A DNA stretch of 64,000 nucleotides from positions 2,634,501-2,698,500 of the forward strand of contig NZ_JAAATZ010000001.1 of assembly GCF_010119235.1 (NCBI RefSeq), given 5' to 3'. The stretch's first letter is position 1, and every line of letters starts with the position of its first letter. Both the position numbers and the translations under genes were made by a program. A model generated the notes under the pieces. The model saw only the letters and a program-made list of their open reading frames with translations. It was not told the origin of the DNA and ran no database searches. This DNA is from Flavobacterium phycosphaerae. GTDB taxonomy: Bacteria; Bacteroidota; Bacteroidia; Flavobacteriales; Flavobacteriaceae. Positions 1-64,000 of the stretch are shown one piece after another.

Positions 1-80
1 AATTCCGCAAACCGCGGATTATTTGTATCAAGAACTAGCTCTTTAAGTTTAATTTTGTCTTCTTTTGATTTGTTTTCCAT
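1..80 (-). CDS. N-terminus of a ParB-like (ParB/Srx fold) protein, cut by window edge
   Basis: Only the first 26 codons are in the window. They read from an ATG at 80 and run off at base 1. After a Lys-rich start the peptide reads LKELVLDTNNPRFAE. The pattern 'L-x-L-D-x-x-N-P-R' is the opening strand of the ParB/sulfiredoxin-fold domain, which binds or hydrolyses nucleotides in ParB partition proteins, in ParB-like nucleases and in DUF262/GmrSD-like restriction proteins. The family is recognised from this motif alone, so the specific role cannot be given. The gene is separated from clpB by about 880 bases of repeats, which argues against a shared operon. Confidence 0.5.
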   Translation of the reverse strand, partial: MENKSKEDKIKLKELVLDTNNPRFAE

Positions 81-321
81 TTATATAACTTATTTTTAAA
101 AAATTCCCACAATAACACAAAATGCCCATATCCAAAAAGCTTTAGACATAGGGGCATCACGATACTTTTCAATAAAACGGAGGTGGTATTTGTTTTTTGA
201 ATGAAGCTAAAGTAGGAATTAAATTTGTAAGTCGTTATTTTTTATAACTTATTTTTAATTGAATTGCATAGCACAAGACGAACTAGGAGAGGGGTCAAAC
301 TATAGTTTTGGTCGTGCTTTC

Positions 322-391
322 TTCGGTACTTGTTCGGTAAAAGGACCTTTTTACCGAAGCGTTACCGAACAAGTACCGAACCAATACCGAA
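322..391. repeat. Inverted repeat with four TACCGAA copies at an exact 11-bp period
   Basis: TTCGGTACTTGTTCGGTAA (322-340) is perfectly complementary to 362-380. A second hairpin is nested and mutually exclusive with it: TTCGGTAAAAGG (333-344) pairs with the segment ending at 358. TACCGAA occurs at 352, 363, 374 and 385, every 11 bp, so all copies face one side of the helix. Eleven is not a multiple of three, which argues against coding. Function is unknown; the layout fits protein-binding sites or a mobile palindromic repeat. Confidence 0.75.
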
Positions 392-420
392 CAAAACCCC
401 TAAAAAATAGCTCAAAGTGG

Positions 421-467
421 ACATTTGCGGACAAAACCGGACATTTGCGGACATTTGCGGACATTTC
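421..467 (+). repeat. 10-bp tandem array ACATTTGCGG
   Basis: Decamers begin at 421, 431, 441, 451 and 461. The consensus is ACATTTGCGG; the second copy is ACAAAACCGG and the last is cut short. The period equals one helical turn. It follows the TACCGAA array directly. Short reading frames through it consist of repeat-encoded peptide and are not credible genes. Confidence 0.75.
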
Positions 468-480
468 GTGTTATTGGGTT

Positions 481-800
481 GGCACTTCGACAGGCTCAGT
501 GTGACAATTTCTTTCTTATTGTATTTTGTTTTGAGTTGCTATTTTGTCTTTTTAGGGATATACAATCCAAACTGCGATTGTCAGTCTGAGCTTGTCGAAG
601 ACCTTTCTTTGTTGGAGGCACTTCGACAGGCTCAGTGTGACATTTTCTTTCTTATTGTATTTTGCTTTGAGTTGTTGTTTTGTCTTTTTTGGGATATACA
701 ATTCAAACTGCGATTGTCAGTCTGAGCCTGTCGAAGATCTTTCTTTGTTGGAGGCACTTCGACAGGCTCAGTGTGACATTTTTGTCCTTAATTGTATTTG
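481..800. repeat. 136-bp tandem repeat (two full units and a partial third) with internal inverted arms
   Basis: Units begin with GGCACTTCGACAGGCTCAG at 481, 617 and 753, exactly 136 bp apart. Each unit opens with CTTCGACAGGCTCAG-TGTGACA and closes with TGTCAGTCTGAGCCTGTCGAAG-like sequence in the opposite orientation. One unit can therefore fold into a long hairpin, like REP/BIME elements. The third unit fades after about 800. The repeat is non-coding: frames in it consist only of repeat translation. No transposase is nearby. Confidence 0.8.
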
Positions 801-827
801 GTTTTATTAGTTGTTGGCACTTTGATT

Positions 828-850
828 CCTGCCTGCGCGGGAAAGACAAG
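828..850. repeat. Short palindromic repeat around TCCTGCCTGCGCGGGAA
   Basis: The segment holds an imperfect palindrome with arms TTCC-TGC and GC-GGGAA, placed between the 136-bp repeats and clpB. Similar short palindromes are scattered through Bacteroidota genomes. Apart from this and the repeats above, I see no gene or RNA between 81 and 960. Confidence 0.35.
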
Positions 851-929
851 TGGAGTAAAACAAAAAGCCCCAATAGTATCGCTACCATCAGGACTTTTCA
901 ATCAAACTAAAAAACCAAACTTATTTAAT

Positions 930-971
930 TATGAATTACGAATTATGAATTACGAATTATGAATTACGAAT
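930..971. repeat. Three exact copies of the 14-mer TATGAATTACGAAT
   Basis: Copies lie at 930-943, 944-957 and 958-971 with no mismatch. The third copy supplies the last codons and stop of clpB (stop complement at 964-966), so the repeat invades the 3' end of the gene. Confidence 0.85.
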
Positions 972-3576
972 TGGTAACTACTTTTTCGTTTTGATTTCTA
1001 AACACTAATTGTCCGTTAAAACTATCTAACAATATGATGCTGTCGGTGGTGATTTTACCGGCTAGTATTTCTTTAGACAATTGGTTCAAGACCTCGCGTT
1101 GGATTACTCGTTTTACCGGGCGGGCTCCAAATTGTGGGTCATAGCCTTTGTCGGCTAAATAGTCAATGGCTTCGGGTGTGGCATCCATAACGATGTTTTG
1201 CTGTGCCAGCATTTTGGTAACACTTTGCAATTGCAACCCAACGATTTGCTTGATATTAGCCGAAGTCAATGGCGTGAACATTACTATTTCATCAATACGG
1301 TTGATAAATTCAGGGCGAACCGTTTGTTTCAGCAAGCCTAACACTTCGGTTTTGGCGGCTTCGGTTGCGGCTTCTAAACCTCCTTTTAGGTTTTCGAATT
1401 TTTCTTGTATGATGGCACTTCCCATATTGGAAGTCATGATAATAATGGTGTTTTTAAAATCGGCCAAACGCCCTTTGTTATCCGTTAGTCTACCTTCGTC
1501 TAACACCTGTAATAAGATGTTAAACGTATCAGGGTGTGCTTTTTCAATTTCGTCTAACAAGATTACAGAGTAAGGTTTTCTTCGTACTGCTTCGGTTAGC
1601 TGTCCACCTTCGTCATAGCCTACATAGCCCGGAGGGGCACCTACTAATCGACTCACACTATGGCGTTCTTGGTACTCGCTCATATCAATACGCGTCATGG
1701 CGTTTTCATCGTCAAAAAGGTATTCGGCCAACGCTTTGGCTAACTCTGTTTTACCCACACCGGTTGTCCCAAGGAACAGGAAGGTACCAATAGGTTTCTT
1801 CATATCCTGCAATCCGGCACGACTACGGCGCACGGCATCGCTGACGGCTTCAATAGCTTCTTCTTGTCCGACCACTCGGTGGTGGAGTTCTTCTTCCAAA
1901 CGCAACAGTTTTTCTCGTTCGCCTTGCAGCATTTTGGTTACCGGCACGCCGGTCCATTTGGCCACCACTTCGGCTATGTCTTCGCGGGTTACTTCTTCTT
2001 TAATCAGGGAAGTACCCGATTGGTTTTCTATTAATTGCTGTTGCAACGTATCTAAACGTTCTTGGGCTTCTTTGCTTTTGCCATAGCGGATTTCGGCTAC
2101 TTTGCCGTAATCCCCATCGCGTTCGGCGCGTTCGGCTTCCAGTTTAAAATCTTCGAGTTCTTGTTTTACCGCTTGTATGCTGTCGACCACCTCTTTCTCT
2201 GATTTCCATTTGGTGAAAATTTCGTTGCGTTCTTCTTTGAGGTTGGCTAAGTCCATACCCAAGCCTTTCAGTTTGGTTTCATCATTCTCGCGTTTGATGG
2301 CTTCTATCTCAATTTCCAACTGCATAATCTTTCTGTCGAGCACATCCAGTTCTTCGGGTTTGGAGTTGATTTCCATACGCAACTTAGAGGCCGCTTCGTC
2401 CATCAAGTCGATAGCTTTATCCGGAAGGAAACGGTTGGTGATATAGCGTTGCGATAACTCCACCGCCGCAATAATCGCATCGTCTTTGATACGCACCTTG
2501 TGGTGGGTTTCGTATTTCTCTTTAATACCGCGCAGGATGGAAATGGCGCTTTCGGTATCGGGTTCGTCTACCATTACCTTTTGAAAACGACGCTCTAAGG
2601 CTTTGTCTTTTTCGAAGTACTTTTGGTATTCGTCAAGGGTAGTAGCCCCTATAGCTCTTAGTTCGCCACGAGCTAAAGCCGGTTTCAAGATGTTGGCCGC
2701 ATCCATAGCGCCTTCGCCACCACCGGCACCCACAAGAGTATGAATCTCGTCTATGAATAAGACGATATCACCCTCAGCCGAAGTGACTTCTTTTACTACC
2801 GATTTTAATCGTTCTTCAAATTCACCTTTGTATTTGGCTCCGGCAATCAGTGCTCCCATATCGAGCGAATAGACTATTTTGTCTTTTAAGTTTTCGGGAA
2901 CGTCACCGTCTACGATGCGGTGTGCCAATCCTTCGGCTATAGCGGTTTTACCCACACCCGGTTCACCCACCAACATTGGGTTGTTTTTGGTACGACGCGT
3001 TAAGATTTGCAACACACGGCGAATCTCTTCATCGCGACCAATCACCGGATCGAGTTTGCCTGCTTTGGCCAATTCGTTTAAGTTCTTCGCGTATTTGTTG
3101 AGCGCATTATAGGTTTCTTCGGCAGAGGCAGAGGTTACTCGTTCCCCTTTACGAATCTCGGCTATAGCGGCTTCCATGCCTTTTTCGGTTACGCCTTGGT
3201 CTTTTAAAATTTGGGCTACTTTGCTTTTTGATTTAAGTATGGCCAGCAATAAATGTTCGATAGAAATGTATTCATCGGTCATTTTCTTGGCTATGATTCC
3301 GGCTTCGTTTATAGTGCTATTGGCTTCGCGTGAAAGCATGATATCACCGCCTGAAACTTTCGGGAAACTTTGCAAGGTGCTGTCTAGTATTTTTTTGAAT
3401 AAATCAACATTGACGTTGAGTTTTTTCAGGATAAAAGGCGTTACATTTTCGTCAACTTCCAGTATCCCTTTTACAAGATGTTCGTTTTCGATTTGTTGAT
3501 GGCCCAGCCCTTGTGCAATGCTTTGTGCTTGCTGGATGGCTTCCTGTGATTTAATGGTTAAATTGTTTATGTTCAT
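964..3576 (-). CDS. clpB: ATP-dependent disaggregase ClpB
   Basis: ClpB is the hexameric AAA+ disaggregase that works with DnaK (encoded near 31.5 kb) to pull proteins out of aggregates. All parts are visible in 870 residues, the usual length. The N-terminal Clp repeat domain spans 1-145. NBD1 has Walker A GEPGVGKT at 204-211 and Walker B LFIDEIH. The coiled-coil M domain lies at about 400-525; it distinguishes ClpB from ClpC and ClpA. NBD2 has Walker A GTTGVGKT near 600 and the sensor region. No P element (IGF/L loop) for ClpP docking is seen, as expected. The ATG at 3576 gives the canonical N-terminus. It is transcribed alone, probably from the sigma-54-like site at 3688-3703, leaving a long 5' leader. 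Confidence 0.98.
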
Positions 3577-3599
3577 AGTTGTTTGTTTTTTTATTGTTG

Positions 3600-3619
3600 A
3601 GACAAGTCGCGACTTGTCT
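3600..3619. repeat. Perfect 20-bp palindrome in the clpB 5' leader
   Basis: AGACAAGTCGCGACTTGTCT is perfectly self-complementary. It lies between the clpB start (3576) and its predicted promoter (3688-3703), so it should be part of the mRNA leader, where it could form a hairpin, or serve as a dyad operator. It may also be a dispersed genomic palindrome. Confidence 0.7.
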
Positions 3620-3687
3620 GTACTGTTGTGTAAAAGTTAAAGTCAATTTGTTTCTGTTATAATTTTTTTAGCTTTGAAAACTAGTCG

Positions 3688-3703
3688 ACAAGATGTATTC
3701 CAA
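3688..3703 (-). promoter_or_regulatory. Candidate -24/-12 (sigma-54-like) promoter of clpB
   Basis: On the minus strand the site reads TTGGAATACATCTTGT, with GG and GT separated by exactly 10 bases. The same GG-N10-GT arrangement precedes dnaK and clpC. GTCATTTTGTCTG (3714-3726, minus sense) lies just upstream and matches GTCATCTTGTCAG upstream of dnaK. No TAnnTTTG box was noted here. The sigma-54 assignment is inferred; the consensus TTGC is TTGT here. Confidence 0.45.
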
Positions 3704-3784
3704 AACGTTTAATCAGACAAAATGACGTGTTTCGTGCGGTTGTTTGTACTAAATTCAAGTCAAAATGTCCTAAATCACGCCACT

Positions 3785-4171
3785 ATGAACCTATTTAAAA
3801 ATATATTCGGCAGTTCCGATGAACCAACCAACACCTCTAAAGTAGGATGGAGGCCCTTAACCGATATGGGGCAGCTTAACGAAATCATCAACGAGTCTAC
3901 CGATAAACCGGTAGCAATCTTTAAGCACAGTACGCGTTGTGGTGTAAGTCGTATGACGTTGAAGCAGTTTGAGAACGAGTACGATATGCACGATAAAATT
4001 ACGCCTTATTTTTTGGATTTGCTCGAGCACCGTCAATTATCTGATGCTGTGGCCAGTCGTTTCAGCGTAGAGCATGAGTCGCCACAATTGCTGTTAATCC
4101 GAAACGGTGAACCTGTTTATATTGCTTCTCACGGCGATATTTATGCGGACGATTTGAAGCGTTATATTTAA
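3785..4171 (+). CDS. ytxJ: Bacillithiol-system redox protein YtxJ (monothiol bacilliredoxin-like)
   Basis: This is a small cytosolic thioredoxin-fold protein of 128 residues. The key segment is HSTRCGVS, with a single cysteine at residue 52, the arrangement of YtxJ (BrxC), which removes bacillithiol from mixed disulfides on proteins. Its presence implies that the organism uses bacillithiol as its low-molecular-weight thiol. I chose the ATG at 3785 over an in-frame ATG at 3722. The family begins with MNLFKNIFG-like sequence, and the upstream extension overlaps the presumed clpB control region. It is divergent from clpB and appears monocistronic, ending about 100 bases before the next gene. Confidence 0.88.
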   Translation: MNLFKNIFGSSDEPTNTSKVGWRPLTDMGQLNEIINESTDKPVAIFKHSTRCGVSRMTLKQFENEYDMHDKITPYFLDLLEHRQLSDAVASRFSVEHESPQLLLIRNGEPVYIASHGDIYADDLKRYI

Positions 4172-4227
4172 CAGTTTATTAAGAAAATTGTAACATATTT
4201 CTTGTGTATTGGTAGGGTGAGTTTAGT

Positions 4228-4235
4228 TAGTTTTG
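4228..4235 (+). promoter_or_regulatory. Bacteroidota -7 box (TAGTTTTG) for the beta-lactamase-fold gene
   Basis: TAGTTTTG fits TAnnTTTG and lies 35 bases before the start codon at 4271. Possible -33 TTG elements lie at 4202 and 4209, neither ideally spaced. Confidence 0.4.
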
Positions 4236-4270
4236 TCTTACATATAAACCAAAAACTAAAACTAAATTAA

Positions 4271-5287
4271 ATGTCATCACCCCTTGCTTCTCGGAAGTTT
4301 TCTCTTTTCCATGTAGCGCTCAGTTCTATTATTATTTCCTTATTTGTTTCCATTGGAATCTATTGGTGGATCAGCCGAAAAGATTCAGCTACCTTGGCCA
4401 TTAATTCGGCTAAAAAAACTTGTGAATACAACATCAAAAGAATTACCGGATTAAAATTTGTTAAGCCTATCTTGTGGGTAGACGAAAACTGCGAATCCGA
4501 TAATTTAGTCAGTACCAAACTTAAGATTACTGAGATTATTGAAAAGTATAAGCAGACCAGTGGTTTGACTACGGCTTCTATTTATCTTCGTGCTAATGGT
4601 GAATGGACTGTAGTAAATGAGGAGGATAAGTATGAACCGGGCTCCTTGTTTAAAGTTCCGGTATTGATTACCATTTTAAAGATGGAAGAAGAGCATCCGG
4701 GGTTTCTCAACAAATCGATTACCTATGTAAATAAAATAGAGACGGGGAAGAACATTGCCTATACTTCTAAGGTGATACAGTTAGGGCAAACCTATACCGT
4801 AAAGGAATTGTTGACTTACATGATAAAATATTCGGACAATGCCGCTACTATATTGTTAGAAAATAATATGGATAACAAAGTGTTGCAGAAACTGTTTGCG
4901 GATGTTGGAGTAGAAGTGCCTAATTTATATGCGGATAAGTATCATTTTACCGTTAGAGATTACTCGCTTTTCATGCGAATTATATTCAATGCCGGATATT
5001 TAACGATTAAAAACTCTGAATATGCCGCTGAGCTATTGAGTGAGTGTGATTTTAAGGATGGCATTATGAAAGGCATACCGGCCAATACCAAGATTGCTCA
5101 TAAGTTTGGTGAATCGGGCAATCCGATTGAAAAGCAGTTGCATGAATCGGCGGTGATATATTTAGACAATGGTGCAGGGTATCTGCTCACGGTAATGACC
5201 AAAGGAAAAGATTTGAAAAAGCTTTCTGAATTGATAGGCGAGATTTCAAGAACGGTTTATGAAGATGTAAAGAATCAATCAAAATAA
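4271..5287 (+). CDS. Membrane-anchored serine hydrolase of the class A beta-lactamase fold
   Basis: A 338-residue protein with one N-terminal membrane anchor (about residues 12-34) and a periplasmic domain of the beta-lactamase2 type (PF13354). Catalytic motifs are present. SxxK is S125-L-F-K128 in EPGSLFKVP, and SDN is S188-D-N190. The third motif, normally KTG or KSG, is replaced by K278-F-G-E-S-G. Family members act on beta-lactams or on peptidoglycan peptides. The membrane anchor and the altered third motif make a cell-wall or uncharacterised hydrolase more likely than a secreted resistance enzyme. It is a single gene between ytxJ and a strong terminator. Confidence 0.85.
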   Translation: MSSPLASRKFSLFHVALSSIIISLFVSIGIYWWISRKDSATLAINSAKKTCEYNIKRITGLKFVKPILWVDENCESDNLVSTKLKITEIIEKYKQTSGLTTASIYLRANGEWTVVNEEDKYEPGSLFKVPVLITILKMEEEHPGFLNKSITYVNKIETGKNIAYTSKVIQLGQTYTVKELLTYMIKYSDNAATILLENNMDNKVLQKLFADVGVEVPNLYADKYHFTVRDYSLFMRIIFNAGYLTIKNSEYAAELLSECDFKDGIMKGIPANTKIAHKFGESGNPIEKQLHESAVIYLDNGAGYLLTVMTKGKDLKKLSELIGEISRTVYEDVKNQSK

Positions 5288-5290
5288 AAG

Positions 5291-5321
5291 AAAAACCCGA
5301 AGACTATCTTCGGGTTTTTTT
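5291..5321 (+). terminator. Rho-independent terminator
   Basis: Stem AAAAACCCGAAGA/TCTTCGGGTTTTT with loop CTA, followed by a T run, immediately after the stop at 5287. The A-rich other side lets it also serve the converging lipoprotein gene. Confidence 0.9.
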
Positions 5322-5345
5322 ATGGATAAAACAGTTGTTTTGGGA

Positions 5346-6530
5346 TTATCTTCTGAATTTATTTTGAGAAATAATGTCTTTCAGTTTGTTTTTTAAATCA
5401 TTTCCGGCATCATAAATCATCTGCTCATTGCTTGGAAATGGTATTGCTTTTCTATCAAAATTAGGATAGTAAGTATCTTCACAAGCACGTTTGTCGCCTT
5501 TGTAGCTGGCATATATGTTAGAGAATATGAACTCGCTAGCTACCGGAAAGGTTTCGATTAGTTGGCTGTTCTTAAGATTAACATAATCCACTTTAGCCGT
5601 TACTTGGCAGGACTTGATTTGTGAAAATTCATAAATACTGATGCGGATGGTTTTCATGTTGTCGACTTTGATGGGGTTACCCAAACTGTCTTTTACGGTA
5701 TTGCCTTTAGAATCCACAAGGTTTTTCACGCCATCTTTGATTTGCTTTTCTTTTTCGAATTGTTTTTCTTTTTGTTGCTCCGGAGAGATTTGAATGTTGC
5801 GGAAATTCAGGATTAAACCGTAATCGTAGTCAATTCCTTTAACGCGCTTGCTGTGGTAAACGGTCCATTTATCGTTCAAGCCATAAGTGCTGAAATCAAG
5901 CAAATCATTCTCTAAACGAACCGGAATAACCATATTCGTTTCGTTTTTAGTAGATACATTTACATAGTCGGTGCCTTTAGTTTTGGCCTCTTCTATAAGT
6001 TTGTCGGTGTCTTTAAAGCCGGGATTGATGCTTTCTAAATACATCAAATCGTCATAAGCCCGACGGATGGTCATTTTGTCTTTGGTAACCAATAATGCTT
6101 TGGAGTTGTCGTATAAATACTTTGACAGGGCATTTTTGCTGCTTACGATCTGATCGGAATAATCTTCAAAAGCAAACTTTGCTTCACGACCTTCCTTCAA
6201 TAATTGTAACGGTAACAAAGGACGAATCTGTTCCTGACGGTAGTTGAGTTGGATATAGGTATTGTATATTTTCTCCAAATTCCTTGGATTGGTGTCTTTA
6301 AACCAGCTTTCGATATCGCGGGTATCGCGTTCTTTGGCTTTGGCAAAAGCTTCTTCGAGCAGGTAAACATAGTCTTGTTTGCCTTTGGCGTTTTTGTTGC
6401 CTTGCAGCCCTTCTACCGAGTTACGGATGGCGGCATCATAATCGCCGGAAGTTACTAATTCACGGGTTTGCTTAATACCGCAGGCAGAAAGGATAAGGAA
6501 TACTGATAAGAGTGAAGTAATTTTTTTCAT
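5346..6530 (-). CDS. Uncharacterised lipoprotein
   Basis: A 394-residue protein with a lipoprotein signal peptide, MKKITSLLSVFLILSAC, and the lipobox cysteine at residue 17. It is therefore exported and lipidated. The N-terminal part resembles helical repeats (AIRNSVEGLQGNKNAKGKQ...VYLLEEAFAKAKER), so a TPR-like role in protein contacts is possible. The second half has a Lys/Glu-rich helix (EQQKEKQFEKEKQ). I do not recognise a named family. An upstream in-frame start at 6548 is rejected because a -7 box TACATTTG occupies 6546-6553 and because the signal peptide begins at 6530. It lies just downstream of thrC but has its own promoter box upstream of its start. Confidence 0.85.
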   Translation of the reverse strand: MKKITSLLSVFLILSACGIKQTRELVTSGDYDAAIRNSVEGLQGNKNAKGKQDYVYLLEEAFAKAKERDTRDIESWFKDTNPRNLEKIYNTYIQLNYRQEQIRPLLPLQLLKEGREAKFAFEDYSDQIVSSKNALSKYLYDNSKALLVTKDKMTIRRAYDDLMYLESINPGFKDTDKLIEEAKTKGTDYVNVSTKNETNMVIPVRLENDLLDFSTYGLNDKWTVYHSKRVKGIDYDYGLILNFRNIQISPEQQKEKQFEKEKQIKDGVKNLVDSKGNTVKDSLGNPIKVDNMKTIRISIYEFSQIKSCQVTAKVDYVNLKNSQLIETFPVASEFIFSNIYASYKGDKRACEDTYYPNFDRKAIPFPSNEQMIYDAGNDLKNKLKDIISQNKFRR

Positions 6531-6545
6531 GGAGTTGATTTTAAA

Positions 6546-6553
6546 CAAATGTA
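6546..6553 (-). promoter_or_regulatory. -7 box TACATTTG for the lipoprotein gene
   Basis: Exact TAnnTTTG match on the minus strand, 15 bases before the ATG at 6530. It lies in the short gap after thrC and rules out the upstream start. Confidence 0.5.
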
Positions 6554-6560
6554 AAAAAAA

Positions 6561-7847
6561 TCAATCTAAATAGTTCTTCAAATCCTCATAGGTTTTGATT
6601 TTGGTACTCACTTTTTCTTTATGCAACACACTTTCAATTTGTTCCGGTATCGGCAATTTTAAATTCAGTAAGGGTTCAACAATATCAAGGAATTTTATAG
6701 GATGCGCCGTTTCTAAGAATACGCCAACACTGTTGGATTGCTTTTGCATTTCTTTTTTCAGTCCCAAATAACCAACGGCTCCATGAGGTTCGGCTATGTA
6801 TTGCGTGCGTTTGAAAATATCCTGCATAGCGGCTTCTGTTTCGGCATCAGTAAAGCTGTAGGAAGAAAAGTCTTTTTCAAATTGCTTTAAATCATTGTGA
6901 TATAATTCCTGTATGCGGATAAAGTTGCTTGGATTCCCTACATCCATAGCGTTGGAAATAGTGGCTACAGAGGGTTTGGGTTCGTATTGTCCTTTTGCTA
7001 AAAACCTAGGCACGGTATCATTAGCATTGGTAGAAGCTACAAAGTGGGCGATAGGCAGGCCTAATCGTTTCGCCATAATGCCGGCACAAATGTTCCCGAA
7101 ATTACCACTCGGGCACGAAAGAATCAAAGGCTTTTGGTATTTCTTTAATTGTTGGTACGCAAAGAAAATATAAAACATTTGCGGCAACCATCGGGCAATG
7201 TTAATCGAATTGGCCGAAGTGAGGTTCTTGTGTTTCAGACTCTCGTCTAAGAAGGCTCTTTTGACCATATCCTGACAATCATCAAATACGCCGTCTACTT
7301 CTAATGCTTTTATGTTTTGTCCTAACGTAGTTAGTTGACGTTCTTGTATTTCACTAACTTTACCTGAAGGATATAATATTATAACTTCAACGCCTTTTAC
7401 ACCCAAAAATCCGCTGGCTACAGCACCGCCGGTATCGCCTGAAGTGGCTACTAAAACCGTAACTTTCTTATCATCATGACGGTTGAAATAGCCTAAGCAT
7501 CTCGACATGAATCGGGCACCCACATCTTTGAAAGCCATGGTTGGTCCGTGAAATAATTCTAAGGAATAGACGTTGTCTTCTACCGGCACGCAAGGAAAAT
7601 CAAAGCATAGGGTTTCCGCTATGATGCGTTTCAATTCGGCTTCAGGAATTTCATCACCTACAAACTGTTTGATGGCTTCAAAAGCGATTGCTTCGTGTGA
7701 AAGGTTTTCAATGTTATCAAAGAAAGAAGACGGAAGAGGTGTAATGCTTTCCGGGAAATATAACCCTCTGTCAGGTGCTAAGCCCAAGACAACGGCTTCC
7801 TGAAAACTTACTTTGGGAGAGATATGGTTTAAGCTGTAATAGTTCAT
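6561..7847 (-). CDS. thrC: Threonine synthase
   Basis: Converts O-phosphohomoserine to L-threonine with pyridoxal phosphate, the last step of threonine synthesis. The 428-residue protein has the family's N-terminal segment and the PLP-lysine motif TMAFKDVGARF (K107). The glycine-rich phosphate-binding stretch ATSGDTGGAVASG and the later SGNFGNICAG are both present. Length matches the shorter, E. coli-like class of the enzyme. It begins two bases after the thrB stop, so translation is probably coupled, and it is the last gene of the leader-thrA-thrB-thrC operon. No clear hairpin terminator follows. Confidence 0.97.
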   Translation of the reverse strand: MNYYSLNHISPKVSFQEAVVLGLAPDRGLYFPESITPLPSSFFDNIENLSHEAIAFEAIKQFVGDEIPEAELKRIIAETLCFDFPCVPVEDNVYSLELFHGPTMAFKDVGARFMSRCLGYFNRHDDKKVTVLVATSGDTGGAVASGFLGVKGVEVIILYPSGKVSEIQERQLTTLGQNIKALEVDGVFDDCQDMVKRAFLDESLKHKNLTSANSINIARWLPQMFYIFFAYQQLKKYQKPLILSCPSGNFGNICAGIMAKRLGLPIAHFVASTNANDTVPRFLAKGQYEPKPSVATISNAMDVGNPSNFIRIQELYHNDLKQFEKDFSSYSFTDAETEAAMQDIFKRTQYIAEPHGAVGYLGLKKEMQKQSNSVGVFLETAHPIKFLDIVEPLLNLKLPIPEQIESVLHKEKVSTKIKTYEDLKNYLD

Positions 7848-7849
7848 AA

Positions 7850-8770
7850 TTATATTGTTTTTACACCTTGGTCGTTAACTTTTGAAACATGCATGTCAAA
7901 GGGGATTCCGGTTTCGAGATAACTACTGCTCATGGCATAGGCTACTTTTTCGGCTGAAGCTTGTCCTTTGCATAAAGCAAATACAGAAGGTCCGGCACCC
8001 GATATCCCGGCCCCTAAGGCACCACTGTCTAAGGCACTGTTTTTAACCAAATCAAAACTGGGAATCAATTGCTTGCGTAAAGGTTCAATAATCACATCCT
8101 GTAATGATCTTCCAATGAGTTCGTAATCTTTTGTATATAACCCGGATACCAGCCCGCCTAGGTTTCCCCATTGTGTTATAGCTTCTTTTAGGGCTATAGT
8201 GGGAGAAAGCACTGCTCTTGAATCCGATGTTTTTACTTCAATATGCGGATGTAAGACTACAGCGTAGATTTCACTTGGACTGTCAATCCTTATGACGTCT
8301 AAAGGATTATAACCGCGAACTAATGTAAAGCCTCCTAAAAGACAAGGGGCTACATTATCGGCATGTTCAGAACCACTGGCAATAACTTCGCCTTTCATGG
8401 CAAAATCTACCAATTGGTGTTTTGTATAAGGTCGGCCCAGTAATTCGTTAATTCCGTATACCGCCCCGGCTGCACTGGCAGAAGAACTCCCGATACCGCT
8501 GCCGGCTTTTATTTTTTTATGGATTTCAATTTCAAAACCAAAATCAGGGTTCGCTGCATTGACAATAGCCAATCCGGCAACACCCGCTACGTTTTTCTCG
8601 GTTTCCATGGGTAAATCGGCACCGGTTATTTTAGTAATTTTAATTCCTTTTTCTGTCACTTTGCGAATTACCATTTCATCACCAATGGTCTCGAGACATA
8701 GGCCCATGACGTCAAATCCGCAATTGAGATTAGCGATAGTGGCCGGGCAGAATATTTTGATTTCGTGCAT
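7850..8770 (-). CDS. thrB: Homoserine kinase
   Basis: A GHMP-family kinase of 306 residues that phosphorylates L-homoserine to O-phosphohomoserine with ATP. The diagnostic phosphate-binding motif GSGIGSSSASA is at residues 90-100. The N-terminal PATIANLNCGFD and the C-terminal GAGISGAGPSVFAL motif complete the fold. It is the middle gene of the threonine operon, 52 bases after thrA, with a short potential hairpin (CCTTGCTAAGG) in that gap, and two bases before thrC. Confidence 0.97.
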   Translation of the reverse strand: MHEIKIFCPATIANLNCGFDVMGLCLETIGDEMVIRKVTEKGIKITKITGADLPMETEKNVAGVAGLAIVNAANPDFGFEIEIHKKIKAGSGIGSSSASAAGAVYGINELLGRPYTKHQLVDFAMKGEVIASGSEHADNVAPCLLGGFTLVRGYNPLDVIRIDSPSEIYAVVLHPHIEVKTSDSRAVLSPTIALKEAITQWGNLGGLVSGLYTKDYELIGRSLQDVIIEPLRKQLIPSFDLVKNSALDSGALGAGISGAGPSVFALCKGQASAEKVAYAMSSSYLETGIPFDMHVSKVNDQGVKTI

Positions 8771-8822
8771 TTTTATTTTGGTTTTTGCAGCACCGTAACC
8801 TTGCTAAGGCGCCACACTATAG

Positions 8823-11270
8823 TTATACATTCCCAATTCGGATTACATCAGCAAAGATACCCGAAGCAGTAACCGCAGCACCGGCACCGGCACCTTTAAT
8901 CAATAACGGTTGGTCAACATAGCGGTCGGTATAGAACTGAACGATATTGTCTTTTCCTTCCAGATTGTAAAACGGACTGTCAGCCGGGATGAATTGCAAA
9001 CCAACGCTGGCTTTGCCGTTCTCGAAGGAAGCTACGAATTTTAAGCGGCTGTTTTTAGCTTTGGCTTCTGCCAGTAAATCATCAAAATGAGCGGCATGTT
9101 TGATTAATGATTTAAAGAAGTCTTCATTGTTGGTGGTCTCCATGCACTCTTTGGGTAGGAACGAATTGTTTACAATATCTTCCATTTCCATTTCGTAACC
9201 GCTTTCGCGAATCAGGATTAATATCTTTCGGGCTACATCAACTCCGCTTAAATCAATTTTCGGGTCGGGTTCTGTAAATCCTTGAACACCTGCTTCTTTA
9301 ACTACATCGTGAAAGCTGTAGGTTTCGCTGAAATTGTTAAAGATAAAATTCAAACTTCCTGACAATACAGCATTGATTCGGTTGATTTTATCTCCGGAAG
9401 CAATAAGGTGTTTTAGCGTATCGATGATAGGCAATCCGGCTCCGACATTGGTTTCAAACAAGAACGGTGCATTGTATTTTCGGGAAAGGGTTTTAAGGTT
9501 TTTATAGTTGTCGTATTGCGACGAACAGGCAATTTTGTTACAAGTTACCACGGCTACGTTTTGTGACAAGAACTGATCGTAAATTCCGGCAATATCATAG
9601 TTGGCGGTAATGTCTACAAAGATGCTGTTGCGCAGGTTTAAGTCGATTACCTTTTTGATAAACCCTTTTACATTGGCTGTTTCTCCTTGGTCTACTTTAG
9701 TTTTCCAATCGTTTAAGCTGATTCCGTCTTCATCAAATACCATTTTACGCGAGTTGGCCATAGCGATAACGCGCAAGTTGATTTTGAGGTGTTCTTTTAA
9801 GAATTTCTTTTGTTGGTGGATTTGATCAATGAATTTTTCACCCACATTACCAACCCCCATTACAAATAGATTTAACTGTTTGGTATTGTCTTCAAAGAAG
9901 CGCTCATGTAGCGTATTCAGGGCTTTCTTAACGTCTTTTTCATTAATGACTACGGATATGTTTCTTTCCGAGGCTCCCTGTGCAATGGCGCGAATGTTAA
10001 CGTTGTTTTTACCCAGAGTGCTGAACATTTTTCCACTGATGCCCTGATGGTTTTTCATGCTTTCGCCTACCAAAGCTACTATGCACAAGTCTTTTTCAAC
10101 GATACACGGGTCGATTTTGCTTTGGGCTATCTCCAGTTCAAAGGTTTTGTCAATAGCACTTTTCGCTTTATCGGCATCGGCATTTAAAATTCCAATACAA
10201 ATGGAGTGTTCCGAAGAGGCTTGTGTAATGAAGATTACGTTTATGTTTTCCTGCGAAAGCACTTCAAACAAACGCTTTGAGGAACCCGCCACGCCAATCA
10301 TACCTGAGCCTTCTAAGGTTAGTAAAGCAATATTATCAATATGCGAGATTCCTTTAATTGGGTTGCTGCCTTCGGTTGGATGATCAGAAATCAACGTTCC
10401 GTAGGCTTCCGGCTCAAAGGTGTTTTTAATAAAAATAGGAATGCTGTCTTTCAATACCGGCTGTATTGTTGGCGGATATAACACTTTGGCACCAAAATGA
10501 GACAGCTCCATGGCTTCCTGATAGGATATGGTTTCTATGGGTTGGGCCTGCTTTACAATTCTCGGATTAGCCGTAAACATGCCGTTCACATCGGTCCAAA
10601 TTTCAAGTATCTCGGCTTTGACTGCTGCGGCCAATATGGCTGCGGTGTAATCAGAACCCCCACGACCTAAAGTGGTCGTATTGCCATCCAAGGAAGAGGC
10701 AATGAATCCGGGAAATAAAACGACTTGATTGGTGTTGCTTTTGAAATAATCAGCAATCAGTTTGTTGGTTACGGCAAAGTCAACACTGGCTTTACCAAAG
10801 TTAGAATTGGTTTTAATCACTTCGCGACTGTCTTTAAAAGTAGCGCTGCTGACTTTCTGCTTCAAAGCCAAAGCAATGATTTGTGAAGAAAGCAATTCGC
10901 CAAAACCTGCCACCGTATCAGCGGTTCGGTTGGATAATTCACCCAAAAGGTAACAACCGTCTAACAAGGTTTTTAACAAATTGATGTCGCCGTTGATGGT
11001 ATTGATGATGTCGCTTTGTTCGCTTAGCGGAATTAATTCGTCAATGGCCTCTTTATGTTTTTTGTCTATTTGACTGATGATTTCTTTGTAATTCTTGTCT
11101 TTAGCTGCCGCGGTTTTACCGGCAAGGATAAGCAAATCGGTTACACCACTGAAGGCAGAAACGACTACTGCCAGTTTGTGTTTTTTGCTTTTATGGGTAA
11201 CGATTTCAATGGTTTTTGAAATATTGGTGGCATTGGCTACGGAGGTTCCGCCAAATTTTAATACAATCAT
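8823..11270 (-). CDS. thrA: Bifunctional aspartokinase / homoserine dehydrogenase I
   Basis: An 815-residue fusion catalysing the first and third steps from aspartate to threonine and methionine. The aspartokinase domain (1-300) starts with KFGGTSV at residues 5-11 and has the substrate motif GFIAS...TTLGRGGSDYTAA. Two ACT domains follow (about 310-460) and are expected to bind threonine for feedback inhibition. The homoserine dehydrogenase domain (about 465-815) has an NAD(P)-binding start FVMGVGNVGEKF. The ATG at 11270 yields the usual IVLKFGGTS start. It is the first structural gene after the threonine-rich leader peptide. Confidence 0.98.
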   Translation of the reverse strand: MIVLKFGGTSVANATNISKTIEIVTHKSKKHKLAVVVSAFSGVTDLLILAGKTAAAKDKNYKEIISQIDKKHKEAIDELIPLSEQSDIINTINGDINLLKTLLDGCYLLGELSNRTADTVAGFGELLSSQIIALALKQKVSSATFKDSREVIKTNSNFGKASVDFAVTNKLIADYFKSNTNQVVLFPGFIASSLDGNTTTLGRGGSDYTAAILAAAVKAEILEIWTDVNGMFTANPRIVKQAQPIETISYQEAMELSHFGAKVLYPPTIQPVLKDSIPIFIKNTFEPEAYGTLISDHPTEGSNPIKGISHIDNIALLTLEGSGMIGVAGSSKRLFEVLSQENINVIFITQASSEHSICIGILNADADKAKSAIDKTFELEIAQSKIDPCIVEKDLCIVALVGESMKNHQGISGKMFSTLGKNNVNIRAIAQGASERNISVVINEKDVKKALNTLHERFFEDNTKQLNLFVMGVGNVGEKFIDQIHQQKKFLKEHLKINLRVIAMANSRKMVFDEDGISLNDWKTKVDQGETANVKGFIKKVIDLNLRNSIFVDITANYDIAGIYDQFLSQNVAVVTCNKIACSSQYDNYKNLKTLSRKYNAPFLFETNVGAGLPIIDTLKHLIASGDKINRINAVLSGSLNFIFNNFSETYSFHDVVKEAGVQGFTEPDPKIDLSGVDVARKILILIRESGYEMEMEDIVNNSFLPKECMETTNNEDFFKSLIKHAAHFDDLLAEAKAKNSRLKFVASFENGKASVGLQFIPADSPFYNLEGKDNIVQFYTDRYVDQPLLIKGAGAGAAVTASGIFADVIRIGNV

Positions 11271-11354
11271 TGTTTTATTTTTTTATGGGAGATAAAGTCA
11301 TTGTTATTTTGTCTTTCGTCATAGAAAGTACCTGAAGCGGATTATATGTAATGA

Positions 11355-11459
11355 TTATACCCCAAACGGGGTGGTAGTTGTTGATGTCGTAGTAACCGCA
11401 GTGGCAACCAAAGAATTGGTTGGAGTAGTGGCTTTAGTTGTTAAAATTTTACGCATCAT
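11355..11459 (-). CDS. thrL: Threonine-operon leader peptide (attenuation peptide)
   Basis: A 34-residue peptide reading MMRKILTTKATTPTNSLV... and ending in a run rich in Thr before PFGV. I count 13 threonines in 34 residues, with seven of the last eleven residues being Thr. It lies 84 bases upstream of thrA on the same strand, the position and composition of a transcription- or translation-attenuation leader such as E. coli ThrL. Ribosome stalling at scarce threonyl-tRNA would expose or hide downstream structure. A small hairpin (ACCCC/GGGGT, 11359-11372) overlaps the last codons, but I do not see a U-tract terminator, so the mechanism is unresolved. Two adjacent ATG codons (11459, 11456) could start it. 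A longer in-frame start at 11540 lies upstream of the -7 box and is unlikely. Confidence 0.8.
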   Translation of the reverse strand: MMRKILTTKATTPTNSLVATAVTTTSTTTTPFGV

Positions 11460-11465
11460 GGTTTT

Positions 11466-11473
11466 CAAATTTA
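11466..11473 (-). promoter_or_regulatory. -7 box TAAATTTG for the thr leader
   Basis: Exact TAnnTTTG match six bases before the leader ATG at 11459. Transcription would then start at or within a base or two of the start codon, a nearly leaderless transcript. No clear -33 TTG is seen at the expected distance. Confidence 0.45.
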
Positions 11474-11668
11474 TAACTTTTTGAGAATTAAAAAAGAAAT
11501 TAAGTAATTTTTGAGGATATCGCAATTTTATGGAATTCAAAATTTAATTTTAAAGGCATCATTAGTATTAGTCTGTTTTTTTTAATGATTCGGCAATAAA
11601 ATAGTAGCCGAATTTATTGTTTTTTACCAATTGTTTACGGAATTTTGGGCCTTTAATCCCAACCAAAA

Positions 11669-13171
11669 ATGGAAAATTCGCATTATATCAGTACGGAAGT
11701 ATTGACTTTAGAGACCTTACAGGAAATCATTGCCCAACATAAAACACTGTCGTTATCCGAAGAAGCCCAGTTAAACATACAGAAATGCCGTGAGTACCTG
11801 GATAAAAAAATGGCTTCTAATGAGGCACCGATTTATGGCATCAATACCGGTTTTGGTTCTTTGTGTAATGTGAAAATATCCAACGATAACCTTTCGCAAC
11901 TTCAGGAAAACTTGGTAAAATCGCATGCTTGCGGTACCGGAGAAGAAGTGCCGGCTGAGATTGTAAAAATCATGTTGTTGCTTAAAATTCAGTCGTTGAG
12001 CTATGGTCATTCGGGTGTGCAACTGCAAACGGTGGAACGCTTGGTTGACTTTTATAACAATGATATTCTCCCTGTAATATATACTCAAGGTTCGTTGGGT
12101 GCCAGTGGCGATTTAGCTCCGTTAGCGCATTTATCCTTACCCTTGTTAGGCGAAGGCGAAGTGTACCATGATGGTTTCCGTCAACCGGCCCATAAGGTAT
12201 TGGAAAAAATGGGATGGCAACCTATAGTGTTACAATCTAAAGAAGGTTTGGCGCTGTTAAACGGAACGCAATTTATGAGCGCTTATGGGTGCTATGTGTT
12301 GCTGAAAGCCATGAAATATTCCTATTTGGCAGATGTTATATCGGCTATTTCGTTGGAAGGCTTTGACGGTCGCATCGAACCGTTTAATGAATTGATTCAT
12401 TATGTACGTCCGCACAAAGGACAGATTGTGACAGCAAAACGCATGACCGACTTGTTGGAAAACAGTCAAATTATAGCACAATCCAAAGCCCATGTGCAAG
12501 ACCCTTATTCTTTCCGTTGTATTCCGCAAGTGCATGGCGCTTCAAAAGATACTATTGATTACGTGAAGAAAGTTTTCAAAACCGAAATCAACTCGGTTAC
12601 CGATAACCCTAATATCTTTATTGAGGAAGACATCATTGTTTCGGGAGGAAATTTCCACGGGCAGCCTTTAGCGTTGGCCTTAGACTTTTTAGGGATTGCT
12701 TTGGCCGAATTGGGCAGCATTTCCGAAAGAAGAACCTACCAATTGATTTCGGGTTTAAGAGGCTTACCGGCTTTCTTGGTCGACAATCCGGGGTTGAACT
12801 CAGGGTTTATGATTCCGCAATATACCGCCGCCAGCATTGCCAGTCAGAACAAACAATTGGCTACTCCGGCCAGTGTTGACAGCATAGTATCTTCGAACGG
12901 GCAAGAAGATCATGTGAGTATGGGAGCGAATGCCGCTACTAAAACACTTCGCATCATGGAAAACGTTGAACGTATTTTAGCCATAGAGTTGATGAATGCT
13001 TCTCAGGCTATCTCGTTCAGAGCCCCATTACAATCCAGTCCTTTTATTGAGATGTTCTTAAAATCGTACCGCGAAGAAGTACCGTTGGTAAAAGAAGACC
13101 GTATCTTACATTACGATATTCAGAACTCGGTAGCCTTTTTAAACAGCTTTATGATTGATTTGGAGGAGTAG
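11669..13171 (+). CDS. hutH: Histidine ammonia-lyase
   Basis: Removes ammonia from L-histidine to give urocanate. The 500-residue protein has the self-processing triad A145-S146-G147 in GSLGASGDLAPLAHL, which forms the MIO electrophile. The substrate region reads LVKSHACGTG, the form found in histidine rather than tyrosine or phenylalanine lyases. The N-terminal YGINTGFGSL motif is also present. The other hut genes (hutU, hutI, hutG) are not adjacent: the flanks are the thr operon and small membrane-protein genes. I therefore cannot tell from context whether it serves catabolism or another use of urocanate. Confidence 0.95.
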   Translation: MENSHYISTEVLTLETLQEIIAQHKTLSLSEEAQLNIQKCREYLDKKMASNEAPIYGINTGFGSLCNVKISNDNLSQLQENLVKSHACGTGEEVPAEIVKIMLLLKIQSLSYGHSGVQLQTVERLVDFYNNDILPVIYTQGSLGASGDLAPLAHLSLPLLGEGEVYHDGFRQPAHKVLEKMGWQPIVLQSKEGLALLNGTQFMSAYGCYVLLKAMKYSYLADVISAISLEGFDGRIEPFNELIHYVRPHKGQIVTAKRMTDLLENSQIIAQSKAHVQDPYSFRCIPQVHGASKDTIDYVKKVFKTEINSVTDNPNIFIEEDIIVSGGNFHGQPLALALDFLGIALAELGSISERRTYQLISGLRGLPAFLVDNPGLNSGFMIPQYTAASIASQNKQLATPASVDSIVSSNGQEDHVSMGANAATKTLRIMENVERILAIELMNASQAISFRAPLQSSPFIEMFLKSYREEVPLVKEDRILHYDIQNSVAFLNSFMIDLEE

Positions 13172-13501
13172 GGATGTTGGCCTTTCCGGTTTAATTTCTT
13201 TGGATTTCCCGAGGCTTATTTAGCCCAAAACATACTTAGTTGTACCCTTATGTTGTTGTAACTACCAAAAAGGTAACGCCAATATTTGGAAATTATGCAT
13301 TACTATTTTAAAAAGTAGGCTGCATGGAGTAAATGACTATGCTGTATTCAGTAAATGACATTGTACCCATGAAGAATACTGAATAATGCCTAATTATTTT
13401 GTTTAGGCCTTATAGTTTTACAAAATAAGCCTTATACTTTTTGAAAATACCGATGATACTAAGTTGACTTAGCTTTTATTGCAAAAAATGGAGCAGTTGA
13501 T
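13172..13501. other. Non-coding gap between converging genes; no gene seen
   Basis: About 330 bases between hutH and the DUF1304 gene, which converge. The sequence contains partial repeats (GTAAATGAC twice, and GGCCTTATA/AGCCTTATA near 13405-13437) but no credible reading frame, RNA or strong terminator hairpin. It may be decayed sequence. Confidence 0.5.
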
Positions 13502-13861
13502 TCAGAAAAGCAAACTCAGCAATCCCAATAAAGCCGGAACTGCCTGTACAAAGAAAATTCGTTTAGAAGCGGTAAGTGCACCATAGATTCCGGCCACTAA
13601 GACACAAGCTAAAAAAAACAAGGCTACGTTTTTACTCCAATCCACATTGGTTATTAGTAATGACCAAATCAGTCCGGCAGCCAAGAAACCGTTATACAAT
13701 CCTTGATTAGCAGCCATGACTTTGGTTTTTTCAAATTGGTCGGGCGGAATGGTTTTGAAGACTTTGCGTCCGCGAGTTGTCCAAGCGAACATTTCTAACC
13801 AAAGAATATAAAGATGAAGTACCGCAATGAATCCGATCAATAGTTGGGAGAGGAGGTTCAT
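13502..13861 (-). CDS. DUF1304 family membrane protein
   Basis: A 119-residue, almost entirely hydrophobic protein with about four membrane segments. The N-terminal stretch HLYILWLEMFAWTTRGRK and the NQGLYNGFLAAGL motif are characteristic of DUF1304 (PF06993), an inner-membrane family of unknown function. It begins two bases after the stop of the TMEM175-like gene and is the last gene of a five-gene minus-strand operon headed by the RimB-RimK fusion. Confidence 0.9.
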   Translation of the reverse strand: MNLLSQLLIGFIAVLHLYILWLEMFAWTTRGRKVFKTIPPDQFEKTKVMAANQGLYNGFLAAGLIWSLLITNVDWSKNVALFFLACVLVAGIYGALTASKRIFFVQAVPALLGLLSLLF

Positions 13862-13863
13862 GA

Positions 13864-14445
13864 TTAGTCGTTTTCGTTAAAAATACGCTCAATGCGTTTG
13901 TCGGGTACTAACCACATCAAGGCAACAAAAATATAGATAGCCCCGGAAACGATGGGGTAGTAGTTGGCCAACAAAACCGCTATGGTGTATAATATTGGAG
14001 ATGATTTTCCTTTGAAATCGGTGCCAATCGCTTTTCTTAACATCGAATCATGGCCTTGTTGTTTCAAGATAAAACTTTGTAAAATAAAATAGGCTACTCC
14101 GTTCATTAACAGTATAATGCCATACATCATCATAGGGAAAGGCGCAAAGTGATTGTCGCCGTTCCAAGCCGTGGCAAACGGAATCAGGGATAACCAAAAC
14201 AACAAATGCAAATTGGCCCAAAGGATACTGCCATTGACACGCTTCACCGTGTGCATCATGTGGTGGTGGTTATTCCAATAAATCCCGACGTAAATAAAGC
14301 TCAGGATATAACTCAGAAACTTGGGTAACAAAGGTTTTAGGGCATTACAATCCATCCCTTCGGGCACTTTAAATTCCAATACCATGATGGTAATGATAAT
14401 GGCTAACACGCCGTCGCTGAAGGCTTCGAGTCGGTTTTTATTCAT
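13864..14445 (-). CDS. TMEM175/DUF1211-family potassium channel-like protein
   Basis: A 193-residue multipass membrane protein. The N-terminal helix reads RLEAFSDGVLAIIITIMVLE, with the FSD motif that lines the pore and is the hallmark of TMEM175 (PF06736). Bacterial members have one six-helix repeat and form tetrameric K+-permeable channels. HHHMMHTVKR in the second half of the helix bundle is also typical. It is three bases downstream of the DUF421 gene and two bases upstream of the DUF1304 gene, so all are likely co-translated. A paralogue lies at 27409-28071. Confidence 0.9.
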   Translation of the reverse strand: MNKNRLEAFSDGVLAIIITIMVLEFKVPEGMDCNALKPLLPKFLSYILSFIYVGIYWNNHHHMMHTVKRVNGSILWANLHLLFWLSLIPFATAWNGDNHFAPFPMMMYGIILLMNGVAYFILQSFILKQQGHDSMLRKAIGTDFKGKSSPILYTIAVLLANYYPIVSGAIYIFVALMWLVPDKRIERIFNEND

Positions 14446-14448
14446 AAG

Positions 14449-14964
14449 TTACTTGTTTAGTGTGCCTAATGATTTATGAATTTTTCGTTTGTGATGCGTT
14501 TGTTTGATATGCGAATCTCCCGAAATGATACTGATGCTACCGTCAATTTCAAACATGGCTAGTTTTACATCTTTGTAAAATTCAACCCCGTGTTCACGCA
14601 TGGCTTCCTGTAGTTCTTCTGAAGTTATTCCTAATTTGGCCAACGATTTAAAATAAATTTTTCCGTTGTGCACTAAAATCTCGGGCTTATCCTGAACCAA
14701 TTCTTTAATGAACTGAGAATTCAGCATTATTTTTTTGAAAATTAAATTGATGACAAACAAAGCCACTGCAGCTGTTATGCCGCCAAGTAAGGAAGAATTG
14801 CTGCCCACCATAGCGTTTTGTACCGAGTTGCTAATCAGCAAAATCAATATCACATCGGCGGTATTGAGTTGGGATAATTCTTTTTTACCAAAAATGCGCA
14901 ACGCCACGACCATAAAAAGGTACACGGCAACGCTTCTCAGTACTATGTCCAAATAAGGGTTCAT
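14449..14964 (-). CDS. DUF421 (YetF-like) membrane protein
   Basis: A 171-residue protein with about three N-terminal membrane helices and a cytosolic C-terminal domain. The segment LRSVAVYLFMVVALRIFGKKELSQLNTADVILILLISN is cut by helix breaks in the way typical of DUF421. The later half (KPEILVHNGKIYFKSLAKLGIT...EELQEAMREHGVE) matches the YetF/YdfR C-terminal domain. The role is unknown; relatives are linked to envelope stress and sporulation in Bacillus. Its start overlaps the preceding small gene by four bases, a sign of translational coupling. Confidence 0.9.
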   Translation of the reverse strand: MNPYLDIVLRSVAVYLFMVVALRIFGKKELSQLNTADVILILLISNSVQNAMVGSNSSLLGGITAAVALFVINLIFKKIMLNSQFIKELVQDKPEILVHNGKIYFKSLAKLGITSEELQEAMREHGVEFYKDVKLAMFEIDGSISIISGDSHIKQTHHKRKIHKSLGTLNK

Positions 14965-15149
14965 AGCGTTTTAGGCTTGTTTAAGCGCATTACGATAAAT
15001 ACAATTAGGGCCGCCAGAATTAAAAAGCCGCCAATGCCAAACAAAACGTCGGATTGTTTTTTGTCCAGAAATTTGAACAGTACTCCAATAGCAGTTATCA
15101 TCATGCCTTTGGCAAAAATGATTAGTGAAGGTATATATCTTTTATCCAT
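14961..15149 (-). CDS. Small two-helix membrane protein
   Basis: A 62-residue protein starting [16 protein letters not shown], with two predicted membrane helices (about 8-25 and 34-55) and a short basic tail. It does not match a family I can name with confidence; the first helix is loosely reminiscent of the GldL N-terminus. It overlaps the end of the RimB-RimK gene by eight bases and the start of the DUF421 gene by four. An in-frame ATG at 15170 would add seven residues and a 29-base overlap. I prefer 15149. Confidence 0.65.
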
Positions 15150-16530
15150 AATAATGGTGTTTATTTCCATTTAAAATTTTTTCAATTGCTTTAATCATTT
15201 CTCCGGCAATGTCTTTGTTGGTAGCGCCTTCAATACCTTCTAATCCCGGTGAAGAGTTTACTTCCAATAGTAACGGCCCTTTAGAGGAGCGAATGATATC
15301 TACGCCGGCCACTTTCAAATCCATGGCTTTGGCAGCTTTAATAGCGATACGTTTTTCATCGGCTGTAGGCTTAATTATAGAAGCGGTGCCTCCCATGTGA
15401 ATGTTCGCTCTGAACTCACCGGCGGCAGCTTCGCGCTGAATGGCAGCTACTACTTTTCCGTCAACCACAAATAGGCGTAAGTCTTTACCGTTGGCCTCTT
15501 TGATGAATTCCTGTACTAATATATTAGCATTCAAACTTTTGAACGCATTGATTACAGATTCAGCGGCTTTTTTGGTTTCGGCCAAAACGACTCCTTTTCC
15601 TTGCGTACCTTCTAAAAGTTTTACAATCAAGGGCGAGCCACCAACCATTTTAATCAAATCATCCGTATCCAAAGGAGAATTGGCAAAACCCGTGGTGGGA
15701 ATATCAACGCCGTGGTGCAACAACAATTGCAACGAAAACAGTTTGTCTCTCGATTGGGTTATGGCAGCCGCCGAATTTAAGCAATACACTTTCATCGCTT
15801 CAAACTGACGGGTTAGTGCACAACCGTAAAAGGTAATACTCGGACGAATTCTCGGAATGATGGCATCAAAGTTATCCAGGATTTTCCCGCCACGGTAATG
15901 AATTTCGGGCTTGTCGGCATCCAATTTCATATAACATTCCTTGATGTTCAGGAAGTGCATTTGGTGGCCGCGCATTTCGCCGGCTTCCATAATACGTTTG
16001 TTACTATATAGCTCCGGATTACTGGCCAAAACGCCAATACGAAGACCGGTTCTGTTGGGAACAGAATTGACATAGAGCTCCTTTAAACTTTCTGAAGAGG
16101 TTTGTCCTAAAAGGTATTTTTGTTCCGGGTCAACCAATATTCTACCACTCATGGCTTCACGCCCTAACAGCATTCGGAACCCCATAGAGTCTCGGTTGGT
16201 CAGCGTCATTTCAATTTCCCAACTGTCGTTTCCTATTTGCAACTTGGTTTGAATCACATAACGCTGTTCGCGGAAACCACTTGAGCTTTTCACGATGCGT
16301 TTGTCAATGAGTTTAGCCTCGCAATGGATAACAGTTTTGAGGTTGTTTTGTATAGGGTTGATGTCAAATTTCACCCAGTTTTCGCCTTCTTTTATAAAGG
16401 GAGCAATGTTGATGGCATGTAGTGCTGAAGTTTTGGCACCTGAGTCGACACGCGCTTTGATGGCAGGAATACCAAGCTCCGGGAAGGAACACCATTCTTC
16501 GGAACCTAATATGATTTTGTTTTGTGGCAT
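15142..16530 (-). CDS. RimB-like protease fused to a RimK-type ATP-grasp ligase
   Basis: A 462-residue protein made of two parts. Residues 1-145 form a PF05618 domain (RimB/'ATP-dependent zinc protease' family, retropepsin-like) with the motif [13 protein letters not shown] at 27-39; D29 is the presumed catalytic Asp. Residues 160-460 form a RimK ATP-grasp ligase with the ATP-binding lysine region [17 protein letters not shown] and the metal-binding end [20 protein letters not shown]. RimK adds glutamate residues to protein or peptide C-termini and RimB trims them, so the fusion may couple ligation and cleavage. The ATG at 16530 is chosen over an in-frame GTG at 16554, which lies inside the presumed clpC terminator. 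First gene of the five-gene operon. Confidence 0.88.
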
Positions 16531-16547
16531 GGATGATACATTAAAAA

Positions 16548-16600
16548 AAGCCACGAATTCACGAAATTTGTCGGTAAACGTTATTCGGAAATCGTGGCTT
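16548..16600 (-). terminator. Terminator hairpin after clpC
   Basis: AAGCCACGA (16548-16556) and TCGTGGCTT (16592-16600) are complementary across a 35-base loop. On the minus strand the stem is followed by a run of T, so it should end clpC transcripts. It resembles dispersed 'GCCACGAATTCACGAA' elements. Confidence 0.55.
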
Positions 16601-16616
16601 ATAAAAATTAAACTTT

Positions 16617-19160
16617 TTATTTTGTAGGCTTTTCTGCTTTTTGAATGGTAACGGTCAACTCTTGTGTTGTTTCGTCTAAATCCATAAATATTTCATCGCC
16701 TGATGCTATTTTAGAAGTAATAATTTCTTCGGCTAAAGCATCTTCTACATATTTTTGAATCGCCCTTTTTAAAGGACGCGCTCCAAACTGTTTGTCAAAA
16801 CCTTTCTCCGCTATAAACGCTTTGGCTTTGTCGGAAAGGTTTAGTTTGTATCCCAATTCGGCTACACGAGCGTACAACTTTTTCAATTCGATTTCGATAA
16901 TTAAATCGATGTCGTGTTTCTCCAAAGCGTTGAATACAATCACATCGTCAATTCGGTTTAAGAATTCAGGCGCAAAGGTTTTCTTCAAAGCGTTTTCAAT
17001 GATACTTTTCGAATTGTCATCGGCTTGTGAAATTTTGGCCGCGGTACCAAAACCAACTCCTTGTCCGAAGTCTTTCAACTGACGAGCTCCTACATTGGAA
17101 GTCATTATAATAATGGTATTTTTGAAATCGATTTTTCTTCCTAAACTATCAGTCAGGTAACCATCATCTAAAACCTGCAGCATCATGTTGAATACATCCG
17201 GGTGTGCTTTTTCGATTTCGTCTAATAAAACTACACAGTATGGTTTTCTTCGAACTTTCTCGGTCAATTGTCCGCCTTCTTCATAACCAACGTATCCCGG
17301 AGGTGCACCGATTAAACGAGAGATGGCAAATTTCTCCATATACTCGCTCATGTCAATACGGATTAAAGCATCTTCAGAGTCGAATAATTCTTTGGCTAAA
17401 ACTTTGGCCAATTGTGTTTTACCCACACCGGTTTGTCCTAAGAAAATGAAAGAACCAATTGGGCGATTCGGATCTTTCAATCCGGCACGGTTTCTTTGAA
17501 TGGAACGGGCGATTTTTAATACCGCTTCGTCTTGTCCGATTACTTTCCCTTTAATCAATTCGGGTAAATGAGCCAGTTTATTGCTTTCGGTTTGGGCAAT
17601 ACGATTTACCGGAATTCCGGTCATCATCGATACTACATCGGCAACGTTGTCTTCGGTAACGCGAATTCTGTTGCTTTTAGAATCTTCTTCCCATTGCTCT
17701 TGCGCTATTCCTAAGTCTTTTTCCAAACGTTTTTCATCGTCACGTAACTTGGCCGCTTCTTCGTATTTCTGTTTTTTTACCACCGAATTTTTCAATTCAC
17801 GTACTTCTTCTAATTGACGCTCTAAGTCCAAAATTTGTTTAGGGACATCAATATTGGTAATGTGAACACGAGAACCTGCTTCGTCTAAAGCGTCAATAGC
17901 TTTGTCCGGAAGGAAGCGTTCTGACATGTATCGGTTCGTTAACTTCACACAAGCTTCAATCGCTTCGTCAGTGTAAATTACGTTATGATGATCTTCGTAT
18001 TTGTTTTTGATGTTGTTCAAAATCGTAATGGTTTCTTCTACCGAAGTAGGCTCTACTATTACCTTTTGAAAACGTCTCTCTAAAGCACCGTCTTTCTCAA
18101 TATATTGTCGGTACTCATCCAAAGTGGTAGCACCGATACATTGTATTTCGCCACGCGCTAAAGCCGGTTTAAACATGTTCGAGGCATCTAATGAACCTGT
18201 AGCGCCACCGGCCCCAACAATAGTATGGATTTCGTCAATGAATAAAATAATGTCGTCGTTTTTCTCTAACTCATTCATTACGGCTTTCATTCTTTCTTCA
18301 AATTGCCCACGGTATTTGGTACCGGCAACTAAGGAAGCTAAATCAAGTGTTACGACTCTTTTGTTAAAAAGGATACGCGACACTTTCTTTTGAATGATGC
18401 GTAGTGCTAATCCTTCGGCTATGGCCGATTTACCCACACCCGGTTCACCAATCAGTAACGGATTGTTTTTCTTTCTACGGCTCAAAATTTGAGAAACACG
18501 TTCTATTTCTTTTTCGCGACCTACTACCGGGTCGAGTTTACCTTCTTCTGCTAATTCGGTTAAATCACGGCCAAAGTTATCCAAAACCGGAGTTTTTGAT
18601 TTCTTGTTCGTTTTATTCGCCGGATTATTGAAACTGCCTTCTTTCAAACTGTCATCTTGACCTGAATCGTCATTGTACGATTCGTTTTTAGGCAGGTTGT
18701 CCATGAAATCTTCTTCGTTCGGTGTCATATTTAAGTATTGTTCTTTAACTACGTTATAGTCTATTTTAAGTCTATGCAGCAGTTTGGTTGTTGGATCATT
18801 TTCATTTCTTAGTATACACAAAAGTAAATGAGCCGTACTGATTGAAGTGGCTTGGAATACTTTGGCTTCTAAGAACGTAGTTTTTAAAGCGCGTTCCGCT
18901 TGACGAGTCAAGTGTAAATTTTTCTTTTCGTTGCTTATTTCAACATTCGGGTTGGCAGGGCTTAATACCTCTACTTTTTTACGCAAATGTTCCAAATCAA
19001 TTGACAGGTTATTTAAAATAGCAATCGCTTTACCGTTTCCATCTCTTAAGATACCAAGCATCAGATGTTCCGTTCCAATGAAGTCGTGGCCTAAACGCAG
19101 TGCCTCTTCCTTACTGTAAGTGATTACATCTTTGACTCTTGGTGAAAAGTTATCATCCAT
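16617..19160 (-). CDS. clpC: ATP-dependent Clp protease ATPase subunit ClpC
   Basis: An 847-residue AAA+ unfoldase that feeds proteins to ClpP. The N-terminal double Clp repeat spans 1-140. NBD1 has Walker [10 protein letters not shown] short middle domain includes a UVR-like motif ([18 protein letters not shown]), which separates ClpC from ClpB. NBD2 has Walker A GQTGVGKT, and the ClpP-contact region and C-terminal D2-small domain follow. The start [13 protein letters not shown] is the canonical one. It is divergent from gyrA across 264 bases and preceded by a sigma-54-like site (19208-19223), a feature shared with clpB and dnaK. No mcsA, mcsB or ctsR is adjacent, unlike in Firmicutes. Confidence 0.97.
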
Positions 19161-19207
19161 ATAGTATATGATTTGTATTGTAAATTTAGTTATAATGGCT
19201 GATTATT

Positions 19208-19250
19208 ACAAAAATCATTCCTGCTAAATGTACTGTCAGCTAATTGACAA
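19208..19250 (-). promoter_or_regulatory. Candidate -24/-12 promoter of clpC with upstream dyad
   Basis: On the minus strand CAGGAATGATTTTTGT (19208-19223) has GG and GT separated by 10 bases, as upstream of clpB and dnaK. Immediately upstream lies the dyad TGTCA-N6-TGACA (19234-19249). The sigma factor is inferred, not shown. Confidence 0.4.
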
Positions 19251-19332
19251 AAAAAAAGCCAATAATGAAAGTAGGGTTAGCGGTTATTTATTAACCAAAA
19301 AAAGCCCCTATTTTGTTAATAAATCATTGAAA

Positions 19333-19361
19333 TTTGTGATTGAAAAACCCTTGTATTTTTG
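19333..19361 (+). promoter_or_regulatory. gyrA promoter (TTTG-N17-TATTTTTG)
   Basis: A -33 element TTTG (19333-19336) and a -7 box TATTTTTG (19354-19361) are separated by 17 bases, about 64 bases before the gyrA ATG. This fits the Bacteroidota housekeeping consensus. Confidence 0.5.
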
Positions 19362-19424
19362 TCAAATAACCTATATTAGCACGTTTTGAATTTGAACTAA
19401 TTTTTTATTAATAATTTATAAAAT

Positions 19425-21983
19425 ATGTCTGACGGAGAAAGGTTAATTCCGATTAACATCGAAGATGAAATGAAATCAGCTTACATCGATTATTCGATGT
19501 CTGTAATTGTCTCAAGAGCACTGCCTGACGTGCGTGATGGTTTAAAGCCAGTACACCGAAGAGTGTTATACGGAATGTATGATTTAGGAGTTTTTTCAAA
19601 CAGAGCTCATAAAAAATCCGCAAGAATTGTTGGAGAAGTATTAGGTAAATATCACCCACACGGTGACACCTCGGTTTATGATGCCATGGTTCGTATGGCG
19701 CAAGAATGGAGTTTACGTTACTTATTGATTGACGGTCAGGGTAACTTTGGTTCGGTTGACGGCGATAGCCCTGCGGCTATGCGTTATACGGAAGCCAGAA
19801 TGAAAAAGATGTCAGAAGACATAATGGCAGATATCGACAAAGAAACGGTAGATTTCCAATTGAACTTTGACGATACGTTGTATGAGCCAAAAGTAATGCC
19901 AACCCGAGTTCCGAATCTTTTGATAAACGGAGCCTCAGGTATTGCGGTAGGTATGGCTACTAACATGGCACCTCACAATTTGACTGAAGTTATCGATGGT
20001 ACTTTAGCATACATTGATAATAATGATATAGAAATTGATGAATTAATCACACACATCAAAGCTCCTGATTTCCCTACGGGTGGAGTTATTTATGGGTATG
20101 AAGGTGTTCGTGAAGCTTTCAAAACAGGACGTGGCCGTATTGTCATTCGTGCTAAAGTTGGCTTTGAAGAATCTAACGGAAGAGAAGCTATTGTCGTTTC
20201 TGAAATTCCATACCAAGTTAATAAGGCTGACATGATTAAGAAAACAGCCGACTTAATTAATGAAAAGAAGATCGAAGGGATTTCCAATATTCGTGACGAA
20301 TCGGACAGAAGCGGTATGCGTATCGTGTATGAACTAAAACGTGATGCGGTACCGAATGTAGTGTTGAATACCCTTTATAAGTATACTCAACTACAGTCTT
20401 CTTTCAGTGTGAATAACATTGCACTAGTAAACGGAAGACCACAAATGCTGAATGTAAAAGAATTGATTCACTATTTCGTAGAGCACCGTCACGATGTTGT
20501 AGTAAGAAGAACACAATTTGAATTACGCAAAGCAGAAGAAAGAGCTCATATCTTAGAAGGTTTAATTATTGCTTCAGACAACATTGATGAAGTAATTGCC
20601 TTGATTCGTTCTTCCAAAGACGGTGATGAAGCTCGTGCCAAGTTAATAGAAAGATTTAATTTGTCTGATATTCAAGCTCGTGCCATTGTAGAGATGCGTT
20701 TACGTCAATTAACCGGTCTGGAACAAGACAAGTTAAGAGCGGAGTACGAAGAAATCATGAAATTAATTCAACGCTTGAAAGATTTATTGGCAAGCAAAGA
20801 ATTGAGAATGGAATTGATTAAAGAAGAATTAATCGAAATCAGAGATAAATATGGTGATGCTCGTCGTTCTCAGATTGAATATTCAGGAGGCGATGTAAGT
20901 ATCGAAGATTTGATTGCCGATGAGAATGTTGTGATTACCATTTCGCATGCCGGTTATATTAAACGTACTAACTTATCAGAATACAAAACGCAGAATAGAG
21001 GAGGCGTTGGACAAAAAAGTGCCGGAACCAGAGATCAGGATTTCTTAGAACATTTGTTTGTAGCAACCAACCACCAGTACTTGTTGTTCTTTACTCAAAA
21101 AGGAAAATGTTTCTGGATGCGTGTCTACGAAATTCCGGAAGGAAGCAAAACAAGCAAAGGGCGTGCTATTCAAAACTTAATCAACATTGAAAGTGATGAT
21201 AAAGTTAAAGCCTTCATTTGTACTCAAGATTTAAAAGACGAAGACTACATCAACAGTCACTATGTAATTATGGCAACCAAGCAAGGTCAAGTGAAGAAAA
21301 CGCCATTGGAGCAATATTCACGTCCGCGTCAAAACGGAATCAACGCCATTACCATCAGAGAAGATGATGAGCTATTAGAAGCTAAACTAACGAATGGTGA
21401 AAGCCAAGTGTTAGTAGCTGTAAAATCAGGAAAGTTAGTTCGTTTTGAAGAAGAAAAAACGCGTCCGATGGGAAGAACGGCTTCCGGAGTTCGCGGAATT
21501 ACTTTGGCCGATGATAAAGATGAAGTAATCGGAATGGTTTCTGTTAACAAAGACGATATCAATGACACTCAATTATTGGTTGTTACTGAAAACGGTTACG
21601 GTAAAAGAACCAAATTGGTAGATGAAGACGGGGAAGATGTTTACCGTATCACTAACAGAGGTGGAAAAGGAGTCAAAACTTTAAACATTACTGAAAAAAC
21701 CGGAGCACTTATTTCTATTAACGCCGTAACGGATGAAGATGATTTAATGATTATCAACAAATCAGGATTGACCATTAGAATGGAAGTGTCTGATTTGAGA
21801 GTTATGGGAAGAGCTACCCAAGGGGTTCGTTTAATTAATATTAAAGGAAACGATTCCATTGCCGCTGTAACCAAAGTAATGAAAGAAGATGAAGAAGATG
21901 TGGTTGAAGGAGAATTCGAAAGCAACGATGATGTCACTGATGTTAGCGATGCAACCGAAACTTCAGACGACACACAAGAATAA
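19425..21983 (+). CDS. gyrA: DNA gyrase subunit A
   Basis: The breakage-reunion subunit of gyrase, which introduces negative supercoils with GyrB. The 852-residue protein has the full winged-helix/tower region, the active-site tyrosine Y121 in [10 protein letters not shown], and six C-terminal beta-pinwheel blades with the GyrA-box QNRGGVGQK. The quinolone-determining loop reads [10 protein letters not shown]. The residue equivalent to E. coli Ser83 is threonine (T82) and Asp87 is kept (D86), so this is not an obvious resistance allele. The acidic C-terminal tail is common in this group. A TPR protein gene follows after 19 bases, probably co-transcribed. Confidence 0.98.
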
Positions 21984-22002
21984 TTTTTAAATAAAATACC
22001 AC

Positions 22003-23325
22003 ATGAAAATTAAACACATTGTATTGGCTTCAACAATACTAGTTTCTGTTTCAACTTATGCTCAAAAGGATGAGCTGAAGGCTTTGAAGAGAATATATGC
22101 CAAAGATGAAATCAAAGGAAATGATTTAACAGAGTATAAAGCTTTAGTGACCAAAGTTCAGCCATTGGCTACTGAAGAGGGAGATAAAGTCTACGCCGTT
22201 TTTTATAAGGTCATGACTCCGGTTTTAGAATCGTTAGCGATTGATCAGACCATGACACCTATTCAGATTCAGGCTGCCTTGATGAAATTAGCTAACCCAA
22301 AAGCCATAGCTGATTTGGCAACCGGCTTGAATGCTACTTTGGATTATGAAAAGAAGACTGGTAAAAAGGTTTATACTGATGATATTAATGAAACCATTAC
22401 AGCATTTAAACCACAACTTGTAAATCTGGCTGTAGGCTTAGGGAATGCTAAGCAGTACAAAGAAGCCGGAGACGTTTTATATGCTATTTATCAATTGGAT
22501 AAAAAAGATCAGGAAAAATTATTCTACGCCGCCAGCTATGCCGTAAATGGTCAAGATTATGATAAAGCCTTGGATTATTACAATCAGTTAAAAGGACTTA
22601 ATTATACCGGTGAAGGCACTGTATATTGGGCGACTAACAAAGCTTCTAAACAAGAAGAAACTTTTCCGTCAAAAGTGGAAAGAGATTTATACTTGAAATC
22701 CGGTACACATGAGAAACCACGTGATGAAAAATTGGAATCAAAAAGAGGCGAGATTTTTAAAAATATTGCTTTAATTCTGGTGCAACAAGGCAAAACAGAG
22801 GAAGCCAAAAAGGCCGTTACTGAAGCTCGTAAAGCTAGCCCTGAAGACGATTCGTTATTGTTAACAGAGTTGGATTTATATTTAAAAATCAAAGATTACG
22901 ATACTTACACAAGATTAGTAAATGAAGCATTAGAAAAAAATCCGACGAATGTTGATTTACTTTATAATTTGGGTGTTATCAGTGCAGACAGAGGTAAATT
23001 AGACGAAGCAGAGAAATACTATAAAAAGGCTTTGGAAGTTAACCCTAATTATTTCAATGCTAATTTAAATTTGGCCGAACTAAAATTAAGAGCCGATGAG
23101 AAATGGGTTACCGAAATGAATAAATTAGGAACTTCAGACAAAGACAACAAACGATATGAAGTTTTGAAGGGAGAAAGAGATAAAAATTTCAAGTCAGTGT
23201 TGCCTTATCTTGAAAAAGCCTATGAGCTTGAGCCAGCCAATGAAGCCGCCAAAAAAACGTTATTGAGTGTATATAATGCTCTTGAAATGACTGATAAATA
23301 CAAAGCATTAAAAGCTAAACAATAA
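22003..23325 (+). CDS. Secreted/periplasmic TPR-repeat protein
   Basis: A 440-residue protein with a cleavable signal peptide (MKIKHIVLASTILVSVSTYAQ, cut after AQ at residue 21). The body is built of helical repeats; the clearest TPR units lie at about 300-355 (NPTNVDLLYNLGVISADRG, then LDEAEKYYKKALEVNPNY). TPRs mediate protein contacts, and no catalytic domain is visible. Co-transcription with gyrA is likely from the 19-base gap, but I know of no functional link. It ends at a bidirectional terminator. Confidence 0.9.
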   Translation: MKIKHIVLASTILVSVSTYAQKDELKALKRIYAKDEIKGNDLTEYKALVTKVQPLATEEGDKVYAVFYKVMTPVLESLAIDQTMTPIQIQAALMKLANPKAIADLATGLNATLDYEKKTGKKVYTDDINETITAFKPQLVNLAVGLGNAKQYKEAGDVLYAIYQLDKKDQEKLFYAASYAVNGQDYDKALDYYNQLKGLNYTGEGTVYWATNKASKQEETFPSKVERDLYLKSGTHEKPRDEKLESKRGEIFKNIALILVQQGKTEEAKKAVTEARKASPEDDSLLLTELDLYLKIKDYDTYTRLVNEALEKNPTNVDLLYNLGVISADRGKLDEAEKYYKKALEVNPNYFNANLNLAELKLRADEKWVTEMNKLGTSDKDNKRYEVLKGERDKNFKSVLPYLEKAYELEPANEAAKKTLLSVYNALEMTDKYKALKAKQ

Positions 23326-23341
23326 TCAGTTGATTCCAAAT

Positions 23342-23373
23342 AAAAAAACCATCCTAATTAGGATGGTTTTTTT
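23342..23373. terminator. Bidirectional terminator
   Basis: AAAAAAACCATCC-TAATTA-GGATGGTTTTTTT, with a T run on both strands. It separates the TPR gene from converging lpdA. Confidence 0.92.
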
Positions 23374-23388
23374 ATTTATACTTATATT

Positions 23389-24777
23389 TTATAAGTGAAT
23401 TACTTCGCCATAAGCATCAGCCACAGCTTCCATCACTGCTTCACTCATCGTTGGGTGTGGGTGAACCGCTTTCAGAATTTCGTGTCCGGTCGTTTCTAAT
23501 TTACGAGCTACAACTGCTTCTGCAATCATATCCGTAACACCAGCACCAATCATATGACAGCCTAACCATTCACCGTATTTAGCATCAAAAATAACTTTTA
23601 CAAAACCATCCGGAGTTCCGGCTGCTTTGGCTTTTCCTGAAGCGGTGAATGGGAATTTCCCTATTTTTAATTCGTATCCTTTTTCTTTGGCTTGTTTTTC
23701 AGTCATACCTACAGAAGCAATTTCAGGAGTGGCATAAGTACAACCCGGTATGTTTCCGTAATCTAAGGCTTCAACATGTAAACCGGCAATTTTTTCTACA
23801 CAAAGGATTCCTTCCGCTGAAGCCACATGAGCCAAAGCTTGTCCCGGAGTCACATCGCCAATGGCATAATAACCCGGTACATTGGTTTGGTAGAAATCAT
23901 TAACCAAAATTTTATCTTTATCGGTTTTAATTCCGGTTTCTTCTAGGCCAATATTTTCGATATTGGTTTTGATTCCAACAGCCGAAAGTAAAATATCAGC
24001 TTCTAAAACTTCTTCGCCTTTGGCTGTTTTTACAAATGCTTTTACACCGTTTCCTGTAGTGTCAATACGTTCAACAGAAGAATTAGTCATTACAGTAATT
24101 CCTGATTTCTTTAAAGAACGCTCAAATTGTTTTGAAATATCTTCGTCTTCAACCGGCACTACATTAGGCATAAACTCTACTATAGTCACTTCGGTTCCCA
24201 TCGAGTTGTAGAAATGAGCAAACTCAACACCAATAGCACCTGAACCTACAACAATCATTTTCTTTGGTTGCGAAGGTAATGTCATGGCTTGTCGGTATCC
24301 AATAACTTTTACACCATCTTGTGGTAAGTTTGGCAATTCTCTTGAACGGGCTCCGGTAGCGATGATGATATGGTCAGCAGTATACTCTGTTACTTTACCA
24401 TCAGCTGCAGTCACGTCAACTTTTTTACCTGGTTTCACTTTCCCAAAACCGTCAATAACATCGATTTTGTTTTTCTTCATCAAGAATTGAACCCCTTTGC
24501 TCATTCCGTCAGCCACACCACGAGAGCGGGCAATTACGGCATTAAAATCTTTGTCAAATTCTTTTACCGTCAAACCATAATCTGAAGCATGCTTTAGGTA
24601 ATCAAAAACCTGAGCCGATTTTAATAGCGCTTTGGTTGGAATACATCCCCAATTTAAACAAATGCCACCAAGGTTTTCTTTTTCTATTACGGCTACTTTA
24701 AAGCCTAATTGTGACGCACGGATAGCCGTAACATAACCGCCCGGACCACTTCCTAAAACAATAATATCGTATTTCAT
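23389..24777 (-). CDS. lpdA: Dihydrolipoyl dehydrogenase (E3)
   Basis: An FAD flavoprotein that reoxidises dihydrolipoamide in the pyruvate and 2-oxoglutarate dehydrogenase complexes and the glycine cleavage system. The 462-residue protein has the FAD motif GSGPGGYVTAIRA, the redox disulfide C40-x4-C45 in GGICLNWGCIPTK, the NAD motif VVGSGAIGVEF and the C-terminal His-Glu pair in HPHPTMSE. It stands alone, without E1 or E2 genes beside it, common for a shared E3. The next gene upstream (ABC transporter) is on the same strand 57 bases away. Confidence 0.97.
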   Translation of the reverse strand: MKYDIIVLGSGPGGYVTAIRASQLGFKVAVIEKENLGGICLNWGCIPTKALLKSAQVFDYLKHASDYGLTVKEFDKDFNAVIARSRGVADGMSKGVQFLMKKNKIDVIDGFGKVKPGKKVDVTAADGKVTEYTADHIIIATGARSRELPNLPQDGVKVIGYRQAMTLPSQPKKMIVVGSGAIGVEFAHFYNSMGTEVTIVEFMPNVVPVEDEDISKQFERSLKKSGITVMTNSSVERIDTTGNGVKAFVKTAKGEEVLEADILLSAVGIKTNIENIGLEETGIKTDKDKILVNDFYQTNVPGYYAIGDVTPGQALAHVASAEGILCVEKIAGLHVEALDYGNIPGCTYATPEIASVGMTEKQAKEKGYELKIGKFPFTASGKAKAAGTPDGFVKVIFDAKYGEWLGCHMIGAGVTDMIAEAVVARKLETTGHEILKAVHPHPTMSEAVMEAVADAYGEVIHL

Positions 24778-24834
24778 GAGTAAATAATTTCTAAAGATTT
24801 TGTGACTGCGAATTTAAGGATTTATTTTGAAAAT

Positions 24835-26589
24835 TTAGCTTTCAACAGCAAACTGTGAATCGTATAAATTTTTATAATAGCCTTGCGCTTTATTAACCAA
24901 TTCCTGATGGGTTCCTTCTTCAACAATTTGCCCTTTGTCCATCACAATAATTTTATCCGCTTTAATGATGGTAGCCAAACGGTGTGCAATAATGATGGAA
25001 GTACGGTTTTGCGTGATTCTTTCGGTAGCTTTTTGAATTAATTCCTCGCTGTAAGTATCAATGGAAGAAGTGGCTTCATCTAAAATTAAAATACTGGGAT
25101 TACTCACATAAGCCCGTAAAAAAGCAATCAATTGACGCTGTCCCGAAGAAAGCATAACCCCGCGTTCTTTTACGTCATAATCATAACCGCCCGGTAAACT
25201 TTTAATGAATTTATGCACGCCAATTTTCTTGGCCGCTTCTATCACATTTTCGCGGGTAATAGTGGGATTGTTAAGAGTAATATTGTTGTGAATAGTATCA
25301 GCAAAAAGAAATACATCTTGCAATACAATGGCAATCTGTTTGCGAAGGCTTTCCATTTGGAAGTCATTGATGTTTTGCTCATCTATAAAAATGGCTCCTG
25401 AATTGATTTCGTAAAAACGATTCAGCAAATTTATGATAGTTGATTTTCCGGCACCGGTAGCACCAACAATGGCAATAGTTTCTCCTGATTTTACATTCAG
25501 CGAAATCCCTTTTACTACTTCTTCATTATCAATATAGCTGAAACGAACATTTTCAAAGTGAATGTTTCCTTTAAAATGTCCGGCTATTTTGGTTCCGTCA
25601 AGTTGTACATCTTTATCGGTATCTAAAATATCAAACACTCTATTGGCTGAAATCATGCCCATTTGCATTTCATTGAACTTATCCGCAATCTGACGCAAGG
25701 GGTTGAACAACATGGCAATAAACATGGTGTACGAAAACAAATCTCCGAAAGTGGTGAACTTATCGCCGTCTAAAATATGAAATCCGCCATACAAGACCAC
25801 CGCAGCAAGTGTTAATGACGATATAATTTCGGCAATGGGAAAAAAGATAGAGTTGTAAAAAATGGTTTTTATCCAAGCCTTATTGTGTTTGCCGTTGATT
25901 TCTTTGAACTTTTCATATTCAATTTCTTCGCGATTGAAAAGCTGTACGATTTTCATTCCGGTTACTCTTTCCTGCACGAATGTATTCATATTGGCTACTT
26001 GGGTTCGTACTTCTTCAAAAGCAATCTGCATTTTTCGCTGAAAGATTCTTGTGATGTAAACCAAAATCGGCATGGCGATAATAACGATCCAAGTTAATCT
26101 CCAATTCATGAAAAACATAAAAAGCAATACGATAACCATTTTCATTAAATCACTAAAAATCATAAAAAGACCTTGGCTGAAAATACGGGCAATCTGTTCG
26201 ATATCAGAAACAGAGCGTGTCACTAATTGTCCCACCGGCGCATTGTCATAATACTTCATGCGGAAACTCAGCATGTGTTTGAATAACTTTGTTCGGATGT
26301 CTTTAATAATGTCTTGTCCCAGCCAGTTGGCCCAATACACAAAATAGAACTGTGAAAGGGTTTCCATCAACAATACAATTCCCATCATGGCTATATAGAA
26401 TAACAAACCGTGCTCGTCTTTCGGCTTGATATAGGAATCAACCGTGTGCTTCAATAAATAGGGGCGAAGGGCTGCAAAAACGGATAACGACACCGCAAAG
26501 AAAATAACACTGTAATACCTTTTTTTATAAGGCTTGGTGTATTTTAGAATACGTTTGAATAAATTAGTGTCGAATGCTTTTGCCTGCAT
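24835..26589 (-). CDS. ABC exporter, fused membrane and ATPase domains (MsbA-like)
   Basis: A 584-residue half-transporter expected to work as a homodimer in the inner membrane. Residues 1-320 form a type I exporter membrane domain with six helices. Residues 340-584 form the ATPase with Walker A GATGAGKST, Q-loop, signature LSSGQRQ, Walker B ILILDEATSS and the H-loop histidine in AHRLAT. The substrate is not predictable: MsbA-type lipid flipping and drug export look alike at this level. It begins two bases after truA, so the two form an operon. Confidence 0.93.
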   Translation of the reverse strand: MQAKAFDTNLFKRILKYTKPYKKRYYSVIFFAVSLSVFAALRPYLLKHTVDSYIKPKDEHGLLFYIAMMGIVLLMETLSQFYFVYWANWLGQDIIKDIRTKLFKHMLSFRMKYYDNAPVGQLVTRSVSDIEQIARIFSQGLFMIFSDLMKMVIVLLFMFFMNWRLTWIVIIAMPILVYITRIFQRKMQIAFEEVRTQVANMNTFVQERVTGMKIVQLFNREEIEYEKFKEINGKHNKAWIKTIFYNSIFFPIAEIISSLTLAAVVLYGGFHILDGDKFTTFGDLFSYTMFIAMLFNPLRQIADKFNEMQMGMISANRVFDILDTDKDVQLDGTKIAGHFKGNIHFENVRFSYIDNEEVVKGISLNVKSGETIAIVGATGAGKSTIINLLNRFYEINSGAIFIDEQNINDFQMESLRKQIAIVLQDVFLFADTIHNNITLNNPTITRENVIEAAKKIGVHKFIKSLPGGYDYDVKERGVMLSSGQRQLIAFLRAYVSNPSILILDEATSSIDTYSEELIQKATERITQNRTSIIIAHRLATIIKADKIIVMDKGQIVEEGTHQELVNKAQGYYKNLYDSQFAVES

Positions 26590-26591
26590 GG

Positions 26592-27329
26592 TTATGGTAG
26601 GTATTCGTATTCAATTTTGGTTAAATATAATCCGTGGGCGGGAACTGAAAACCCGGCTTTGCTGCGGTTTTTACTTTCAATTATTTTTTCGAAGTCGGCT
26701 AGACTAACTTTACCTAATCCAATATTAATCATCGTACCAACAATAGCCCGAACCATATTGCGCAGGAAACGGTCAGCCGAAATGGTAAATAGTAGTTTAG
26801 TACCGTTTTGTTGCCAATGGGCTTCAAAAATTACACAGTTAAAGGTTCGTACATCCGAATTGGTTTTTGAAAAGCATTCAAAATCAGTGTGCTTAAACAA
26901 CAACCCACAAGCTTCATTCATTTTGTCTAAATCCAGTTTGTTTTGGTACTGCCAACTGCCTTGGGACTCAAAAGCATCTTTGAAAGTATGTATGTGATAT
27001 TCATAAGTTCGTTTGGTAGCATCAAAGCGGGCATGGGCCTCATCGGCTACTTTTATGATGTCAAAAATGACAATGTCTTTCGGTAAAAAAGAATTAAGTT
27101 TATGAACTAGTTCTGCCGAATCAATTGGAGTATCGAAATCAAAATGCGCATACATTTGACGGGCATGAACACCGGTATCTGTTCTTCCGGCGCCCACAAT
27201 ATCAATTTCGGTTTTTAGTAAAACGGATAAAGCTTTGTTTAGTGTTTCCTGTACAGAACAAGCATCGGGCTGGTATTGCCAACCGTGGTAGTTTGTTCCG
27301 TTATAAGCTAATTCGATAAAATATCTCAA
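26592..27329 (-). CDS. truA: tRNA pseudouridine(38-40) synthase TruA
   Basis: Converts uridines 38-40 of the tRNA anticodon arm to pseudouridine. The 245-residue protein carries the catalytic aspartate D51 in GAGRTDTGVHA, the N-terminal YNGTNYHGWQ motif and the C-terminal FLRNMVRAIVGT segment. Length is typical. It heads a two-gene operon with the ABC exporter, and a -7 box lies 25 bases before its ATG. Confidence 0.96.
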   Translation of the reverse strand: MRYFIELAYNGTNYHGWQYQPDACSVQETLNKALSVLLKTEIDIVGAGRTDTGVHARQMYAHFDFDTPIDSAELVHKLNSFLPKDIVIFDIIKVADEAHARFDATKRTYEYHIHTFKDAFESQGSWQYQNKLDLDKMNEACGLLFKHTDFECFSKTNSDVRTFNCVIFEAHWQQNGTKLLFTISADRFLRNMVRAIVGTMINIGLGKVSLADFEKIIESKNRSKAGFSVPAHGLYLTKIEYEYLP

Positions 27330-27354
27330 GATGTTTATGCCAAATTTTAAGTGA

Positions 27355-27362
27355 CAAAGTTA
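27355..27362 (-). promoter_or_regulatory. -7 box TAACTTTG for truA
   Basis: Exact TAnnTTTG match on the minus strand, 25 bases before the truA start at 27329. Confidence 0.45.
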
Positions 27363-27408
27363 CAAAGTTTTTATGTTGGAGAAAGGTTAAAGTTTAGCTA
27401 GTTTTTGG

Positions 27409-28071
27409 TTACTTTTTCTTGGTCATTACTTTAAAAACAATTGGAAACACCATCATCCAAAGCATCGAAAGATTTTTCAATTCCGGTTGTGGAATAAGCA
27501 GGTACGTAATCATAATTAAAACCGCTGAAGCTGAAAAGCCAATGACCGCAATTTTTCGCTTTTGCAGTTCGGCCTTGTGTTCGCTTATATCAGTGTTTAA
27601 GCGTATGGAAGGCCTTTTTATTACGATGTAATGGTATAATACAAATTGGGCAATGACACAAAACAGAATCATAAAAAGATACATGAAAAAAGGAATCATT
27701 TGTCCCTTGGCACGAGTAATGAGTGTGGCGCTAAAAGGAAATAATCCGATAAAAAATAATAACAACATATTTCTAATCACTAAACCTTTGTCGTAATCTT
27801 TTAATAAACTGAACATTTTTAAATGCTGGTACCAAATAGCGCCAATGAAAATGAAGCTCACTATATAGGCCAAAAGCGTTGGTATTAGATGTAGCAAAGC
27901 TTTGGCTAATGTTTCGGTGGTTAACTCTTCGGTTTCCGGGATTTTTATTTCTATAGCCATCAAAGTGATTACTATGGCAAACACGGCATCACTAAACAAT
28001 ATCATACGTTCTAATTGAAATTCTTTCTTGATTTCGTCACGAGTAATCTCTTCGTTATCATTTGGTTTCAT
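27409..28071 (-). CDS. TMEM175/DUF1211-family potassium channel-like protein (second copy)
   Basis: A 220-residue multipass membrane protein of the same family as the one at 13864-14445. The pore helix reads ILFSDAVFAIVITLMAIEIKIPE, again with the FSD motif. It has an additional charged N-terminus (KPNDNEEITRDEIKKEFQLER) and about six helices. Bacterial TMEM175 proteins conduct K+. The two copies differ clearly in sequence outside the first helix, so this is an old duplication or separate acquisition. Its own -7 box lies upstream and no partner gene is linked. Confidence 0.88.
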   Translation of the reverse strand: MKPNDNEEITRDEIKKEFQLERMILFSDAVFAIVITLMAIEIKIPETEELTTETLAKALLHLIPTLLAYIVSFIFIGAIWYQHLKMFSLLKDYDKGLVIRNMLLLFFIGLFPFSATLITRAKGQMIPFFMYLFMILFCVIAQFVLYHYIVIKRPSIRLNTDISEHKAELQKRKIAVIGFSASAVLIMITYLLIPQPELKNLSMLWMMVFPIVFKVMTKKK

Positions 28072-28096
28072 GTTGAGTTTTTTTTGGTTAGTAACT

Positions 28097-28104
28097 CAAA
28101 TATA
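28097..28104 (-). promoter_or_regulatory. -7 box TATATTTG for the TMEM175-like gene
   Basis: Exact TAnnTTTG match on the minus strand, 26 bases before the start at 28071. Confidence 0.45.
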
Positions 28105-28194
28105 AAAACTTTTTCGTTAAATAATCCGTACTCAAAATGAAGTTGATTTACTTTGTACCTTAGCCACTCGAAAATACAACCACTTAGCCATTTT

Positions 28195-28689
28195 ATGAAA
28201 AAAATCCTCCTCCTTTCGGATACTCATAGTCATATAGATGATGCCATCTTAAAGTATGTAAATCAAGCTGATGAAGTGTGGCATGCCGGAGACATTGGCG
28301 ATTTAAAAGTTACCGATACGCTAAAAGCCCTAAAGCCTTTGCGAGCGGTTTATGGCAATATTGATGATGACAAGGCGCGAATGGAATTTCCGTTAAACAA
28401 TAGATTCCTCTGCGAAGGTGTTGATGTTTTGATAACTCACATTGGCGGTTATCCCGGAAAGTACAATCAAGTAATTCGGGCTGAGATTCAAAAGAATCCA
28501 CCCAAGCTTTTCATTTGCGGGCATTCACACATCTTAAAAGTACAGTTTGATAAACAATTGGGGTTATTGCACATGAATCCGGGCGCTTGTGGTATTTATG
28601 GATTTCACCAAGTTCGTACCATGTTGCGATTTGAAATTGATGGCGATAAGATTCAAAATTTGGAAATTATTGAAATAGGCAAGAAGTAG
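28195..28689 (+). CDS. YfcE/MJ0936-type metallophosphoesterase
   Basis: A 164-residue phosphodiesterase of the calcineurin-like fold. Metal-ligand motifs appear in order: SDTHSH (D8, H10), GDIGD, YGNID, the THIGGYPG histidine and CGHSH near the end. Members hydrolyse phosphodiesters such as model substrates, 2',3'-cAMP or lipid-linked phosphates; the native substrate is unknown. The ATG at 28195 is chosen because MKKILLLSDTHSH is the family start. An in-frame ATG at 28153 would add 14 unrelated residues. Single gene, divergent from the TMEM175-like gene. Confidence 0.92.
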   Translation: MKKILLLSDTHSHIDDAILKYVNQADEVWHAGDIGDLKVTDTLKALKPLRAVYGNIDDDKARMEFPLNNRFLCEGVDVLITHIGGYPGKYNQVIRAEIQKNPPKLFICGHSHILKVQFDKQLGLLHMNPGACGIYGFHQVRTMLRFEIDGDKIQNLEIIEIGKK

Positions 28690-28880
28690 TTTTTAGCCAC
28701 AGATTGTAACGGATTAAACAGGTTTTAACAGATTTGTTTTTGATGTTAATCTGTCTAAATCAGTCAAATTTGTGTTGTCTGTGTGCTATTATATAGTTTA
28801 TTAGCTTGTCCTCTAAGAACATCTTTGAAGAATTTGCGGTTAAAAATAAATAGAAACTGAGCCGAGTTCGGATTAAATAA

Positions 28881-28910
28881 AAAACCCGAACCATAAGATT
28901 CGGGCTTTTT
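28881..28910. terminator. Bidirectional terminator
   Basis: AAAACCCGAA/TTCGGGCTTTTT hairpin between the converging phosphoesterase and DUF4293 genes. The 190 bases before it hold a decayed AT-rich repeat (AGCCACAGATT...GGATTAAACAGG) and no gene. Confidence 0.85.
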
Positions 28911-28938
28911 GCAGCACTAAAAAACTAAGTTTATAGGT

Positions 28939-29349
28939 TTATCGCAATCGATCCACAGATTTTACGAGATCTTCATCCTTTTTGATGGCTTTGTTGGCCA
29001 AAACCAAAAATACGATAGAAAAAATAGGTAAGAACATCCCAATACCCTTCTCAGAAACGGTAACCGTTCCTCCGGATAGATTTAGTGTTCGATACACAAA
29101 TAATCCTAATAAAATTAAATTCAATATGATATTCAATCTGCCCATGACAAATTGTTGTTGTCTTTTTGCATGTGATAAAATGCTCAATAATGATAAGGTA
29201 GCACTCAACCCGAATAAGGTTACATAAGCAATATCCATCATGAAATAAAAGGACTTACCGGCAGCGTCTTTCCACAAAGGAAAAACAAAAGGCAATACCC
29301 CTGAAAGTATCAGGCAAACTATCAAATAATACGTTTGTATTCTAAACAT
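28939..29349 (-). CDS. DUF4293 family membrane protein
   Basis: A 136-residue inner-membrane protein with four helices (about 5-25, 40-60, 72-92, 104-122) and a charged C-terminus. The start MFRIQTYYLIVCLI with a conserved Q-T-x-Y pattern marks DUF4293, a family confined to Bacteroidota and of unknown function. It is commonly next to rho in this group, which is also the case here (divergent, 188 bases). Confidence 0.88.
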   Translation of the reverse strand: MFRIQTYYLIVCLILSGVLPFVFPLWKDAAGKSFYFMMDIAYVTLFGLSATLSLLSILSHAKRQQQFVMGRLNIILNLILLGLFVYRTLNLSGGTVTVSEKGIGMFLPIFSIVFLVLANKAIKKDEDLVKSVDRLR

Positions 29350-29371
29350 GAATTTTTAAAAAAATGTTGGA

Positions 29372-29379
29372 CAAAAATA
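29372..29379 (-). promoter_or_regulatory. -7 box TATTTTTG for the DUF4293 gene
   Basis: Exact TAnnTTTG match on the minus strand, 23 bases before the ATG at 29349. Confidence 0.45.
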
Positions 29380-29537
29380 TAGTTTCTTTTTAAAAAATAC
29401 TATTGCATGGTAAAATATTATTTGTATTATTGCATAACCAATCCGTAAGTACTTCATCCTTCGGACAATTCTTTACAATAATTTCTACCCACATTTGTAC
29501 TATTTTCCATATTCGAATTTAAATCAAAACAATATTC

Positions 29538-31250
29538 ATGTTTGATATTTCTGCCTTAAAAGAAATGAAGCTTGCTGAGCTTCAAGAAATTGCCAAGTTA
29601 GCAAAGACCATAAAAGTTACCGGTGCCAAAAAAGACACGCTGATTGCGCAAATTTTGGAACATCAAGATAAAGCTGTTGCCGTCAAGGAAGCACAACCCA
29701 CTGAAAAAGCTATGGATAATAAATCCAAACGTGCTCGTATTGTTCCTGAAACCAAAAAAGCTCCTGAAACGAATCAAAGCGATTTGTTTGCCGACGAAGT
29801 TCAAGAACCTGTAAAAGTGGAAGAAAAGCCGGCTTTTCAAAATAAAAATCAAAAATTTAAGAAACCACTTTTCGATAAAAAGAAAAATAACAATACTGAA
29901 GTTGTTGCCCAACAACCAACTGAAAGTGACATAGCTTCAGCAGATACACCAGTCACTACTGAAGAAACAGAAACCCTTCCGAATCAAAATCCTGACGGAA
30001 ATCGCGAACCGAAACATAAAAACCAAAATCCCAACCAAAATAATAACGGAAACGGGAACAATGGCAACAACGGTAACAACAACCCCAATTTTAAAGGAAA
30101 AAAACAAAACAATTTCCGCGACTCTGATTATGAGTTTGATGGTATTATAGAAAGCGAAGGTGTTCTCGAAATGATGCCTGACGGGTATGGTTTCCTGCGC
30201 TCTTCGGATTACAACTATTTAGCTTCTCCGGATGATATTTATTTATCGACATCACAAATCAGATTGTTTGGTTTGAAAACCGGTGATACTGTAAAAGGAG
30301 TAGTGCGTCCTCCAAAAGAAGGAGAGAAGTTCTTCCCGCTGGTAAGAGTTTTAAAAATTAACGGACACGATCCGCAAGTGGTAAGAGACAGAGTTTCATT
30401 TGAGCATTTAACACCAATTTTTCCAAAAGAAAAATTCAACATAGCCGATAAACAAGCCAGTGTATCTACTCGAGTGATTGATTTGTTTTCCCCAATAGGA
30501 AAAGGCCAACGTGGTATGATTGTGGCTCAACCCAAAACGGGTAAAACCATGTTATTGAAAGACATCGCCAATGCCATAGCAGCTAATCATCCTGAAGTGT
30601 ATTTAATTGTATTGCTGATTGATGAAAGACCTGAAGAGGTTACTGATATGCAACGCAGCGTTCGTGGTGAAGTAATTGCTTCAACCTTTGACAGAGAGCC
30701 CATGGAGCACGTGAAAATTGCCAATATTGTTTTAGAGAAATCGAAACGTTTGGTAGAATGTGGTCACGATGTGGTGATTTTGTTAGACTCCATTACGCGT
30801 TTGGCCAGAGCTTACAACACCGTACAACCGGCCTCAGGTAAAGTATTATCGGGTGGGGTGGATGCGAATGCTTTACAAAAACCTAAACGTTTCTTCGGGG
30901 CAGCTCGTAACGTAGAAAATGGTGGTTCTTTGAGTATCATTGCTACTGCCTTAACCGAAACCGGTTCTAAAATGGATGAAGTAATTTTCGAAGAATTCAA
31001 AGGTACCGGTAACATGGAGTTACAATTAGATAGAAAAATTGCTAACCGCAGAATCTTCCCAGCTATCGATTTGACCTCGTCAAGTACGCGTCGTGATGAT
31101 TTATTATTAGACGAAAAAACACTGCAAAGAATGTGGATTCTTCGCAAGTTCTTGGCCGATATGAATCCGGTGGAAGCGATGGATACTATCAATGACAAGA
31201 TTAAGAAAACCCGAAATAACGATGAGTTCCTCATTTCGATGAACGACTAA
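29538..31250 (+). CDS. rho: Transcription termination factor Rho
   Basis: A hexameric RNA helicase that ends transcription at untranslated, C-rich RNA. The 570-residue protein is about 150 longer than E. coli Rho. Residues 1-45 form the Rho_N helical domain. Residues 46-195 are a disordered insert rich in Gln, Asn, Lys and Pro that ends in an Asn/Gly run. The CSD RNA-binding domain ([16 protein letters not shown]) and the RecA-like ATPase with Walker [10 protein letters not shown] and Walker [16 protein letters not shown] follow. Such inserts occur in Rho from Bacteroidota and actinobacteria and bind RNA. The gene is monocistronic with a strong terminator. Confidence 0.98.
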
Positions 31251-31254
31251 ATAC

Positions 31255-31286
31255 AAAATCCCAATCTAAACGGTTGGGATTTTTTA
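31255..31286 (+). terminator. rho terminator
   Basis: AAAATCCCAA-TCTAAACGG-TTGGGATTTTTTA, directly after the rho stop. Confidence 0.9.
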
Positions 31287-31303
31287 TTAACTAAAATGTC
31301 ATC

Positions 31304-31368
31304 TTGTCAGCCTGTTTTTGTTTAAAACTGACAATTTAATACTAATTATTACTTGGCATAATAGTTGT
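31304..31368 (+). promoter_or_regulatory. Candidate -24/-12 promoter of dnaK with upstream dyad
   Basis: TTGGCATAATAGTTGT (31353-31368) matches the sigma-54 pattern TGGCA-N-TTG(C), with GG and GT exactly 10 bases apart. A dyad TTGTCAG-N17-CTGACAA (31304-31334) lies upstream and GTCATCTTGTCAG matches the clpB upstream element. The distance to the ATG leaves a leader of roughly 70 bases. Confidence 0.5.
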
Positions 31369-31449
31369 CATTCTCGAAATCGTACAACACAAAGTACTAT
31401 TCACTCGTAGAGGAATAATCAAACAAAAGACAAAAAAGGAGATAAAGTT

Positions 31450-33336
31450 ATGAGTAAAATTATTGGTATCGATTTAGGTACAACCAATTCATGTGTGGCC
31501 GTTATGGAAGGTGGAGAACCTGTAGTAATTGCTAACGCTGAAGGAAAGAGAACAACACCATCTGTAATAGCATTTGTAGAAGGTGGAGAAATTAAAGTAG
31601 GTGACCCTGCGAAACGTCAGGCGGTTACCAACCCAACCAAAACCATTGCGTCTATCAAACGTTTTATGGGAAACAAGTACACAGAAAGTGCTAAAGAAGC
31701 ATCAACTGTAGCTTACAAAGTGGTGAAAGGCGATAACGACACCCCACGTGTTGATATTGACGGAAGATTATTCACACCACAAGAATTGTCAGCCATGACA
31801 CTTCAAAAAATGAAGAAAACCGCCGAAGATTACCTTGGGTACACAGTTACCGAAGCGGTTATTACTGTGCCGGCTTACTTTAACGATGCACAACGTCAGG
31901 CTACGAAAGAAGCTGGTGAAATTGCCGGATTAAAAGTAATGCGTATCATCAATGAGCCAACGGCTGCTGCCTTAGCTTACGGATTAGACAAAGCGGGTAA
32001 AGACCAAAAAATTGCGGTTTACGATTTAGGTGGAGGTACTTTTGATATCTCTGTTCTTGAATTAGGAGACGGAGTTTTTGAAGTATTGTCTACCAATGGT
32101 GACACTCACTTAGGAGGTGACGATTTTGACCAAGTAATTATCGATTGGATGGCTAACGATTTCAACAGCGAAGAAGGTGTTGATTTACGTAAAGATCCAA
32201 TGGCGTTACAACGTTTAAAAGAAGCTGCAGAAAAAGCAAAAATCGAGTTGTCCTCTTCTACACAAACCGAAATCAACTTGCCTTATGTTACGGCTACTGC
32301 TTCAGGACCTAAACACTTAGTGAAAACCTTGACGCGTGCTAAATTCGAGCAGTTGGCAGAAAGCTTAGTAAAACGTTCTATGGAGCCTGTGGCTAAAGCT
32401 TTAAAAGATGCCGGTTTATCGACTTCAGATATCGACGAAGTAATCTTGGTAGGAGGTTCTACAAGAATCCCGGTAATCCAAGAACAAGTTGAAAAATTCT
32501 TTGGTAAAAAACCATCAAAAGGAGTAAACCCTGATGAAGTAGTAGCGATTGGAGCTGCCATTCAAGGTGGCGTTTTAACCGGTGATGTTAAAGATGTATT
32601 GTTGTTAGACGTTACGCCTTTATCATTAGGAATTGAAACTATGGGGAATGTAATGACTAAGTTAATCGAGTCAAATACAACTATTCCAACCAAAAAATCA
32701 CAAGTATTCTCAACGGCAGCTGACAATCAGCCAAGTGTTGAAATCCACGTGATTCAAGGTGAAAGAACCATGGCGGCAGATAATAAAACGATCGGTCGTT
32801 TCCACTTAGACGGTATTCCACCGGCCCCAAGAGGTGTTCCGCAAATTGAAGTGACTTTTGATATTGATGCCAATGGTATTATCAAAGTATCTGCTACAGA
32901 TAAAGGAACCGGAAAATCACACGACATTCGTATCGAAGCGTCTTCAGGATTAACTCCGGAAGAAATTGAAAGAATGAAGAAAGATGCCGAAATGAATGCT
33001 GAAAGCGACAGATTGGCTAAAGAAAAAGCAGATAAATTAAATGAAGCAGATGCTATGATTTTCCAAACCGAAAGTCAATTAAAAGAGTTCGGTGATAAAT
33101 TATCTGATGCTAACAAACAAGCTATTGAATCGGCTTTAACCGAATTGAAAGCAGCCTTTGAAACCAAAGAAATAGCTACCATCCAACCGGCTTTAGACAA
33201 AATCAATGAAGCTTGGAAAAATGCTTCAGAAGAAATGTACAAAGCACAGGGTGAAGGACAAACTCACGAAGCTCAGCCACAAGCAGATGCTAGCGGAGAC
33301 CAAACTCAGGATGTAGATTTTGAAGAAGTAAAATAA
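31450..33336 (+). CDS. dnaK: Molecular chaperone DnaK (Hsp70)
   Basis: An ATP-driven chaperone of 628 residues. The nucleotide-binding domain begins [10 protein letters not shown] and has the phosphate-2 motif [19 protein letters not shown]. The linker [16 protein letters not shown] leads to the substrate-binding domain, and the helical lid and a Gln/Asp-rich tail ending in DVDFEEVK complete it. ClpB at the left of the window is its disaggregation partner. No grpE or dnaJ adjoins it here. The AAAGGAGAT stretch before the ATG is a good ribosome-binding site, uncommon for this group. Control is probably by the -24/-12-like site upstream. Confidence 0.98.
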
Positions 33337-33361
33337 TACAAAGGATTATTAAATAAGAAGA

Positions 33362-33392
33362 GACCGGGTAAGCAATTATCCGGTTTTTTTAT
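33362..33392 (+). terminator. dnaK terminator
   Basis: ACCGGGTAA-GCAA-TTATCCGGT followed by TTTTTT, 26 bases after the dnaK stop. Confidence 0.88.
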
Positions 33393-33455
33393 TTTAACAA
33401 TCGTCGAAACGATTATTTTGTATATTGGTTACCTATTAAACTAATTACTATTGCT

Positions 33456-34034
33456 ATGAAAAAAATGGTTCTGTTGATTTGTGTACTTCTGATGGGAGTG
33501 GGAGGATACAGCCAAAAAAAGAAGTCAGCCCGAGCTTCAGCTGGTTTAGCTAAAGTTGATAATTTGATTGCCGAAGTAAAATCGGGGAACTTTCAAGTTA
33601 CCATAACCGAAAACGGAAAACCTAAAGACGCAATGGTTATCAAAGCGGCCGATGCCAAATTTTCTCCCGAAAATTGCAAACTGAGTTCTTTCACAGCCGG
33701 CGGAACCAAATTGTATTTATTGACTTGGAGTGAAAAATCAGGTGCTAAAACGGATTTAAAAACAGAAGATATCACTACTATTTATTCTGTGGTTTATGAA
33801 ATTACCGCCAAGAAACAAGTGTTTTCTAATACACAAATGACCAATCACATTACTGAAAAGATATTTTTGGATAAACTGAAAAATGCTTCCGAAACCCAAG
33901 AAAAGATTAGAAGGGAAGGTTTTGAATTCAAATTAAATCCGGATGGCTCTATTACCCAAAAAGGAAAGACCCAGGAAAACAAGTTTACTTACGATGCCGC
34001 AAAAGCTGAATATGTAGCGGCCAAAAAGAAATAA
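33456..34034 (+). CDS. Secreted protein of unknown function
   Basis: A 192-residue protein with a signal peptide (MKKMVLLICVLLMGVGGYSQ, cleaved near residue 20) and then a Lys-rich stretch. The rest shows alternating strands (FQVTITENGKPKDAMVIK; TKLYLLTWSEKS) and a Lys-rich end. No catalytic motif or named domain is recognisable. It has its own stop-proximal terminator and lies between dnaK and a converging cyclase gene. Export to the periplasm is the only property I can support. Confidence 0.8.
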   Translation: MKKMVLLICVLLMGVGGYSQKKKSARASAGLAKVDNLIAEVKSGNFQVTITENGKPKDAMVIKAADAKFSPENCKLSSFTAGGTKLYLLTWSEKSGAKTDLKTEDITTIYSVVYEITAKKQVFSNTQMTNHITEKIFLDKLKNASETQEKIRREGFEFKLNPDGSITQKGKTQENKFTYDAAKAEYVAAKKK

Positions 34035-34039
34035 AAAAA

Positions 34040-34060
34040 ACCCCGAGTATCGGGATTCTT
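34040..34060. terminator. Bidirectional terminator
   Basis: CCCGA-GTA-TCGGG flanked by an A run and a T-rich side, between converging genes ending at 34034 and 34083. Confidence 0.75.
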
Positions 34061-34082
34061 TGTTTAAAGTATGTTTTAGCGC

Positions 34083-35132
34083 TTACTCGCTGACTTTAAT
34101 TTCAAAAGTTTTATTCCAGTTTTTACCAGTTACAAAAAGGGAATTGGTCTTTTTATTATAGGCAATTCCGTTTAACACTTCGGCTTCTTTATTGGTTACC
34201 TTAGCTCTTAATGCGGATAAATCCAACACGGCTTCTACAGCACCGGTTTGCGGGTTAATTACGGCAATGGCATCCTTTTGCCAAATGTTACCATAGATTT
34301 TCCCGTTGATCCATTCCAATTCGTTGATGCTTTTTATCTTGCTGTCGTTGGTATATACGTTAATAAAATCAGTCAGTTTTTGTGTTTCCGGATCCATGGT
34401 CCAGATTTTTTCTGTACCGTCAGAATGATAAATGTTTTTACCGTCATTGGTCATTCCCCAACCTTCGACTTTTTTATCAAAGGGGAAGCTCTTAATTTTC
34501 TTCAACGTATTGGCATCATACACAAAGCCTTCGCCGTTTTGCCAGGTCAATTGATAGATTTTATTGTTTATTACAGTAATCCCTTCGCCAAAATATTGTT
34601 GGTCAAGGCTAACTTTTTTATAGGCTTTACCGGTTTTGTAATCAATTTTGGCAAAATATGACTTGCCGTTCTGCCCGGTACTTTCCATCAACGTATCGCG
34701 GAAAAACTCAAAGCCTTCCGTAAAAGCGTCCACATCGTGATCATAAGTGTTCACCACCGTATATTTTAATAATTTCGGAGCAATGGCTGCCGCTACTTCT
34801 ATGCGAGATTTGATGGAAACAGTATCACCATCAAAATAGACCAAGGCTTTTAAGTTTTGATACCCCAGTTTTTTGCCGTTCAAATCAAAAGCATATTTAG
34901 TATTCCCTTTGACCGAAACCAATTTGGTGTCATTGGCAAAATAGACTACACTGTCAATGGTTTTGTTTTTTCCGTTGATGAGCGACAAATCTACTTTATC
35001 TGTAGCTTTAAACAAGGGTTTGAAATTCGTCTCATCTATGCTGAAATAGTCTTCTTTTTCTTTTTGACTGTCAACACAACTGACTAAGTTGAATGCTAAT
35101 AAAATGGTTACTAGCAGGTTATAATTTTTCAT
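34083..35132 (-). CDS. Glutaminyl-peptide cyclotransferase (lipoprotein)
   Basis: Cyclises N-terminal glutamine of peptides to pyroglutamate. The 349-residue protein starts with a lipoprotein signal (MKNYNLLVTILLAFNLVSC, lipobox cysteine at 19), so it is anchored outside the cytosol. The PF05096 signature FTEGFEFFRDTLMESTGQNG and the repeated propeller strands (KIYQLTWQNGEGFVYD; MTNDGKNIYHSDGT) identify the plant/bacterial type of the enzyme, a five-bladed propeller unrelated to the mammalian form. Exported Bacteroidota proteins often begin with Gln after signal cleavage, which is a plausible target. Single gene. Confidence 0.92.
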   Translation of the reverse strand: MKNYNLLVTILLAFNLVSCVDSQKEKEDYFSIDETNFKPLFKATDKVDLSLINGKNKTIDSVVYFANDTKLVSVKGNTKYAFDLNGKKLGYQNLKALVYFDGDTVSIKSRIEVAAAIAPKLLKYTVVNTYDHDVDAFTEGFEFFRDTLMESTGQNGKSYFAKIDYKTGKAYKKVSLDQQYFGEGITVINNKIYQLTWQNGEGFVYDANTLKKIKSFPFDKKVEGWGMTNDGKNIYHSDGTEKIWTMDPETQKLTDFINVYTNDSKIKSINELEWINGKIYGNIWQKDAIAVINPQTGAVEAVLDLSALRAKVTNKEAEVLNGIAYNKKTNSLFVTGKNWNKTFEIKVSE

Positions 35133-35184
35133 TCGTAAGGTTTAATTTTTCACTCACAAATATATTTATAAAGGGCTTAATTTC

Positions 35185-35214
35185 TTGCAAAAAAATAAAA
35201 AGATTGTATATTTG
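35185..35214 (+). promoter_or_regulatory. Promoter of the SRP RNA gene (CTTG-N19-TATATTTG)
   Basis: -33 TTG at 35185-35187 and -7 TATATTTG at 35207-35214 are separated by 19 bases. The RNA begins about five bases after the -7 box. This is the best-matched promoter in the window. Confidence 0.75.
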
Positions 35215-35218
35215 CACC

Positions 35219-35311
35219 GGCAAGTCCTACACGACCAGCTCCTGCAAAATCCTCCAGGATGGGAACATAGCAAAGGTATGTGGTTGAGCGGTGCGATGTA
35301 GGTCGCTTGCC
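35219..35311 (+). ncRNA. ffs: Small signal recognition particle RNA (4.5S type)
   Basis: A 93-base RNA whose ends pair (GGCAAG at 35219 with CTTGCC at 35306-35311, and CCTAC with GTAGG inside). It folds into one long hairpin. The apical part has the SRP core: CTCCAGGATGGGAAC on one side and TAGCAAAGG on the other, matching the GGAA/AGCA asymmetric loop that binds Ffh. It targets membrane proteins with Ffh and FtsY. A T run at 35313-35319 and a hairpin at 35329-35356 end the transcript. A reading frame crossing it is not a gene. Confidence 0.93.
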
Positions 35312-35328
35312 ATTTTTTTCAAAAATTG

Positions 35329-35356
35329 TCCCGAAGTTTTATCGGGATTTTTTATT
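35329..35356 (+). terminator. Terminator after ffs
   Basis: TCCCGA-AGTTTTA-TCGGGATTTTTTATTTTTA. Confidence 0.8.
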
Positions 35357-35366
35357 TTTATACCCT

Positions 35367-36365
35367 ATGGTTTTACAATGGCAAATAGTAACCTTCAATC
35401 TCAAAGAAACCTTTGCCATCGCTTATGGGAATTACACTCACAGAGAAGCCTTAATCGTAACGCTTGAAAAGCACGGAAAAAAGGGATTTGGTGAATGTAC
35501 AGCTATCGATTATTATCATATCCATCTTGGCGATTTCGTAGCTATTTTGACTAAAGTTCAAACTCAAATTGAAAGCCAAACCATAGTTCATCCCACTAAT
35601 TTCTATACTTTTTTACTGTCATTAGACTTGCCGTCTTTCCTTCGTTCTGCGCTTGATTGTGCCTATTGGGATTTGTTCGGGAAGTTAGAAGAACAAAGTT
35701 TTTTAGCTTTAAATGCAATTGATTATAAGCAGCTACCAGAATCTTCGATAACCATTAGTGTTGATACGGTTGAAAATCAGATAAAGAAAATAAATCAATC
35801 GGCGTGGAGTAAGTTTAAAGTCAAATGCAATCATTTTGAAGAAAGTGATATCACTAAGTTATTGCAATTGGATAAATCGTTGGCCTTAGATTCAAACGGA
35901 AGTTTTTCGGCAGCCGAATGTCTTTCGCTGGAGAACTATGAAATGATTTCCAAGTTCACTTATTTGGAACAACCTATGAAACCCGGTTCAGAGAATTATG
36001 CAACATTGCATTCGAATCACTACGCCAATTGGATGGCCGATGAGGATTGTCAGGATGCTACAGTTTTGAAACATTTAGTACCTCATTATAAAAGCATCAA
36101 TGTCAAATTGGTCAAATGTGGTGGATTGACTCCGGCTTTAGAAATGATTGCCAAAGCCCGAAAAATGGGGTTCAAAATCATGATAGGCTGTATGACCGAA
36201 TCAACTATCGGAATTTCAGCAGGTGCCGCATTAGCCCCATTATGTGATTATGCCGATTTGGACGGAGCCAATTTAATTGCCAACGATGTGGCCAACGGAA
36301 GTAAAATTGTAAACGGTACAATACAATTGAACGAAAATCCCGGATTAGGAATCAAATTAATTTAA
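35367..36365 (+). CDS. L-Ala-D/L-Glu (dipeptide) epimerase, enolase superfamily
   Basis: A 332-residue enzyme predicted to epimerise the L-Ala-D-Glu dipeptide released during murein recycling. Enolase-superfamily landmarks are visible. A lysine pair falls in SKFKVKC (K-x-K, catalytic), and metal ligands fall in LALDSNGSF, YLEQPM and ADEDCQD. The second catalytic lysine is in SINVKLVKCGG. Substrate assignment rests on general resemblance and is less sure than the superfamily. The ATG at 35367 is chosen because an in-frame ATG at 35280 lies inside the SRP RNA gene and reads through its terminator. Confidence 0.85.
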   Translation: MVLQWQIVTFNLKETFAIAYGNYTHREALIVTLEKHGKKGFGECTAIDYYHIHLGDFVAILTKVQTQIESQTIVHPTNFYTFLLSLDLPSFLRSALDCAYWDLFGKLEEQSFLALNAIDYKQLPESSITISVDTVENQIKKINQSAWSKFKVKCNHFEESDITKLLQLDKSLALDSNGSFSAAECLSLENYEMISKFTYLEQPMKPGSENYATLHSNHYANWMADEDCQDATVLKHLVPHYKSINVKLVKCGGLTPALEMIAKARKMGFKIMIGCMTESTIGISAGAALAPLCDYADLDGANLIANDVANGSKIVNGTIQLNENPGLGIKLI

Positions 36366-36409
36366 AATAAGTCCTAAGTTTTTTACCTTTATCAAATCCT
36401 AATTCCAAA

Positions 36410-36425
36410 AATCCTTAATCCTAAA
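36410..36425 (-). repeat. Dispersed 16-mer TTTAGGATTAAGGATT (minus orientation)
   Basis: An identical copy in the opposite orientation lies at 42279-42294 between pyrR and pyrB. Both copies sit in degenerate AATTAGGATT-type repeats in short intergenic gaps. Confidence 0.75.
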
Positions 36426-36432
36426 TTTTATA

Positions 36433-37236
36433 ATGAGCAAAGTAGTTTTAATCACAGGTGGTTCTTCGGGTATTGGGAAAGCCATTGGTGAATTTTTATT
36501 TCACAAAGGATTTACCGTTTACGGCACCAGTCGCAATCCGGATAAAGTCACGAATTCGTTATTCCCCTTAATCGCTTTAGATGTTCGAAATACGGAGAGC
36601 ATACACCACGCGATTGAGCAAGTGATTTCAGTTTCTAAATGTATTGATGTGGTTATTAATAACGCGGGTGTTGGAATTACCGGACCTTTGGAAGAAATTC
36701 CAACCCAGGAAATCAAAAACAATTTTGAAACCAATTTCTTTGGTCCTATAGAAGTGATAAAAGCGGTTTTACCTCAAATGCGTGAACAAAATGCCGGATT
36801 AATCATTAATATTACTTCGATTGCAGGGTATATGGGGTTGCCGTATCGCGGGGTGTATTCGGCCTCAAAAGGCGCTTTGGAAATTGTTTCGGAAGCCATT
36901 AGCATGGAAGTGAAATCTTTTGGCATCAATGTGGTAAATGTGGCTCCGGGTGATTTTGCTACCAATATTGCTTCTGGACGTTATCATGCCCCGGTAATTC
37001 AGGGATCTGCTTATGAAAAGCCTTATGGTAACACTTTAAAACAAATGGATGACCACGTAGACAGTGGCAGCAATCCTGATGAAATGGCGATGGCTATTTA
37101 CCAAATTATCAACGAAAAGAATCCGAAACTACATTATAAGGTCGGCTTATTTATGCAAAAGTTTTCTATAGTCTTGAAAAGAGTTTTGCCCGACAGAATC
37201 TACGAGAGTATGTTGATGAATCATTATAAGTTATAA
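36433..37236 (+). CDS. Short-chain dehydrogenase/reductase
   Basis: A 267-residue Rossmann-fold oxidoreductase. The cofactor motif is TGGSSGIG (8-15). GTSRNPDK after the second strand suggests preference for NADP(H). NNAG lies at 76-79, the catalytic serine is in NITSIAG, and Y142-x3-K146 is in VYSASKG. The C-terminal part (LHYKVGLFMQKFSIVLKRVLPDR) is the kind seen in 'classical' SDRs close to retinol/steroid dehydrogenase-like proteins. The substrate cannot be read from the sequence. It lies 67 bases after the epimerase gene, separated by the dispersed repeat, and could share its transcript. Confidence 0.9.
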   Translation: MSKVVLITGGSSGIGKAIGEFLFHKGFTVYGTSRNPDKVTNSLFPLIALDVRNTESIHHAIEQVISVSKCIDVVINNAGVGITGPLEEIPTQEIKNNFETNFFGPIEVIKAVLPQMREQNAGLIINITSIAGYMGLPYRGVYSASKGALEIVSEAISMEVKSFGINVVNVAPGDFATNIASGRYHAPVIQGSAYEKPYGNTLKQMDDHVDSGSNPDEMAMAIYQIINEKNPKLHYKVGLFMQKFSIVLKRVLPDRIYESMLMNHYKL

Positions 37237-37259
37237 CCAACTTTAAATAGGTTCTCGAC

Positions 37260-37289
37260 TTTGTTATTGAATATGAATATGTAACTTTG
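37260..37289 (+). promoter_or_regulatory. fsa promoter (TTTG-N18-TAACTTTG)
   Basis: -33 TTTG at 37260-37263 and -7 TAACTTTG at 37282-37289. The start codon is 44 bases downstream. Confidence 0.65.
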
Positions 37290-37333
37290 CATCAAATTTT
37301 GAACACAACTTTTTAATATATAACAATTACGGT

Positions 37334-37990
37334 ATGAAATTTTTTATTGACACAGCCAACTTAAACGAAATCAAAGAAGCACAAAGTCTTGGGGTTCTTG
37401 ATGGCGTTACAACTAATCCTTCGTTGATGGCTAAAGAAGGAATCACAGGAAAAAATAATATTTTAAAACATTACGTTGACATTTGCAACATTGTAGATGG
37501 GGATGTAAGTGCCGAAGTTATCGCTACTGATTACGAAGGTATGATTAGAGAAGGTGAGGAGCTTGCTGATTTGCATGAGCAGATTGTAGTGAAATTACCT
37601 ATGACGAAAGACGGTGTCAGAGCTTGTAAATATTTTTCAGATAAAGGTGTTAAAACCAATGTTACTTTAGTGTTTTCAGCAGGTCAGGCTTTATTGGCTG
37701 CCAAAGCGGGAGCGACTTATGTGTCTCCTTTCTTAGGAAGATTAGATGATATTTCAACGGATGGTTTAGCCTTGATTCAGGAAATTCGTGATATCTATGA
37801 CAACTATGCTTTTGAAACTGAAATTTTAGCGGCTTCTATTCGTCACACTATGCACGTGGTTAACTGTGCTAAAATTGGTGCCGATGTAATGACCGGACCG
37901 TTATCTTCAATCTTAGGATTATTAAAACATCCTTTAACGGATATCGGTTTAGCGCAATTCTTAGCCGACTATGCTAAAGGAAATCAATAG
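37334..37990 (+). CDS. fsa: Transaldolase / fructose-6-phosphate aldolase family protein
   Basis: A 218-residue class I aldolase of the small transaldolase group. The Schiff-base lysine is K87 in IVVKLPMT, and the start [13 protein letters not shown]...TTNPSL is diagnostic. Two positions separate the activities in this group. FSA has Gln and Tyr where transaldolase has Glu and Phe. Here they are E61 (SAEVIATD) and F133 (YVSPFLGR), so true transaldolase activity in the pentose phosphate pathway is more likely than fructose-6-phosphate aldolase, though databases usually name such proteins Fsa. It is a single gene with a strong promoter and terminator. Confidence 0.93.
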
Positions 37991-38010
37991 TATACTTAGT
38001 ATATAGCATA

Positions 38011-38043
38011 AAAAAACGCTTTTCATTGAAAAGCGTTTTTTTT
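38011..38043 (+). terminator. fsa terminator
   Basis: AAAAAACGCTTTTC-ATT-GAAAAGCGTTTTTTTT. A small palindrome TATACTTAGTATA precedes it. Confidence 0.92.
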
Positions 38044-38051
38044 ATATTTTA

Positions 38052-38080
38052 AACTCATAACTCATAACTCATAACTATTT
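38052..38080. repeat. Tandem CATAACT repeat
   Basis: CTCATAACT is repeated three times with a 10-base period and runs into the stop codon of the next minus-strand gene (38075). Confidence 0.7.
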
Positions 38081-39484
38081 AAGTTCATCTTCAAAATTCA
38101 ACTCAAAGACATTAGTAAAAGCATTTTTAATCATCCCTTTATCTCCTAGAATAATTGTTCGGTGCACCTTGGTAATTACCCATTTGGCTTTTAAATCTTC
38201 AAAATCGCCACAGCGCAACTCCGTGATGCCGTCAAAAGTATAATTGTTCATCATCTTCTCCCAAGCTTCCTGCGAGTCATTTAGGTTGACACCAACAAAC
38301 TGGTAATCGGGATGTTTTTTATGAAGGGCTAATATTTTTTTGTGTACCGCTCCAAAATGTGACATGGCATTTTCTGACCAAAAGAAAATAACTGTTTTTT
38401 GATTGGCAAAGCTTGAAGATTGAATGGTGTCACCCTCTCGATTGATTAGTGACACATCCGGTAATTTGTTGCCAACGGTAAGCAATTGTATAGCATCTCC
38501 AATTTTAAGAATCTCGTTTTTTTGACTTCTGTCGGTAGAATATTTATGATACGTTTCTAGAAAGGCTTTGTTGTTGACCATGTTCTGGTCTTCCAGTAAG
38601 TAGGTAAAGGCAATGTTGTTGAGGATGGTGTTTTTTACCTTTTCATTTTTAATCAACGTGTCAGCAATATTCAGTTTGTTGATGTTGGTTTTGAGCGCTA
38701 AATCTACTTCGGAGAAATGGTTATGGTAATTTATAGCTCCCATGTTGTTCAGCATGTGTGACAAATACATCACAAAAGGAGAGTAATAAGAAAGGGCTAC
38801 GTTGTTACAGTCTACCTTTTTACGGAAGTCATAAAACCCATGCGGAATCTTTTCATAGACATCGTTTCCGGTTCTGATTTTGTGAATTAACGGGTAAACT
38901 TCTTTTCTTGAATAATAAGGAAAGTCTACAGAAGCTTTGGCATACACATCAAATTCGTCACTCCATTTGATTTCCTCTTTTTTAGTATTGTAAAACTTCT
39001 TTGCCGCTTGATAAGAGGAATCTATAGTGTGACTAAACTGATCAATGTCATAGTCAAAGGCTTCGAACAGGTTGTTTTTGTCTTTTTCATTTCGCAAATA
39101 CTGCTCCATCAAAAAGTTGTTCTTCTGATCGCCACGACCACAAAACACAACGGAACCGTCAAAATCTTTAGAATTGACCCGCACCATGATGCTGTCGTTT
39201 TTATCAAAATAAACGTATTGGTATTCCGGTTCGTGTTTAAAGGTATATAAGCCCGGTGCTAGGGAGTCAAACTGAATAAAGAAACGATTGTTTTTGTCGA
39301 GTTTCAGAGTGTCAATCACTTCGTTGTCTTTGCAAAAAAGGACATAGGGGGTATTGGGATTTACCACTTCACCACCAAAATAGGCTACGTAGTCACTCCC
39401 TTTAAATTCATTTTTACACGAACAGCAAAGAGCGAGCAACGGAAAAAGAAAGCTGAAAGCTTTTATATTTTTAAGCGTAACCAT
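38075..39484 (-). CDS. TlpA-like lipoprotein with a thioredoxin fold lacking CxxC
   Basis: A 469-residue lipoprotein (signal MVTLKNIKAFSFLFPLLALCCSC). A beta-rich N-terminal domain with LYTFKHEPEYQYVYFDKNDSI resembles the DUF4369 region of such proteins. The C-terminal 150 residues form a TlpA/AhpC-type thioredoxin domain. At the redox site the sequence is FFWSENAMSHFGAVHKK, with no CxxC, so disulfide chemistry is not expected. A relative at 58386 keeps CSHC. The start at 39484 is chosen because a -7 box (39503-39510) lies just upstream and the signal peptide begins there; an earlier in-frame start at 39541 would precede the box. Confidence 0.87.
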   Translation of the reverse strand: MVTLKNIKAFSFLFPLLALCCSCKNEFKGSDYVAYFGGEVVNPNTPYVLFCKDNEVIDTLKLDKNNRFFIQFDSLAPGLYTFKHEPEYQYVYFDKNDSIMVRVNSKDFDGSVVFCGRGDQKNNFLMEQYLRNEKDKNNLFEAFDYDIDQFSHTIDSSYQAAKKFYNTKKEEIKWSDEFDVYAKASVDFPYYSRKEVYPLIHKIRTGNDVYEKIPHGFYDFRKKVDCNNVALSYYSPFVMYLSHMLNNMGAINYHNHFSEVDLALKTNINKLNIADTLIKNEKVKNTILNNIAFTYLLEDQNMVNNKAFLETYHKYSTDRSQKNEILKIGDAIQLLTVGNKLPDVSLINREGDTIQSSSFANQKTVIFFWSENAMSHFGAVHKKILALHKKHPDYQFVGVNLNDSQEAWEKMMNNYTFDGITELRCGDFEDLKAKWVITKVHRTIILGDKGMIKNAFTNVFELNFEDELK

Positions 39485-39502
39485 GTTTTCGAAACTAGTA
39501 AA

Positions 39503-39510
39503 CAAAAATA
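39503..39510 (-). promoter_or_regulatory. -7 box TATTTTTG for the TlpA-like gene
   Basis: Exact TAnnTTTG match on the minus strand, 19 bases before the ATG at 39484. Confidence 0.5.
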
Positions 39511-39661
39511 ACGGGATGTATTGGATTTTACTGTTAATCATTAGTTAAATGTAAATCGCCGTAAATATGCTGTTTTATTGTTAATTATCCAATATTTTTT
39601 TGGCGTTGTTGAGCGTTGTTATTTATTTAAGTAAAGAACATAAAGACTATAAAAAAACTGA

Positions 39662-41347
<1,686 letters not shown>

Positions 41348-41357
41348 AATATAAATA

Positions 41358-41386
41358 AACTCCCGCTAAATAGTGGGAGTTTTTTA
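41358..41386 (+). terminator. ABC-F gene terminator
   Basis: AACTCCCGCTA-AA-TAGTGGGAGTT followed by TTTTTATTT. Confidence 0.9.
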
Positions 41387-41494
41387 TTTAGCCTAGGTGT
41401 GATTTTTATTTATTCTTACAAATAATATTAGCCTTAACTACCTTTAAACGTATTTCAACCTTTGGGAGCACCAGTAAATACAAGGCCTCAGAAA

Positions 41495-41603
41495 CGTCCT
41501 GACGAGTTCATCAATTCATCAGGACGAGTTGTTCAACTCATCAGCATCAGTTTTGCAACTCATCAGGACGAATTTGATGGTTCATCAGGACTATTTTTTC
41601 AGC
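41495..41603. repeat. 22-bp tandem repeat (four units) with inverted arms, upstream of pyrR
   Basis: TCATCAGGAC (second copy TCATCAGCAT) begins at 41516, 41538, 41560 and 41582, exactly 22 bp apart. CGTCCTGACGAGTT at 41495 is nearly the reverse complement of AACTCATCAGGACG (41557-41570), and GAGTTG-TT-CAACTC forms a small hairpin. The unit length is two helical turns and not a multiple of three, so the frame through it is not a gene. The remaining 370 bases of this gap hold no other feature; no PyrR-binding attenuator is recognisable. Confidence 0.8.
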
Positions 41604-41724
41604 GGGTTGGGAGGGATGTTTTTTGTAAGAATAAAATAAGTCGTTAGGATTAATGGGTAACGGCTAACTAATTTTTGATTCCCTCAATAAAAAATACTAT
41701 TTTTACAACCCAAACAACACTATC

Positions 41725-42255
41725 ATGAGTCAAAAAGTATTGCTCACTTCCAAAGAAGTCAATATCATACTCCATCGTTTGGCTTGTCAGTTAATCGAAA
41801 ACCACCTCGATTTTTCCAATTCAGTTCTTATCGGTATACAGCCTCGCGGGGTTTCTTTGGCGGTTCGCCTGAAAACTATATTGGAGGAGGAGTATAAGAT
41901 TCAAAACATTCCGTTGGGATTTTTAGATATAACCTTCTTCAGAGATGACTTCCGCAGAGGGGAAACGTTGGAAGCTAATAAGACCCAAATCGATTTTTTA
42001 GTAGAAGACAAAAAAGTAGTTTTTATAGATGATGTTTTATTTACCGGAAGAAGTATTCGTGCGGCTTTGACTGCCATTCAGTCTTTCGGAAGGCCATCAG
42101 AAATAGAGCTTTTGGTTTTAATAGACAGAAGATTCAGCCGTCACCTGCCCATACAGCCCGATTATCGTGGCAGACAGGTAGATGTAATCAACGACGAGAA
42201 GGTCAAAGTATGCTGGAAAGAGAAGGAGGGGGAAGATGCTGTTTATTTGATTTAA
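41725..42255 (+). CDS. pyrR: PyrR, pyrimidine operon regulator / uracil phosphoribosyltransferase
   Basis: A type I phosphoribosyltransferase of 176 residues. The PRPP-binding loop is VVFIDDVLFTGRSIRAAL (residues 98-115). GIQPRGVSLA and the C-terminal WKEKEGEDAVYLI complete the family pattern. In Firmicutes PyrR binds pyr mRNA and also converts uracil to UMP. In Bacteroidota the RNA-binding role is less clear. It is 83 bases before pyrB and on the same strand, so the pair forms the start of a pyrimidine operon that here lacks the remaining pyr genes. Confidence 0.94.
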   Translation: MSQKVLLTSKEVNIILHRLACQLIENHLDFSNSVLIGIQPRGVSLAVRLKTILEEEYKIQNIPLGFLDITFFRDDFRRGETLEANKTQIDFLVEDKKVVFIDDVLFTGRSIRAALTAIQSFGRPSEIELLVLIDRRFSRHLPIQPDYRGRQVDVINDEKVKVCWKEKEGEDAVYLI

Positions 42256-42256
42256 G

Positions 42257-42294
42257 AATTAGGATTAAGGAATTAGGATTTAGGATTAAGGATT
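42257..42294 (+). repeat. Degenerate AATTAGGATT repeat with the dispersed 16-mer
   Basis: Several AATTAGGATT/TTAGGATTAAGGA units fill the gap before pyrB. TTTAGGATTAAGGATT (42279-42294) is identical to the reverse complement of 36410-36425. Confidence 0.75.
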
Positions 42295-42338
42295 ATAGAA
42301 GGAACACACAATACTATACAACACAACACACAACTACA

Positions 42339-43268
42339 ATGTCCGAACTATCAGTCAACCATTTATTAGGCATCAAATACCTTCAAAAAGAAGATATTGA
42401 TTTGATTTTTGAAACGGCAGATCATTTCAAAGAAGTCATCAATCGCCCGATTAAAAAAGTGCCTTCGCTGCGCGACATTACCATTGCCAACATCTTTTTT
42501 GAAAATAGCACCCGCACCAAACTTTCTTTTGAACTGGCGCAGAAAAGACTTTCGGCCGATGTGATTAGTTTTTCGGCGGCGCAATCTTCGGTTAAAAAAG
42601 GCGAAACACTAATTGATACGGTAAACAATATATTATCGATGAAAGTGGATATGGTGGTGATGCGACACGCCAATCCCGGAGCAGCTTACTTCTTATCACA
42701 AAATGTAAAGGCCAGCATCATCAATGCCGGAGACGGTGCTCATGAACACCCCACGCAAGCCTTACTGGATAGTTATTCCATACGAGAACGATTGGGAGAA
42801 GTAGCCGGAAAGAAAATTGTCATTGTGGGTGATATATTGCACTCCCGTGTGGCCTTGTCAAATATCTATGCGCTACAAATGCAAGGAGCCGAAGTGAAAG
42901 TCTGCGGTCCGAAAACATTGCTGCCCAAATACATTGAAAGTCTTGGGGTAACAGTTGAGCCTAACTTACGTAAAGCATTAGAATGGTGCGATGTAGCCAA
43001 TATGCTTCGTGTGCAAAATGAACGTATGGATGTGAACTATTTTCCGTCTACCCGAGAATATGCTCAGCAGTATGGCGTAGACAAAGCCTTACTGGATTCA
43101 CTCAACAAAGAGATTGTCATCATGCACCCGGGGCCGATAAACCGCGGGGTAGAAATCACTTCTGATGTGGCCGATTCCCAACAATCGGTAATTTTAGACC
43201 AAGTGGAAAACGGCGTGGCTATCCGTATGGCTGTGATTTATCTTTTGGCCTCCAAAATAAAGCAATAG
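42339..43268 (+). CDS. pyrB: Aspartate carbamoyltransferase, catalytic subunit
   Basis: Joins carbamoyl phosphate and aspartate, the first committed step of pyrimidine synthesis. The 309-residue protein has the carbamoyl-phosphate motif FFENSTRTK (S57-T-R-T60), HPTQALLD, and the C-terminal HPGPINRGVE. The aspartate-binding RVQNE motif is also present. No pyrI regulatory subunit is adjacent. The ATG at 42339 is preferred over an in-frame ATG at 42210, which would overlap pyrR in another frame and run through the repeat. Downstream of pyrR, with which it is probably co-transcribed. Confidence 0.95.
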   Translation: MSELSVNHLLGIKYLQKEDIDLIFETADHFKEVINRPIKKVPSLRDITIANIFFENSTRTKLSFELAQKRLSADVISFSAAQSSVKKGETLIDTVNNILSMKVDMVVMRHANPGAAYFLSQNVKASIINAGDGAHEHPTQALLDSYSIRERLGEVAGKKIVIVGDILHSRVALSNIYALQMQGAEVKVCGPKTLLPKYIESLGVTVEPNLRKALEWCDVANMLRVQNERMDVNYFPSTREYAQQYGVDKALLDSLNKEIVIMHPGPINRGVEITSDVADSQQSVILDQVENGVAIRMAVIYLLASKIKQ

Positions 43269-43272
43269 TACT

Positions 43273-43935
43273 ATGAATGTGATTATAATTGGCGCTAGTG
43301 GTATGGTTGGCGGTTTGATACTAAACAAATGCCTGGCCAGTTTTGAAGTGACGCAGGTTACCTCGATAGTCCGTAAACCCACTCAAGTTAGTCATACAAA
43401 GCTCAAGGAAATTGTCCATACTGATTTTTTAGATTTCTCTGCTATTGAGGAAGAGTTCAAGCATCAGGATGTTTGTTTTTACTGTATTGGTGTATATACC
43501 GGACAGGTTTCGAGAACTGAGTTTGCCAAAATAACGATTGACTATACCCGAGCTTTTGCCGAAATGCTACGCAAGCATAATGAGAAAACCACTTTTTGTT
43601 TCTTAAGCGGGCAAGGAGCAGACCGTACTGAAAAGAGTCGTGTACTATTTGCCAAAGACAAAGGTATAGCAGAGAATATTTTATTCAATCTGAAATTTGC
43701 CAAAATGCATACTTTTCGTCCGGGCTATATTTATCCGGTGGAGCCGCGACGTGAGCCTAACTTGACTTATAAACTGATGCGACTGTTATATAAACCGCTG
43801 TTGCGTTGGTTATTCCCGTTTGCTTGTGTTACTTCGGAACAATTGACTAGTGTTATGGTAGAAGTAGGTTTACACGGCGGACACAAAGAGCAATACGAAA
43901 ATAACGATATCAGGAAAATTCAAATTATTCCATAA
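43273..43935 (+). CDS. NAD(P)-binding Rossmann-fold protein (NmrA/oxidoreductase-like)
   Basis: A 220-residue protein starting VIIIGASGMVGGLIL, a GxxGxxG dinucleotide motif of the atypical SDR group. It continues with TSIVRKPTQ, where an Arg after the second strand suggests NADP. The segment CFYCIGVYTGQVSR and GQGADRTEKSR follow, then a C-terminal part with FRPGYIYPVEPRRE. It resembles TDA5/HTATIP2-like NADPH-binding regulators or small reductases. The catalytic Tyr-x3-Lys is not evident. It begins four bases after pyrB and could be translationally linked, but a role in pyrimidine synthesis is not supported by the sequence. Confidence 0.8.
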   Translation: MNVIIIGASGMVGGLILNKCLASFEVTQVTSIVRKPTQVSHTKLKEIVHTDFLDFSAIEEEFKHQDVCFYCIGVYTGQVSRTEFAKITIDYTRAFAEMLRKHNEKTTFCFLSGQGADRTEKSRVLFAKDKGIAENILFNLKFAKMHTFRPGYIYPVEPRREPNLTYKLMRLLYKPLLRWLFPFACVTSEQLTSVMVEVGLHGGHKEQYENNDIRKIQIIP

Positions 43936-43964
43936 AAAAACCCCGAATTATCGGGGCTTTTTAA
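43936..43964. terminator. Bidirectional terminator
   Basis: CCCCGA-ATTA-TCGGGG flanked by A and T runs, between converging genes. Confidence 0.92.
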
Positions 43965-46160
43965 TTATTCTGCTTTCAAGTTTCTAAGTTGTTTTAGTTT
44001 TTCTTTCAAGGTAACTAATTCTTCTTTTTTGAACTCGATGTTTTTCTTTACTTCTTTCACCATTGGATTATCGGCTTTTGCATTGGCAAAGAACTGAATG
44101 TTATTTTCCAACTGGAAGATTTCGCCTTGCACTTCATCAATCTTACGCATGAGGAATACTTTTTCGTTGTCCAGTTTGCGGGTATCAGAATGTGCTAAAT
44201 TGTCTAATTTGTTGGCGTAACGTGCCATTTCATTATCCTTTTTGCTTGAGCTTAATTTTTCAAACAAGGCATCTAATATCTTATTGAATTTCCCTTCAAT
44301 ATGACGACGGGCAAAAGGTACTTTACCAAAACCTTTCCAAGTTTCGATGTGCGCTTTGATAGCATCTAAGTCGGCACGGTGTTCTCCGGTTAGTTCAAAA
44401 GTTCTCAGGGTTTCCAAGTACGCTTTTTTGTTTTCAAAAGCCGCTACTTCTTCTTCGTTAACTTCAGATTTTTGTTCTTTCAGTTTTTCGAAATACTCGT
44501 TACAAGCTGCTCTGAATTCTGTCCAAAGTTTATCCGACATTTTTCTTGGCACATGACCAATCGTTTTCCATTCTTCCTGTATTTGTTTCAGTAGAGGAGT
44601 AGTGTTGGCAAAGTCAGTACTGTCTTTTAATTCAACGGCTTTTGCAACTAAGGCTTGCTTTTTACTTAAATTATCGTTTTGGTCTTTCTTGATATCTTTA
44701 TAGAATGAATTCTTTAAGATGTTGAAATTTCTAACGGCATTTTTAAAAGCGGTCCAAGTATCTTCATTTACTTCTGAAGGTACTTTACCGGTAGCGAAAA
44801 ACTGATTGCGTAAAGCTTCCACTTTTTCTATTTGTCCTTGCCAAGCCGAGTGTACGTTTACCTTTTCGGTAGCTAACACTTCGATTTGAGCAATGATTTC
44901 CTTTTTCTTTTCCAGGTTGGCTTGCTCTACCTCGCGAAGTTTTTCATATAAGCCTTCACGCTTGTCGTGCATTTGTTTGGTCAGTTCACTGAACCTGTTC
45001 CAGATTTCCTCACGGTGATCTCTTGATACCGGTCCGATTTCTTCTTTCCAAATACGGTGTAAATCTTGTAATTCACGGAAAGCTTTGTTGATATCTTCCT
45101 CTTTCACTAATTCTTCAACACGCTCAATAATTTTAAGCTTTTGTACCAAATTGTGTTTGAAATCTAAGTCACGGATTTCACGGTCTAAATGAAGAATGTC
45201 ATAGAAATTCTCTAAATGAAAATGGTAATTGTTCCAAACGTGATTGTAACGGTCTTTAGGAATAGGACCGGCTACTTTCCAACGGTCACGGATGTCATTA
45301 AATTTCTTTAACGTAACCGGAATGCTTTCCTGACTGTGGATAAGGTTTTTCAATTCCTCTACTATGGCTAATCTGTTTTCTAAATTCGACTTCAGACTGT
45401 TTTGTAAGCTTTGGAAATGATTATTTTTCTTTTCTCTATACTGAGTGTATAATTGATCAAATTTTACTTTTAACGGGAAATGATAATGGAAATCTTCAGT
45501 AGTATCAGGGTTTTCTGCATGAAACTCTTCTTTTTTCTCATCAATAAAATGGTAGTATTTAGATAAGAAAGCTTTCTTCAATTCTTCGACATGATCTTTT
45601 ACCGACATCACTTTCTCTACCACAACTAAATCAGATAACTCATCTACCAATTGCTCCATAGACAAAGTTTCGTAATCCAGCATTGGAATATCGTGACGAT
45701 CTTTTAACGATTCATCTTCGCTTTCTTCGGCATTAACTTCTTCGATTGCGCTAATGGCGGCTTGGTTATCGTTGTCGGCTACAACTTCAATTGGAGTTGC
45801 TGTTTCGGCAATGGCTTCTTCCACAAGAGCTTCTTTCTCTGCAGCTACTTCGATTTCATCTTCTGTAAGTGATTCAGTTAAGGCTGCGACTTCAGCAATA
45901 GGTTCTTCAACCACTTCTTCCGTTGGGGTTTCTACTGCTGCTTCATCAATAGCTTCTGCTACTGGCTCTTCAGCCGGAGTTTCTACAACTTCTTCAACAA
46001 TAGTGGCTGTTACTGTTTCTTCAACAGACTCGATTTCGGCTACGGCTTCCGCTTGGGGTTCCGTTGCTGTTTCTTGATTTTCAGTTGTTGTCACTTCCTG
46101 TGATTCACTGACTACGTTTCCATCTGCGTCTTGCAGGTTATCATTCTTTTCTTCTAACAT
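43965..46160 (-). CDS. DUF349 domain-containing protein
   Basis: A 731-residue cytosolic protein. Residues 1-150 are a disordered acidic region rich in Glu, Ala, Val and Thr (EAVAEIESVEETV and similar). The rest is helical, with repeated DUF349 units of about 70 residues. Each has a pattern like W-x-x-x-GPVPKD-x-x-x-x-W-x-x-F (for example DRWKVAGPIPKDRYNHVW, EIGPVSRDHREEIWNRF and KTIGHVPRKMSDKLW). A coiled-coil end completes it. DUF349 proteins are widespread in Bacteroidota and of unknown function. A reading frame on the other strand of the acidic region is a composition artefact. Confidence 0.92.
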   Translation of the reverse strand: MLEEKNDNLQDADGNVVSESQEVTTTENQETATEPQAEAVAEIESVEETVTATIVEEVVETPAEEPVAEAIDEAAVETPTEEVVEEPIAEVAALTESLTEDEIEVAAEKEALVEEAIAETATPIEVVADNDNQAAISAIEEVNAEESEDESLKDRHDIPMLDYETLSMEQLVDELSDLVVVEKVMSVKDHVEELKKAFLSKYYHFIDEKKEEFHAENPDTTEDFHYHFPLKVKFDQLYTQYREKKNNHFQSLQNSLKSNLENRLAIVEELKNLIHSQESIPVTLKKFNDIRDRWKVAGPIPKDRYNHVWNNYHFHLENFYDILHLDREIRDLDFKHNLVQKLKIIERVEELVKEEDINKAFRELQDLHRIWKEEIGPVSRDHREEIWNRFSELTKQMHDKREGLYEKLREVEQANLEKKKEIIAQIEVLATEKVNVHSAWQGQIEKVEALRNQFFATGKVPSEVNEDTWTAFKNAVRNFNILKNSFYKDIKKDQNDNLSKKQALVAKAVELKDSTDFANTTPLLKQIQEEWKTIGHVPRKMSDKLWTEFRAACNEYFEKLKEQKSEVNEEEVAAFENKKAYLETLRTFELTGEHRADLDAIKAHIETWKGFGKVPFARRHIEGKFNKILDALFEKLSSSKKDNEMARYANKLDNLAHSDTRKLDNEKVFLMRKIDEVQGEIFQLENNIQFFANAKADNPMVKEVKKNIEFKKEELVTLKEKLKQLRNLKAE

Positions 46161-46275
46161 TATATAAAATGTTTTAAGGGTTACACAATATGAGGGCGAA
46201 AGATAATAAAGTAGGACTAAAATTCAAAGGAAATCGTTGTTTTCTGTACTACCTCGACATCAATTTCGATTAAAA

Positions 46276-46310
46276 ACAAAAAACGCTATTGAATTCCAAC
46301 AGCGTTTCTT
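46276..46310 (-). terminator. Nuclease-gene terminator
   Basis: AAACGCT-A-TTG/CAA-C-AGCGTTT with loop AATTC; on the minus strand the stem is followed by a T run. It lies 26 bases after the stop of the nuclease gene. Confidence 0.8.
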
Positions 46311-46331
46311 TGTGAATTAGTACTATTAAAC

Positions 46332-47462
46332 TTAATTAACTAAAACCTTCTTGGTCACGGTTTCGTTATTACCGGATAGTTTTAGGAAATAAAAGCCATT
46401 TGGTAAGTTTGTAATAGTATAAGTATTGTTTTGGAATACAGGATTGTCAATGTGTTGAATTATTTGACCGTTGATGGTGATTAATTCAATTTTGTCTAAA
46501 GCTGTTTCGCTGCTGATGTTGATAGTACCATTGGTAGCAGGGTTCGGATAAATTTTAACTGAAGCAATTGAACTGAAGCTTTGGTTGTCTAAAGCCGTAC
46601 AAGCCGCGCCCCAAATTTGACACACATATTCCGGATGATCTATAAACGGATTTCTGTTGCTTTGACGGGTGTAAATGGCATTATTTCGGGCTATTTCTTT
46701 AGCACTTACCGGGTCTTGGTTGTTCCAAGTTAATAAGATGTTTAAAAAGGTATTGGAAAAACTGTGGTCACTGGTTCCGTCAAACATAGCTTTAACAGTT
46801 GATGAGGAGGAATAAAAAGCAACTAATTGGTCTTCGTATCTTGTCACAAAATAAAACAATAAACGGGCAATATCGCCTTTATATTGGTCAACCGGTTCAA
46901 AAACAACTGAACTATAACCGGCAGAATATCCTGAATTTAAATTATTTCCTAATTTAGAACCGTTGGTAGAGGTCCAAGTAGGGTTTGGCACTACACCGTA
47001 TGGGAAATCATCTCTTTTTGCGTTAACAATCTTGTCTGCCGGTAAAACAAAATGAGCATCAGAATACATTGGTTGAACCCCATTTCCAAAATAACTTTGT
47101 GGTATAGTATGTTCTCTGTTAAATAGCTCACATTCGCCACTAGGGTTAGTACCATTGTCTTGATTTCCTCCATTAGCTACTGTACCAAAATTGAAAGGAC
47201 AATCGGAATACATATCCCAAACGGTACCGTCAGTTCTGACATCTGAAGTTTGATATGTAGTATACAAACCGCTATACCCTCTGTCGATATAATTGTTGCT
47301 GATGATTGCTGCTAATTGTGTTTTTAAGGTATATCCTGTTCCTGTAGCCGAATTGTAGTATCCGGTAGGAATAGAGTTGGTTACATTGGTGTTTTTTGAA
47401 GTTTCTTGTGCCACAGTAAGCACAGTATAACTTAAGAATAAATAGGTTAAGATTTTTTTCAT
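46332..47462 (-). CDS. Secreted endonuclease I with type IX sorting domain
   Basis: A 376-residue extracellular nuclease. A signal peptide (MKKILTYLFLSYTVLTVAQ) is followed by an endonuclease I domain (PF04231, EndA/Vvn type). Its active-site stretch is FNREHTIPQSYFG, with the catalytic His in REHTIP, and it continues with SDAHFVLPADKIVNAKR. The last 80 residues form a type IX (Por) sorting domain with SVKIYPNPATNGTI and end in KKVLVN. It is thus exported through Sec and then T9SS to the outside or the cell surface, probably to degrade DNA for nutrients. Its presence implies a T9SS in the genome, which is not in this window. Confidence 0.93.
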   Translation of the reverse strand: MKKILTYLFLSYTVLTVAQETSKNTNVTNSIPTGYYNSATGTGYTLKTQLAAIISNNYIDRGYSGLYTTYQTSDVRTDGTVWDMYSDCPFNFGTVANGGNQDNGTNPSGECELFNREHTIPQSYFGNGVQPMYSDAHFVLPADKIVNAKRDDFPYGVVPNPTWTSTNGSKLGNNLNSGYSAGYSSVVFEPVDQYKGDIARLLFYFVTRYEDQLVAFYSSSSTVKAMFDGTSDHSFSNTFLNILLTWNNQDPVSAKEIARNNAIYTRQSNRNPFIDHPEYVCQIWGAACTALDNQSFSSIASVKIYPNPATNGTINISSETALDKIELITINGQIIQHIDNPVFQNNTYTITNLPNGFYFLKLSGNNETVTKKVLVN

Positions 47463-47470
47463 TTGCTTTT

Positions 47471-48691
47471 TTATAGTTCTTTTTTACGTTCTAATAGTGC
47501 CATGTAAAAACCATCAAATCCTGTGTCTTGGGCAAGGATTTTAGAATCTTTAACAAAGGTAAAGTTTTTACCGTTCTCGGTAGTTAAGAAATGCTTAATT
47601 TGTTCCTGATTTTCAGAGGGTAAGACCGAGCAGGTAGCATAAACCAGTTTGCCACCCGGCTTTACAATTTTAGAATAATTTTCTAAAACTTCTGCTTGTA
47701 CTTTTCTTATATTATCAATAAATTCAGGTTGCAATTTCCATTTGGCATCCGGGTTTCTTTTTAAAACACCTAAGCCACTGCAAGGTGCATCAATTAAGAC
47801 TCTGTCTGCTTTTTCGTGAAGTTTTTTAATGACTTTGGTTGAATCAATAATCCTGTATTCAATATTGAAAGCGCCGTTTCGTTTGGCTCTTAATTTTAAT
47901 TGTTTCAGTTTGCTTTCATACAAATCCATGGCAATTAACTGCCCTTTATTTTGCATCAAAGACGCCATGTGTAATGTTTTTCCACCAGCACCGGCACAAG
48001 TATCCACCACTCGCATACCCGGTTGTACGTCTAAGAAAGCGGCTACTAATTGGGAAGAAGCATCTTGTACTTCAAACAAACCTTCTTTGAAAGCTTCCGT
48101 TAAAAAAACATTGGCTCTTTCTTTTAGTACTAAAGCATCAGGTTGGTCTTTTAAAAATTCCGTTTCGATGTTTAAATCCATTAAAATCGCGCGAAGTTGC
48201 TCTTTGGTGGTTTTCAAAGTATTGACACGAAGAATAACTTGAGCTTGTTTGTTTTGTGCGGCAATTTCTTTAGTCCAAATGTCTTCTCCTAATTCTTTTA
48301 CGCCTAATTCATCCATCCAATCCGGAATAGATTCGCGCATTTTTCTGATTTTGGATAACTCATCAAAACGCCCTTTTATTTTGCGCTCCGGGGTACCTTC
48401 CAATTGTCTCCAATCGGGAATCGGATAACCACGTAAAACAGCCCAAACGGCAAATATTCGCCATAATTGGTCTCGGTCAAAAGGTTCTTTTACGCCGGCA
48501 ATTTCCATGTATAACCTTTTCCAACGTACAATTTCATAGATGGTTTCGGCTACGAACTTCCGGTCGGAGCTTCCCCAACGTTTGTCTTTTTTCAAAGCAC
48601 GAGCCACAACTTTATCAGCATATTCCCCTTCGTTGAAGATAGCATTTAATGAGTCAATGGTGGTGTAAACTAAATTTCGATGTAATCGCAT
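47471..48691 (-). CDS. RsmB/NOP-type rRNA (cytosine-C5) methyltransferase
   Basis: A 406-residue SAM-dependent methyltransferase. The N-terminal NusB-like region leads to a catalytic Rossmann domain. Motif I is VVDTCAGAGGKTLH, the motif IV cysteine is in DAPCSGLGVLKRNPDAKWKL, and the catalytic cysteine is in YATCSVLPSENQEQ. The family methylates C5 of cytosine in 16S or 23S rRNA. Bacterial members are RsmB or RsmF, and I cannot choose between them. It ends eight bases upstream of the nuclease start, so the nuclease may be read from its transcript. Confidence 0.9.
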   Translation of the reverse strand: MRLHRNLVYTTIDSLNAIFNEGEYADKVVARALKKDKRWGSSDRKFVAETIYEIVRWKRLYMEIAGVKEPFDRDQLWRIFAVWAVLRGYPIPDWRQLEGTPERKIKGRFDELSKIRKMRESIPDWMDELGVKELGEDIWTKEIAAQNKQAQVILRVNTLKTTKEQLRAILMDLNIETEFLKDQPDALVLKERANVFLTEAFKEGLFEVQDASSQLVAAFLDVQPGMRVVDTCAGAGGKTLHMASLMQNKGQLIAMDLYESKLKQLKLRAKRNGAFNIEYRIIDSTKVIKKLHEKADRVLIDAPCSGLGVLKRNPDAKWKLQPEFIDNIRKVQAEVLENYSKIVKPGGKLVYATCSVLPSENQEQIKHFLTTENGKNFTFVKDSKILAQDTGFDGFYMALLERKKEL

Positions 48692-48711
48692 GGTGTAAAA
48701 AAATGAGCCTG

Positions 48712-48719
48712 CAAAGATA
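48712..48719 (-). promoter_or_regulatory. -7 box TATCTTTG for the rRNA methyltransferase gene
   Basis: Exact TAnnTTTG match on the minus strand, 20 bases before the ATG at 48691. Confidence 0.5.
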
Positions 48720-48742
48720 TTGGATTTTTGTATATAAAGAAG

Positions 48743-48786
48743 AAGTATTCTTTAAAACCTTTGTTAAAAGGAATCAAAGAATACTT
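48743..48786 (-). terminator. Nested hairpin after kup
   Basis: AAGTATTCTTT (48743-48753) and AAAGAATACTT (48776-48786) pair perfectly, and CCTTT/AAAGG pair inside. It follows the kup stop by about 16 bases on the minus strand and probably ends that transcript. Confidence 0.75.
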
Positions 48787-48802
48787 TTAAGTGTGGACAG
48801 GC

Positions 48803-50776
48803 TTAATATTGTGAGTAGATTCGCTTCATATCGATAATTTCCGGAGCATGAATGACTAATGGAAATTGTTCAATTTTAACCGAACTACTGTCTAAACCAA
48901 AACCTTTTTCTTCAGACAAACTGAATTTTTTCATAAAGAAATAGGAGTACATTACTATTTTTTCAAAGAAGTTTAAATCGCTGTCGTTTGATAAGAATTT
49001 TTCGGAAAGTACAAATTTGAAATCACCGATGATGTTATTTTTATTCAATGATTCGTATCGACTGGTAATATCTACTTCGCCGTTTTTCACCATATCTTTA
49101 ATTACTTCTTTGAACATCAAGTTAATTTTGGTTGGTTCTCTAAAGCCTAAATAAAAGTCTATTCGGTATAAATCGTCTTTAATGATTTCATTTACTTTAA
49201 ACTCTTTACGGTATGGTTCACTCAAAATATTTACGTGGATTAACCAATAAATATCGGCGCGTTTTGGTCTTTTTTGAAGAATAGAATACATTACTTTTTC
49301 TTCAATTTCGTCTACGCGATTGGAGTTGGTCATATAAACTAGATGGGTGGCGTATTTTGGAATAGAAAGATCCAAACTTAACTCAGCCAATACTTTTTTA
49401 TAGGTATCAATTTTGACCATCTTAGTATAGTTCTTGCTGATTTTTTTGGCCAAAAACCAAACAGTCATAATACCGATTAAAACACACGCAATAAATAAAG
49501 TTACATAACCTCCATGAGGAAACTTATCTAAATTGGCAATCAAGAAACTAAATTCAATGGCTAAATACAATGTAATTATAGCTCCGATAATGTACCAGGA
49601 AACACGTTTCATGATTAAATAATAATTCAGTAATAAGGTAGTCATGATCATACAAAGTACGATGGCTAAGCCGTAAGCCGCCTCCATATTTCCTGATTCT
49701 TCAAAATGCAATACGATTCCGATGCAACCCAATAAAAGCAACCAATTTATAGACGGGATGTATAATTGTCCTTTTAAATCGGTTGGGTATTTGATTTTTA
49801 CCTTTGGCCAGAAATTCAATCGCATGGCCTCATTTATTAAAGTAAAAGAACCACTGATTAAAGCTTGTGAAGCAATAACAGCAGCCATGGTTGCAATTAC
49901 AATTCCGATAGGCTGGAACCAGTTTTCCATGACTAAATAAAACGGATTGGCATTTTTGCCTCCTAAATTATATAATGTGTCGCCTTGATGTTTAATCAAA
50001 TAAGCTCCTTGACCGAAGTAATTTAAAACCAAAGTAGCTTTAACAAAAATCCAACTGATACGAATGTTTTTTCGACCACAGTGTCCCATATCGGAATACA
50101 AGGCTTCAGCTCCGGTGGTACATAAAAAAACAAAACCTAAAACATAAAACCCATCCGGATGTATACGCAATAACTCGTAGGCATAGTAAGGATTAATAGC
50201 TCTAAAAACAGAAAGATTACTGCCAATCTGAATAATACCTAATATACCAAGCATACTAAACCAAATTAACATCATTGGGGCAAAAAACTTACCTACTAAT
50301 TTGGTTCCGAATTGCTGAATGGTAAACAGTACAACTAAGATAGCAATTACAATAGGCACCGTATTTATTGAAGGATAAAAAGTTCTGATACCTTCAACCG
50401 CTGAGGATACGGAAATAGGAGGGGTGATGATTCCATCCGCTAGCAGTGCACTACCTCCAACAATAGCCGGAACGATGAGCCATTTGATTTTTGTTCGTTT
50501 CACCAAGGCATACAGCGCAAAAATTCCGCCTTCACCGTGGTTATCAGCACTTAGTGTTATGATTACATATTTAAGCGTAGTTTGTAGTGTCAGTGTCCAA
50601 AAGATACAAGATAGGCCTCCTAAAATGATATCCGGATTGATAACATGGTGCAATCCGATTATGGCTTTCATTACGTAGAGTGGGGAAGTCCCAATATCAC
50701 CATAAATAATTCCTAATGTAACCAGTAATCCGCCTATGGTAAGTTTGCTGTGAAGCTGATGATTATGAGCGCTCAT
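48803..50776 (-). CDS. kup: KUP-family potassium uptake transporter
   Basis: A 657-residue K+ transporter of the KUP/HAK/KT family, with about twelve membrane helices (1-440) and a cytosolic C-terminal region. The signature GIIYGDIGTSPLYVMKA opens the protein, and NHGEGGIFALYALV with ADGIITPPISV follows. It moves K+ inward with protons. With the two TMEM175-like genes it makes three potassium-related genes in the window. A -7 box lies 22 bases before the start and a nested hairpin after the stop, so it is transcribed alone. Confidence 0.95.
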   Translation of the reverse strand: MSAHNHQLHSKLTIGGLLVTLGIIYGDIGTSPLYVMKAIIGLHHVINPDIILGGLSCIFWTLTLQTTLKYVIITLSADNHGEGGIFALYALVKRTKIKWLIVPAIVGGSALLADGIITPPISVSSAVEGIRTFYPSINTVPIVIAILVVLFTIQQFGTKLVGKFFAPMMLIWFSMLGILGIIQIGSNLSVFRAINPYYAYELLRIHPDGFYVLGFVFLCTTGAEALYSDMGHCGRKNIRISWIFVKATLVLNYFGQGAYLIKHQGDTLYNLGGKNANPFYLVMENWFQPIGIVIATMAAVIASQALISGSFTLINEAMRLNFWPKVKIKYPTDLKGQLYIPSINWLLLLGCIGIVLHFEESGNMEAAYGLAIVLCMIMTTLLLNYYLIMKRVSWYIIGAIITLYLAIEFSFLIANLDKFPHGGYVTLFIACVLIGIMTVWFLAKKISKNYTKMVKIDTYKKVLAELSLDLSIPKYATHLVYMTNSNRVDEIEEKVMYSILQKRPKRADIYWLIHVNILSEPYRKEFKVNEIIKDDLYRIDFYLGFREPTKINLMFKEVIKDMVKNGEVDITSRYESLNKNNIIGDFKFVLSEKFLSNDSDLNFFEKIVMYSYFFMKKFSLSEEKGFGLDSSSVKIEQFPLVIHAPEIIDMKRIYSQY

Positions 50777-50797
50777 AAATGATTTTTAAAACGGCTA

Positions 50798-50805
50798 CAA
50801 ATGTA
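50798..50805 (-). promoter_or_regulatory. -7 box TACATTTG for kup
   Basis: Exact TAnnTTTG match on the minus strand, 22 bases before the kup ATG at 50776. Confidence 0.5.
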
Positions 50806-50866
50806 CTGTTTTTTTAAAATAATTATTTTTTTAGCGCTTTATTTTTAATGGAATACCCATAAAAAA

Positions 50867-50890
50867 AATCACCACAATTTGTGGTGATTT
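50867..50890 (-). terminator. Terminator after the low-complexity secreted-protein gene
   Basis: ATCACCACA-ATT-TGTGGTGAT with a T run on the minus strand, about 30 bases after the stop at 50923. Confidence 0.88.
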
Positions 50891-50922
50891 TCAGCAACAA
50901 CTTAAACCTATATTTATTTAAC

Positions 50923-52209
50923 CTAACCTCTTCTGTTTCCTCCGCCATTTCCTCTGGCACTGCCTTGATTTCCTCCACCTGAATTACCTCTTTGGCTTGA
51001 TATTTCTCTCGGAGCTGAATTGCCTTGAGGCGAATAACTTCTATTGTTCTCCCTTTGTGGAGCACTACTTCTAGGTGATTCATAACTTCTGTTATTTCCT
51101 CTAGGTGCACTAGCATTAGTGGTCTCATTTCTTTGATTTGAAAACACACGAGGGGATGCTTCTTGTGTTCTAATCGCTCTTGGAGACTCAGCAATTCCAT
51201 TATTTCCTCTTGGACTATTTCCGTTTTGACCATAATTTCTTGGAGTAGCATTTCCATTAGACTCTAAAGAACGTGGAGCGTCACTTCTCGGATTGGTTCT
51301 CGGCGATTCATTCACAGAAGAATTATCTCTGGTATTTCCACGCTGACTCGGATTTCTTGGAGAATCATTTTTTTTAGTTCCGTTTCCTCTTGTTATTGCA
51401 CCATTATTGGCATTGCCTCTAGGAGTGTTTACAGCTAATTCATTTCGAGTACCAACAGTTCTTATATTTCTTGTTTTGTCTAACTCATATCGGTTAGCAT
51501 AACTAGTATTTCTGTGCCCGAAAGAACGATCCGGATAACGGGTTTCATAAGCATTTCCTCTTCTGCCACGATATGAATTATAAGCAGTCTCACATCTTCT
51601 GTAATTTACATAATTGTAGTGATGATAATTGTTAATACAAATTCCGATATGACTTCTGTATCTGAAAATCGGATAAGGATTCCAAGTGTAGTAATAAGTT
51701 GGATAATAACCCCAATACCAAGTAGAATAGTAAGGACGGTAATTACCTATCCAAAAAGAAGCGTAAATTATCGGAGTTGAAACATATACAGGCTCGTAAA
51801 TATAATTGGCTCCATACATATACACATCTCCAACCACTTGAACCTGAACTTGATTGTTACGGTCTTTTTGTACTTCAACAGTGGCTACGTCTTGATATGT
51901 GTCTCGACCCAAAACCGATTGTATAACAATTAAGTGTGCATTGCCTTCTACGGTTTCAATCACACGTAAATAATCCACTTGGTTGTCTTCGTTTAAATCT
52001 AAATTGGAGATTTGTGTCTTTGGATCATTTAATCTTCTTTCAAAGTCTGCTAAGTTTTCAGAATCTCCAAATATAGAAGCAACCGCACGCAAATCTAAAT
52101 TATCACTGATTTCAGAATTGTTTGCTGTGACCGTAGTTCTATCTTGAGCAAAAACACTTGTAATACTCATAAGCGACAGTATCGATAAAGATAAAATTTT
52201 AGTTTTCAT
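50923..52209 (-). CDS. Secreted protein with aromatic core and Arg/Asn/Ser-Pro-Arg low-complexity tail
   Basis: A 428-residue exported protein (signal MKTKILSLSILSLMSITSVFAQ, cleaved after AQ). Residues 30-150 form a domain with LNDPKTQISNLDLNEDNQVDYLRV, similar to conserved Bacteroidota secreted proteins. Then comes a Tyr/Trp-rich stretch (about 155-205: YRPYYSTWYWGYYPTYYYTW). The last 200 residues are low-complexity, with many S/A/T-P-R and RGN repeats, and end GGGNRRG. The basic tail could bind nucleic acid or polysaccharide, but that is inference. Function is unknown. Confidence 0.85.
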   Translation of the reverse strand: MKTKILSLSILSLMSITSVFAQDRTTVTANNSEISDNLDLRAVASIFGDSENLADFERRLNDPKTQISNLDLNEDNQVDYLRVIETVEGNAHLIVIQSVLGRDTYQDVATVEVQKDRNNQVQVQVVGDVYMYGANYIYEPVYVSTPIIYASFWIGNYRPYYSTWYWGYYPTYYYTWNPYPIFRYRSHIGICINNYHHYNYVNYRRCETAYNSYRGRRGNAYETRYPDRSFGHRNTSYANRYELDKTRNIRTVGTRNELAVNTPRGNANNGAITRGNGTKKNDSPRNPSQRGNTRDNSSVNESPRTNPRSDAPRSLESNGNATPRNYGQNGNSPRGNNGIAESPRAIRTQEASPRVFSNQRNETTNASAPRGNNRSYESPRSSAPQRENNRSYSPQGNSAPREISSQRGNSGGGNQGSARGNGGGNRRG

Positions 52210-52343
52210 AATATAAGTTTTTAATATTGAATAGTTTTTAGTTAATAACCAATTACTGTGCCACTGAATTTTGGTTTTAAGTTTTTAACTAAATATTAAC
52301 TCAGTCAAAATTTGTATATTCGCTTATATTTCAAGCCTTCCCA

Positions 52344-53384
52344 ATGAAAAAAAAGTTTATTTTTTTTGTACTGTTTTTATTCTTTCTGAGCAATACTTCT
52401 CATGCACAAACTTCTCTATCGATTACAATTGATACAGTTTTAAACGAAAAAATAAGTATCAGAGCAATGGTAGTGGATAAGGATAAAGTATGGTATGCCG
52501 GAAACAACAATCAAGTAGGTTATTATAATTTTAGAACAGGAGAAAAACTGGAAAAACAAATCAAAAACGATACACTTAAACTGGAATTCAGAAGTATGGC
52601 TCAAAATTCAAAAGCTATCTTTATAGCCAATATCGGCAATCCGGCTTTTATATACAAAATGGATAAATCTGATTTAAGTGTGGTAAAAGTATACTCCGAA
52701 AATCATGAAAAAGTATTTTACGACAGTATGCACTTTTGGAATGAAAAGGAAGGCATAGCTATTGGTGACCCAACAGAAGATTGTCTATCCATAATAATTA
52801 CCAGAGATGGGGGTAAATCATGGGAAAAAACAGCTTGTGACAATTTGCCCAAAATAGCTGAAGGAGAAGCTGCTTTTGCGGCCAGCAATACTAACATCTG
52901 CATCAAAGGAAATAAGACTTGGGTAGTATCGGGCGGAGTAAAATCAAGAGTTTTTTCTTCTGAAGATAAAGGAATAACATGGAGCGTCACTGAAGTACCA
53001 ATTGTTCAAGGCAAAGCTATGACAGGAATCTTTACGGCTGATTTTTACAATAAAAACACCGGAATCGTGGCCGGAGGAAATTACGAAGTGCCGGAACAGA
53101 ATTTTCAAAACAAAGCCATAACAGTTGACGGCGGCAAAACCTGGAACCTCATTGCCGAAAACACCGGATTTGGTTATGCCTCTTGTGTACAATATATACC
53201 AAAATCAAAAGGAAAACAAATCGTTACCGTTGGGGCTGGTGGTCTGTATTATTCAGCTGATGGCGGAAACTCATGGAAACAATTGAGTCAAGACAAATCT
53301 TTATTTACCATTCGTTTTGCAGATGAACAAACCGCTTTTGCTGCCGGCAAGGACAAAATAATCCGAATAACATTCAAAAAATAA
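52344..53384 (+). CDS. Secreted YCF48/BNR-repeat beta-propeller protein
   Basis: A 346-residue protein with a signal peptide (MKKKFIFFVLFLFFLSNTSHAQ). The body contains BNR/Asp-box strands, each with the S-x-D-x-G-x-x-W pattern: ITRDGGKSWEKT, SSEDKGITWSVT, TVDGGKTWNLI and YSADGGNSWKQL. This is the layout of YCF48/HCF136-like propellers. Such proteins serve as sensors or assembly factors. In Bacteroidota they are generic extracytoplasmic propellers often labelled 'oxidoreductase'. Single gene; convergent with the ECF-operon genes, with a short hairpin between the stops. Confidence 0.88.
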   Translation: MKKKFIFFVLFLFFLSNTSHAQTSLSITIDTVLNEKISIRAMVVDKDKVWYAGNNNQVGYYNFRTGEKLEKQIKNDTLKLEFRSMAQNSKAIFIANIGNPAFIYKMDKSDLSVVKVYSENHEKVFYDSMHFWNEKEGIAIGDPTEDCLSIIITRDGGKSWEKTACDNLPKIAEGEAAFAASNTNICIKGNKTWVVSGGVKSRVFSSEDKGITWSVTEVPIVQGKAMTGIFTADFYNKNTGIVAGGNYEVPEQNFQNKAITVDGGKTWNLIAENTGFGYASCVQYIPKSKGKQIVTVGAGGLYYSADGGNSWKQLSQDKSLFTIRFADEQTAFAAGKDKIIRITFKK

Positions 53385-53412
53385 GAGCCCAATGGGGCTC
53401 TCTGTTTATTTT
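53385..53412 (+). terminator. Weak terminator between converging genes
   Basis: GAGCCC-AATG-GGGCTC starts inside the stop codon neighbourhood (53385-53400) and is followed by a short T-rich run. Confidence 0.6.
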
Positions 53413-53864
53413 CCTAATTTCTTGTCGCGATATTGTTGGAGCAACTTTCTATTAAAGTTTTCTTCTGCTTTTTTGAGTTTTAAAATTTTGACCGGAGAAA
53501 TGACTCCTTTCAAACTGGTCACAAATTTTTTCTTAGCCTGATATAACTCATCTTCCATGCTTTCCATTTGGCTCAGCATAGCCGAAGCATCTTTTTCGGA
53601 TAATTTATCAAAAGAATCATCGTCCATTCGGTTTATATAGGCTTTTAATTTTTGTTTTTTAATTTCTTGCTGCTTGTCTTCAAAAGCATTGAACAAGGGC
53701 CAAAATTTGGTGGCTTCATCCGGTGTTAATGCCAGTTCATCTGTAATAAAGGCTACTTTTAATGCTTTGATTTGTTCTTTCTTTTCCCGAAGACGACCAT
53801 TTTGTGCTATAGCAGTCATTGAAATAAAAATTATAAGTAATGTAAATATTTTATTGATTTTCAT
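53406..53864 (-). CDS. Periplasmic helical protein of the Spy/sensor type
   Basis: A 152-residue exported protein (signal MKINKIFTLLIIFISMTAIAQ). The rest is charged and helical, with the segment FITDELALTPDEATKFWPLFNAFEDK and a long Lys/Glu-rich coil. This resembles the Spy/CpxP-like or 'sensor of ECF' proteins found after ECF sigma operons in Bacteroidota. It is the third gene of the sigma operon, beginning six bases after the anti-sigma-like gene. Its likely role is periplasmic sensing or chaperoning; this is inferred. Confidence 0.8.
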   Translation of the reverse strand: MKINKIFTLLIIFISMTAIAQNGRLREKKEQIKALKVAFITDELALTPDEATKFWPLFNAFEDKQQEIKKQKLKAYINRMDDDSFDKLSEKDASAMLSQMESMEDELYQAKKKFVTSLKGVISPVKILKLKKAEENFNRKLLQQYRDKKLGK

Positions 53865-53869
53865 AGGGT

Positions 53870-54283
53870 TTAGTCTAAAATATATTGTTCTAAATTGGAG
53901 TTGGATTCTAACACTTCTTCAATGTCCTTGTCCTGCAGATTGAAATCAACTTTCATTTTTTCCAAATCTTCTTTATCAAGCAAATTTACAATTTCATCTT
54001 CTGAAACTGAAGTGTTATAAGCTAAATAATCTTCTAAAACTGTTGCATCAACGGATTCTTGATTCAAAACATACTGATGATACAAAGGAATTGATATTAA
54101 TAATACTATCACAGAGGCGGCAACATAATACCATCTTTTTCTTGAACTGAAAATTGAAATAACTTTGGATTCCTGCTTTGGTAACTGCATCAGCACTTTA
54201 TCCGAAAATGCGTCAAAATAACCCTCAGGTGCTTTAAATCCTGAAGTAATCTTGGGTTCATTATCTAATTTAAAATTATTCAT
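53870..54283 (-). CDS. Anti-sigma-factor-like membrane protein
   Basis: A 137-residue protein with one central membrane helix (about 55-75: WYYVAASVIVLLISIPLY). The N-terminal part (NFKLDNEPKITSGFKAPEGYFDAFSDKVL) is cytosolic, and the C-terminal part is acidic and periplasmic. It has the topology of an anti-sigma factor and sits 30 bases after an ECF sigma gene on the same strand. No zinc-finger (ZAS) motif is visible, and the sequence does not match a specific anti-sigma family, so the role rests mainly on context. Confidence 0.75.
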   Translation of the reverse strand: MNNFKLDNEPKITSGFKAPEGYFDAFSDKVLMQLPKQESKVISIFSSRKRWYYVAASVIVLLISIPLYHQYVLNQESVDATVLEDYLAYNTSVSEDEIVNLLDKEDLEKMKVDFNLQDKDIEEVLESNSNLEQYILD

Positions 54284-54313
54284 GGCGGTTTGACATATGA
54301 TAAAGTAAAAGGT

Positions 54314-54856
54314 TTAATTCGTTTTCATGAAATCTTCAATTTTTTTGACAGCGTGATGATATGATGCTTTCAAAGCACCAACTGAAGTTCCGAGGATTTC
54401 AGACATCTCTTCGTATTTAATTTCTTCATAATATCTCATTTTAAAAACCAACTGCTGCTTTTCAGGTAATAGTACAATAGCTTTTTGCAGTTTGAGCTGA
54501 ATCTCACTTCCGTCAAAATAAGTATCAGCTCTCAAATTATCTACAATTTTACTTTGCATAGCTTCACTGGTAATTCCGTTGCGCTTGGCTTTTTGATTAA
54601 TAAACGTAATCGATTCGTTAGTGGCTATTCGATACATCCAAGAAAATAATTTGCTGTCGCCTTTAAAATCTTTGAGATACTGAAACACTTTTACAAAGGT
54701 ATTTTGCAACACATCATCGGCATCGTCATGGTTCAAAACAATGTTTCTGATATGGTAGTATAAGGGACGCTGATATTCGCGTAGGAGCTTTTGAAACGCC
54801 TGGTTTTGCGTTTTCGGATTTAATAACTCTTGGATAAAATCCTTTTCTTCCTGCAA
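54314..54856 (-). CDS. ECF-type RNA polymerase sigma factor
   Basis: A 180-residue sigma factor with only regions 2 and 4. Region 2 reads LYYHIRNIVLNHDDADDVLQNTFVKVFQYL and FSWMYRIATNESI, region 4 LPEKQQLVFKMRYYEEIKYEEMSEILGTSVGALKASYHHAVKKIE (cut for length by helices). It directs RNA polymerase to a small regulon, often for envelope stress. It is first in an operon with a likely anti-sigma and a Spy-like protein, the usual autoregulated layout. Target promoters are not visible here. No TAnnTTTG box was found before it. Confidence 0.93.
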   Translation of the reverse strand: MQEEKDFIQELLNPKTQNQAFQKLLREYQRPLYYHIRNIVLNHDDADDVLQNTFVKVFQYLKDFKGDSKLFSWMYRIATNESITFINQKAKRNGITSEAMQSKIVDNLRADTYFDGSEIQLKLQKAIVLLPEKQQLVFKMRYYEEIKYEEMSEILGTSVGALKASYHHAVKKIEDFMKTN

Positions 54857-54913
54857 AGTATAAATTTAACGGTTGGAATAAAGATAATCGAAAAGGTTTA
54901 ATCAGTGATAAAA

Positions 54914-56017
54914 TTATGGCGTTTCCACAGAATTAGGACTGGCAACCGAAGAAGTAGCTGTTGGCTGAGCAGACAAAACAGTAGGTTCCGCTATTTCCGC
55001 TTTAGGGAAAACCGGAATATAAATTTCGGTAACCCACTTTGAAGGCTGCTTAATATCGTCAATTGTTTTCACATACACTTCGGTATATTTTCCGGCAATG
55101 TTTTCTTTTAAATCATTGTCTGCAATATATTTTAGGGCTTTAGACCAAGCTTCCTGAGTATGCGAATAATCGCCAACTAAAGTAGTTTTCAAACAAGTAA
55201 ACGGCACAATTTCGGCTGAACTCACATCACTTCCCGGCACGACAAATACTTGTTTTTGCGTTGGTGCACAAACCGAAAACGTCACAAAATCATTAGCCAC
55301 ATCATAACGCTCGTATAGTATAAACGGCTTATCCGCCATAGATAATTTATTCTTTTTGAAAAAATGAACCATGCCGGCCATCAAAATTTTAATGTTCTTA
55401 GGTACACTTTTAATTTTACAAGAAACCGTTTGCTGCAAACAAAACCCTGAGCTGCGTTGCACTATGCCATTCACTTTAATGGAATAGGTTTTCATCTCAT
55501 AATCCAGTGTTTTATCCAAATTGCGTAAGCTTTTTTCAAAAGTATCGTTCAATATTGCTGTAACTCCTCCTTTAAAAAAAGTAGTGATTTTGGTAAAAAT
55601 ATCCAGCTGACCACGACTGTGCAGGGTTACTTTGGTACCGCCAACTGTATCCTTGAAGGTCCATGAAACGGTAGCTGTACTGCCGTTAAAATTCATTTTT
55701 TGCGAAAGGCTGTCATTTTCTTTGACAAAAACCGTTCTGATAGCTCCATCATCTGAACCATTTTCCCAAGAACAGTTTGCACCGGCACCAACCGTTTTGG
55801 CAGGATAAATAAATTTAATCGTATTGCCTTTAATCATATACGAACCAAAGGATTCCCAGTTTTTATAATCGTTAACATAATCAAAAACAGTAGCTCTACG
55901 GGCTTTTATTAAACTGCTTTTGGTTACTTTAAAATTTCCTTTTTGGGTAGCAACATAAACCGTTATGCCAATAAAAGCTAAAAGCACCAGCAGGAATATG
56001 TATTTCAAAATTCTCAT
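54914..56017 (-). CDS. Membrane-anchored SRPBCC domain plus GyrI-like effector-binding domain
   Basis: A 367-residue protein anchored by an N-terminal helix (MRILKYIFLLVLLAFIG). Residues 25-165 have a polyketide-cyclase/SRPBCC fold (RATVFDYVNDYKNWESFGSYM and GTKVTLHSRGQL). Residues 190-340 look like a GyrI-like/SOUL small-molecule-binding domain (FVTFSVCAPTQKQ...KTTLVGDYSHTQEAWSKALKYI). A Thr/Ser/Pro tail follows. The fold suggests binding of a hydrophobic ligand, but no catalysis is evident. The ATG at 56017 is used; an upstream in-frame GTG at 56038 falls inside the -7 box. Confidence 0.85.
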   Translation of the reverse strand: MRILKYIFLLVLLAFIGITVYVATQKGNFKVTKSSLIKARRATVFDYVNDYKNWESFGSYMIKGNTIKFIYPAKTVGAGANCSWENGSDDGAIRTVFVKENDSLSQKMNFNGSTATVSWTFKDTVGGTKVTLHSRGQLDIFTKITTFFKGGVTAILNDTFEKSLRNLDKTLDYEMKTYSIKVNGIVQRSSGFCLQQTVSCKIKSVPKNIKILMAGMVHFFKKNKLSMADKPFILYERYDVANDFVTFSVCAPTQKQVFVVPGSDVSSAEIVPFTCLKTTLVGDYSHTQEAWSKALKYIADNDLKENIAGKYTEVYVKTIDDIKQPSKWVTEIYIPVFPKAEIAEPTVLSAQPTATSSVASPNSVETP

Positions 56018-56037
56018 GAATCGATTTTTTGGTGTCA

Positions 56038-56045
56038 CAAAGTTA
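56038..56045 (-). promoter_or_regulatory. -7 box TAACTTTG for the SRPBCC gene
   Basis: Exact TAnnTTTG match on the minus strand, 21 bases before the ATG at 56017; it excludes the GTG at 56038 as start. Confidence 0.5.
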
Positions 56046-56094
56046 TGAATTTAATGATAGGAAAATAGATTCGTTTTGATATTTACAGATTGTT

Positions 56095-56102
56095 TATATT
56101 TG
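56095..56102 (+). promoter_or_regulatory. -7 box TATATTTG for the methyltransferase gene
   Basis: Exact TAnnTTTG match 22 bases before the ATG at 56124, with a TTTG at 56075-56078 as a possible -33. A start at the TTG of 56076 would lie upstream of this box. Confidence 0.55.
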
Positions 56103-56123
56103 TTTACAGCCAAATTCAAATTC

Positions 56124-57731
56124 ATGAAAACCACCAGCGAACTTCGAGGCATTTTATTCAGACATTTAGACGGAATTACAACGGCTCCCACAGCTTATTC
56201 TCTACACAAGAAAGGAGTATTAGCTTATGTGGCAGAACAACAAAAAGTGTCTTTAACGCAATTGACTGAAAAGTTCAGCGCCAATGAAGGTTATCTCAAC
56301 GTAGCCTTAAGGGTTCTGGCATCACAAGGCTGGTTGGTGCAAACGATAAATCCTAAAACCGACGAAGTCACTTTTGAGACTAATGCCAAAAGTACTATTG
56401 CATTTTCATTGATACCGCTATACGAAGATGTTTTCAATTTAATGCAGTTTACGGAACATTTTCATCCGCGAAAATTTGAAGTCGAGCCTTTTGAAATGCT
56501 CAACAATTTGTTTCAAAAATTCAAAGCCAATTTTGGGGTACAATTTTCAGATGATGACAACATTCGTGCTATACAAGAACAAATTTTATATCACATCGAA
56601 GGCAATCTGGCGGGCCCAACCATTGTAATGCTTGGCATGACGGGCATGTTTCATAAATACTTTATGGAAACCTCTTTCCGTCCCGAAGAGTTTCACAAAA
56701 ATCCGGAATGCTTTAAAGAAATATTGGATTTTCTAACGCATTTAAATTGGTTTACCAAAAAAAATGACCATTACCAATTTACCGAAGCGGGCTTGTTTTA
56801 TGCCAAAAGAGCCACAGCTTATGGTGTAACGGTTTCTTATATTCCAACGTTAAGAAAAATGGATGAACTGCTTTTTGGCAATCCCTCAATACTAAGAAAT
56901 ATTGGAGAACATGATACCGAATTGCATGTCGACAGAGAAATGAACGTGTGGGGCAGTGGAGGAGCACATGCCGAATATTTCAAAATCGTAGACCAAATTA
57001 TCATCGAATTGTTTAACCGACCTATCGCCGAACAGCCAAAAGGAGTTTTAGATATGGGCTGCGGGAACGGAGCGTTTTTAGAACATATGTTTGATGTAAT
57101 TGAACGCCAAACCAATCGTGGTAAAATGCTAGACGAACATCCGCTATTCTTAGTCGGAGTTGATTATAACGAAGCCGCTATAAAAGTGACTCGCGCCAAT
57201 TTAATTAAGGCCGACATTTGGGCTAAAGTCATTTGGGGCGATATCGGAAGACCGCAACTTTTAGCCGAAACGTTGAAAGAAGAGTACAACATCGATCTAA
57301 AAGAATTGTTGAATGTCAGAACCTTTTTAGATCATAACCGCATCTGGGAAACCCCAAGGACAATAACGCCTAACAGAGTAAGTTCTTCAACCGGTGCTTT
57401 TGCACATCGCGGAAAAAGAATCAGTAATAATCAAGTCGAAGATAATTTATTGGAACACCTTAAAAAATGGGCACCATTTGTAGAAAAATTTGGTTTACTC
57501 TTGATAGAATTGCATACCATCGCACCCGAACTCACCGCTAACCATTTGGGTAAAACTGCCGCAACAGCCTATGATGCTACTCACGGTTTTTCCGACCAGT
57601 ATATAGTAGAGATTGATGTATTGCACAAAATTGCCGCTGAAGCCGGATTATTCTCAGAGGATAAAGTATTTACCAAATTCCCTAATTCAGATTTAGCAAC
57701 CGTAAGTGTCAATCTTTTAAAAGGAAGATAA
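56124..57731 (+). CDS. Class I SAM-dependent methyltransferase (large, with winged-helix N-terminus)
   Basis: A 535-residue protein. The first 150 residues look like a winged-helix dimerisation domain (LRGILFRHLDGITTAPTAYSL and LTQLTEKFSANEGYLNVALRVLASQGWL). The C-terminal half is a methyltransferase with motif I VLDMGCGNGAFLEHM and an acidic residue after the second strand in VGVDYNEAA. This is the layout of plant-like O-methyltransferases (dimerisation wHTH plus Rossmann domain). The substrate is unknown. Single gene with its own promoter; the next minus-strand gene starts two bases beyond its stop, on the other strand. Confidence 0.87.
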   Translation: MKTTSELRGILFRHLDGITTAPTAYSLHKKGVLAYVAEQQKVSLTQLTEKFSANEGYLNVALRVLASQGWLVQTINPKTDEVTFETNAKSTIAFSLIPLYEDVFNLMQFTEHFHPRKFEVEPFEMLNNLFQKFKANFGVQFSDDDNIRAIQEQILYHIEGNLAGPTIVMLGMTGMFHKYFMETSFRPEEFHKNPECFKEILDFLTHLNWFTKKNDHYQFTEAGLFYAKRATAYGVTVSYIPTLRKMDELLFGNPSILRNIGEHDTELHVDREMNVWGSGGAHAEYFKIVDQIIIELFNRPIAEQPKGVLDMGCGNGAFLEHMFDVIERQTNRGKMLDEHPLFLVGVDYNEAAIKVTRANLIKADIWAKVIWGDIGRPQLLAETLKEEYNIDLKELLNVRTFLDHNRIWETPRTITPNRVSSSTGAFAHRGKRISNNQVEDNLLEHLKKWAPFVEKFGLLLIELHTIAPELTANHLGKTAATAYDATHGFSDQYIVEIDVLHKIAAEAGLFSEDKVFTKFPNSDLATVSVNLLKGR

Positions 57732-57732
57732 C

Positions 57733-57921
57733 TTAATGCTTCATCGTTACTTTGATAACAAACAACATCGCAATAAAAAGCAGAAAAGCAATCAGGATTT
57801 TATAACTTCCTTTATAAACCTTGTTGTGTAAGGCTTTGTCTTTTCCGTAAGCAAAATAAGTGGCGATTACAAAAGCTACAAAAAACAGTGCAGCGAATGT
57901 CCATTGACCGGTTGTGAACAT
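57733..57921 (-). CDS. Small two-helix membrane protein
   Basis: A 62-residue protein, MFTTGQWTFAALFFVAFVIATYF..., with two membrane helices (about 8-26 and 42-58) and a basic loop (GKDKALHNKVYKGSYK). I do not know the family, though similar small proteins occur in flavobacteria. Two -7 boxes (TAAATTTG, TACATTTG) lie 18 and 28 bases before the ATG, supporting that it is expressed. It is convergent with the methyltransferase and leaves one base between the stops. Confidence 0.75.
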   Translation of the reverse strand: MFTTGQWTFAALFFVAFVIATYFAYGKDKALHNKVYKGSYKILIAFLLFIAMLFVIKVTMKH

Positions 57922-57997
57922 TTATTTCAAATTTTCAACAAATTTACTCAAATGTATCGGAATGTTGTAATTTGCATTCACTTTAAATTTCAGAAAA

Positions 57998-58381
57998 ATG
58001 CAAAAACAACTCAACGCTGTAAAAGAATTTCACACTGCCTTCGGATTGGGCGTAAGCCACGAAATGAGAGGGGATTTAGGCGAGCAAAAAAACCAACTTC
58101 GCTTTGATTTAATGAAAGAAGAAAACGAAGAATACTTAGAAGCGGTTCAAAACAATGACATCATCGAAATTGCCGATGCCTTGGGTGACATGCTGTACAT
58201 TCTTTGCGGTACTATCTTAGAACACGGACTACAACACAAAATTGAAGAAGTGTTTGATGAAATTCAACGCAGCAATATGAGTAAACTAGGGGAAGACGGC
58301 AATCCGATTTACCGCGAAGACGGCAAAGTACTTAAAGGCCCAAACTACTTTAAACCAAGTTTTGAAGAAATTTTGAAATAG
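57998..58381 (+). CDS. MazG-like pyrophosphohydrolase
   Basis: A 127-residue all-alpha NTP pyrophosphatase-like protein. The conserved metal-binding pattern is EENEEYLEA (an ExxE helix) paired with EIADALGDMLYILCG (the ExxD helix), as in MazG and PRA-PH/HisE-like enzymes. Such proteins cleave nucleotide triphosphates to monophosphate and PPi, often damaged or non-canonical nucleotides. The C-terminal LGEDGNPIYREDGKVLKGPNYF is shared with this subgroup. It is a single gene on the plus strand, facing the TlpA gene. Confidence 0.88.
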   Translation: MQKQLNAVKEFHTAFGLGVSHEMRGDLGEQKNQLRFDLMKEENEEYLEAVQNNDIIEIADALGDMLYILCGTILEHGLQHKIEEVFDEIQRSNMSKLGEDGNPIYREDGKVLKGPNYFKPSFEEILK

Positions 58382-58385
58382 ACCT

Positions 58386-59888
58386 TTATTTCCCTTTTTC
58401 TAAATCACTGATTAGATTTTTCAAACTGTCAACACTGATTCTTTTCCCTCTGATGATTTTGTCTTTGTCTAAAAGATAAATCACAGGAGTAGAGAAGACG
58501 TCATATTTTTCGACCGCATTGTTATAGTGGGCACCGTCGTATACATTGATCCAAGGTAATTGATGGTCAGCTATGTACTTCAAGTATTTTTCACCTTCAT
58601 GCTGCATGTATACACTGAAAATCTTAATGTCTTTGTGCTCTTTCAGTAATTCGTTGTATACGGTAAGTAATTTGGGGATTTCTTTCTGACAGTGACTACA
58701 ATCCACATCCCAAAAGATAAGTAGCGTATAAGCTGCTTTTACATCGCTCAGCTTGACAAACATTTTATTGACTGCATCGGCATTTTGGTAAAACACCTTG
58801 GTCATCTCTTCGCTGTTTTTAGCATTTTCAAATCCCATGGCTTTCATCTTGTCAAAATCCTCCGCCTTAATCATAAACAAGTCCTGAGCAGAAGCGCCTA
58901 TTAATAATGGTTTAAGTTTATCGGCACGTTTAATGATGCGTTCAATAACATCATCTTCATAGGTGCCCTTGGCTTTGCCGGTTTTAAAATAAGTATCAGA
59001 CATATATACAAATACTTTGTCTAGCCCCATGATTTCCGACGTTTCGTAAGCATAAGTAAAATGAGCTAGCAGTAATTTATAAAATAAACTCCCCGGTTCA
59101 GGTTTATTCATCATTCGGTTAATTTCCACACAAATTGAATCCGGTTGCGCTGGAATCAAAGTGTCAAAATACTTTTTAATTTTTTTATAGAAAAACGGAT
59201 TACGAAAGGTACCCTCATCACGAAAATTAACTCCATCCCAATAATGCTTTTTATAATAAGTAAAAACAGCAACATCATCCGGCTTTCCTTCTTTGGTTTT
59301 CGGAACTTCTTTCAAAACCTTCTCCATCTTAATATTCACCACATCAGCAATATAAGCTCCTTTATTTTTGGCTAAGAAGTTTTCTTCATAATTGACTATG
59401 CCTTTTTCAAATTTCAATTGCAAATCAGTTAGTGCCAACGAGTCTTTTTTGGTTTGCAACACAGTTTTTTGTTTGACTTCCTGAAACTCTTTATTCTGTT
59501 GGGTAATAAAACGGATATAATCAAAAAAATCATTCTCCATAGCTGAATTTACGGCAGTAAGTGCAGTAAGAATGTTTTCACCGACTTCACTTTTAAGTTC
59601 CAGTTTTTGGGTAGTGTCATCAATAAAAAAATCAAAATAAATCGATTTCTGCTGACTCACTAACGAATAAATTCCTTTATCCAATTTGCGTTTACCTTTA
59701 AATACTATTTTACCGTTTTTTATACTGGTGCAAGTATCCTTAATCATGGTTTTATCCATTTGATAAAAAGTAAGATACGCCAAACTGTCTTTGCAGTTTT
59801 TCATAGTAATGGTAATCTCATAACCCGATTGTGCCGTGCTGTAGAGCGATACCATGCAAAATACAAAACCGAAAAGTAATTTTTTCAT
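58386..59888 (-). CDS. TlpA-family thioredoxin-like protein (exported) with CxxC
   Basis: A 500-residue exported protein (signal MKKLLFGFVFCMVSLYSTAQ). The N-terminal region resembles the DUF4369/DUF5106 parts of Bacteroidota TlpA relatives. The C-terminal thioredoxin domain has the redox site FWDVDCSHCQKEIP with CSHC. It probably reduces or oxidises disulfides in periplasmic proteins, for example in cytochrome c maturation. The ATG at 59888 is chosen; a TTG two codons upstream is less likely. Compare the CxxC-less relative at 38075. Confidence 0.9.
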   Translation of the reverse strand: MKKLLFGFVFCMVSLYSTAQSGYEITITMKNCKDSLAYLTFYQMDKTMIKDTCTSIKNGKIVFKGKRKLDKGIYSLVSQQKSIYFDFFIDDTTQKLELKSEVGENILTALTAVNSAMENDFFDYIRFITQQNKEFQEVKQKTVLQTKKDSLALTDLQLKFEKGIVNYEENFLAKNKGAYIADVVNIKMEKVLKEVPKTKEGKPDDVAVFTYYKKHYWDGVNFRDEGTFRNPFFYKKIKKYFDTLIPAQPDSICVEINRMMNKPEPGSLFYKLLLAHFTYAYETSEIMGLDKVFVYMSDTYFKTGKAKGTYEDDVIERIIKRADKLKPLLIGASAQDLFMIKAEDFDKMKAMGFENAKNSEEMTKVFYQNADAVNKMFVKLSDVKAAYTLLIFWDVDCSHCQKEIPKLLTVYNELLKEHKDIKIFSVYMQHEGEKYLKYIADHQLPWINVYDGAHYNNAVEKYDVFSTPVIYLLDKDKIIRGKRISVDSLKNLISDLEKGK

Positions 59889-59935
59889 AAACAACTTGTT
59901 TTGAGTTCTAAAAAATTAAGCCAGTCAAAAATAAT

Positions 59936-59943
59936 TTTTTTTT
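59936..59943 (-). promoter_or_regulatory. -7 box TATTTTTG for the TlpA gene
   Basis: Exact TAnnTTTG match on the minus strand, about 48 bases before the ATG at 59888. Confidence 0.45.
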
Positions 59944-59987
59944 GAAATAAAGCAATGCCTCAAATTTTAAAGTTTCCTTAAAAAAGA

Positions 59988-60013
59988 AAAGAGATACGGT
60001 TAAGCATCTCTTT
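59988..60013 (-). terminator. Terminator after the AONS-family gene
   Basis: AAAGAGAT/ATCTCTTT (59988-59995, 60006-60013) with a T-rich run on the minus strand, 22 bases after the stop at 60035. Confidence 0.85.
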
Positions 60014-60034
60014 CTCATTTATTGTTAAGGGCAA

Positions 60035-61294
60035 TTACGCCATGTTTTCTACATTGGCTTCGGCTAATTTGGCATAAGTACCATTAACCAATTTCTCTCT
60101 GATAGCATCAAATGCGGTAAGCGTTTCTTCGATATCAGCCAAAGTGTGCGAAGCGGTTGGAATCATTCGCAATAAGATAATCCCTTTCGGAATTACCGGA
60201 TAAACCACAATAGACAAGAAGATACCGTAGTTCTCTCTTAAATCATTCACCATTACCATGGCTTCCGGAATAGAACCTTCTAAGTAAACCGGTGTCACAC
60301 AAGTATTGGTATCGCCAATGTTAAAGCCGTGCGCTTTTAAACCGTTTTGTAACGCATTTACGTTTTCCCAAAGTTTGTCTTTTAAGCTCGGATTGTCACG
60401 CAACAATTGTAATCTTTTCAAAGCGCCAACCGTTTGAATCATAGGTAAGGCTTTGGCAAACATTTGTGAACGCAAATTGTATTTTAAGTAATCAATGATA
60501 TCTTTATCAGCAGCTAAGAAAGCTCCGATACTAGCCATCGATTTAGCAAACGTTGAAAAGTAAACGTCAATTCCGTCCTGACAACCTTGCTCTTCTCCGG
60601 CTCCGGCTCCTGTTTTACCAAGGGTACCAAATCCGTGAGCATCATCAACCAACAAACGGAAATTGTATTTTTCTTTCATAGCTACAATTTCTTTCAACTT
60701 GCCTTGTTGACCACGCATTCCAAAAACACCTTCGGTAATGAATAAGATTCCACCACCGGTTTCCATTGCCATTTTGGTAGCACGCTGAAGGTTTTTCTCC
60801 ATGCTTTCCAAGTCATTGTGTTTGTAGGTAAATCGTTTACCCATGTGCAAACGCACGCCGTCAATAATACAAGCGTGAGCATCTACATCATAAACAATGA
60901 TATCATTTTTAGTAACCAAAGCATCAATAGCCGACATGATTCCTTGGTAACCAAAGTTTAGCAAATAAGCGGACTCTTTCATTACAAAAGCCGCTAATTC
61001 TTTTTCCAATTGTTCATGCGCATCAGTGTGACCACTCATCATACGGGCTCCCATTGGGTAGGCCGCTCCATATTTTGCCGCAGCTTCCGTATCGGCTTGG
61101 CGTACTTCCGGATGATTGGCTAATCCTAAGTAGTCATTCAAACTCCAGTTTAAAATATCTTTTCCGTGAAATTGCATTCTTGGGCCTAATTCGCCTTCCA
61201 ATTTTGGAAACACATAATACCCTTCTGCTTGTGAAGCCCATTTTCCTAACGGACCTTTATTGTTTTGTATTCTTTCGAATAAATCTTTTACCAT
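60035..61294 (-). CDS. AONS-family acyl-CoA:amino acid transferase (serine palmitoyltransferase / cysteate acyltransferase type)
   Basis: A 419-residue PLP enzyme of the alpha-oxoamine synthase family, which condenses an acyl-CoA with an amino acid. The PLP lysine is K251 in STFAKSMASIG, and the cofactor-stacking region DDAHGFG lies at 217-223. The N-terminal extension before SLNDYLGLANHPEV is longer than in BioF or Kbl. In flavobacteria such enzymes make the sphingoid or sulfonolipid (capnine) backbone. A role as serine palmitoyltransferase or cysteate acyltransferase is therefore more likely than biotin or threonine metabolism. The ATG at 61294 is supported because a -7 box covers the in-frame TTG at 61321. 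Confidence 0.85.
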   Translation of the reverse strand: MVKDLFERIQNNKGPLGKWASQAEGYYVFPKLEGELGPRMQFHGKDILNWSLNDYLGLANHPEVRQADTEAAAKYGAAYPMGARMMSGHTDAHEQLEKELAAFVMKESAYLLNFGYQGIMSAIDALVTKNDIIVYDVDAHACIIDGVRLHMGKRFTYKHNDLESMEKNLQRATKMAMETGGGILFITEGVFGMRGQQGKLKEIVAMKEKYNFRLLVDDAHGFGTLGKTGAGAGEEQGCQDGIDVYFSTFAKSMASIGAFLAADKDIIDYLKYNLRSQMFAKALPMIQTVGALKRLQLLRDNPSLKDKLWENVNALQNGLKAHGFNIGDTNTCVTPVYLEGSIPEAMVMVNDLRENYGIFLSIVVYPVIPKGIILLRMIPTASHTLADIEETLTAFDAIREKLVNGTYAKLAEANVENMA

Positions 61295-61318
61295 AATCAC
61301 TTTGTGTTTAAGTCGGTG

Positions 61319-61326
61319 CAAAAGTA
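61319..61326 (-). promoter_or_regulatory. -7 box TACTTTTG for the AONS-family gene
   Basis: Exact TAnnTTTG match on the minus strand, 25 bases before the ATG at 61294, overlapping the alternative TTG start. Confidence 0.55.
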
Positions 61327-61413
61327 ATTATAAATTTAGTTTACTCCTAATCATTATAATCAGAAAATTGTAAACTACAAATTGTTAAAAACCCCATTAA
61401 ATCAAACCTTACA

Positions 61414-63792
61414 CTAACTGACCAATAGCTTAATAATTTCAAATAAGGTGTCTTTATCCACTGGTTTTGATAAGTATTTATTCATCCCTATTTCAATAAC
61501 ACGGGTCTTTGTGGTCTCCATAACATCGGCCGTTAAAGCAATAATAGGTATTGATTTTTTGTCTTCACCCGCTTCTCCGTTTCGGATGGCTATAGTGGCT
61601 TCATAACCATCCATGATTGGCATTTGTAAATCCATTAGTATGATATCATAATCTTTTTGGATAAGTTTTTCAACACCTTCCTGACCATTATTGGCAAAAT
61701 CAACCGTAGTATTCAGCCACTTTTTAGTAATCATTTTAATTACCATTTGATTCATAGCATTATCTTCTACTACTAAAATAGATTTGCCTTTTAGATCATA
61801 GTCGATTGGTTCCGGATGTATTTCAATTGGTTTTTGAACTTCAATGTTTTCATAGGTTAAATCAATGGTGACAACAGTACCTAAATTGATAGTACTGTCG
61901 ACTTTAATTTTGCCATTATGTAAATTGATTAAATGCTTGACAATATAGAGCCCTAGTCCTAAGCCTCCGTATTTTCTTTTGTTATTGATACTGTCTTGTG
62001 AAAACGAATCAAAAATGCTCTTTTCTTTTTCTTTCGAAATCCCTACACCGGTATCACTCACTACAAAAGTCATTTGTACACTATTGTCTTCCTTTTTTTG
62101 GGCTTCTAGCTTAAATTTGATAAAACCTTCATGAGTAAATTTAACAGCATTACTCAAAATATTTTGAAGAATCTGACTCGTCCGAGCTAGATCACCTTTT
62201 ACCATTTGAGGTAAATGCTCTCCTTTTAAAAAACTAAACTCAAGCCCTTTGTCTTTAGCTTGCCGAGCAAAATTATTAGCAATATGTTCTGCAGTAGTAA
62301 CAATATCAAATTCGGCAAATTCAAGCTTAATTTCATCTTTTTCAATTTTAGAAAAATCTAAAATATCATTTATCGAGTTTAATAAACTATAGGTGGAATA
62401 TTTGATGATTTGACTGTTACTTTTTATCTGTTCAACATCGGTGTCATTACCAATAACTTTTACCGTATTCAAAATAGCATTCAAAGGAGTACGCAATTCG
62501 TGACTGATATTAGATAAGAAATAAGATTTTAATTCATTCATTTCCTCAGATTTTTGAAGGGCTTCGGTTTGCAATTCTTCTCGTTCATTTTTTAGATTAC
62601 GAATCAAATTAGCCATCGATAGCGAAAGAAAAATCACTTCCAATCCGGTTCCAAGTTTTGAACCATTTTCCGTCCAAAAAGTAAGAGGTAGTATACTGAA
62701 ATTTTTAAGAATGAAAACAACAAAACCTGCTATAAGAAAGAAAATACCTGTTGCAAAAAAACGATCAATCTTTTTAGTTTTAATGAAAATAATAGCCTGT
62801 GATGCAATGATTAATAATAATAAAATTAGCCCAAATCCATTAACGAGCGGATAAGAATAAGCATGTTCAGGAAGTATAAAAAGTGATACTACCAGTAAAA
62901 AGTCTATAGCATATAAAACATAAAAAGCTTTGTCTATGTATTTGTTAATTTCCCAAATCTTTAAATACACTTGAGCATATCGGCCCAAGAAAAAATTAGC
63001 AAAACAGGCAAAAATTACGACCGCATGTATTGAAAACCAACCAGCATCCGGAGTTATAAATTTATAAAAGTAACCATCTATAGCAAATTGAAGCAATCCT
63101 ATGAAAACAACGTAGAAGCTGTAAAAAAGGAAAGTTCTGTCTCTCATGGCAAAATAAAAGAAGAAATACAGAATTGCAGCAATAAGCAGTATTCCATAAA
63201 AAAAGCCAAAAACAAATTGTTCAAATGTTGTTTCTTCTAAAATATCCTCAGACGAATGAAGCACTAATGGCATAGAGAGCTGCTCACCATCACTTTTAAC
63301 ATGCAAATAATATTCTTGCATTTCGTTGGGTGCGAGATTTATTTTAAATATTGTCTTTCTGACTTTATAACTTCTTTGGTTAAACGGAATAGCATCTCCG
63401 CTTATGTATTTGGTTACACTGTTGTCATTTTTTAGGATAAATAATTGTGCAAAGTCAGTTATCGGTCTGGCTGTCTCCAGAAAGTAATTTAATTCATTAG
63501 AGGTTGAATTTTTTAATTTAAAACGTATCCAAATGTTGTGATTGGTAAATCCAAAGTCCATGTTTTCCATTGTCATTGGAGAAAACGTGAAGGCTTTGAT
63601 ATTTCTAATTTGATCCAATGACACATCAACTTTCCCTACATCAACATATTCGGCTTTGCTGTATATGGATGTTACCTTTTCAGGGTTTGAAGATTTTAGT
63701 ATGTATTGGGCAGATATTTTTGGAGATAGAATGAATAAAATTAGTAAGCTAAAGAACGATATCCAATTATTTATAGCAATAGTTTTTCTCAT
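61414..63792 (-). CDS. Hybrid sensor histidine kinase/response regulator with 7TMR-DISM sensor
   Basis: A 792-residue two-component protein. A signal peptide (1-28) leads to a periplasmic 7TMR-DISMED2-type domain (about 35-180) and then seven membrane helices (190-395), the 7TMR-DISM module. A coiled coil follows, then HisKA with phospho-accepting H431 in SNISHELRTPLNAIL. The HATPase domain has GVGISKEKEK and GGLGLGLYIV, and a C-terminal receiver domain has D721 in LMDLQMPIMDG. The sensor binds carbohydrate-like or other small ligands in relatives, but the signal here is unknown. The receiver is attached and no partner regulator is encoded nearby. It is a single gene. Confidence 0.94.
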   Translation of the reverse strand: MRKTIAINNWISFFSLLILFILSPKISAQYILKSSNPEKVTSIYSKAEYVDVGKVDVSLDQIRNIKAFTFSPMTMENMDFGFTNHNIWIRFKLKNSTSNELNYFLETARPITDFAQLFILKNDNSVTKYISGDAIPFNQRSYKVRKTIFKINLAPNEMQEYYLHVKSDGEQLSMPLVLHSSEDILEETTFEQFVFGFFYGILLIAAILYFFFYFAMRDRTFLFYSFYVVFIGLLQFAIDGYFYKFITPDAGWFSIHAVVIFACFANFFLGRYAQVYLKIWEINKYIDKAFYVLYAIDFLLVVSLFILPEHAYSYPLVNGFGLILLLLIIASQAIIFIKTKKIDRFFATGIFFLIAGFVVFILKNFSILPLTFWTENGSKLGTGLEVIFLSLSMANLIRNLKNEREELQTEALQKSEEMNELKSYFLSNISHELRTPLNAILNTVKVIGNDTDVEQIKSNSQIIKYSTYSLLNSINDILDFSKIEKDEIKLEFAEFDIVTTAEHIANNFARQAKDKGLEFSFLKGEHLPQMVKGDLARTSQILQNILSNAVKFTHEGFIKFKLEAQKKEDNSVQMTFVVSDTGVGISKEKEKSIFDSFSQDSINNKRKYGGLGLGLYIVKHLINLHNGKIKVDSTINLGTVVTIDLTYENIEVQKPIEIHPEPIDYDLKGKSILVVEDNAMNQMVIKMITKKWLNTTVDFANNGQEGVEKLIQKDYDIILMDLQMPIMDGYEATIAIRNGEAGEDKKSIPIIALTADVMETTKTRVIEIGMNKYLSKPVDKDTLFEIIKLLVS

Positions 63793-63912
63793 GGGGGCTG
63801 TTTAGACAAAATAAATACGAAAATAGAAGAGGAGTGGTTTAAACAAATCTTAAAATAGTCAAAAGTTAGTATTTAATCGGGAAAAAATAATTTTTTGAAA
63901 GTAAAATCACAA

Positions 63913-64000
63913 CTAACATGATGCCTCTAATTTATTTTTTGAGAACTGTACTACTTTTATTTTTACAGGCTTGATATTCTTTTCATCTTTGTCTTTCAAT
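63913..64000 (-). CDS. C-terminus of a minus-strand gene, cut by window edge
   Basis: A frame stays open from the edge to a TAG at 63913-63915, giving LKDKDEKNIKPVKIKVVQFS...LEASC. Composition is Lys-rich and looks coding, but 28 residues are too few to name a family. Confidence 0.45.
   Translation of the reverse strand, partial: LKDKDEKNIKPVKIKVVQFSKNKLEASC

Follow-up and report, generated by a model that had tools for sequence, protein, structure and literature searches.

The window, a stretch of 64,000 nucleotides from the genome of Flavobacterium phycosphaerae, contains the genes dnaK, clpB and clpC, each of which is preceded by an element resembling the -24/-12 promoters of sigma-54 (Table 1). 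A preliminary description had given the same positions, strands and letters for the three elements, and their GG and GT are indeed separated by 10 bases in every case. The same description had pointed to the sequence GTCAT(C/T)TTGTC, which is common to dnaK (31298-31308) and clpB (3726-3716), and to the absence of the sigma-A-type box TAnnTTTG. No match to this box turned up in 250-264 nt of upstream sequence from any of the three genes; among the window ORFs of 200 aa or more, 19/31 have it within 250 nt upstream. The best NCBIfam models for the clpC product are ClpB and ClpA, each below its cut-off.

Table 1 Positions of genes, promoter elements and boxes in the window.
Feature	Sequence	Position	Strand	Remark
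dnaK -24/-12 element	TTGGCATAATAGTTGT	31353..31368	+	Rank 1 among all window positions
dnaK box	TGTCATCTTGTCA	31297..31309		Centre 53 bp upstream of -24 G, five turns
dnaK extra half-site	TGACA	31329..31333		Centre 25 bp upstream of -24 G; putative role
dnaK gene		31450..33336	+	NCBIfam DnaK equivalog, above cut-off
clpB -24/-12 element	TTGGAATACATCTTGT	3688..3703	-	Strict element in 22/26 clpB upstreams
clpB box	GTCATTTTGTC	3716..3726		Centre 21 bp upstream of -24 G
Second clpB box	GACATTTTGAC	3759..3769		Centre 64 bp upstream of -24 G
clpB gene		964..3576	-	TIGR03346, above cut-off
clpC -24/-12-like element	CAGGAATGATTTTTGT	19208..19223	-	Window rank only 296
clpC wide dyad, TTGTCA-N6-TGACAG	TTGTCAATTAGCTGACAG	19233..19250 (19250-19233)		Centre 21.5 bp upstream of -24 G
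clpC gene		16617..19160	-	Name from the preliminary description; 847-aa Clp ATPase

Our comparison of upstream regions adds that the TGTC and GACA boxes near these elements are a single unit, TGWCA-N3-TGWCA. The TGTCA/TGACA dyads proposed earlier stood only in part: the clpC dyad is present, but the conserved unit is the N3 form rather than a long TGTCA...TGACA dyad, which was dropped as the functional unit at dnaK. A 20-bp palindrome in the clpB leader was likewise set aside as an operator; it was not seen in the relatives inspected.

The strict -24/-12 element (GG at -24, G at -12, 10 bases between) lies upstream of dnaK in 77/79 cases, grpE in 26/29 and clpB in the fraction given in Table 1; a search before groES, htpG and lon, which the preliminary description had suggested, found it in 23/30, 27/29 and 15/15. 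Together with an upstream GWCA-N3-TGWC box (at most one mismatch), it was found at dnaK in 77/79 species, grpE in 25/29, htpG in 25/29, clpB in 20/26 and groES in 21/30, versus 1/270 control ORFs and shuffled means of at most 0.1 per gene set. This conservation is decisive: element and box occur together across species far beyond chance, and the motif is commoner before chaperone genes than before control ORFs. The controls, drawn from dnaK loci (132), activator loci (107) and the window (31), with none from clpC loci, had a minimum length of 200 aa and include ORFs that are not genes. Upstream regions shorter than 200 nt were omitted from the joint test (1/80 for dnaK, 1/27 for clpB and 1/30 for grpE), 5/20 lon regions were dropped because no start was found, and the starts of L358 and L369, which stayed among the 15, may be wrong. 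A set of 30 dnaK relatives was inspected by eye and stands outside the counts. As an exact 13-bp string, the box occurs 7 times in the whole genome, as does its reversed control, and 4/7 occurrences fall in coding sequence; at groES an exact box is in range in only 2/30.

In F. psychrophilum, starts of the sigma-54 class SM4 (-24/-12) were mapped before dnaK, clpB, groESL, grpE-dnaJ, htpG and lon (Guerin 2021, PMC9723704), and RpoN control of this set is already published. Computed sigma-54 regulons of Flavobacteriia and Bacteroidia also show enrichment of GroEL, GroES, GrpE, DnaJ and DnaK under predicted promoters (PLoS One 2025, PMC12316311). Mapped starts and conserved elements together support the predicted RpoN-driven chaperone regulon, and flavobacteria appear to switch on protein-repair genes through sigma-54. 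The preliminary description had spoken of heat shock; in F. psychrophilum, induction is reported on blood agar, at high osmolarity, and in plasma and freshwater (PMC9723704). The available text of the SM4 account shares with our analysis the genes and the promoter class, and names no activator, upstream box, phasing, clpC or PF04298 peptidase; that of the computed regulons covers the same chaperones and describes no activator sites or spacing (PMC12316311). The PF04298 zinc peptidase, judged by its upstream sequence, is a new member of the regulon. It was found through a box scan of the F. phycosphaerae genome and serves as an out-of-sample case: TGG[CT][TG]-N6-TTG, a pattern composed after viewing the sequences, precedes 19/24 of these genes versus 8/270 controls, and 12/24 have a box as well (one truncated gene, L419, was dropped).

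The boxes are placed at regular distances from the promoter. Measured from the -24 G, exact boxes are centred approximately 21, 32, 42, 53 or 63 bp upstream, and 137 of them follow a period of 10.5 bp (R = 0.93). Fifteen clusters gave R = 0.90, with 0/200000 uniform placements as good, and dnaK boxes alone gave p = 2e-5; these p-values are too small because related species do not supply independent box sites. Allowing up to one mismatch brought in off-phase boxes (at 45, 55-57, 29-30 and 12-14 bp) and lowered R to 0.79. At lon, a box was found in 11/15 regions; it is not phased and lies downstream of the -24 G, at a distance of 97-149 bp. Most exact boxes are centred 21-65 bp upstream of the -24 G, or about -45 to -89. 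Enhancers of sigma-54 activators usually lie about 80-150 bp upstream, a spacing that most exact boxes do not share. The arrangement of boxes in whole helical turns from the promoter is an addition to the published promoter list. Phasing of 10.5 bp at 21-64 bp from -24 is unusual for sigma-54 and bears on how polymerase may be reached without a long loop.

The clpC gene probably belongs to the same regulon and is the weakest member among the three in the window. Its upstream regions carry GG[TA]A[CT][GA]-N3/4-TTTG in 18/19 cases versus 1/270 controls, a pattern also composed after viewing the sequences; the remaining one has the canonical form of the element. The dyad takes the N6 form in 13/19, including Flavobacterium, and the N3 form in 2/19; none was found in 4/19. 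These replacements and absences, together with joint matches in only 0/19 (strict) or 1/19 (loose) and the position of clpC outside the SM4 selection in the available text of PMC9723704, raise the possibility that clpC lies outside the regulon, its GG[AT]A...TTTTTG element and its N6 dyad working for a different factor or for gyrA, the divergent gene. We regard this as rather unlikely. The GG-N10-G spacing is preserved in 18/19, the dyad centre again falls 21.5 bp from the -24 G, and L227, the sole genome of another order that was read, has TGACA-N3-TGTCA and TTGGCATAATAAATGC at clpC.

A candidate for the protein that acts at the boxes is encoded near groESL. PF00158 finds two strong activators in the F. 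phycosphaerae genome, with five other matches being weak (23-35 bits). Only one of the two has a DNA-binding domain, HTH_8; the other is a receiver-AAA+ protein in which no DNA-binding family was found. The candidate activator (420 aa) has no N-terminal sensor domain. Its AAA+ part, Sigma54_activat (13-179) with a lid (185-259), is joined through a linker of about 118 residues to a helix-turn-helix of the Fis type (HTH_8, 378-418). Its gene lies in the cluster miaB-activator-lptE-TPR-secG-groES-groEL. Orthologues occur in 49/49 members of the class sampled (54-100% identity over at least residues 5-419), and LGIS[EQ]RTLYRK is preserved in 45/45 distinct orthologues. In regions from the class, miaB adjoins the activator in 20/20 and secG is present in 18/20, with groES-groEL within the fetched stretch in 11/20. 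Upstream of miaB, a box (no more than one mismatch; exact in 23) followed by TAnnTTTG was found in 35/40 genomes, L383 having been dropped from this count; the pair occurs in 14/270 controls, of which miaB upstreams account for 11. The same box is thus seen at the predicted sigma-A promoter of the activator's own operon, a new observation that suggests autogenous repression. The conserved, phased boxes and this strong candidate binder support the earlier expectation that the dyads are the site of an activator or a repressor. For F. psychrophilum, one sigma-54 and seven ECF alternatives were counted, together with three PF00158 proteins that could define sub-regulons, and an SM5 start site is listed for the activator-lptE unit (PMC9723704).

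The box might instead be the operator of an unnamed repressor or of a sigma-54-independent regulator, with the activator working at these sigma-54 promoters from solution or elsewhere. Box centres near -45 are closer to polymerase than typical enhancers, the box at the miaB promoter sits where a repressor would act, and phasing would also fit a repressor that contacts polymerase. Such an arrangement is nevertheless improbable. Under either view a sigma-54 promoter requires an activator; a DNA-binding domain is present in just one of those found here, and its own operon also carries the box. Moreover, upstream distances ranging from 21 to 64 bp, and the downstream boxes of lon, fit an activator better than a single operator geometry. 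HrcA, the repressor searched for, was found in 0/31 genomes, the control being positive in 7/14, and HrcA control of these chaperones was rejected.

Taken alone, the -24/-12 motif is a poor guide. The 16-mer of the preliminary description matches 45 sites in the whole genome versus 25 for its reversed control, and it was rejected as a genome-wide detector since 26/30 matches with loci lie within ORFs of 100 aa or more. With clpB and clpC left out of its training, a matrix ranked dnaK 1st, clpB 29th and clpC 296th in the window. In leave-one-gene-out tests, the matrix exceeded the control's 95th percentile for dnaK in 75/79, lon 14/15, htpG 16/29, groES 14/30, grpE 11/29, clpB 10/26, zinc peptidase 2/24 and clpC 1/19. 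It was discarded as weak when set against this control, whose 83 ORFs, taken from the window and from loci selected for TTGGMA-N6-TTGT, already had the motif in excess. A text pattern for the RpoN box had no match in the fetched loci, which cover the genome only partly. Most -12 elements read TG(A/T), not GC; the canonical C after the -12 G is found in 4/60 seeded sites at dnaK, 0/20 at clpB, 0/18 at groES and 0/19 at htpG, although all four genes are SM4 members in F. psychrophilum (PMC9723704). That the matches are AT-rich coincidences at genes using sigma-A or an ECF factor, as the coding-sequence matches, the missing C and the rank of clpC might suggest, is highly improbable given conservation at fixed spacing versus near-zero controls, the -12 C kept in 19/26 seeded grpE sites, the lack of TAnnTTTG before dnaK, clpB and clpC, and the mapped SM4 starts (PMC9723704).

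We consider it likely that the sensor-less, groESL-linked activator binds the boxes and drives a sigma-54 proteostasis regulon. Sigma-54 promoters would drive dnaK, grpE, groESL, clpB, htpG, lon, the PF04298 zinc peptidase and probably clpC, each with at least one 11-bp GWCA-N3-TGWC box that is usually centred two to six turns upstream of the -24 G. The only sigma-54 activator of the genome with a DNA-binding domain would bind there on the same DNA face as polymerase, and its AAA+ ring, carried on the long linker, would reach and remodel the closed complex with no need for a long loop of DNA, as is usual elsewhere. Binding at its own sigma-A promoter would repress the activator operon. It is tempting to speculate, although we do so tentatively, that this is the chaperone response of Bacteroidia at large: a dedicated sensor-less activator beside groESL, with phased proximal boxes, a long flexible linker in place of a DNA loop and a sigma-A promoter that it represses itself, restrained by one of the chaperones under its control until misfolded protein titrates that chaperone away.

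Heat-shock control in most studied bacteria involves sigma-32, HrcA, CtsR or HspR. CIRCE/HrcA and sigma-32 likewise coordinate dnaK, groESL and clpB, whereas HrcA was found in none of the 31 genomes searched here. With sigma-54, transcription strictly requires an ATP-driven activator, and a phylum-scale lineage appears to use this factor for chaperone control. A candidate activator, its box and the site at its own operon make a testable circuit out of what was a published list of promoters. The candidate resembles the PspF-type activators of enterobacteria, which are also sensor-less, with an N-terminal AAA+ domain, a C-terminal Fis-type helix-turn-helix and autogenous control, the last being proposed for the candidate. 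It scores below the PspF equivalog cut-offs (281.7 bits versus 443.55 for TIGR02974; 230 versus 529 for NF008622) and, unlike PspF, has some 118 additional residues of linker, predicted targets among the chaperones and predicted promoter-proximal sites. The enhancer consensus of NorR, GTCA-N3-TGAC, has the same 11-bp half-site frame as the box, in which positions two and ten are A or T; NorR differs in its GAF sensor domain and in the distance of its sites from the promoter. Three NorR sites lie upstream of norV (PMC2941729).

Re-reading the window (contig positions 2634501-2698500) located the -24/-12 elements (sigma-54 promoter elements) and associated boxes of dnaK, clpB, and clpC exactly where a preliminary description had placed them, and bore out its statement that these genes lack TAnnTTTG, the sigma-A promoter element (consensus from the accessible text of PMC7366714), which was absent from the 250–264 nt searched upstream of each. 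Because TGTCA is the reverse complement of TGACA, the boxes collapse to one unit, TGWCA-N3-TGWCA (core GWCA-N3-TGWC), hereafter the box. The attribution of these promoters to RpoN was right, and the promoter class is already published: the accessible text of Guerin et al. (PMC9723704) includes groESL, lon, dnaK, grpE-dnaJ, htpG, and clpB among sigma-54-type SM4 promoters, which divide into co-expression clusters, and places an activator-lptE unit under SM5. That of PMC12316311 reports chaperones to be enriched among genes of the class with predicted sigma-54 promoters, and terms grpE sigma-54-dependent in F. psychrophilum and B. thetaiotaomicron, and groES in B. thetaiotaomicron. What we add is the box, its phasing, a candidate activator, and a box at the activator's own operon; a search of open-licence PMC articles found none naming this activator, box, or phasing.

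Promoter elements, boxes, and candidate activator genes
Feature	Sequence	Location	Strand	Basis
dnaK -24/-12 element	TTGGCATAATAGTTGT	window 31353-31368	+	sequence read
dnaK box	TGTCATCTTGTCA	window 31297-31309		sequence read
clpB -24/-12 element	TTGGAATACATCTTGT	window 3703-3688	-	sequence read
clpB box, first	GTCATTTTGTC	window 3726-3716		sequence read
clpB box, second	GACATTTTGAC	window 3769-3759		sequence read
clpC -24/-12-like element	CAGGAATGATTTTTGT	window 19223-19208	-	sequence read
clpC dyad	TTGTCA-N6-TGACAG	within window 19250-19233		sequence read
Protein A gene		locus L208 5439-6701	-	PF00158 search
Protein B gene (387 aa)		locus L209 2405-3568	-	PF00158 search

Two further sequences were noted in the window. 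The clpB leader carries a perfect 20-bp palindrome, AGACAAGTCGCGACTTGTCT (3619-3600, minus strand), between promoter and ATG, which was not seen in the relatives compared. A second -24/-12-like match, TTGGCTTTTTTTTTGTCA (19262-19245, minus strand), overlaps the clpC dyad and has the third-highest matrix score in the window.

A single genome cannot settle whether the elements arose by chance, since the 16-mer TTGGMA-N6-TTGT has 45 matches in F. phycosphaerae versus 25 for its reversed control, and 26 of the 30 matches inspected lie within ORFs. A matrix trained on other genes ranked dnaK first in the window, clpB 29th, and clpC 296th. Taken alone, the 16-mer is thus weak evidence, whereas comparison across species gives a clear result. 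Upstreams were collected for dnaK from 80 named species, chosen as the best 80 among 574 relatives (the nearest named ones being Flavobacterium), and likewise for clpB, groES, grpE, htpG, lon, a PF04298 zinc metallopeptidase, and clpC (18 relatives plus its own). A strict -24/-12 element preceded by a box (at most one mismatch) at 11–75 bp occurred in 77/79 dnaK upstreams (from those best 80 of 574), 25/29 for both grpE and htpG, 21/30 for groES, and 20/26 for clpB, versus 1/270 control ORFs; lon (0/15), clpC (0/19), and the zinc peptidase (0/24) gave none. With a looser -24/-12 element the counts were 80/80 for dnaK (same selection), 27/30 for grpE, 25/29 for htpG, 23/27 for clpB, 21/30 for groES, 12/24 for the zinc peptidase, 1/19 for clpC, 0/15 for lon, and 2/270 for controls. 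By itself, a strict -24/-12 element is present in 15/15 lon upstreams. The sole strict control match (locus L377), 5′ of the activator gene, falls within the terminal part of miaB and could be a chance hit. Exact boxes occurred in 35/270 controls, of which 26 are the chaperone stretch itself seen from a neighboring ORF, 7 lie upstream of miaB, and 2 are unexplained.

Exact boxes are helically phased: among 137 of them, distances from box center to the -24 G cluster at 21, 32, 42–43, 52–53, and 62–65 bp and fit a 10.5-bp period (R=0.93). dnaK by itself shows all five classes, distributed over different species and all corresponding to whole helical turns. For 15 gene-by-distance clusters R was 0.90, with 0 of 200000 uniform placements as good, and the five dnaK clusters gave p=2e-5; these statistics treat clusters drawn by the analyst from non-independent species. 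Allowing one mismatch lowered R to 0.79 and brought in off-phase boxes at 45, 55–57, 29–30, and 12–14 bp. The clpC half-sites in Flavobacterium are spaced 3 bp wider (13/19), but the clpC dyad is likewise centered 21.5 bp upstream of the -24 G.

A PF00158 search of the genome returned two strong proteins, A and B; five other matches were weak (23–35 bits), in ClpB, ClpC, and other frames. Protein A contains a sigma-54 domain (residues 13–179), a lid extending to 259, and a Fis-type HTH (378–418), and the domain search found no sensor domain. Within its linker of ~118 residues, positions 281–315 are better conserved (mean top-residue frequency 0.69 vs 0.44 and 0.40 in the flanks). The gene order is miaB-A-(small ORF)-lptE-TPR-secG-groES-groEL, with miaB identified from domain composition and TPR scoring below cut-off. 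All 49 class members sampled have an A orthologue (54–100% identity). The recognition segment LGIS[EQ]RTLYRK is present in 45/45 distinct orthologues, and the loop that contacts sigma-54 is G(A/S)(F/Y)TGA in 44 and GSFTSA in one. In 20 of 28 more distant class genomes, whose regions were fetched, miaB adjoins A in 20, secG in 18, and lptE was found in 17; groES-groEL falls within the stretch read in 11, whose groES upstreams contain TGGCAY-N6-TG in 9 and a box (at most one mismatch) in 6.

The seven control ORFs with exact boxes upstream of miaB are miaB itself, the gene immediately preceding A. Twenty further miaB upstreams were added after this result. Of 40 readable, 23 contain an exact box, rising to 38 when one mismatch is tolerated; in 35 the box is followed 15–35 bp on, mostly 24–27 bp, by TAnnTTTG, a pair present in 14/270 controls, 11 of them again miaB. 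In the 18 class upstreams examined for it, no box was accompanied by a -24/-12 element, so the box recurs here at a sigma-A promoter. It overlaps the -33 region ahead of the gene proposed to encode its binder, and autogenous repression, established for other activators of this sort, is the simple reading, with the caveat that a half-site could double as the -33 TTG element.

Conservation of promoter and box, phasing, the architecture and linkage of A, and the box at its operon form the basis of a model in which A would bind the box while sigma-54 polymerase waits at -24/-12. Tethered by its long linker on the same DNA face, A would open the complex, and it would limit its own supply. Because A lacks a sensor domain, it is likely inhibited by a partner protein, for which a regulon chaperone is the simplest putative candidate.

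The exact 13-bp box matches only seven genomic sites, equal to the control count: dnaK, grpE, upstream of the zinc metallopeptidase, three within other ORFs, and one just within the lon coding sequence. TTTGGCTTGCAATTTGA lies downstream of the peptidase box, and the PF04298 family was confirmed. Among relatives, TGG[CT][TG]-N6-TTG occurs in 19/24 versus 8/270 controls, 12/24 also having a box in range. The genome scan thus yielded a prediction that worked, for a gene absent from the SM4 selection in the accessible text of Guerin et al. (PMC9723704).

The lon box, found in 11/15, lies 97–149 bp downstream of the -24 G. In F. phycosphaerae (contig positions 2003350-2004150) TTTGGCACAATCCTTGCC is far 5′ of the lon ATG and the box GTCATTTTGAC near it, placing the box downstream of the promoter. 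The hairpin that precedes groES in many Flavobacterium species resembles the secG terminator and contains a one-mismatch box, TGCCAGCCTGTCA; the same stretch of DNA may serve both as terminator and as control site.

Four of the 30 inspected 16-mer matches are intergenic, and two precede genes, ORFs of 239 and 280 aa (contig positions 96360 and 188266). Neither has a box, which fits the remark of Guerin et al. on SM4 co-expression clusters, and both may belong to a second sigma-54 regulon. Protein B, a receiver-AAA+ protein in which GAFTSA replaces GAFTGA and the domain search found no DNA-binding family, may act from solution at box-less promoters and could serve promoters of this kind. Finally, the dnaK loci on MAG contigs whose titles name Bifidobacterium breve and Sphingobacterium thalpophilum (loci L074 and L084) are flavobacterial, and these titles are probably wrong.
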